25,839 nt of DNA from the IMG/VR virus record IMGVR_UViG_3300020057_000142, positions 1 to 25,839 of that record; one strand, written 5' to 3'. A model generated the notes under the pieces. The model saw only the letters and a program-made list of their open reading frames with translations. It was not told the origin of the DNA and did not search any database. Below, in pieces: positions 1-25,839 of this stretch. Position numbers and translations under genes: made by a program. The stretch is from a virus. Position 1 is the stretch's first letter, and each line of letters begins with the position of its first letter.

Positions 1-1162
1 ACTGCGGGTGGCAGAACTTGTCGTCGTTTTCCCCGCCCACGACGCCGGGGGCGTTGCCCCACACCAGCGGATCGTGCCGGTGGAACACCACCAGGTCCGT
101 GCCGCCGGTCGGGATGAAGGAGTCCCCGTCCTCGAAGTCCGGCTCCAGCTCGTTGGTGAACACGTACACGCAGAACAGGGCCCCCCACGCCCCCGCCTCG
201 TCGTCGCAGGCCCCGCCGGCGGAGCCGCCAAAGGACGTCTTCCGCGGCTGAGGATCCGCCGTGTGCTCCATCTGGAACACGATCGAGAGAGTGAAGGTCT
301 CCTCCCCGACCGTGTACTCGACCTCCCGCTTCCAGAAGTGCTTGGTGACGTTGAACGGGGGGCCGAAGGCCCACGCCGTCGCCGACAGCGGGTCGCGCCC
401 GACGTGGTACGGGTTGCGGGTGGTCGCGTCCTCCAGCTCGGCGTCCTCATCGAACTGGAGGATGTGCGGGGTGTTCACGAGCGCCTGGAGGCACTCCGCG
501 GAGAGCTGGCCCACGAGCCGGTGGTCGGGATCGCTCGTGAACTCGTCGGACAGACGGACAACGACCGCGCTGGGCATGATGCAATCGGCCCCTCGCACCG
601 CCTCTCGCTCTCTGTTTCCCTCGTGCGGGAACCCCGACGCCCCGGGGCAGGGGTTGATGTACATGGGAGCCAGCACCGAGGGCGTGCCGTTCTCGGACAC
701 CAGCGCGATGGCCTGGGCCAGCTCGCAGTCGTCGCCCACGAAGCAGTTGGTCTGGTCGGGGGTGTAGGTGGCCGCGACGTCCGGGTTGACGATCGGATCG
801 CGGGGCGTGAAGCCGGCGGCCCGCGGGGTGTTGAGCGGGCGCTTGAACGCGACCCACGCGGTCGGCGTCAGGCCGACGAACGCGACCTCCTGGTTGGCTA
901 GGACGATGAGTGTCACGGTCGATGGTACTTCCGCCGAAGATGGATGCTGCACGGTCACGCCCCGCCCCGAGTCGTTGACGATGACGAAGCGCGACGCGCC
1001 GTACTCGCCCGGGTCGATGATGTGGTTGGTGGTGCTCGGGAGCGTCACAGTGAACGATCCCCCGGCCGACCCGCATCGCACCAGGCGCGGAGAGGCCATG
1101 GTCAGCGTGGTCGAACCCGAGATCGACATGGAGCCGCCGAACTGTGCCGATTCGCTAATCAT
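1..1162 (-). CDS. Partial tail protein (C-terminus off window), unknown
   Basis: An open frame of 387 codons begins at 1162 and leaves the window at its left edge without a stop. Its ATG overlaps the stop of the upstream DUF2460 gene as ATGA, a typical coupled start. The N-terminus (MISESAQFGGSMSISGS) is Ser/Thr/Gly-rich and looks like a beta-structured virion domain of about 100 residues. The later part is acidic and aromatic, with several Cys, and matches no family I recognise. In gene-transfer-agent-like tails the gene after DUF2460 is usually a hub (DUF2163-type) protein. The position fits a distal tail or fibre component, but the sequence does not prove it. Confidence 0.75.
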   Translation of the reverse strand, partial: MISESAQFGGSMSISGSTTLTMASPRLVRCGSAGGSFTVTLPSTTNHIIDPGEYGASRFVIVNDSGRGVTVQHPSSAEVPSTVTLIVLANQEVAFVGLTPTAWVAFKRPLNTPRAAGFTPRDPIVNPDVAATYTPDQTNCFVGDDCELAQAIALVSENGTPSVLAPMYINPCPGASGFPHEGNREREAVRGADCIMPSAVVVRLSDEFTSDPDHRLVGQLSAECLQALVNTPHILQFDEDAELEDATTRNPYHVGRDPLSATAWAFGPPFNVTKHFWKREVEYTVGEETFTLSIVFQMEHTADPQPRKTSFGGSAGGACDDEAGAWGALFCVYVFTNELEPDFEDGDSFIPTGGTDLVVFHRHDPLVWGNAPGVVGGENDDKFCHPQ

Positions 1163-2136
1163 GCGGCGTACCAGACAAAGCCACCCACACCATTGGTGCT
1201 GAGGTGGATGTGCGTGCCCTCTCCGGTGGCGAGGGTGAGGAGCGTGTTGTCCAGGTGGTCCTTGATGTCGATGTCCTCGGCTCCGACGTTCATCACCACC
1301 CACAGGTCGGGGCCGGTGGGGAGATCGGCCGGATCCGGCAGCAGAGCGGCGAACCCGGCGGTCTCGGCGGACAGGACGTAGAGCTGGGCGATGGTGAGGG
1401 CCAGTGTCAGGTCCCCGGTCATCTCCCGCTCCTTGTGTCCACCGTAGTTGCGGTTGATGTTGACGCCGACCGGGCTCACCAGCTCGACCATCTCCAGGCT
1501 GGAGATGGTGTTCTGGTCCGGCTCCTCGCGCGTGGTCGCGAGCCACTCATCCACGTCCTTGCTGAACCGAACCGGCACCCGGAACTCGAACCCGACCGTG
1601 ATCGCGTGGCCGGCGGTGGGGGGGGCCACGAACGTCACCAGGCCGGTGGTGTAGTCCACCGAGTAATCGGCCCCCTCCGTCTGCGCGACGCCGTTCACGG
1701 CGACCGTGACGGCGTTGGCCCCCGTCACCTCCGCGGCGTCGGTGGGCTTGTTGATCGTCCGCGTGATGGTGGAGAGGCCGCTGGTGTACTTCTTGACGAG
1801 CTGGAACTGGGTCGTCGAGCCGTCGCCGGTGCCAATCTGGACGTCCGTGTTGGAGGGCTGGGAGACGCCGTCCAAGGCGGTCGTGAAGTCGTTGGGGTCC
1901 TTCACGCGGAACCCGAGCAGGGCGCCCTGCTGGCCGATGACGAAGCGCCGGATGTCGGCGATCTCCTCGTTTGTGCGGTCGATCACGCGGAGTCGGAAGC
2001 GGTGGCGGGGGGTGTCCGACCGCGCCACGCGCTCCTCGCCGGCGTCGTCCGTCTCTGTGATGAGCGTGTTGTGCCCAGGTCCGGAGCCGGAGCCGAACCC
2101 CACCAGATCCTTGTCGAAGTCGATCTCGTTGAACAT
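1159..2136 (-). CDS. DUF2460-family distal tail protein (GTA gp12-like)
   Basis: This 325-residue protein looks like DUF2460/TIGR02217, the distal-tail family typified by gene transfer agent gp12. The N-terminal part has the pattern of a GxGxGPGHNT stretch, then an Arg-rich RHRFRLRVID segment and GFRVKDPNDF. A beta insert at about residues 100-180 (IGTGDGSTTQFQLVKKY, then DYSVDYTTGLVTF) is common in this family, followed by FEFRVPVRFSKD. The role is to connect the tail tube end to the baseplate hub. The ATG lies five bases after the tape-measure stop, without a strong Shine-Dalgarno. The C-terminal 100 residues, including a beta-rich module ending GFVWYAA, look like an added decoration domain. 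Confidence 0.8.
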   Translation of the reverse strand: MFNEIDFDKDLVGFGSGSGPGHNTLITETDDAGEERVARSDTPRHRFRLRVIDRTNEEIADIRRFVIGQQGALLGFRVKDPNDFTTALDGVSQPSNTDVQIGTGDGSTTQFQLVKKYTSGLSTITRTINKPTDAAEVTGANAVTVAVNGVAQTEGADYSVDYTTGLVTFVAPPTAGHAITVGFEFRVPVRFSKDVDEWLATTREEPDQNTISSLEMVELVSPVGVNINRNYGGHKEREMTGDLTLALTIAQLYVLSAETAGFAALLPDPADLPTGPDLWVVMNVGAEDIDIKDHLDNTLLTLATGEGTHIHLSTNGVGGFVWYAA

Positions 2137-2140
2137 TGGC

Positions 2141-5100
2141 TCAGCCCCCGGCGAGTTCCATCAGCCTACCGCGCATCTGCCTGGACGACCGGCGGAAGGA
2201 CCCCGCATCATTGGCCCGGACGTTCATGTAGATGTTGGTGCTCCGCCCGCCGCCGCCCGACGCGCGGATGCCCAGCGAGCCGTCCGGGGCCTGCACGACC
2301 GGCATCACCGCCTCCGGGGCGTCCTCGCCGATGAGGCCGACCTGGTTGCCCCGCATCCCGAAGGTGGTCGGGCCGGTGGCCATGAAGCCCTTGGCCATGG
2401 GGCGCACCTGGCCCTGCGACACCACCATGCCCTTGGCGCCGATGGTCGGGAGCAGGTTGGCGCCGGTCAGTCCGAAGGTGCTGTTGAGCGCGGGGTTGAC
2501 CAGGCCGCGGATGATCGTGAACTCCAGGATCATGCGGAGCACCTGCTGCTGGATCGAGCGGAGCAGGTTGCCGGTGATCTCGAGGATGTTGGCTCCGCCG
2601 GTCTCGAAGGCGTCGGTGAGGCCGGCAACGAGGGAGTCGCCGATGCCGGTGCTGATTCCGGCCGCGAGCTGTTGGAAGGCAATCTCCACCGTGTCGGCGA
2701 CCTCGTTGGCCTTGGCCTTCAGTTCCTCAAGCTTCTCGATGGCGATGTTGAAGTTCTCAACCGCGATCTCGTCCCCGTCTTCATCCCAGCTCCCGAACAG
2801 CTCGGGCAGCGTGCCCTGGATGATCAGACGATCACGCTCTGCGCGGAACAGCGCAATGAAGCTGTCGGCCAGTTCCTCGGTCACCGCGACGCCGTCTTTG
2901 GCGTTCTCGTTGTGACGAGCCACCGCGTCGGCGATGTTGTTGATGCTGTTGGTGATCGTGTCGCCCAACCGCGGGTCCAGGAAGGGATCCGCACCTGTTT
3001 GCGCGAGCACGCCCGCGAGCGAGTTCCCGACCACGCTCCGTTGATCGGCCCCCAGCTCCCTCGCTCGCTCCGACCCCAGGACACCGGCGATCCCGTTGAT
3101 GCTGGTGAAGTCTTGCCCCGCGATGACGCTGAGGATGTCGGTGCTCTGGCGGATCCGGGCAATGTCCGGGAGCTGGCGAGTGAACCCCTCGGAGGACTGC
3201 AGGAAGCCACCAAGTGCGCCACGGAATCCGTCCACGAATCCCTCGCGGGCGTCCGCCTCGGCCGCCAGCAGACGGGCGATCTGCTCCTCGAGTTCCGCGA
3301 TCTGGTCAAACGCGCCCTCAAGCTTTGCACCCTCGAGCCTAAAGAGGCCGCGATGCACGATGGCGTCGAACTGCAGGAGGCGCCCACGGCGCTCGCCGGA
3401 CTGAGCCAGGTTGCGATCAAGGGTTGCAGATTGCTCCCTCAGCGCCCCAGCGATGGCCTCGACATTCCCAACCAACGTGTCAACGTCGTTGAACTTCGGG
3501 AGCTGCTCCAGCGTCCGGCCGAGTTGCTGCCCGAAGAACAGCAGCGTCTTGATGGTAGAGCCCTCGGTTGGCGTGGTTGGCAGTGCCGCTGCACTCTGGT
3601 TGGCAATCTGATGGTTGAGCCTTTCGATCTCGCTGGTAGCGCGGATGATCGCCTGTGCAATCTCCTCTTTACCCACAAACGGGCTCACCAGTGAGCCTCC
3701 CGCGACGATACTGCCGACGATACCGCTATCGCTACCCGTGAGGAGTTCTTGCATTTCGGGACCACGGAACAAACCTTGGCGGTGTACGAATTCGAATAGG
3801 CTCATATCACCCTGCGTATCCAAGCTCTGGAGCGCGACCTCAAGGCCGGCGCGTCGGTCAAGGAGCCGGCTGCGTTGGGTCTCTAGCGGCGGGGTCGCGC
3901 TCACGTCCACGCCCAAGCTTCTAGCAATCGACGAGGCAAATGCGGCGACCACCGGGACCGCCTCGATCAACGAGGCCGTGAGCTTTCCCAAGCCCTCGAT
4001 GGCGTTGCCAACCGACGTGGCCAACGCGTCGATCTCGACGTTCTGGAGGTCGTCCGTGAGGTCGATCGAGACACCGCTCAGGGTGGTCAGCGCGACACTG
4101 GCGCTCTGCAGCACCCGGTCCAGCGTCGTGTCGAGGGCGCGATTGATGGTCGCGGCCCCGGCCTGCCCGCCCGGGGTGGTGATGAGGCCGGAGACCAGAT
4201 CGCCGGCCCGGCGCACGATGCGCACCACACGGTCGTAGATGCCCTGGTCGCCGATGAAGGCGAAGAACTCCTCGAGCACACCGCGGAACCGGACGCCCTG
4301 CACGGACAGCAGGTTGTTGAAGGCGTCGATACCCTCCTCGCCCACGAACGTGTCCACGAACGTGCGCAGGGCCTTGATCGTGAGCTGTGGGTCCGCCTTC
4401 AGCTGCTCCAGGGTGGCCCCGATGGAGCCGGCGATGGCGTCGGGGGACAGCTCGAACCGGAATCGCAGGGACCGGAACTCGCCCGCCAGCGCCTCGCGAA
4501 CGGCGAACTGGGCGCCCTCGATCCCCTGCTCCGGGTCGATCGACGCCAGGCCGGAGAGGATGGTCAGCAGGTTGTTGAGCCCGTCGACCCGCTCCGCCCC
4601 CCTGTTCGAGAGGATCGACGCCGTGGCCGGCGTGAACGCAAGGCCGCGGATGCCGGTGAGGCCCTGCCGCGTGGTCAGGGGGAGGCCCTGGGACGCCTCG
4701 CGGATGTCGCCCACCAGCGAGCGCACGCCGCCGCCCGCGCCCACCACGCCCGTCAGGGAGGCCTCCAGCCGGCGGAAGTTGTCCGTCGCCTCCAGGACCG
4801 ACTTTGCCATCTGGCGGACAGGCTCCACCACGAACCGCTCGATCGTGCGTCCGAAGGTGCGGAGGGTGAACCCGATCAGCACGAACGACGCCAGCGTGCG
4901 GGTGAACCGCGAGTACCCGTCCCCCAGGCTCGACAGCAGCCCCCGCTGCCGCTCCAGCTCCCGGTTCTGGCGGCGCTCGGAGGCGGCGCCCGCCAGGGTC
5001 TCCCGGGTCAGCCTCGACTGGGCGCGGGCGAGCGTGAGCATCACCTTCTCTCGAGCCCGGAGCGTAAGCAGCCCGCTCTGGAGCGCGGTGTTGAGGATCT

Positions 5101-5863
5101 CGATCTCGCGGCGGGCGTCCCGGGACGCGCGGGCAAACGCCGCCTGGGCCAGCACTTGCCGCTCGATATCGCGGTCACTGGTGCGGACCTTGCCCACCAG
5201 CTTCTTGAGACGCTCGGCCGCGGCCTTCCTGGTCTCCTCGGCCAGGCGGCGCTCTGCCTTCGCCAGGGCGATCGTGGCCTGCTCAGCCTGCTTGGTGGTC
5301 AGCACCCCGCCGCCCATGGCGGCGCGGAGGACCTCCACCTCCTTGGCGGTGTTGCCCGACACCCGCGCCAGAGCCGCCTCCGCCAGCGCCTGCCCGCCGA
5401 TCGCCTTGGCCGCCTTGGCCGCCTCGGCGGTCAGCTTCCCCGTGACGATCGTGATCTGCTGCTGGAGCTGGAGCGCCTCCAGGGACTCGGCGTTGACGGA
5501 CCCGAGCTGCGTCTTCAGGATGGCCAGGGCGTCGGTGTAGCGCCCCCCCACGGTGGCGGTGCGGGCGATAGCCACCTGGAGCCGCTGCTGGGCGGCGGCT
5601 TGGGCCTGGGTGATCGCGGTGATCTGCCGCTGGCTCTTGTTGGTCTCGACGAACGCCCGGTTCTCATCCCGGATCGTCGGGATCATCAGTTTGTGCAGGG
5701 CAAGCTGGGCCTCGAGCGCCCGCGTGTATTCCCGCGACTGCTTGGCGGCGGCGACCTCGCTCCCGACGAGCGTGCGCACCGCCGCCTGGGCCTTGTTCAG
5801 GTTCGCGATCCCGCGGTCCTTTACCTCGAGAAGGATCGAAACAATGGATTCGATGTCGCCCAT
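2141..5863 (-). CDS. Tail tape measure protein
   Basis: This is a 1240-residue protein with a long helical, Ala/Arg/Glu-rich N-terminal half. It has a short hydrophobic stretch near residues 323-333 and a C-terminus typical of lambda-type tape measures (FGMRGNQVGLIGEDAPEAVMP, then an SFRRSSRQM tail). It should set tail length and occupy the tube lumen. At roughly 1.5 angstrom per residue it would predict a tail of about 185 nm (inference). It directly follows the frameshifted chaperone pair, as in lambda. The ATG at 5863 has no usable Shine-Dalgarno; instead the GCGTCTA element ends five bases upstream. Three diverged helical repeats lie at residues 94-298. The segment at 3290-3960 is visibly less GC-rich than its flanks. 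Confidence 0.93.
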   Translation of the reverse strand: MGDIESIVSILLEVKDRGIANLNKAQAAVRTLVGSEVAAAKQSREYTRALEAQLALHKLMIPTIRDENRAFVETNKSQRQITAITQAQAAAQQRLQVAIARTATVGGRYTDALAILKTQLGSVNAESLEALQLQQQITIVTGKLTAEAAKAAKAIGGQALAEAALARVSGNTAKEVEVLRAAMGGGVLTTKQAEQATIALAKAERRLAEETRKAAAERLKKLVGKVRTSDRDIERQVLAQAAFARASRDARREIEILNTALQSGLLTLRAREKVMLTLARAQSRLTRETLAGAASERRQNRELERQRGLLSSLGDGYSRFTRTLASFVLIGFTLRTFGRTIERFVVEPVRQMAKSVLEATDNFRRLEASLTGVVGAGGGVRSLVGDIREASQGLPLTTRQGLTGIRGLAFTPATASILSNRGAERVDGLNNLLTILSGLASIDPEQGIEGAQFAVREALAGEFRSLRFRFELSPDAIAGSIGATLEQLKADPQLTIKALRTFVDTFVGEEGIDAFNNLLSVQGVRFRGVLEEFFAFIGDQGIYDRVVRIVRRAGDLVSGLITTPGGQAGAATINRALDTTLDRVLQSASVALTTLSGVSIDLTDDLQNVEIDALATSVGNAIEGLGKLTASLIEAVPVVAAFASSIARSLGVDVSATPPLETQRSRLLDRRAGLEVALQSLDTQGDMSLFEFVHRQGLFRGPEMQELLTGSDSGIVGSIVAGGSLVSPFVGKEEIAQAIIRATSEIERLNHQIANQSAAALPTTPTEGSTIKTLLFFGQQLGRTLEQLPKFNDVDTLVGNVEAIAGALREQSATLDRNLAQSGERRGRLLQFDAIVHRGLFRLEGAKLEGAFDQIAELEEQIARLLAAEADAREGFVDGFRGALGGFLQSSEGFTRQLPDIARIRQSTDILSVIAGQDFTSINGIAGVLGSERARELGADQRSVVGNSLAGVLAQTGADPFLDPRLGDTITNSINNIADAVARHNENAKDGVAVTEELADSFIALFRAERDRLIIQGTLPELFGSWDEDGDEIAVENFNIAIEKLEELKAKANEVADTVEIAFQQLAAGISTGIGDSLVAGLTDAFETGGANILEITGNLLRSIQQQVLRMILEFTIIRGLVNPALNSTFGLTGANLLPTIGAKGMVVSQGQVRPMAKGFMATGPTTFGMRGNQVGLIGEDAPEAVMPVVQAPDGSLGIRASGGGGRSTNIYMNVRANDAGSFRRSSRQMRGRLMELAGG
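4970..5584 (-). repeat. Three tandem helical repeats in tape measure
   Basis: Residues about 94-155, 159-222 and 237-298 of the tape measure align as three diverged repeats. Units two and three are clear: ALAEAALARVSGNTAKEVEVL versus VLAQAAFARASRDARREIEIL, then a Gly turn, LT, and an LAKAERRLAEET versus LARAQSRLTRET helix. Unit one (RLQVAIARTATV...) is weaker. The spacing is 65 and then 78 residues. The repeats are at protein level only; the DNA has diverged. Confidence 0.65.
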
Positions 5864-5868
5864 CTGCC

Positions 5869-5879
5869 CAACTAGACGC
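5869..5879 (-). promoter_or_regulatory. GCGTCTA element before tape measure (variant GCGTCTAGTTG)
   Basis: On the minus strand GCGTCTAGTTG ends five bases before the tape-measure ATG. It shares GCGTCTA with the other copies but differs at the 3' end. No Shine-Dalgarno is present between it and the start. Its function is unknown; a -10 element of a short-leader promoter is one option. Confidence 0.4.
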
Positions 5880-5896
5880 TCCGGCGGCGCGGGGGG

Positions 5897-6897
5897 CTAT
5901 TTGCCCTTCTTCGAGGCGGCGTCGATCTTGGCGTTGAGATGGCGGTTGGAGATGGCGTCCATCACCATCACCCGCCGCATCACCTCGTCGGGCTCGTCGA
6001 TCTCGTGGGCGTCCATGAGCCACTTGATGCCGGCGATGACCGCCTCGAGCCGCAACCCGAGCCTGTGCCCCGACATGGGGTTGGTGGTCTGTTGCTCGCG
6101 GACCAGGTTGTAGAGACGGAGGGTCTGGATGTTGATTCGGCCAAGCTCGGGCTTCGGGCAGGCCTCGCAGTCCGGCCGGGCCGCGTCCGGCAGGACCATG
6201 ATGCCAGGGCGGCCCGCGCGGGTGATCTCCACCGGGTCGTCGAGCATCTCGCCCCGAACGGTGATCGTCACCTTGTTGTTGGCGGCCCAGAGCGACTCGA
6301 CGTTCGCTATGCAGTCACGGCAGGTGGTTCGCCCGAACTCCCACTCTGACCAGATCCGGAGTTTCCCAAGGAGTCCTCCATCTTCTCCTCGGTCGACCGG
6401 CCCTCGCCGGTCTCGTCGTCGTCGTCCTCCTCATCCGGCCGGCCAAACCAGTACCCGTTGGTCTGCATGACCAGGTCGATCACACCGGGCAGGTTGCTCA
6501 GGCGGATCATCGCCTCGAGGTTGTCGGCGGTGAACCTGATGGCGTCGGTGGCCTTGATCTTGTCGAAGTCCACCTGCAGGCCCAGGGCGAAGGCGGCCGC
6601 GCCGTTGAGGCGCCAGTCGAGCAGGTATTCGGCGCACACGAGCCGGCGGACCCGTTCCTCGGCGATGTGCAGCGCTTTGACGCCCGACGCCTTGGCGGCC
6701 TTGCGCTCGGTGGCCGACGCGATCAGCTCGCGGTAATCGCGGGGGGTCGTGTACTTGAGCTTGAGGCGCAGGTCCGGGTCGCCCTTGTGGTCTTCCTTGG
6801 GATTCCGGAAGACGACGCCCTGTCCCTCGCGAGCGTCGAAGTCGAACCAGCGCGGCTCGGGGGTCTTGATGAGGTTCTTGAGGATCAGCTCGGCCAT
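5897..6897 (-). CDS. Frameshifted tail assembly chaperone (gpGT-like fusion)
   Basis: The product is predicted from a -1 ribosomal frameshift. Codons 1-179 come from the upstream gene (6897-6361), then 154 residues are read in the -1 frame from 6361 to the TAG at 5897, giving about 333 residues. The -1 frame is open all the way from the GGGAAAC heptamer. It adds a CRDC pair (fusion residues 193 and 196) and a CEAC pair (244 and 247), a plausible zinc site. It ends in a helical NIQTLRLYNLVREQQ region resembling second-ORF tail chaperones of siphophages. By analogy with lambda gpGT it would bind the tape measure and recruit tail-tube subunits. The in-frame GTG at 6271 would lack the first Cys pair, so independent initiation seems unlikely. 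Confidence 0.8.
6307..6897 (-). CDS. Tail assembly chaperone, unshifted form (gpG-like)
   Basis: This 196-residue protein sits between a tail-tube gene and the tape measure, the classic G position. It starts MAELILKNLIKT and has an acidic, low-complexity tail (DEEDDDDETGEG, then a Ser/Gly-rich end) after the frameshift site. The GGAG Shine-Dalgarno is nine bases before the ATG at 6897. In lambda, gpG is made in large excess over gpGT and coats the tape measure with it. I identified it by position, size and the slippery site rather than by strong sequence similarity. Confidence 0.8.
   Translation of the reverse strand: MAELILKNLIKTPEPRWFDFDAREGQGVVFRNPKEDHKGDPDLRLKLKYTTPRDYRELIASATERKAAKASGVKALHIAEERVRRLVCAEYLLDWRLNGAAAFALGLQVDFDKIKATDAIRFTADNLEAMIRLSNLPGVIDLVMQTNGYWFGRPDEEDDDDETGEGRSTEEKMEDSLGNSGSGQSGSSGEPPAVTA
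6361..6367 (-). other. Programmed -1 frameshift slippery heptamer GGGAAAC
   Basis: On the minus strand the zero frame reads TTG GGA AAC, so the heptamer has the canonical X XXY YYZ layout (G GGA AAC). A GGAGG lies seven bases upstream (6375-6379), placed to act as an internal Shine-Dalgarno stimulator. The zero frame stops at 6307 and the -1 frame is open to 5897. A weak GUUC/GAAC stem follows. Confidence 0.85.
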
Positions 6898-6930
6898 GAT
6901 GGTGGTCTCCAGGTCGGGAGCATAGCGGCA

Positions 6931-7968
6931 CTACGCCCGGCTCACAAGGCCCGTGGATACCTCAGACTCGTTGTTGCCAACGATCCAATGGAACTCATCG
7001 CCCATGGCGTCCACGATTGTCTGCCAGGTGAAGTCGACCCGGACGAGCCCGCGCCCGGCGATCTGGGGGATGGGGGTGCCCCGGATCTTCACCGCGGCGA
7101 ACTGGAACTCGGCGAAGACCCCGGACCCGGCCGCGGCGTGCTGGCCGCTGATGTGGATGGTCACGTCCCGGTCGGCCAGCCAGGTGGCGATCAGCTCCTC
7201 GTCTGCGTTCGAGAATAGCGCCTCCATCCGGCCGTTGATGACACGCCGCCCCTGGGGGACCATCGACCGCCGGCCGTTGCCCTCGATCTCGTAGCGTTCC
7301 GGCCCAAGGCCGTTCTCGATCGTGAACTCTGCGCTCAGGATGTTGCCCGGCGACTCCATGCTGTACCCGTTGCGGGTCATGTGCACAGTGAACACGCGGC
7401 TGGGCATCGAGAGATCGCCCGGCTCGTACCGCTCATCGTCCACCGCGGGGATGCTCGTAACGCGCTCCCGCCCGAGCATTTGGGCCCGCAGCTCGACGTT
7501 GCGGCCCCGGGCGAAGCGGAGCGTCAGGGCGTCGATCCGGCACCCCAGGAAGGTCTGGACGTACTGCCCGCCGCCCCGCTGGTACGGCGTGGCCTTGACC
7601 AGGCTGAGGCCCACAGGCAGCGTCCCCACCGTCCCGGTGTGCTCGCGCGTACTCTCGCCAACGACCGTGTTGATTTGCCCGCTGGTCGCGTGCTTGAGCA
7701 GGAGCGGGCCCCAGCCGTTGGCGCACAGCTCTGTGACGATCTCCCCCTCGATGACCGACCGCCCGAGCGGGAGGGAGCCGGCCGGCGCGTGCCCACGCTC
7801 GATGGAGTGGAAGACGCCGCCGCCGGCCTTGGACTCGCGGAGCGTCTCGCTGCTGACGGGGATCCGCACCGGATTGACCAGGAGCGTCTCGTAGACGCCG
7901 TAGGACACCTCCTCGGCCGCCCAGAGCCGAGCCTTGGTCGCACTCGCGTATCGGGTCGCGATGGACAC
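6931..7968 (-). CDS. Tail tube protein paralogue 2
   Basis: This 345-residue protein resembles phage tail-tube (Phage_tube-like) proteins. It sits directly before the chaperone pair, where the major tail tube gene usually is. It has clear relatedness to the product of 11210-12241: GEIVTELCANG then LLLKHATS, a LGCRID segment, INGRMEALF, and a C-terminal IAGRGLVRVDF strand. It starts at GTG 7968 (MSIATRYASA), 38 bases after the upstream stop, with only weak Shine-Dalgarno complementarity (GGA/AGG). It is probably the main tube subunit because of its place beside the G/GT genes (inference). Confidence 0.72.
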   Translation of the reverse strand: MSIATRYASATKARLWAAEEVSYGVYETLLVNPVRIPVSSETLRESKAGGGVFHSIERGHAPAGSLPLGRSVIEGEIVTELCANGWGPLLLKHATSGQINTVVGESTREHTGTVGTLPVGLSLVKATPYQRGGGQYVQTFLGCRIDALTLRFARGRNVELRAQMLGRERVTSIPAVDDERYEPGDLSMPSRVFTVHMTRNGYSMESPGNILSAEFTIENGLGPERYEIEGNGRRSMVPQGRRVINGRMEALFSNADEELIATWLADRDVTIHISGQHAAAGSGVFAEFQFAAVKIRGTPIPQIAGRGLVRVDFTWQTIVDAMGDEFHWIVGNNESEVSTGLVSRA

Positions 7969-8006
7969 CTAGTTCCAACCGCACGGAATGGAGTTGATAA
8001 TCAGCA

Positions 8007-8810
8007 TCAGCTGTCTCGGCCCACCGGAAGGGTCTGGGTTCGCGTTGCACTGTCGATTGTCGCCGTAACGGTGGCCACCGCCTGATGACCGTCGGCCAGG
8101 AGCACGCCGGTCGAATAGCTGTAGGAGTTCAGCGATCCGATTCGAGTCATGGTGGTTTCGGCGATGATCTCCGTATTCGTGTTGATGTTGTAGACCGAGA
8201 GATCGGGGACGCCGGTGACGGGCACGGGCTCCCGGTCCTTGTACCAGACCACAACGTAGCGGTTCGTGGCCCCGTTCTGGTAGAAGTAGAGGATCGCCTC
8301 ATACACCGGGCCGATCGTCGATTCGTTGGTGATCGCGCCGTTGACCAGCACGAGGTCGACCTCCGGCACGCCAGCGACGGTGGGAACCGCCACAGTCGTA
8401 CCGGCCCAGAGGGCCGTGCTGACCGGAGCGTTGAGCTGGAAGCGGTGGTGCACCGGGTCCAGGTTCGATGCCCCGGAGATACTGACCACCAGCTCCAGCG
8501 AGTTGACGACCGCGAACCGAGCGTTGGGGAGCTGGATTTCATACAGCCCAGGGTGGTTCGTCGCATCGACTTCCTGGAACCTGCACTTGTTTAGCGTGGG
8601 AGCCGCGAAGGTGCCGAGCGTGGCGATCGTCTCCACGTTGCTCGACCCCTGAGCGTAGACCGTCGCCGTGGCCTCGTTGTCGCAGACGGTGCCGATCCGC
8701 AGCCCCGTGCTGGTCGAGCTCAGGCCGGTGTATGCCGCTCCCGTCACCGCGTTCTTGAGGATCATACGGAAGAGGTTCGAGGTCTGTCCCCGAGTCCGTA
8801 GGTCAGCCAT
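8007..8810 (-). CDS. Tail fibre/baseplate appendage protein with BppU-like N-domain
   Basis: This 267-residue protein starts MADLRTRGQTSNLFRMILKN. It contains the pattern EVDATNHPGLYEIQLP at about residues 80-95, followed by SGASNLDP and HRFQL. I recognise this pattern from fibre or upper-baseplate proteins of many environmental phages. The first half would be a beta-sandwich attachment domain and the second half a beta-rich domain ending in TRTQTLPVGRDS. The ATG at 8810 overlaps the upstream stop by eight bases, so the two genes are coupled. Its likely role is a virion surface appendage. Local GC is lower than in the head genes. Confidence 0.6.
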   Translation of the reverse strand: MADLRTRGQTSNLFRMILKNAVTGAAYTGLSSTSTGLRIGTVCDNEATATVYAQGSSNVETIATLGTFAAPTLNKCRFQEVDATNHPGLYEIQLPNARFAVVNSLELVVSISGASNLDPVHHRFQLNAPVSTALWAGTTVAVPTVAGVPEVDLVLVNGAITNESTIGPVYEAILYFYQNGATNRYVVVWYKDREPVPVTGVPDLSVYNINTNTEIIAETTMTRIGSLNSYSYSTGVLLADGHQAVATVTATIDSATRTQTLPVGRDS

Positions 8811-9843
8811 TGTCGAATCCTCCTGCGAAGGCTGGGGCTACAACTGCGTCGATCACGAGGCCCATGAACAATGCGTCCGTGGCGACGTCGGTCCACCCAG
8901 TGGCATCGGTCCTGTGCGTCCGTCCGAAGGCGAAGCCGCAGTTCACTCGCAGCGCCGCCGTCACGAAGGGTATGATGTTCACTGTGACACTGTTGGCGGT
9001 CGTAGGCAGCACCGTGAGCCGGTACGTCCCCGCCGGGAGTGTCAGGGCAGAAGCCCAGAAGACCGTGATGTGGCCGTTTGCGCCCGTCCCGGCAAGCGCC
9101 ACCGCCGTGACGTTGGCGGACCCCAGCAGGGTGTTGGAAGCGTCGTAGAGTTTGACGGTGAAGTCGCCGGTCGTCGTTGCCCCGCGAGCGTCCAGCATCG
9201 CTCCGATGGTCCGAACCGCGTGGGGAAGGACGATCAGAACACCGTTCTCGTCCGGGTTGGATCCAGTGTTGTAGGTCAGGGTGCCCGCAGTGTTGACCAT
9301 GCCCCCGAACCCGTAGACCAGCGTCCCGTCGGAGTACTCGACCGCGATGCCGGGAGCGAAGTGGTCCACCTGATTGGAGCCTACGTTGTAGGCTCCGTGG
9401 GGCATGTAGTTGTATGCGGCATTGACCCCGCGGAAGACAGTACCAGACGTCGCACCCGACTCATACCGCACGACGGCAGCCAGGTGTTCGTTCACCGTCG
9501 GGGTGTAGTCATTGGTGAGCGTGACCCAGTTCCACCCCACCGAGAAGGACGACGTCGACGCACTTGCCGGGTCCGGCGGGTCAGAGCTCCCGCCCTTGAC
9601 CGTATTGTTGGGGTTGTTGAAGCCCGTGATGCCCTCCAGCCTGACCGAGAAGGTCGGGGTGCCGTTCTTTGTCGTGCAGTAGAACCCGATCCGACGGATC
9701 GCCTTGGCCTGATCGGCCAGGAAGAACGCTGCCGCAAAGTGAGTCGCCGACGAGAGGGTCGCGACGGCCGCGTTCGACAGCGAGTCGTGGCTGAACATAC
9801 CGTCGAAGCCGAAGAGCGTTCGGGAAGTTGGGATCGTGGGCAC
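8803..9843 (-). CDS. Beta-sandwich virion surface protein, unknown
   Basis: This 346-residue, Ser/Thr/Ala/Gly-rich protein has no signal peptide or transmembrane segment. Two beta-rich halves can be seen. The first has SVGWNWVTLTNDYTPTVNEH, which resembles carbohydrate-binding or jelly-roll modules. The second has VKLYDASNTLLGSANV and LTLPAGTYRLTVLP, the sort of strand pattern found in DUF4082-like and fibre modules. The start is GTG at 9843, with GGAGG four bases upstream. It lies between a beta-helix protein and a fibre-type protein, so an adsorption or tail-decoration role is likely. I cannot name a family. Confidence 0.65.
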   Translation of the reverse strand: MPTIPTSRTLFGFDGMFSHDSLSNAAVATLSSATHFAAAFFLADQAKAIRRIGFYCTTKNGTPTFSVRLEGITGFNNPNNTVKGGSSDPPDPASASTSSFSVGWNWVTLTNDYTPTVNEHLAAVVRYESGATSGTVFRGVNAAYNYMPHGAYNVGSNQVDHFAPGIAVEYSDGTLVYGFGGMVNTAGTLTYNTGSNPDENGVLIVLPHAVRTIGAMLDARGATTTGDFTVKLYDASNTLLGSANVTAVALAGTGANGHITVFWASALTLPAGTYRLTVLPTTANSVTVNIIPFVTAALRVNCGFAFGRTHRTDATGWTDVATDALFMGLVIDAVVAPAFAGGFDNG

Positions 9844-9861
9844 AGGACCTCCAGATCTATC

Positions 9862-11130
9862 TTAGGGACCCGAACCCGCAAACGTTCCGTCTGCGATGCG
9901 GGAGAGGCCCGAGCCGGTGTAGTTGTAGTTCCGGAACCCGGCCACGGTGTGGCCCGCAAGCGCAGATGAGACCCCAGCGAGGGTGGCGTTGCCGAGGGTG
10001 GAGTTACCGAGATTACAGGCCACGACGTCCACGTGGGTGGGTTCGGTGTTGTCCGCTCCGTTTCGGATGCGAATGAGTTTCGAGCCAGCGCCTCGGATCT
10101 TCTCCAGGGTACCCTGGAAGCGTGATCGGGACTCGGCCCAGTAAACAGGATTTTCGACGGTTTCGCCGGTGAAAAGTGTCGGCGCTGTGAACTGAGCGTT
10201 GCAGTTGACCCGAACCATCGACCAGTCGGTATAGCCCCCGCCCGCTTCTCCGTCGATCCACAGGCCCCGCGTGCGTCGGAGAATGCCCTCACATCGAACA
10301 TGCTCCACATGGATCTCTCCACCGTTGGAGTTGCCCTTCTTGATCCGCAAGATGCAGCCCGCGTCCGTGGTCGCTACGCCGTGCATCCACACGAAGGCCG
10401 CTTGGTCACACTGAAGAACCACCCCACTCTCAGGGCCCCCGAGTCCGATTGCCTGGAGCCGGTGTACCAGGGACTGGTTGTGGCCGAGCCGGATCATGCC
10501 ACCAATCGGCTCGCCGGATACTGAGTCGACACGCCCACAACCGAAGCCGTTGATGTTGATGTACTCGCTATCACTATCGAGGAGGGGCGCTGTAGTGTAC
10601 TGCCCCATGTAGATGCCGAAGTTCTCCACCCATGTGAAGTGGAGGTTCTCGAACCGCAGGCGGAAGGTGCCCGCTCCCGAGGTGCTCTTCGTTCCGAACA
10701 CGCCGAGGACGCGGTCGCTTGTGGATTGGCCCGCGACCGAGAAGCCGCTGTAGGTGCAGTCGCTGTTGTCTTCGAGGCGGAACACGCTCTCCGATGGGAA
10801 GCCAGCAGCGCAGACGATATGAGTGCTGTTGACGTAGGGGTTGTGCCCAACGCTGGTGGACTCACGCCGACCCGCTCCGATGAACCCACTCGACATCCGC
10901 CGCGTGACAAGGATCTGGGATTCGAGGTTGATGACCTGACCCGCTCGACCGCCCACGTGGGTGTACCTCTGCCGCGATGCCCCACCGCCGAGAGCAATAT
11001 CGTTGGCGACGGCAGTGAAGGCAGCCTGAAAGCGATCCTGGTCCGACGAACCCGCCACCTGATCGGTGAATAGGAGCTTGTGGTACTGGGGCTTCTGAGG
11101 GTATGATTGTGTGATTAGCAGGTCTGCCAA
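9862..11130 (-). CDS. Right-handed beta-helix tailspike-like protein
   Basis: The 422-residue product has a series of beta-helix rungs (FRLEDNSDCTYSGFSV, RLRFENLHFTWVENFGIYMG, GGEIHVEHVRCEGI, then SLVHRLQAIGLGG). This is typical of pectate-lyase-fold tailspikes or virion hydrolases. The first 40 residues (LLITQSYPQKPQYHKLLFTDQ) would be the attachment or capping region. The start is TTG at 11130, chosen because AGGAG lies six bases upstream and the protein reads ADLLITQS from there. No catalytic residues can be assigned by eye. It sits between two tail-tube paralogues, which is not the usual fibre position, so a side-of-tail decoration is possible. Confidence 0.65.
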   Translation of the reverse strand: MADLLITQSYPQKPQYHKLLFTDQVAGSSDQDRFQAAFTAVANDIALGGGASRQRYTHVGGRAGQVINLESQILVTRRMSSGFIGAGRRESTSVGHNPYVNSTHIVCAAGFPSESVFRLEDNSDCTYSGFSVAGQSTSDRVLGVFGTKSTSGAGTFRLRFENLHFTWVENFGIYMGQYTTAPLLDSDSEYININGFGCGRVDSVSGEPIGGMIRLGHNQSLVHRLQAIGLGGPESGVVLQCDQAAFVWMHGVATTDAGCILRIKKGNSNGGEIHVEHVRCEGILRRTRGLWIDGEAGGGYTDWSMVRVNCNAQFTAPTLFTGETVENPVYWAESRSRFQGTLEKIRGAGSKLIRIRNGADNTEPTHVDVVACNLGNSTLGNATLAGVSSALAGHTVAGFRNYNYTGSGLSRIADGTFAGSGP

Positions 11131-11209
11131 TGCGATCTCCTCAGTAGAGTCGAGTGAGGGTCATGCAGCCAATCATGCCCATCAGACACACGGTCAACGG
11201 GGCGCGATC

Positions 11210-12241
11210 TTAGGCCGCCGTCGAGATCGCGGGGTCCTGGTTGGTGATGACGAGCTGGATGTCGGTGCCGGAGTCCTCGTCGCGGAACGCCTCGAACGTC
11301 CCCGACAGGTTGAGCGGGCCGCGCCCGGACACCTGGGGGGTGTTGATCCGCAGCTTCATCGCCGGGATCGTGAAGTGCCACGAGTTGGCGCCGCGCGTCA
11401 GCACCAGCTCCATGCTGACCGTGGTGTTGTCCTTGGTCCGCTCATAGAGCTCGTAGGTGTCGTAGGTGAACATGACCTCGATATCGCCGTTGATCGACCG
11501 CTCATCCTCGGGGATGTCGGCCCGCAGTCCGGTGCCGTCGAGCACGAACTCCTCGGCCGACATGGCGTTGCTGCCGCGGATCGTCACGGAGCGGACGGTG
11601 GCCACCGCCACGCGCGAGCCATCGCCCTCGGGGTCGAGGTAGATGACGGCCTGGAAGGAGTTGAAGGGCTCGTTGTTGGTCGGGTAGGTCGGCGAGTCGT
11701 CCATCGAATCGTTGACCAGCGCCTCCTCGCGGAACAGGAGGCCGGCCCGGGCGGTGACGATGCCCTCGTTGGGGACGCCGATCTCCCACTCGTTCACGCG
11801 CCCGCCCAGGTACCGCAGGATGCGGGAGTTGCCGCTGGGGAAGGCAAAGTACTTCTCGACCGTCAGGCCCTCGTCCAGGTCCGGGGAGCCCTCCATCGAG
11901 TGCACGTAGGGGCCCGAGCCGCTGGTGCTGACGCCGTCGGAGTTGGTCAGGGCGTGCTTGAAGATCAGCGCCCACGGCCCGTTGGGCTGCAGCTCGCCGA
12001 TGACGTCGCCGCCCGGGCGGTGGTTGCCCGTCTGGGGGGCCGAGCGCATACGGTCGTCGCGGAGCAGGGTCGACTCGATGTTCGTGGGCGGATCGGCCAG
12101 CGTTTCGCTGCCGAAGTCCCACCCGAGCGCCTCCTGCTCGACCGACGGATCGCCCTCCTCGCTCAGGGTGCCCCAGCACGGCTCCTCCTGGACGATGATT
12201 CGGGCGCGAGATCCAGTTGCACGATCGGGCCGGCAAGTCAT
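11210..12241 (-). CDS. Tail tube protein paralogue 1
   Basis: The 343-residue protein is of tail-tube type and follows the tail terminator gene, as expected for a major tail protein. It shares an ordered set of motifs with the product of 6931-7968: IGELQPNG then LIFKHALT, a YLGGRVNEWEIG segment, SAEEFVLDG, SINGDIEVMF, and a C-terminal VSGRGPLNLSGTF. The ATG at 12241 has GGAGG seven bases upstream. A GCGTCTAAACA element lies 37 bases before the start in a 59-base intergenic gap. Which paralogue forms the bulk of the tube cannot be told from sequence. Confidence 0.75.
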   Translation of the reverse strand: MTCRPDRATGSRARIIVQEEPCWGTLSEEGDPSVEQEALGWDFGSETLADPPTNIESTLLRDDRMRSAPQTGNHRPGGDVIGELQPNGPWALIFKHALTNSDGVSTSGSGPYVHSMEGSPDLDEGLTVEKYFAFPSGNSRILRYLGGRVNEWEIGVPNEGIVTARAGLLFREEALVNDSMDDSPTYPTNNEPFNSFQAVIYLDPEGDGSRVAVATVRSVTIRGSNAMSAEEFVLDGTGLRADIPEDERSINGDIEVMFTYDTYELYERTKDNTTVSMELVLTRGANSWHFTIPAMKLRINTPQVSGRGPLNLSGTFEAFRDEDSGTDIQLVITNQDPAISTAA

Positions 12242-12277
12242 GGGGGTGCCTCCAGGTCGGCATCTCGCGCCGCCACC

Positions 12278-12288
12278 TGTTTAGACGC
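12278..12288 (-). promoter_or_regulatory. GCGTCTA element before tail tube gene (GCGTCTAAACA)
   Basis: This copy lies on the minus strand in the gap between the tail terminator stop (12301) and the tail-tube ATG (12241). It differs from the consensus GCGTCTAATCA by one base. If it acted as a -10 element, a leader of about 30 bases carrying the GGAGG site would result. A TTGACT lies upstream, but the 13-base spacing is too short for a standard -35. Confidence 0.45.
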
Positions 12289-12300
12289 ACCTCGGCCCAG

Positions 12301-12861
12301 TCAATATGCCGAAATCTCGCACAGCACCGTCGCCACCACCAGCGCCATGGGGTAATCGGCGTCAGCGGCCCACGCCAGGGAGTACTTCGCGTCGTCCACC
12401 AGGCCGTTCGGGCAATCGTCCGTGGCGAGCAGGTGGTTGTCGAAGAAGACGTGGTGGAAGTCGTAGAGGAGGCGGTGCATCTTGGCCGCCAGGGGGTTAT
12501 CGTCGACGACGCCCCCGATGACCACCTGCTGCCGGTCTGCGGTGACCTCCTGCTGGGTCAGCCGCACGAGCATCTGAACCTGGTACTGGGCGCGCCGGTC
12601 GTTCCTCCCCACGATGCGGTCGGCGCCATCGTTGACGACGGGCAGGAGGGTGATGATCCGCTCCCACCCCTCTTTGGCGGCGTCCTGGGCGAAGCGCAAC
12701 GGACGGTCGTAGAGGCGGACGATGTTGGGCGTCGCCCCCCAGAGCGTCACCGCCCCGCCATTGCCGCCGGTGCCGCTCACCACGAGGCCGGAGGCGATCC
12801 GGGCGATGTTGGCCTGCTGGGCGCGGAGGACCTGGTAAATCGGCTCTTCAAGGGCTGGCAT
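12301..12861 (-). CDS. Tail terminator / tail completion protein
   Basis: This 186-residue alpha/beta protein starts MPALEEPIYQVLRAQQANI. It has a central strand QYQVQMLVRL and a C-terminal strand ALVVATVLCEISAY, a layout typical of lambda gpU or HK97-type tail terminators. It lies between the gp10-like connector gene and a tail-tube gene, the conserved position for this family. The ATG has GAGG six bases upstream, overlapping the preceding TGA. The assignment rests on position, size and strand pattern. Confidence 0.65.
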   Translation of the reverse strand: MPALEEPIYQVLRAQQANIARIASGLVVSGTGGNGGAVTLWGATPNIVRLYDRPLRFAQDAAKEGWERIITLLPVVNDGADRIVGRNDRRAQYQVQMLVRLTQQEVTADRQQVVIGGVVDDNPLAAKMHRLLYDFHHVFFDNHLLATDDCPNGLVDDAKYSLAWAADADYPMALVVATVLCEISAY

Positions 12862-12868
12862 GGCGACC

Positions 12869-13516
12869 TCACGGTGAAATGCTCAAGGGCCCGAAGATCC
12901 GCTCGATCTCGCCGGCGAACTGGGCGAGCGCGGTGTTGGACACGCGGCGGAGGTGCTCGCGGGTTTCGGCGACCATACGGTAGGGCTTGTGCCCAGGGTG
13001 GTTGACGCGGCGGGCGAGCACGAAGGCCTCGTCCGAGGAGTCGATGTCGAGGGTGTCCGAGACGCGGCCGGGGCGAGAACTCGAGCGGTTGATCTCGCTG
13101 GCCAGATCGCTGCTCCGCCCGCCGAACCGGCTCCGCCCGCCGTCCTGGTGCCACTTCATCATCGCGTAGCCGTGCTTGGGGATCCTGTGGGGTCGGGCTC
13201 CGAACTCCAGGGAGGCCAGCGCGATGCCGCCGCCGGTGTCGAGGGCCTGGTTGCGGATCACGGCCTGGTAGTGGTTGTCGAGCGTGATCTTCTCGATCAC
13301 CTCCCACTGGTCGCGGAACGGCTGGTACCCGCGGCGCGACCCGGGCAGGCGGCCCTGGGAGCGATTCACCGGCGTCACGCGCTTGATGTACCCGAGCCCC
13401 TCGTTGGCGAGCTTGCGGCCAATCAACGTCGAGGAGGCGGTGCCGATCGCGCGCTCGAGTCGCACCAGGGCGAGCAAGAGCCGCTTCGCGTTGATGACCC
13501 GGACGATGACCGGCAT
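12869..13516 (-). CDS. HK97 gp10-like head-tail connector protein
   Basis: The 215-residue product is basic at its N-terminus and carries the pattern LEFGARPHRIPKHG, then VNHPGHKPYRMV near the C-terminus. These resemble the FGxxxH and HPGxxPxPF motifs of HK97 gp10/tail-component proteins. Such proteins sit at the neck and help join head and tail. I chose ATG 13516 (MPVIVRVINAKRL) because AAGGAG lies six bases upstream. An in-frame ATG at 13561 would add 15 Arg/Gly-rich residues and overlap the upstream mini-ORF. Compared with gp10 the protein carries an extra Arg/Ser-rich stretch (residues about 128-150). Confidence 0.72.
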   Translation of the reverse strand: MPVIVRVINAKRLLLALVRLERAIGTASSTLIGRKLANEGLGYIKRVTPVNRSQGRLPGSRRGYQPFRDQWEVIEKITLDNHYQAVIRNQALDTGGGIALASLEFGARPHRIPKHGYAMMKWHQDGGRSRFGGRSSDLASEINRSSSRPGRVSDTLDIDSSDEAFVLARRVNHPGHKPYRMVAETREHLRRVSNTALAQFAGEIERIFGPLSISP

Positions 13517-13526
13517 AGCCCGCTCC

Positions 13527-13583
13527 TTACGGCCACCCCATCCACCCCTCACGCGTCTCAATGACGGTCTGGCCTGGCAGCAT
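13527..13583 (-). CDS. 18-codon mini-ORF between connector genes
   Basis: This short frame encodes MLPGQTVIETREGWMGWP. Its ATG overlaps the upstream stop as TGATG. Its TAA overlaps the AAGGAG Shine-Dalgarno of the next gene. The arrangement could be a translated coupling peptide that carries ribosomes from one connector gene to the next. No similarity is known to me, and it may be chance. Confidence 0.3.
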   Translation of the reverse strand: MLPGQTVIETREGWMGWP

Positions 13584-14302
13584 CACTCCACCTCGGCCTG
13601 GATGGCGTTGAGCCCCTCGGTCCACTCGTTGTCCAGATCGCGCATGCGGCGCATGAGCACCATGATGCTGTCGCCGGCGAGCCGGTCCCCGTCCACCGCG
13701 ATCGCCGCGCCCTGCTTGTCGATGAACCACTTGAGGTTCTTCATCTTCAGGTACGCGAGCACCAGCTCGAAGCGGTCCTCCGGGATCGACTCCAGGTCGC
13801 GGTCCACCACCTCGTAGCGGACGATGATCTGCTCGCCGTCCCGGATCGGGAACAGGAAGCGGACCTTCTCGCCACGCAGCTCAAAGGTGTCCTCGCGCTG
13901 CACCGCGCCGAGCTGCTGGCGGTTGAGGAAGTCCAGGGAGGCCGACATCTGCTGTCCGGAGGGGAGAGTGCCGAACGGGACCATCCCGCTCATGTACGCG
14001 TTGACGGGGATGCCGGCGACCTCGCGGGGCCCGCCCGTCGTGCCGTGGTCGCGCCGGATCCTGGTGATCTCGCGGCACCCGGTCGGCATCGCGTAGTCGG
14101 TGGTGCCATCAACGGTCGTGATCGTGGTCTCGAGCGAGGTGGTGCGGCCGCGCTTGGCGTTGATGGCTTGGGCGGCATCGGCCGCCCAGCGGGCGATGGT
14201 GGGCTCGTGGGGCTGGTTGTCGTCTTGGTTGCGCGGGATCTCGACGCCGTCCGGGCTGTGGATCTTGAGCGCGTCGATCAGCTCGTTGAGGTCGAGTGCC
14301 AT
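13583..14302 (-). CDS. Head completion / neck protein
   Basis: This 239-residue protein follows the capsid region and precedes the gp10-like gene, as head-completion adaptors do. It opens MALDLNELIDALKIHSPDG, then has a beta-rich centre (TTITTVDGTTDYAMP; FELRGEKVRFLFP; GEQIIVRYEVVDRDLE) and a helical C-terminus. This resembles long adaptor proteins of the gp6/gp15 kind, but I cannot name the family. The ATG has no clear Shine-Dalgarno. The element GCGTCTAATCA ends exactly three bases upstream, the same geometry as at the prohead protease start. Confidence 0.6.
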   Translation of the reverse strand: MALDLNELIDALKIHSPDGVEIPRNQDDNQPHEPTIARWAADAAQAINAKRGRTTSLETTITTVDGTTDYAMPTGCREITRIRRDHGTTGGPREVAGIPVNAYMSGMVPFGTLPSGQQMSASLDFLNRQQLGAVQREDTFELRGEKVRFLFPIRDGEQIIVRYEVVDRDLESIPEDRFELVLAYLKMKNLKWFIDKQGAAIAVDGDRLAGDSIMVLMRRMRDLDNEWTEGLNAIQAEVE

Positions 14303-14305
14303 GCC

Positions 14306-14316
14306 TGATTAGACGC
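14306..14316 (-). promoter_or_regulatory. GCGTCTA element, consensus copy before head completion gene
   Basis: The exact 11-mer GCGTCTAATCA lies three bases before the ATG at 14302, on the coding strand. The TAA inside it also ends the small frame at 14309-14428. No Shine-Dalgarno is present, so the start looks leaderless or element-dependent (inference). Confidence 0.5.
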
Positions 14317-14428
14317 CCGCGCTGTTGCGGTGGACGGTGAACGAGGCAATCCGAGACCAGAAGTCGGTCGCGGGGCTGGTGATCCGGCCCTGGATGAGCG
14401 GTCGATCGCTACTCGTCGTCCGCCCCAT
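14309..14428 (-). CDS. Possible 39-residue small protein
   Basis: A frame of 39 codons (MGRTTSSDRPLIQG..., ending FTVHRNSAGV) fills the gap between the glycosyltransferase and the head completion gene. It overlaps the former by 20 bases, and its TAA lies inside the GCGTCTAATCA element. The C-terminal half (DFWSRIASFTVHRN) has mixed hydrophobic and polar residues like a real short protein. The start is uncertain and the ribosome binding site is poor. Confidence 0.38.
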   Translation of the reverse strand: MGRTTSSDRPLIQGRITSPATDFWSRIASFTVHRNSAGV

Positions 14429-15644
14429 CCTCGACGTCGCTTTCAGTGGGCAGGTCGGCATCCGTCGCCTTCTCAGCCGGCGCGGCCCGCGCCGGCTCCA
14501 TCGCCAGCGGCAGCGCCCGGTCCCCCGCGAGTATCGACTCCGCCGCGGACACGATCGCCTGGAGTGCCACCGCCCAGTCCGGCTGCTTCTGCATGCACGC
14601 GAACGCACCCTTGCACGCCTTGGCCTGCTCGAAGCAGGCCGGGCAGCTGATGATCTCGTTCAGGCTCACCGCACGCACCTGGCCGCTGGCGTAGAGCGGG
14701 TGGAAGGTGATGCGCTGGGCGGGGCGGGTGGGACCCATGATGCAGAGGGTGGGGCAGGCCGCCGCGTGCGCCAGCCACAGGGGCCCGGAGTCCATCGTCA
14801 CCGCCAGGTCGACGTGGCGGAGCAGCTCAACCGTGTGCAGCGCGTCACGCCCCGGCATGGCGTGGACGCCCGGGCCGGCGTACTCCCGGGCGAGCTTCTC
14901 GTCCGACTCGATCAGCACGATGTCGCCCATGGGCTTGAGGAGCCGGATCAGGGACGCCACCTGGGGCTTGGGCAGGGACTTCATCGGCCCGGATCCTCGG
15001 AGCTGGACCGCGATCAGCTTCCGATTCGCCGGCCGGGGCGCTCCGGACATGGGCCGCTGCAGGTTCCGGAAGTGCAGGAAGCTCGCCACGAACTTCACCG
15101 CCTCCGGGGGAACCTTGAGGGCCCAGTCCTCCGGCAGGATCTCGATCGCACGCGACGTCATCGCGGCCATGAACAGCTCCACGCGGGACAGCTCGGACCC
15201 CCGGTGGTCCGCCTCGGCCACCTGGTCCATGTTCACCAGGCCGACCCGCGCGGCGTTGGCCTCGTGATCCGGCTTGGCCGGGGAGTCGACACCGTACCAG
15301 CAGTCGTCATGGGCGAACAGGGAGTGCCACTGGTGCGAGCACCGGAGCACCGGCAGCAGCGACGGCACGAGCCGGCGGAAGGCCGACACGACCGCCCGGA
15401 GCATGATGATGTCCCCCAGGGCGCCCCAGCGCCGGAGCACGATCACGCCCCCGTTCGGGAAGCTGTCCTCCACCGTGCGGCCGGCCTCGTCGGCCAGCAC
15501 GAAGGAGTCGGACTTCAGGAGCCCCTCCGCCATCGACGCCGGCACCGACGTCGGCTTGCCCACCCTGAAGGTGTAGGCCCGCCGCTCGTACCGCTTCTGC
15601 ACTGAGGCCCGCTGGCCCACGTAGGCGAGGTTTACTCGATTCAT
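14409..15644 (-). CDS. GT9/heptosyltransferase-like glycosyltransferase with N-terminal extension
   Basis: This 411-residue protein has a GT-B fold signature of the GT9 (ADP-heptose:LPS heptosyltransferase) family. It has VLRRWGALGDIIML at residues 69-82 and a TMDSGPLWLAHAAACPTLCIMGPT-type stretch at 283-306, which matches the family's sugar-nucleotide site. A C-terminal CPAC/C/CM cluster lies at 334-351. The first 55 residues (AYTFRVGKPTSVPASMAEGLL) form a separate small domain of a type seen in phage neck or head proteins. The tail is acidic and Ala-rich. The start at 15644 overlaps the upstream stop as ATGA. The acceptor is unknown; it could be host surface glycan or a virion protein. Confidence 0.8.
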   Translation of the reverse strand: MNRVNLAYVGQRASVQKRYERRAYTFRVGKPTSVPASMAEGLLKSDSFVLADEAGRTVEDSFPNGGVIVLRRWGALGDIIMLRAVVSAFRRLVPSLLPVLRCSHQWHSLFAHDDCWYGVDSPAKPDHEANAARVGLVNMDQVAEADHRGSELSRVELFMAAMTSRAIEILPEDWALKVPPEAVKFVASFLHFRNLQRPMSGAPRPANRKLIAVQLRGSGPMKSLPKPQVASLIRLLKPMGDIVLIESDEKLAREYAGPGVHAMPGRDALHTVELLRHVDLAVTMDSGPLWLAHAAACPTLCIMGPTRPAQRITFHPLYASGQVRAVSLNEIISCPACFEQAKACKGAFACMQKQPDWAVALQAIVSAAESILAGDRALPLAMEPARAAPAEKATDADLPTESDVEDGADDE

Positions 15645-16120
15645 CGGATCATCTCCAGGCCCATGGCATCGGCGTACAGCTCGACGCGGTGCTTGTTGCT
15701 CTCCAGGCCGCCGCGGTGGTCGCGCTCCAGGGCGTGGTTCAGGTCCAGATGCGCGTCCGCCCCCCAGTCCATCTTGCCCGAGATGTAGGGGGCGAACTCG
15801 ACGCCGGGGTGCCTGGCTCCCAGAGCCGAGACAAACCGCCGTTGCACGAGGATCTTGGTGCTCTCGAGCCCGAGCAGGCGGGACAGCGCCCGGCAGACCG
15901 GCACGAGCATAACGATGTCTCCCAGCGCGTGCGTGCGAACGAAGCACAGCCGCTTGGGGTTGTGCTCCTCTGCCCAGTCCATGAGCGTCCGGTAGAGCTT
16001 GACGTTGGAGAGCCCGGAGACGCTGGACGGCTGGACCAGGGTCAGCCACCGCGGCCACAGGTGCAACGCCGTGCTCCGGAGGATGGTGCGAGGGGTGGTG
16101 GAGGTTGTCCAGGCGAGCAT
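15641..16120 (-). CDS. GT9-like N-terminal half-domain protein
   Basis: The 159-residue product matches only the N-terminal Rossmann half of a GT9 enzyme. It has RLCFVRTHALGDIVMLVPVCRAL at residues 57-79 and ends at HRVELYADAMGLEMIR. That ending aligns with RVELFMAAM at residues 154-162 of the next gene, the linker between the two GT-B domains. The donor-binding C-terminal half is absent, so it is unlikely to act alone; it may partner the downstream full-length protein, to which it is coupled by ATGA. It begins 13 bases past the capsid terminator and has no Shine-Dalgarno. A TATTCT lies six bases before the ATG. The first 40 residues are unlike GT9, so the start is uncertain. Confidence 0.72.
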   Translation of the reverse strand: MLAWTTSTTPRTILRSTALHLWPRWLTLVQPSSVSGLSNVKLYRTLMDWAEEHNPKRLCFVRTHALGDIVMLVPVCRALSRLLGLESTKILVQRRFVSALGARHPGVEFAPYISGKMDWGADAHLDLNHALERDHRGGLESNKHRVELYADAMGLEMIR

Positions 16121-16132
16121 CCCGACAGAATA

Positions 16133-16167
16133 GCAAGGGGCGGGGGTTATGAGCCCCCGCCCCTTGC
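16133..16167 (-). terminator. Strong hairpin terminator after major capsid gene
   Basis: A perfect 14-bp inverted repeat (16133-16146 with 16154-16167) with a 7-base loop lies in the 68-base gap after the capsid stop. On the minus strand it is followed by TATTCTGT, a short T-rich tail. It should reduce read-through from capsid into the glycosyltransferase genes. Confidence 0.8.
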
Positions 16168-16188
16168 CGCCTCAGTCAGGACGATCTA

Positions 16189-17475
16189 TCAGGAGCCGGC
16201 GCCCAGCCGCAGGATGCGGAACTGCTGGGGACGCACGCCCTTGAAGGCGAACGCGAGGGCCCGGGACTTCTTGGTGAGCAGCGTGTCGGGGTCCTGGAAC
16301 GCGGCGGTGAGGACCGACGCCAGGCCGAACGGCGAGAAGATCGCGCCCGCGTAAAACGGGTTCATGTTGTCGACGTGGCCGAAGAGCGCCAGGTTGGGGT
16401 CGATCTGCGGGTCGTGCAGATACAGGACGCCGTCGATCGACGTCCCCATCTGCAGGATGTTGCCGCTCATCCGGCGCTGGTCGAACATCTGATCGCTGAC
16501 CTTCAGGCCGAAGGCCATCGGGGTCTTGGCGATCTGCTTGGCCACGTTCGTGCCGACCACCGCCCAGTTGGGCTGGCGGAAGATGTCGTGGGCCATCTCG
16601 ACCTGGATCGCGGTGATCGCGACCTCGAGCAGACGGCGGTCGTAGGCGGCCTGCTCGCTTGGCGCGTAGGTGGAGTAGTTGCCGCCGTCGTCCGGGTCCC
16701 AGTAGACGTCGCCGCGGGTGTTGGTGCCAGCGAAGGTCACGAGGCGATCGACCACCGTGCGGTCAACCTCCCACGCCAGCTCATCGGCGGTAATCATGTC
16801 GCCGATGGTCAGGATGTCCATGGAGTGCTGCGAACGCAGCGCCACGTCGACCTGGTGCGAGAACTGGTGCATCAGGGCGCGCCACTCGACCTCGACCAGA
16901 TCCTTGGTCAGCTCCATGCCCACGGCGCGGATCTGGTCGCCCTCGTTCTCCCACAAGGAGTACTCGGGGTCGTGGGTGTCCAGGTCAGCCAGGCTGCGGC
17001 CGGCGGTGCCGGACGTCGTCGGGCCATCGTCCTTGGCCAGGCGGCGCATGTAGAAGACGTAGCCGGAGGGCTGCGTGAAGGGCTGCAGCGACGTCAGCCG
17101 CGACGCGATGAGGCGCGGGTACACCTCAAGGGAGACGTGGATCATCTGGGTGATGAAGTCCGTCACCTGGGCCTGCAGCGTGGACGACGCCAGCGGGGCC
17201 TCGGCGGCGAACGCCAGACCGGCCGCGGCGGCCATGGGGTTCGAGCGCTGGACCACGGCGTTGGCGACGTACGACGCCTGCTCGTAGGCGGCGATCGCGG
17301 ATCGGAGCATCGCGTGGCCGCGGTACCGGTCCGGGCTCGCGGCGGCGAACCGGCCCTCCATCGCCTTGTCGAACTCGGGGAAGTGGTCCTTGATGATCGG
17401 ACCGAGGGCTCGCCGTGCATCGCAGAGCTTCCCGCGACCCGTCAGCGGCACCGGAACGGCAAAGGGATTGATCAT
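16189..17475 (-). CDS. Major capsid protein, T4 gp23-like
   Basis: The 428-residue protein directly follows the protease-scaffold gene. It carries SLQPFTQPSGYVFYMR at residues 129-144, the counterpart of the gp23 V-P-x-x-P-x-G-hydrophobic motif. Further family-like parts include VGMELTKDLVEVEWRALMHQF and the C-terminal NPFYAGAIFSPF then AFKGVRPQQFRILRLG. It would form the HK97-fold shell. The N-terminal 90 residues are helical and Ala-rich, as in a cleaved delta domain, with an AAE/A candidate cleavage at E92 (inference). The ATG has GAGG about five bases upstream. The stop is TGA followed at once by an in-frame TAG, then a strong terminator. Confidence 0.85.
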   Translation of the reverse strand: MINPFAVPVPLTGRGKLCDARRALGPIIKDHFPEFDKAMEGRFAAASPDRYRGHAMLRSAIAAYEQASYVANAVVQRSNPMAAAAGLAFAAEAPLASSTLQAQVTDFITQMIHVSLEVYPRLIASRLTSLQPFTQPSGYVFYMRRLAKDDGPTTSGTAGRSLADLDTHDPEYSLWENEGDQIRAVGMELTKDLVEVEWRALMHQFSHQVDVALRSQHSMDILTIGDMITADELAWEVDRTVVDRLVTFAGTNTRGDVYWDPDDGGNYSTYAPSEQAAYDRRLLEVAITAIQVEMAHDIFRQPNWAVVGTNVAKQIAKTPMAFGLKVSDQMFDQRRMSGNILQMGTSIDGVLYLHDPQIDPNLALFGHVDNMNPFYAGAIFSPFGLASVLTAAFQDPDTLLTKKSRALAFAFKGVRPQQFRILRLGAGS

Positions 17476-17579
17476 TGGGACCTCGTGTGTCTTGCCCGTC
17501 GCCCGGTCGGGCCGGCTGGGTGCGGTTCAGGGAAGAGCCCTGCGGTGTGCGGCACCGCAAAGCTCCGGGGGTGTCGGGT

Positions 17580-17595
17580 GCCGTCTTTAGACGGC
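17580..17595 (-). other. Hairpin GCCGTC-UAAA-GACGGC over protease stop codon
   Basis: A perfect 6-bp stem with a four-base loop contains the TAA stop of the protease-scaffold gene in its loop (GTC TAA A). It also holds a partial GCGTCTA-like core (CGTCTAAAGA). It starts the 111-base gap before the capsid gene, which contains a second small stem (GCGGTG/CACCGC). No T-run follows, so it is not a clear terminator. Confidence 0.45.
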
Positions 17596-18339
17596 GAAGC
17601 TGTGGCCGCGGAGCGCCATCGCTCCGAGGGCATTTTCGGTGCCGACCTGGTACCCGCCGCCGCCGCTGCCCGCGGCCGGGTTCTGCGGGTTGGCGTCGAG
17701 CAGGCCGTTGAGCAGGTTCTCCGTGGTCATGTGGGGGTTGCCGCCCCCGCCGCCGCCCGTGCCGCGGGCGACGCCCGCCGGCAACCCCAAGCCCGCCGCC
17801 TCCAGGTCCGCCAGCTCGGTCCGAGCGGCCTCGAGCGCCTTGTTGGTGTCCTCGATGCCCAGGCGGGCGACCCGCTTGAGGATGAGGTTCTTGGCCGGGC
17901 TGCCCTGGTACTGGGTCGCGACCGCCTCGAGCGCGGTCCGCACGCGGCCGATCTTGAGGCCGGTCTCGACCTGGTCGCCCAGAGTCTTCTTCTCGGCCTC
18001 CAGCGTGGCGACGCGGGTGGTGAGGGCCTTCACCTCGCCCTCGGCCGTGGCGATCTTGGCCGCGGCATGGGCGTCGGTGATCTGCTCATTGACGATGCCC
18101 AGCGTCTTCTGCGCGGTCTTGAGGCCGCTCAGCGCCTCGGTGGCGATCTTGAGATTGGTTTGGGTCGCGGCCAGCGCCTCCTGGACCGTCTTCAGCTCCG
18201 CGGCATGCTTGGTGGCGGCTGCCTCGTTCGCGGCCTTCACCTTCGCGTCGGCGTCGCCCAGCGCCAGAGCGCGCCCTTCGGCGATCATGAGGTCGTACAG
18301 GGCCGGGTGGGCTGCCTTGAGTTCGGCGGGAGTCTTCAT
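17587..18339 (-). CDS. Nested scaffold protein from internal start
   Basis: Within the protease-scaffold gene an in-frame ATG at 18339 (MKTPAELKAAHPALYDLM) has AGGAG at 18348-18352, eight bases upstream. This is a better ribosome site than that of the full-length gene. It falls exactly at the border between protease and coiled coil and would give a 250-residue scaffold in excess over protease. Lambda Nu3 inside C is the established precedent. A GCGTCTAATCA element lies 84 bases upstream and could drive it separately. Confidence 0.6.
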   Translation of the reverse strand: MKTPAELKAAHPALYDLMIAEGRALALGDADAKVKAANEAAATKHAAELKTVQEALAATQTNLKIATEALSGLKTAQKTLGIVNEQITDAHAAAKIATAEGEVKALTTRVATLEAEKKTLGDQVETGLKIGRVRTALEAVATQYQGSPAKNLILKRVARLGIEDTNKALEAARTELADLEAAGLGLPAGVARGTGGGGGGNPHMTTENLLNGLLDANPQNPAAGSGGGGYQVGTENALGAMALRGHSFAV

Positions 18340-18990
18340 TTCGTCCGCTCCTGGAGTTGCTTGCTCCGTCACTGTCGCGCCGTCCGCACCGGCGAATCCG
18401 GGCTCACTGACGATGTCGTACGTGATTAGACGCATCGCCTCAGCAACGTCGACAAAAGTGTTGTCAGGGATCTTGTACTCGAGCCGCTCTTGCTGCGTGG
18501 GATCACGCCAGCGCACGGCAGCGCGATGGCTGATTCCTGGGTTGCCTTCCACGGCGAGAATCGCCATGATCTTGCGGCCTTTTTCGTTGTCCATGACGTC
18601 GACGGTCACACGCGCGAGCGTCTCGCCGACCATCTCCACCGAGTCAACCTTGATCGCGGCATCGTCGAGCGTGACGAGCAGCGCGTTGTGGTCCCACGGC
18701 GCGGGATGGTCGAGGCCGCCGAAGACCTGGTTCTTCTCGCAGCGCCCGTTGAGCCCCGCGATGGCCATGGCCACAACGGCCTGCGGGTAGATGCGGCGAT
18801 TGACGTTCAGGACGTCGGCCGTCTCGAACTCGTAGATGAGTCGGCCGAGCCGACCCTTCGTGCCCTTGTCGCCCATCTTCTCCAGCGCGACAAACTTCGC
18901 GCGCACGTCGAAGTGCTCCGACGCGGTTACTTCGGTGCCGCGCGGCGTGGGCTTGGTCGGGGTTGTCACGCGCTTGAGAAGGCCTGGCAT
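17587..18990 (-). CDS. Prohead protease (T4 gp21-like) fused to scaffold
   Basis: This 467-residue protein has an N-terminal serine protease domain of the herpesvirus-like prohead type. FGGLDHP supplies the His (residue 95) and NPGISHRA the Ser (154), matching the GELxHP and GIS motifs of gp21. From about residue 218 it turns into a long Ala/Lys/Glu coiled coil (residues about 218-385), then a Gly-rich linker (GTGGGGGGNP) and a short C-terminal region, as expected for a scaffold. An in-frame ATG at 19014 exists, but it abuts a terminator hairpin and has no Shine-Dalgarno. I prefer 18990 because the GCGTCTACTCA element ends three bases upstream, as at 14302. The fusion recalls lambda C/Nu3. 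Confidence 0.78.
   Translation of the reverse strand: MPGLLKRVTTPTKPTPRGTEVTASEHFDVRAKFVALEKMGDKGTKGRLGRLIYEFETADVLNVNRRIYPQAVVAMAIAGLNGRCEKNQVFGGLDHPAPWDHNALLVTLDDAAIKVDSVEMVGETLARVTVDVMDNEKGRKIMAILAVEGNPGISHRAAVRWRDPTQQERLEYKIPDNTFVDVAEAMRLITYDIVSEPGFAGADGATVTEQATPGADEMKTPAELKAAHPALYDLMIAEGRALALGDADAKVKAANEAAATKHAAELKTVQEALAATQTNLKIATEALSGLKTAQKTLGIVNEQITDAHAAAKIATAEGEVKALTTRVATLEAEKKTLGDQVETGLKIGRVRTALEAVATQYQGSPAKNLILKRVARLGIEDTNKALEAARTELADLEAAGLGLPAGVARGTGGGGGGNPHMTTENLLNGLLDANPQNPAAGSGGGGYQVGTENALGAMALRGHSFAV
18423..18433 (-). promoter_or_regulatory. GCGTCTA element, consensus copy inside protease gene
   Basis: The exact 11-mer GCGTCTAATCA occurs within the protease coding region (encoding M-R-L-I-T), followed by C as in the copy at 23464. 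It lies 84 bases before the internal scaffold ATG. The CTA codon it contains is out of keeping with the GC-ending codons around it. Confidence 0.45.
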
Positions 18991-18993
18991 ATC

Positions 18994-19004
18994 TGAGTAG
19001 ACGC
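18994..19004 (-). promoter_or_regulatory. GCGTCTA element before protease start (GCGTCTACTCA)
   Basis: One mismatch to the consensus. It ends three bases before the ATG at 18990, the same distance as the copy at 14306-14316, and lies just downstream of the hairpin at 19019-19038. This is what a new transcription start after a terminator would look like, but no -35 is recognisable. Confidence 0.48.
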
Positions 19005-19018
19005 ACGGGCGCATGAAG

Positions 19019-19038
19019 AAGGCCCCTTTCGGGGCCTT
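19019..19038 (-). terminator. Hairpin terminator after membrane-protein cassette
   Basis: A perfect 8-bp stem AAGGCCCC/GGGGCCTT closes on a GAAA tetraloop, followed on the minus strand by CTTC. The T tail is weak, but the stem plus GNRA loop is stable. It separates the membrane gene (ending at 19117) from the protease gene. Confidence 0.65.
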
Positions 19039-19116
19039 GCTGAGCGGCCGTCGTCGTGTCCCGCCCTCTCCGCCGGGGACCGCCGCGCTCCCGCGGTGCC
19101 AAATGGTAGATTTCGT

Positions 19117-19899
19117 TCAGGCCAGTCCGTCTTTGGCCCGCACCGCTTCGATCACCACCGCCTCTTGGGGCTCCACGTGGGAACTCAGGAAGCCCTTGAG
19201 CTTCTCCCACGCCTCGGGCGCCACGGACGTCACCGACTGGTCCTTGGCCGCCAGCTTGAAGTCCGCGATGCCGGCGGCGACGCTGCGCAGGGTCTGCGAG
19301 TGCAGCTCGCCCTCCGCGGCCTTGGTCTCCGCCTTGCGCCCCTTGAACTCGCGGTACAGGTACGCCCCCACGAGCAGCGCGCCCGCGCCGGCGACGATGA
19401 ACAGCATGATCCCGGGGAACAGGGCCGCGGCCACCAGCGACGCGCTGAGCAGGGCGATGGTCATGGTCGCCCGCATCGGGATCGCCACCGGGAACGTCGG
19501 CGGGCGGACCATCGTCGAGAGCCCCGCCACCAGAAGGCCCGCGAGCCCGAGCCACAGGAGCGGGTTTCCCCACAGGTTCACCGAGCGGGCAGACACCGAC
19601 GAGCTGGTGTCGGACCCGCGGGCATCGCGCCCGCCGCCCAGCGAGGCCGTGGGCGCTGTCGCGTCGTGGTCCTGCACGATCTGGTCGCCGGATGCACGCA
19701 GCGCGGCGCCGGTGCCCGTCGCCTCCTCGTCGATCGTGATCGAGCCACCATCGCGGATCTGCTCGAGGGTGATCGACGACCCCGGCGGCAACTGGAGCAG
19801 GCTTGTGATCTGCTCCTGCTGTGCCGGGGTCAGGGAGGGTTGGGGCTGGGCGAGTCCGATGCTGGAGGCGAGGAGGAAGAAGACGGTGGCGCTGCGCAT
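19117..19899 (-). CDS. Membrane protein with signal peptide and three TM helices
   Basis: This 260-residue protein begins with a signal-like segment (residues 1-17, FFLLASSIGLAQ). A polar Gln/Asp/Ser-rich stretch to about residue 110 follows. Three hydrophobic helices lie near 111-131, 144-161 and 163-182, and then a basic YREFKGRK turn and a soluble helical tail ending IEAVRAKDGLA. AAGGAG lies seven bases before the ATG at 19899. It overlaps the preceding lipoprotein gene by 70 bases. It could be a holin, a superinfection-exclusion factor or a lysis accessory; nothing in the sequence decides this. It is the last gene before a hairpin terminator. Confidence 0.72.
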   Translation of the reverse strand: MRSATVFFLLASSIGLAQPQPSLTPAQQEQITSLLQLPPGSSITLEQIRDGGSITIDEEATGTGAALRASGDQIVQDHDATAPTASLGGGRDARGSDTSSSVSARSVNLWGNPLLWLGLAGLLVAGLSTMVRPPTFPVAIPMRATMTIALLSASLVAAALFPGIMLFIVAGAGALLVGAYLYREFKGRKAETKAAEGELHSQTLRSVAAGIADFKLAAKDQSVTSVAPEAWEKLKGFLSSHVEPQEAVVIEAVRAKDGLA

Positions 19900-20126
19900 G
19901 GGAGTGCTCCTTGAATCCTGAGCCGGTACGAGTACGTCTCCGGCTGTGCCGGCGCTGCCGGAAGTGCTGGGGCGGTCGTGGCCGTGATCCTCGTGATGTC
20001 GAGGGGACGAACCTCGGTCGTCGTCGAGCGCACTCTCGACTCCGAAGGATCCACTACGGTTTTGGACGCTCCCGAGCAGCCCGCGAGGGCCGCGAACACG
20101 ACCGCGAGCAGCATCAGAGTCTTCAT
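19830..20126 (-). CDS. Small lipoprotein A
   Basis: A 98-residue protein with MKTLMLLAVVFAALAGC: a basic start, hydrophobic core and ALAGC lipobox, so Cys17 should be lipidated after signal peptidase II cleavage. Ser follows the Cys, which in enterobacteria allows sorting to the outer membrane. The mature part is Thr/Pro/Ala-rich, ending in a low-complexity Ser/Pro stretch that overlaps the next gene. GGAG, overlapping the upstream stop, lies eight bases before the ATG. It could be a spanin-like or exclusion lipoprotein; the family is unknown. Confidence 0.65.
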   Translation of the reverse strand: MKTLMLLAVVFAALAGCSGASKTVVDPSESRVRSTTTEVRPLDITRITATTAPALPAAPAQPETYSYRLRIQGALPCAAPPSSSSSPPASDSPSPNPP

Positions 20127-20129
20127 TGT

Positions 20130-20333
20130 TCAGTCTCCGTAATGGTGGTGGTCGTACCTGTGGTCGTACCTCCTGTTCTCGGGAAGGTACCTGAACTGGC
20201 GGTACGGGTTGTCGTTATACCCAGACGGCTGGCCATCCGCACGCCTGGTCTTGTCGGTCGCGCATCCGGCGAGGAGCGCGGCGCACACCACGAACAACAG
20301 GAACCCGCGCCCACGCGCCATCGACTTGGCCAT
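20130..20333 (-). CDS. Small lipoprotein B, His/Tyr-rich
   Basis: A 67-residue protein with an arginine-containing signal (MAKSMARGRGFLLFVVCAALLAGC) and a clear LLAGC lipobox at Cys24. The mature chain of 44 residues is polar and ends in a cluster of His, Tyr, Arg and Asp (RYDHRYDHHHYGD), which might bind metal or polyanions. The ATG is preceded by AGGAG that overlaps the stop of the minor head gene, so expression is coupled to head genes. Size and lipobox recall Rz1-type outer spanins, but no inner spanin partner is visible. Confidence 0.65.
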   Translation of the reverse strand: MAKSMARGRGFLLFVVCAALLAGCATDKTRRADGQPSGYNDNPYRQFRYLPENRRYDHRYDHHHYGD

Positions 20334-20335
20334 TG

Positions 20336-21433
20336 CTATCTCCTGAACACCAGGGCACGACCCTGGGGGCCCGTGCGGTACATCCGCTTCGGGTCATCGT
20401 CCAAGATGATAACACCGTCCGGCCCAGTTGCAGTCACCAATCCGCTGTCCCCGCGGTCATTTACAACCACGCCCACCGCTACGCCCAGCAGCGTGGTGTC
20501 GATAACCTCGACCAGATGCAACCCCATGGTCTCGGCCGCGCGGACCTGGGCGAGGATCTCGCCTTGGGTGGGCGTGAGCCGGACCCGCTGCCCGAGCCCA
20601 CGTGCCAGGGCCTCGATCTCCCGCCAGACATCGGCTGGGTCGCCGAAGCCCGCCCCCAGCGCCGCGCGGCGCAGGCTCCACGCATAAATCTCGGCGAGCT
20701 GCTGGTAGGACTGGGCTTGGGCCTGGTTCACAGGCGAGGCTGGATCCACGTCGAACGCCCCCAGCGCGAAGACCTCGACGCCGATCAGGTTCCGCGGCGT
20801 AGCCGTGACGCGCCCCCTCGCCACCAGGTAGCACTTGCAGTTCGCCAAACACGAACTCGTGCCATCTCGGGGCACGGCCGGCAGCTCGTTCCCGCCAGCG
20901 CCGGGCATGGTGTACGGGCTGCCCCGGGCAAACTCGATGCAGGTGGAGCAGCTCTCGGCGACAGTCCGCACCCACTCGATCTGAGACCCGGTCGGGAGCA
21001 TCGACACCATGCCGCGCCAGAGCGCGTCGTCCACCATGCCGGCGTACAGGGCGGCCCGGCCAGCGCCCTGGGCCTCGCCGATCCACCCGCCGAGGTAGTC
21101 CATGTGCTTCTTGACCAGGGCCGCCTGGGTGGCCCTCTGGGACGCCGTGAGCGCCCACTGGCTGTTACGGGGGACGCCGGCGATGATGAAGCCCTGCTGC
21201 ATCGCGGCCGTGATCGCCGCGCTGAAGGTGCTCCGGGCAGTCTCGAGCGCCAGCCGGGCGCTGAACTTGCCCGTCGCGACGCCCTTCACCAGGTTCTCGA
21301 CGGCGGAGGAGACCGCGAACTTGGTGCGGTCCATCAGCGTGGCGCCCCGCCGCTTCTCGAGCGCGGTGGGCATCTCCCGCTCGATGGCGTCGATGCGGGC
21401 CCGGTCTTCGGCCGTCTGCGTCAGAGGAGTCAC
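20336..21433 (-). CDS. MuF-like minor head / morphogenesis protein
   Basis: This 365-residue protein starts at GTG 21433, which overlaps the portal stop as GTGA. Its N-terminal two thirds are helical. It then has ESCSTCIEFARG (Cys 162 and 165) and GTSSCLANCKCYL (Cys 195, 199 and 201), resembling the C-x-x-C and CRC clusters of Mu F/SPP1 gp7-type minor head proteins. These sit inside the capsid next to the portal. The C-terminal 100 residues contain a beta-rich part (LGVAVGVVVNDRGDSGLVTATG) and are not typical of the family. The frame also happens to stay open upstream across the portal gene, but that part is not coding. Confidence 0.75.
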   Translation of the reverse strand: MTPLTQTAEDRARIDAIEREMPTALEKRRGATLMDRTKFAVSSAVENLVKGVATGKFSARLALETARSTFSAAITAAMQQGFIIAGVPRNSQWALTASQRATQAALVKKHMDYLGGWIGEAQGAGRAALYAGMVDDALWRGMVSMLPTGSQIEWVRTVAESCSTCIEFARGSPYTMPGAGGNELPAVPRDGTSSCLANCKCYLVARGRVTATPRNLIGVEVFALGAFDVDPASPVNQAQAQSYQQLAEIYAWSLRRAALGAGFGDPADVWREIEALARGLGQRVRLTPTQGEILAQVRAAETMGLHLVEVIDTTLLGVAVGVVVNDRGDSGLVTATGPDGVIILDDDPKRMYRTGPQGRALVFRR

Positions 21434-23106
21434 CTGCCCACCTCGAACATGCCGGACCGGAGCATGTCCAGGGTCTCCAGCGAGCTGGACAGGGCGAGCT
21501 GGATCTCCGGCGACTTCTGCCCGAGCAGGGCCAAGATGTTCTCCCGGACCAGCGGCCCGATCTCGCTGTGGAGCTGGGCGAGCACCGACTCGACAGCGCG
21601 CCGGCCGACACCCTTGGGCTTCTCGCCGCCCTCGATCTGCATGTCGTCGAACAGGTCGGCGAGTTCGCCCTCGTCGAGCCCTTCCAGCTCGTCGCTCATG
21701 TTCAGGAACGTCGAGAGGACCCACCGCGGGTGCTTCTCCAGCTTCATGCCAGCCTGGCGGAGGGTGAGGATGACACCGGCCTGGAGCGCCCGGATCTGGG
21801 CCTGCAGGAGGTCGTCGCGGGCCCCGATCTGGGGCGAGATGATCTCCACCGGGTACTTCAGCGGGTCGTACCCGCCGGCCAGCATGTCCACCCAGACCAT
21901 GTGCTGATAGCCGGCCGCGCCGTACATCTGGATGTGCCGCGCGGTGCGGGCGAAGTTGATGTCGATCTGGGACAGGTTGCTCCGGCCGCCCTGGCTCCGC
22001 TCGTGGCCCAGGTACTCCGGGGGCACGCCCAGCGCGCCGAAGTAGACGCGGAACAGCAGCTCCACGTCCTGCACGCGGGCGAGGTTGGTGTCGCCGTCGA
22101 TCGTGTCGAGGTCGTAAGCGAGCCCCTCGCCGGAGGCGATGAAGAAGTCCTCGTCCGGGGTGGGCGGCTTCTTGTACGAGTCCTGGGCGGATCCGATGCC
22201 GGTGGTGGAGCGCGTGACCGACTGCTTCCACATCGCCAGCCGCTTCATGATCTGCTTGGGGTCGCCCTTGAGGTCCGAGACGTCCACCTTCCAGCGGTAG
22301 CGCATCGCCGCGCGGGTGAGGCGGGCCAGCACCATCGAGTCGAGCACGCCGTGGACCTTGAGCCCGATCGCCCCGAATGGCTTGAGGATGCTGCGGCCGT
22401 ACAGGAGCGTCTCGGTGGCCGAGACACCGCCGTTGGACCACAGGGCGAAGTGGGGCATCCGCCAGATCGGGAAGGTCTTGGCCTTGGCGTCGAGCTGGAG
22501 GCGGACGCCGTTGCTGGGCGGGCTCGTCTGGGTGATCTGCTGGGCCCAGTACGCCTCGGGGGTCCAGCGGCCGGTGGAGTCGAAGTTGCGGAAGATCGTC
22601 GCCGGCGGGATGGGGCGGAGGTGCGCCACGCCCAGCCGATTGTCCGCCATCATGGCCAGCACGTTCTCCGGCATGAAGGACCCGTACTTGCACATCGCCC
22701 GCACCGTCTGGAACGACGACTCACGGATGATGGTCTCGAGCCGGCGGAACCTGGCCTTCAGTTCCTCGGGGTACTCGTCGGGCGGGTTGACCATCCGCAC
22801 GGCGTAGGTCCGCGTCCCGCCGCCCGAGAGGTCGCCCGTGACGGCCATGGTGGCGAAGGCGTCCAGTGCCCGCGGCACGTCGGAGATGTTGGTCTCCAGG
22901 AAGTCGTAGTACTGCATCTCGCGCACCCGGTCCATCGGGACCTGCACGGTGTTGAACCATGGGGTGAGCTTGGGGTCGCCCGCCGTGGACACGCCGCCGG
23001 CTGGGCCGCCCACCAGCGGCGACGGCTCGGGCGTCGAGTACCGCCCGGAGAGCAGATCGCCCAGGCTTCCGACCGCGGACTTCGTGATGGAGACGATTCG
23101 GCTCAT
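21430..23106 (-). CDS. Portal protein, T4 gp20-like
   Basis: The 558-residue product lies right after the large terminase gene (ATG two bases after its TGA). Family-like parts are VQVPMDRVREMQYYDFLE, a RALDAFATMAVTGDLSGGG segment, DEDFFIASGEGLAYDLDTI, and the block RVYFGALGVPPEYLGHE then a Q-x-D-x-x-FA segment. The last corresponds to the stem/wing region of gp20-type portals. It would form the dodecameric DNA channel at one capsid vertex. The C-terminus (DMQIEGGEKPKGVGRRAVESVL onward) is helical, like the barrel of long portals. Confidence 0.82.
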   Translation of the reverse strand: MSRIVSITKSAVGSLGDLLSGRYSTPEPSPLVGGPAGGVSTAGDPKLTPWFNTVQVPMDRVREMQYYDFLETNISDVPRALDAFATMAVTGDLSGGGTRTYAVRMVNPPDEYPEELKARFRRLETIIRESSFQTVRAMCKYGSFMPENVLAMMADNRLGVAHLRPIPPATIFRNFDSTGRWTPEAYWAQQITQTSPPSNGVRLQLDAKAKTFPIWRMPHFALWSNGGVSATETLLYGRSILKPFGAIGLKVHGVLDSMVLARLTRAAMRYRWKVDVSDLKGDPKQIMKRLAMWKQSVTRSTTGIGSAQDSYKKPPTPDEDFFIASGEGLAYDLDTIDGDTNLARVQDVELLFRVYFGALGVPPEYLGHERSQGGRSNLSQIDINFARTARHIQMYGAAGYQHMVWVDMLAGGYDPLKYPVEIISPQIGARDDLLQAQIRALQAGVILTLRQAGMKLEKHPRWVLSTFLNMSDELEGLDEGELADLFDDMQIEGGEKPKGVGRRAVESVLAQLHSEIGPLVRENILALLGQKSPEIQLALSSSLETLDMLRSGMFEVGR

Positions 23107-23107
23107 T

Positions 23108-25090
23108 TCATCCTCGCAGGATCATCATGCCAGCGTCGTCGCGTCGGGGGTCGATGAGCTTGGGGGCGCTCTCGGTGTACACGTTCATCATCGGGCGGAT
23201 CTCGGAGTAGTCGAGCACGGTGTCGAATCCGAGCACGAGGCCGGCCAGCATGTCGTAGACGGCCGCGTGGAGCTGGTGGTCTGGGATGCCCTCCCAGGTG
23301 AAACGCTCGTTGCCCTGGTCGTTGATGACCAGCTTCCGCACCGGCCGGCTCATCTCATCAAAGAGCCGTCCGTCCACCGCCACCGTCCAATCCTCGAACC
23401 ACTCGATCTGGTTGGTCAGGTGCCACTCGTAGATCGTGTCGATCGCCACTGTCCGGTGCACTGTGATTAGACGCGGCGGGTCCAGGCGGCCGTCGCCTGC
23501 CTCGGAGACGACGACCATCTTGTGCTGGTCGTTCGTGGCGTATTTGCACCGGACGATCGGGATCTTCAGCTCGGCCATGGCGGCTTCCTGCACGCTCATG
23601 GCGAACTTCGCCTCGGGCTGGTGGTCGATCACCCCACCCACGACCCGGAATCGCTTGAGAACCTGGATCACCTCGTCCACCCCACCCGCGAGCCGGCCGG
23701 CGTGGACCTTGATCTGCTTCCCGTCGTCCCATCGGCTGATCTGGTAGTCGAGCCACGGGCGGTTGACGTCGATCCCGATGGTGGTCGGCTGCTCGGATGA
23801 GGAGACCATGCGCCGGCCCTTGGCGGTGCACCGCTCGAACATCTTGCGGTTGATGCGCAGCGTGCCGCCGGAGAATGGCCGCCCCAGGTCCATGTTGTTG
23901 AACTGCTGGAGCTTGGACGGGTTCCCCAGGCTCTTGCTGAAGGTGTCGATCAGGGTGTCCATCGTCGGCCCGATGCGGGTTGACAGGGCCTCCGTCCAGT
24001 ACGACCGGATCTTGCGGCCGGGGCGCTGGGGGATCCAGAGGCCGGGGGCAAAGCGGTTCATCGGCCGCCCGCACTTCGGGTAGCGGCAGCATGGCCGGAT
24101 GTCCCGCGGGGAGCCGGGCGACCAGTCCTTGTCGCGGACGTCGAAGGTCATAATGCGGCCCGAGTCGTCGATCCTGGTAATCACGACGTTGTCGTACCAG
24201 TCGATGATCTGCCGCTCGCCGCAGTGCTCGCAGTCGTGGAAGTAGCGGTGCTGGTCGCCGGCGAGGAACTCCGCGTGGATGTTGTCGTTGCCCGGGGCGC
24301 CGGCGTTCAGCTCGGAGCCCTCGACGGTGGGGGTTGAAATCTCGTCGCTGAGCTTGTAGTCCGACGCGTTCATGCGCTTCGGGTACATGGGCAGGTTCGT
24401 GCGATTGCAGAAGTCCCGCTCGTCGATGTGCATGCAGTCCGCGGTGAACGACGTCAGCTCGTCCTCGGAGTTGGCCGTGACGATGTAGAGCTTCCCGTGC
24501 GGCCCGAACCGCTTGAAGGACGTCGCGTCCGTCGCGTCGGCGATCTCCTGAAGCTCCTGGTAGTAGGGGGTGTTCTTGATCGTGGGGTTGAGCTTGCCGT
24601 TCACCAGCTCGATCACCTTGGCGTGCTTGGGCATGACCCAGCCCACCGCCAGCCCCAGCGAGCACTGGGCGAGGGTCTTCACGATCTCGTAGGTGGTCTT
24701 GCCGCGCTGGGCGGGGGCGATGATCCGCATGTCGGGGGAGGGATCGGCGTAAATCTGCTCCCACTGGGGGTCCAGCACGATCGGCTGGCCCTTGTCGGTG
24801 ATGTGGACATTCAGGGCCAGGTGCATCGTCCGGCGTGCCACCTGCGCGGCCATGGCCCTACGCACGAGCACGTCGCGGCGGATGGGAGTCTGCACCTTCC
24901 GCCCGTCAGGCCTGGTGACGAGGATGGTCACGATCTCGTTGGGTTGGCGATCCGGTTTGGGCTTGGGACCGACCACGTCACGGATCCTCCGTCTCGTCTT
25001 CGTCAGCGCCTTCATCATCGGCTGGCGGGGGATCTTCGGGGGAGTCGGCAGGATCGTCCTGAAAAACCTCTGGTCCGGGTGCTGATTCAT
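23108..25090 (-). CDS. Terminase large subunit (lambda gpA-like, GpA family)
   Basis: This 660-residue protein has an ATPase domain with Walker A APAQRGKTT at residues 125-133 and Walker B CMHIDE at 219-224. A zinc-type cluster follows (CEHC at 287-290; CC and C at 334-340). The nuclease region has GIDV (Asp441) and GGVIDHQP (Asp489). This is the layout of the GpA family of packaging motors. The ATG at 25090 has GAGG six bases upstream but overlaps the small subunit gene by 113 bases. Starts at 25018 or 25015 (MMKALTK) would shorten the overlap. An exact GCGTCTAATCA lies inside the gene at 23464. Confidence 0.92.
   Translation of the reverse strand: MNQHPDQRFFRTILPTPPKIPRQPMMKALTKTRRRIRDVVGPKPKPDRQPNEIVTILVTRPDGRKVQTPIRRDVLVRRAMAAQVARRTMHLALNVHITDKGQPIVLDPQWEQIYADPSPDMRIIAPAQRGKTTYEIVKTLAQCSLGLAVGWVMPKHAKVIELVNGKLNPTIKNTPYYQELQEIADATDATSFKRFGPHGKLYIVTANSEDELTSFTADCMHIDERDFCNRTNLPMYPKRMNASDYKLSDEISTPTVEGSELNAGAPGNDNIHAEFLAGDQHRYFHDCEHCGERQIIDWYDNVVITRIDDSGRIMTFDVRDKDWSPGSPRDIRPCCRYPKCGRPMNRFAPGLWIPQRPGRKIRSYWTEALSTRIGPTMDTLIDTFSKSLGNPSKLQQFNNMDLGRPFSGGTLRINRKMFERCTAKGRRMVSSSEQPTTIGIDVNRPWLDYQISRWDDGKQIKVHAGRLAGGVDEVIQVLKRFRVVGGVIDHQPEAKFAMSVQEAAMAELKIPIVRCKYATNDQHKMVVVSEAGDGRLDPPRLITVHRTVAIDTIYEWHLTNQIEWFEDWTVAVDGRLFDEMSRPVRKLVINDQGNERFTWEGIPDHQLHAAVYDMLAGLVLGFDTVLDYSEIRPMMNVYTESAPKLIDPRRDDAGMMILRG
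23464..23474 (-). promoter_or_regulatory. GCGTCTA element, consensus copy inside large terminase gene
   Basis: The exact 11-mer GCGTCTAATCA, followed by C, lies within the coding region (P-R-L-I-T) about 358 bases before the portal ATG. It could mark an internal transcription start for the portal block or an RNA-processing site; nothing else around it stands out. Confidence 0.38.
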
Positions 25091-25721
25091 CGACCACCTC
25101 GCCGCCGACCATTTGGGCCAGGGACTCGTTGCTGAGCTGATTGGTCGTCTGGGCCGAGGCCTCGATCCCGCCGGCTCCGTTGACCAGGACGTTCATGTGG
25201 CCGACGTTCATCCGCCCGTCGCGCGGGCGGGCGCCGGTGATGTGGGCGATCTCCCTGGCCGCCTTCATCGCGATCGCGAGGGCGTTCGGGTCCAGGGCGT
25301 TTGGCTTGATCTTGGTGTGCTGGCCGTTGATCTGGACCATCTTGCCATCGGAGTCGTTCTTGAGGCGGACGGGCTTGGTCGTGACCTCGACCTGGTCCTT
25401 GACGGCGTGGGTCATGGCGAGGCCGTGGATGTCCTCGAGCCGGCGGAGGTACAGGGCGCGGCTGGCCTGGACGTCCTCGAAGATGCCGCGGCACAGGAAG
25501 TCCTCGGTCTTGGCGACCCACCGCTCGGCCGCCTGCTTGGTCGTCCCCCACTCCTGGGCGACCAGCGCCACCACGGCGACGCGGTTCTTCTCTCGCGCGA
25601 TCCAGATCGAGATGGTGTTGAGGCGGTCGATGAGCAGAGCTTCGGAGGGCGTCAACGCACCCGCCGGCTCCGGCTCGTCTTCCATCAGCTTCTCGATCCA
25701 TGATGACATCGGCGGCAGCAT
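24978..25721 (-). CDS. Terminase small subunit-like DNA-binding protein
   Basis: A 247-residue protein in the small-terminase position. Residues 30-75 are helical with a probable helix-turn-helix (WGTTKQAAERWVAKTEDFL). A helical region (ALYLRRLEDIHGLAMTHA) follows, then a linker and a very acidic C-terminus (DDPADSPEDPPPADDE) that overlaps the large-subunit start. Small terminases bind packaging sites and hand the DNA to the large subunit through such C-terminal tails. The start at 25721 (MLPPMSSW) or at 25709 (MSSW) is possible. I identified it by position and helix pattern. Confidence 0.65.
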   Translation of the reverse strand: MLPPMSSWIEKLMEDEPEPAGALTPSEALLIDRLNTISIWIAREKNRVAVVALVAQEWGTTKQAAERWVAKTEDFLCRGIFEDVQASRALYLRRLEDIHGLAMTHAVKDQVEVTTKPVRLKNDSDGKMVQINGQHTKIKPNALDPNALAIAMKAAREIAHITGARPRDGRMNVGHMNVLVNGAGGIEASAQTTNQLSNESLAQMVGGEVVDESAPGPEVFQDDPADSPEDPPPADDEGADEDETEDP

Positions 25722-25742
25722 ATCACCATGACACGCACGACG

Positions 25743-25838
25743 TCACTCCTCCCAAAGTCCCTTCCATTGCCCGAGTCCGCCCCACTGCTCCGCCATCGCC
25801 TCCGCCCACCCCTCATACGTCCGGCTCCGGATCGCGTG
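25743..25838 (-). CDS. Partial C-terminus of an upstream gene
   Basis: The last 31 codons of a frame entering from the right edge end in TGA 21 bases before the small terminase start. They read ...RSRTYEGWAEAMAEQWGGLG and end QWKGLWEE. The composition (Trp, Glu, Gly) and the spacing to the next gene look real. The function cannot be told from this fragment. Confidence 0.5.
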   Translation of the reverse strand, partial: HAIRSRTYEGWAEAMAEQWGGLGQWKGLWEE

Positions 25839-25839
25839 C

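Follow-up and report, generated by a model that had tools for sequence, protein, structure and literature searches.

Introduction

Late genes of phage T4 are preceded by promoters that lack a -35 and consist of a short -10 element alone, spanning about -13 to -6 (PMC1524935), and phages phiEco32 and 7-11 carry a motif of about 10 bp that occurs in few copies, is read by a phage-encoded sigma and serves middle and late genes (PMC4331800). These are the closest kinds to the element described here, GCGTCTANT with the core GCGTCTAAT, which would work alike but differs in sequence, and no counterpart of their factors was recognized. The T4-type promoters, in which the octamer TATAAATA is used by the sigma gp55 with gp33 and the clamp gp45, resemble our element in their -10-only architecture and, should RNA begin at the A of the ATG, in register, but the core here is not the T4 octamer and several of the starts appear leaderless. 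The phiEco32/7-11 promoters (tgTGATGTtata) are similar in motif length and copy number; they differ in sequence, and the element here abuts start codons.

Other start-proximal signals share single properties with the element. Sigma70 promoters carry TTGACA at -35 and TATAAT, and sigma70 needs A(-11), the second base of the -10; the -35 of ECF promoters is of AAC type. The element has no -35, and C is invariant at position 2 of its TCTAAT among sites that were themselves chosen by CGTCTA. Streptomyces sigmaE promoters include CGTCTA -10s (PMC6767563), and ECF factors recognize bases -12 and -11 (sigmaA numbering) in the unwound state (PMC6411747). Our element shares the CGTCTA but not the AAC-type -35 located 16-19 nt upstream in ECF promoters. 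The start-associated sequences (SAS) of cluster K mycobacteriophages contain AGGAG in the ribosome-binding position (PMC3203893). Like the element, SAS are short repeats directly before start codons in mostly one orientation, but they are 13-mers with the AGGAG Shine-Dalgarno core, which the element lacks, and the element is also found within genes.

The window analyzed here is the full-length 25,839-base IMG/VR virus record IMGVR_UViG_3300020057_000142, in which the recognized genes (terminase, portal, protease/scaffold, major head, tail and tape-measure) all lie on the minus strand (Table 1). Matches to named phages were distant and confined to the terminase, portal and tail, and GTDB genomes contained no relative, so no host could be assigned from there. 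Literature searched for the string gave no description of GCGTCTAAT as a promoter, the titles among the matches listed being unrelated. We estimate a probability of about 0.8 that GCGTCTANT is the single DNA element of late promoters in this phage group, a reading that covers two lineages and would provide a testable late-promoter code for uncultivated phages with no close cultured relative.

Results and discussion

Copies of the element in the window

All copies of the 11-mer GCGTCTAATCA listed in the preliminary description were located, three of them exact, two with one mismatch and one reading GCGTCTAGTTG, at the distances from downstream ATGs that it had given (Table 1). The plus strand, said to be free of copies, has just one match, with two mismatches (13415). 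The copies at 14306, 18994 and 5869 adjoin ATGs; the exact copies at 23464 and 18423 are intragenic and both translate to Arg-Leu-Ile-Thr (RLIT).

Table 1. Genes, element copies and a hairpin of the window, with matching sites in the relative G006
Feature	Position	Strand	Remarks
Terminase large subunit	23108..25090	-	PHROG 675, E 3.6e-54
Head maturation protease with nested scaffold (internal in-frame ATG 18339)	17587..18990	-	PHROG 207, E 1e-21 on ORF 17587-19014
Major head protein	16189..17475	-	PHROG 138, E 6.3e-19
Tail-tube / minor tail protein	11210..12241	-	PHROG 290, E 1.6e-39
Tape-measure gene	2141..5863	-	PHROG tape-measure families at C-terminus; blastn match to G006 tape-measure region
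Element, exact GCGTCTAATCA	14306..14316	-	Intergenic, 3 nt before ATG 14302 (239-aa gene)
Element GCGTCTACTCA, one mismatch	18994..19004	-	3 nt before ATG 18990 (protease)
Element GCGTCTAGTTG	5869..5879	-	5 nt before ATG 5863 (tape-measure gene)
Element, exact GCGTCTAATCA	18423..18433	-	Inside protease gene (ATG CGT CTA ATC ACG), 84 nt upstream of in-frame scaffold ATG 18339
Element, exact GCGTCTAATCA	23464..23474	-	Inside terminase (CCG CGT CTA ATC ACA), ~360 nt upstream of portal ATG 23106
Element variant GCGTCTAAACA, one mismatch	12278..12288	-	37 nt upstream of ATG 12241 (tail-tube gene)
Terminator-like hairpin GGCCCCGAAAGGGGCC, then TTCTT	19021..19036	-	Ends 18 nt upstream of CGTCTA of protease element
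239-aa gene start orthologue	G006 104102	+	tCGTCTAATTAaccATG
Protease start orthologue	G006 99638	+	GCGTCTAATAGctcATG
Tape-measure orthologue	G006 2306	+	GCGTCTAATCAagcATG before 1216-aa tape-measure gene
Protease-internal site	G006 100215	+	Same CGT CTA codons as window 18423
Terminase-internal site	G006 95259	+	Identical word, same codons, in island of 24 identical bases
Tail-tube site	G006 106022	+	GCGTCTAATTA upstream of orthologous gene 106081

The protease gene has a further ATG upstream, at 19014; its G006 orthologue begins at an ATG 3 nt downstream of its own element. The tail-tube gene has a GGAGG Shine-Dalgarno, and its orthologue belongs to a G006 protein set with a Phage_tube_2 match.

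Two further words were set aside. A partial copy had been proposed at 17580, where we find Val-stop codons within a hairpin rather than the element, G006 likewise having Val-stop there. The hairpin itself, at 17577-17593, is perfect (GCCGTCT-AA-AGACGGC) and lies over the stop codon of the protease/scaffold gene. The word GCGTCTACT in the portal gene (22041-22049) consists of Val-Tyr codons and is not conserved in the G006 portal.

That an exact 11-mer occurs three times had been presented as not expected by chance, which is too strong for a word picked post hoc: 25 different 11-mers recur at least three times on the coding strand, against an average of 9.6 in third-order random sequences. Such commonplace recurrence favors a reading in which chance and coding bias, in GC-rich genes read from one strand, produce Arg-Leu (CGT CTA) and Val-Tyr or Val-stop (GTC TAN) words, as do the two exact copies in frame as RLIT and the many bare CGTCTA words that are Val-Tyr codons. 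Because the bare recurrence is weak and two of the exact copies are intragenic, we sought independent sequence, and the significance of the element rests on these held-out data.

The element in held-out sequence

Near-identical contigs (99.7-99.96%) carry the phage 16 kb further upstream of the window. This extension contains GCGTCTAATCGcacATG, GCGTCTAATGG 21 nt before a gene, and GCGTCTACTCC in a single-strand-binding-protein gene, 26 nt before the next start. On the opposite side the window is extended by contig G005 (98-99%), where GCGTCTAATCC lies 28 nt upstream of the start codon (ATG) of a gene orthologous to the 791-aa tail gene of G006.

We scanned IMG/VR with the element plus ATG (GCGTCTAATCANNNATG) and obtained 67 loci, mostly incidental internal words, among which G005 and the distant relative G006 were brought out. 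G006 comprises 107,112 bases and encodes a terminase 55% identical to that of the window, with terminase, head and portal proteins together at 51-56%. Its record is classed as linear; the two ends overlap by 127 bases (1-127 and 106986-107112), and since another locus, L043, spans this overlap, G006 is a complete, circularly assembled genome. Alignments of terminase, capsid and portal revealed no third lineage.

Expected counts were obtained by shuffling synonymous codons within genes and resampling intergenic DNA. In the window GCGTCTANT was observed 6 times against 0.21 expected and the core GCGTCTAAT 3 times against 0.01; the held-out upstream extension has 3 copies of GCGTCTANT (0.03 expected), and G006 has 11 copies of GCGTCTANT (0.87 expected) and 8 of GCGTCTAAT (0.19 expected). 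These held-out counts refute chance and coding bias, to which we assign a practically negligible probability. They also illustrate how a motif noticed by eye in a single contig can be confirmed in relatives that played no part in its discovery.

Both phages show the same strand bias. The core GCGTCTAAT occurs 14 times on the forward strand of the two lineages and never on the reverse, and its one-mismatch variants 12 times and never, respectively, with 7 of the 12 differing at the eighth base. Within G006, all 14 GCGTCTA words lie on the plus strand, and the element copies are confined to the structural arm (80-107 and 0-30 kb), which argues for late timing. Intragenic copies of GCGTCTATT at G006 13762 and 92972 fall within chance expectation and were set aside.

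Conservation of position between the two phages

Between the window and G006, which share 42-56% protein identity, six element positions match. Three are gene starts (tape-measure, protease and 239-aa), and the others are a site before the internal scaffold start, one inside the terminase and one before the tail-tube gene (Table 1). Closer inspection of these sites provides further grounds against coding bias. The copy at the start of the 239-aa gene, whose product is 45% identical to its G006 counterpart, lies between genes in the window lineage, one strain of which has a 67-base indel just upstream, but reads Ser-Asn-stop in G006; protein coding therefore does not explain this copy. At both RLIT sites CGT CTA is used in both phages, despite CTA making up only 10 of the 721 Leu codons of the window. 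Promoter copies inside the terminase and protease genes would thus appear to be kept through synonymous codons, although intragenic copies could also serve something besides transcription start.

Core, spacing and upstream context

Across 21 sites only nine bases, G-C-G-T-C-T-A-(A)-T, carry information, and upstream of them there is no signal; the sites were chosen by CGTCTA, so the unbiased positions are only the G, A and T outside it. The informative core is accordingly the 9-bp GCGTCTAAT, and the trailing CA of the 11-mer is not conserved. No 5- or 6-mer at any fixed spacing rose above the random control as a shared -35.

An element copy lies within 12 nt of 8 of the 130 called starts, as opposed to 9 of 4358 other ATG or GTG codons (Fisher p 8e-9). 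Two of the eight (G006 29828 and 99652) were re-set to the ATG after the element, 99652 being backed by orthology; with the window and both re-set starts left out, the association persists in held-out data (p = 0.003). The gap from TCTANT to the start codon is exactly 5 nt in 7 of the 8 starts and 7 nt in the other, a spacing that would fit a leaderless promoter, and a Shine-Dalgarno-like word precedes one of the eight compared to 72 of 122 other starts. The preliminary description had suggested that the element may be the -10 of promoters whose leaders are short or absent, without a common -35, and had named a phage-specific factor as an option. The -10 reading is supported: the spacing puts the expected +1 at the A of the ATG, and in the further phage sequence and the relative the matches lie on one strand, concentrated at late-gene starts, with fixed spacing.

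Strand specificity, the fixed 5-nt gap and the missing Shine-Dalgarno could also reflect a signal in the mRNA, either a processing site yielding leaderless 5' ends or a translation enhancer before starts that lack a Shine-Dalgarno. However, four elements are preceded by a terminator-like hairpin whose end lies 18-31 bases away (0.24 expected). Where a terminator comes immediately before the element, RNA synthesis has to begin anew, a point against RNA processing. In addition, some conserved copies are located within the terminase or at distances of 37-360 nt from the gene that follows, and we consider an mRNA-level signal improbable.

The strongest hairpin of the terminator scan (-32.5 kcal/mol) is at 16133-16167 of the window, between the head-protein gene and a gene starting at ATG 16120 (TTGCTATTCTGTCGGGATG), which has neither a Shine-Dalgarno nor the element.

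A candidate mechanism and its reader

From the sequence patterns we infer promoter action, the position of +1, late timing and a dedicated factor. An RNA polymerase with a dedicated specificity factor would bind the element on the coding strand without a sequence-specific -35, and RNA would start about 6 nt after the last T of the element. For the protease, 239-aa and tape-measure genes this would place +1 on the first base of the ATG and give leaderless mRNAs with no Shine-Dalgarno; such an apparent fusion of promoter and start codon at several virion genes is rare. For the scaffold and tail tube, RNA would start upstream, sometimes inside the preceding gene, with an ordinary leader.

The main mechanistic alternative is that an ECF (group IV) sigma factor, from the host or hidden in the phage, uses the element as its -10 without contact to a -35. 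The word CGTCTA serves as a -10 of ECF promoters, and if transcription began at the A of the ATG, its GTC would occupy -12 to -10, close to the bases that ECF region 2 reads; in addition, having C as the second base of TCTAAT speaks against sigma70. An ECF promoter should nonetheless have an AAC-type -35, of which none is shared, and no Sigma70_r2 (PF04542) or r4_2 (PF08281) protein passes the cut-off in either lineage. We therefore regard an ECF factor as rather unlikely.

Profiles for sigma70 regions 2 and 4, ECF factors, gp55 and T7-like RNA polymerase gave no match above cut-off, the complete G006 included; the phiEco32/7-11 systems, in contrast, have a sigma of their own. The gp55 profiles phrog_234 and phrog_12791 matched T4 as a positive control but not G000, G001, G005 or the complete G006, although a strongly diverged homologue could escape them. 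A PF00940 search had no match, but neither did any control genome, making this a weak negative, and Pfam scans of selected unannotated G006 proteins returned no factor. A DnaN sliding clamp homologue is present in the window lineage (G001 C1:22538-23203, E 6e-14), while G006 has no bacterial-type sliding clamp by PF00712, which would set G006 apart from the T4 system. The complete 107-kb genome yielded no recognizable member of a known factor family, which hints at a specificity factor awaiting discovery. We tentatively propose, as a possibility with the odds somewhat against it, that an undescribed factor outside the recognized sigma, gp55 and T7-like polymerase families might read only the 9-bp GCGTCTAAT and start late virion mRNAs exactly at the AUG.

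Weak matches to PF04545 (sigma region 4) in both lineages were rejected as sigma factors, these proteins having a LexA-type winged helix instead. The orthologous LexA-like proteins (113-120 aa) are encoded in the tail module (G006 17629-17970; G005 7641-8003), and in G005 a sigma70-like promoter, TTGACA-N17-TACGCT, lies just upstream of the gene.

A LexA-like protein common to both lineages could suggest that the element is a repressor or activator operator, like the stoperators of mycobacteriophages, rather than a core promoter, as could its short, asymmetric, single-orientation and partly intragenic copies. The constant 5-nt distance to the ATG, however, fits a -10 from which RNA begins at the A; LexA sites are palindromic, which the element is not, and copies of the element occur only in the structural arm of G006. 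An operator has little probability in our estimation, and both this and RNA processing, alternatives offered by the preliminary description, are less likely than a late promoter.

Additional repeats in the extended phage sequence

Two further repeats were observed in the extended sequence. In the tail-fibre-like genes of the extension, the reverse strand of contig G001 carries two copies of one stretch at a spacing of 731 bases (~8310-8410 and ~9041-9140). A 46-bp sequence between two tail genes of the window (7970-8015) is repeated at 97.8% identity in the upstream extension (L005 2384-2429) and is possibly a recombination joint.
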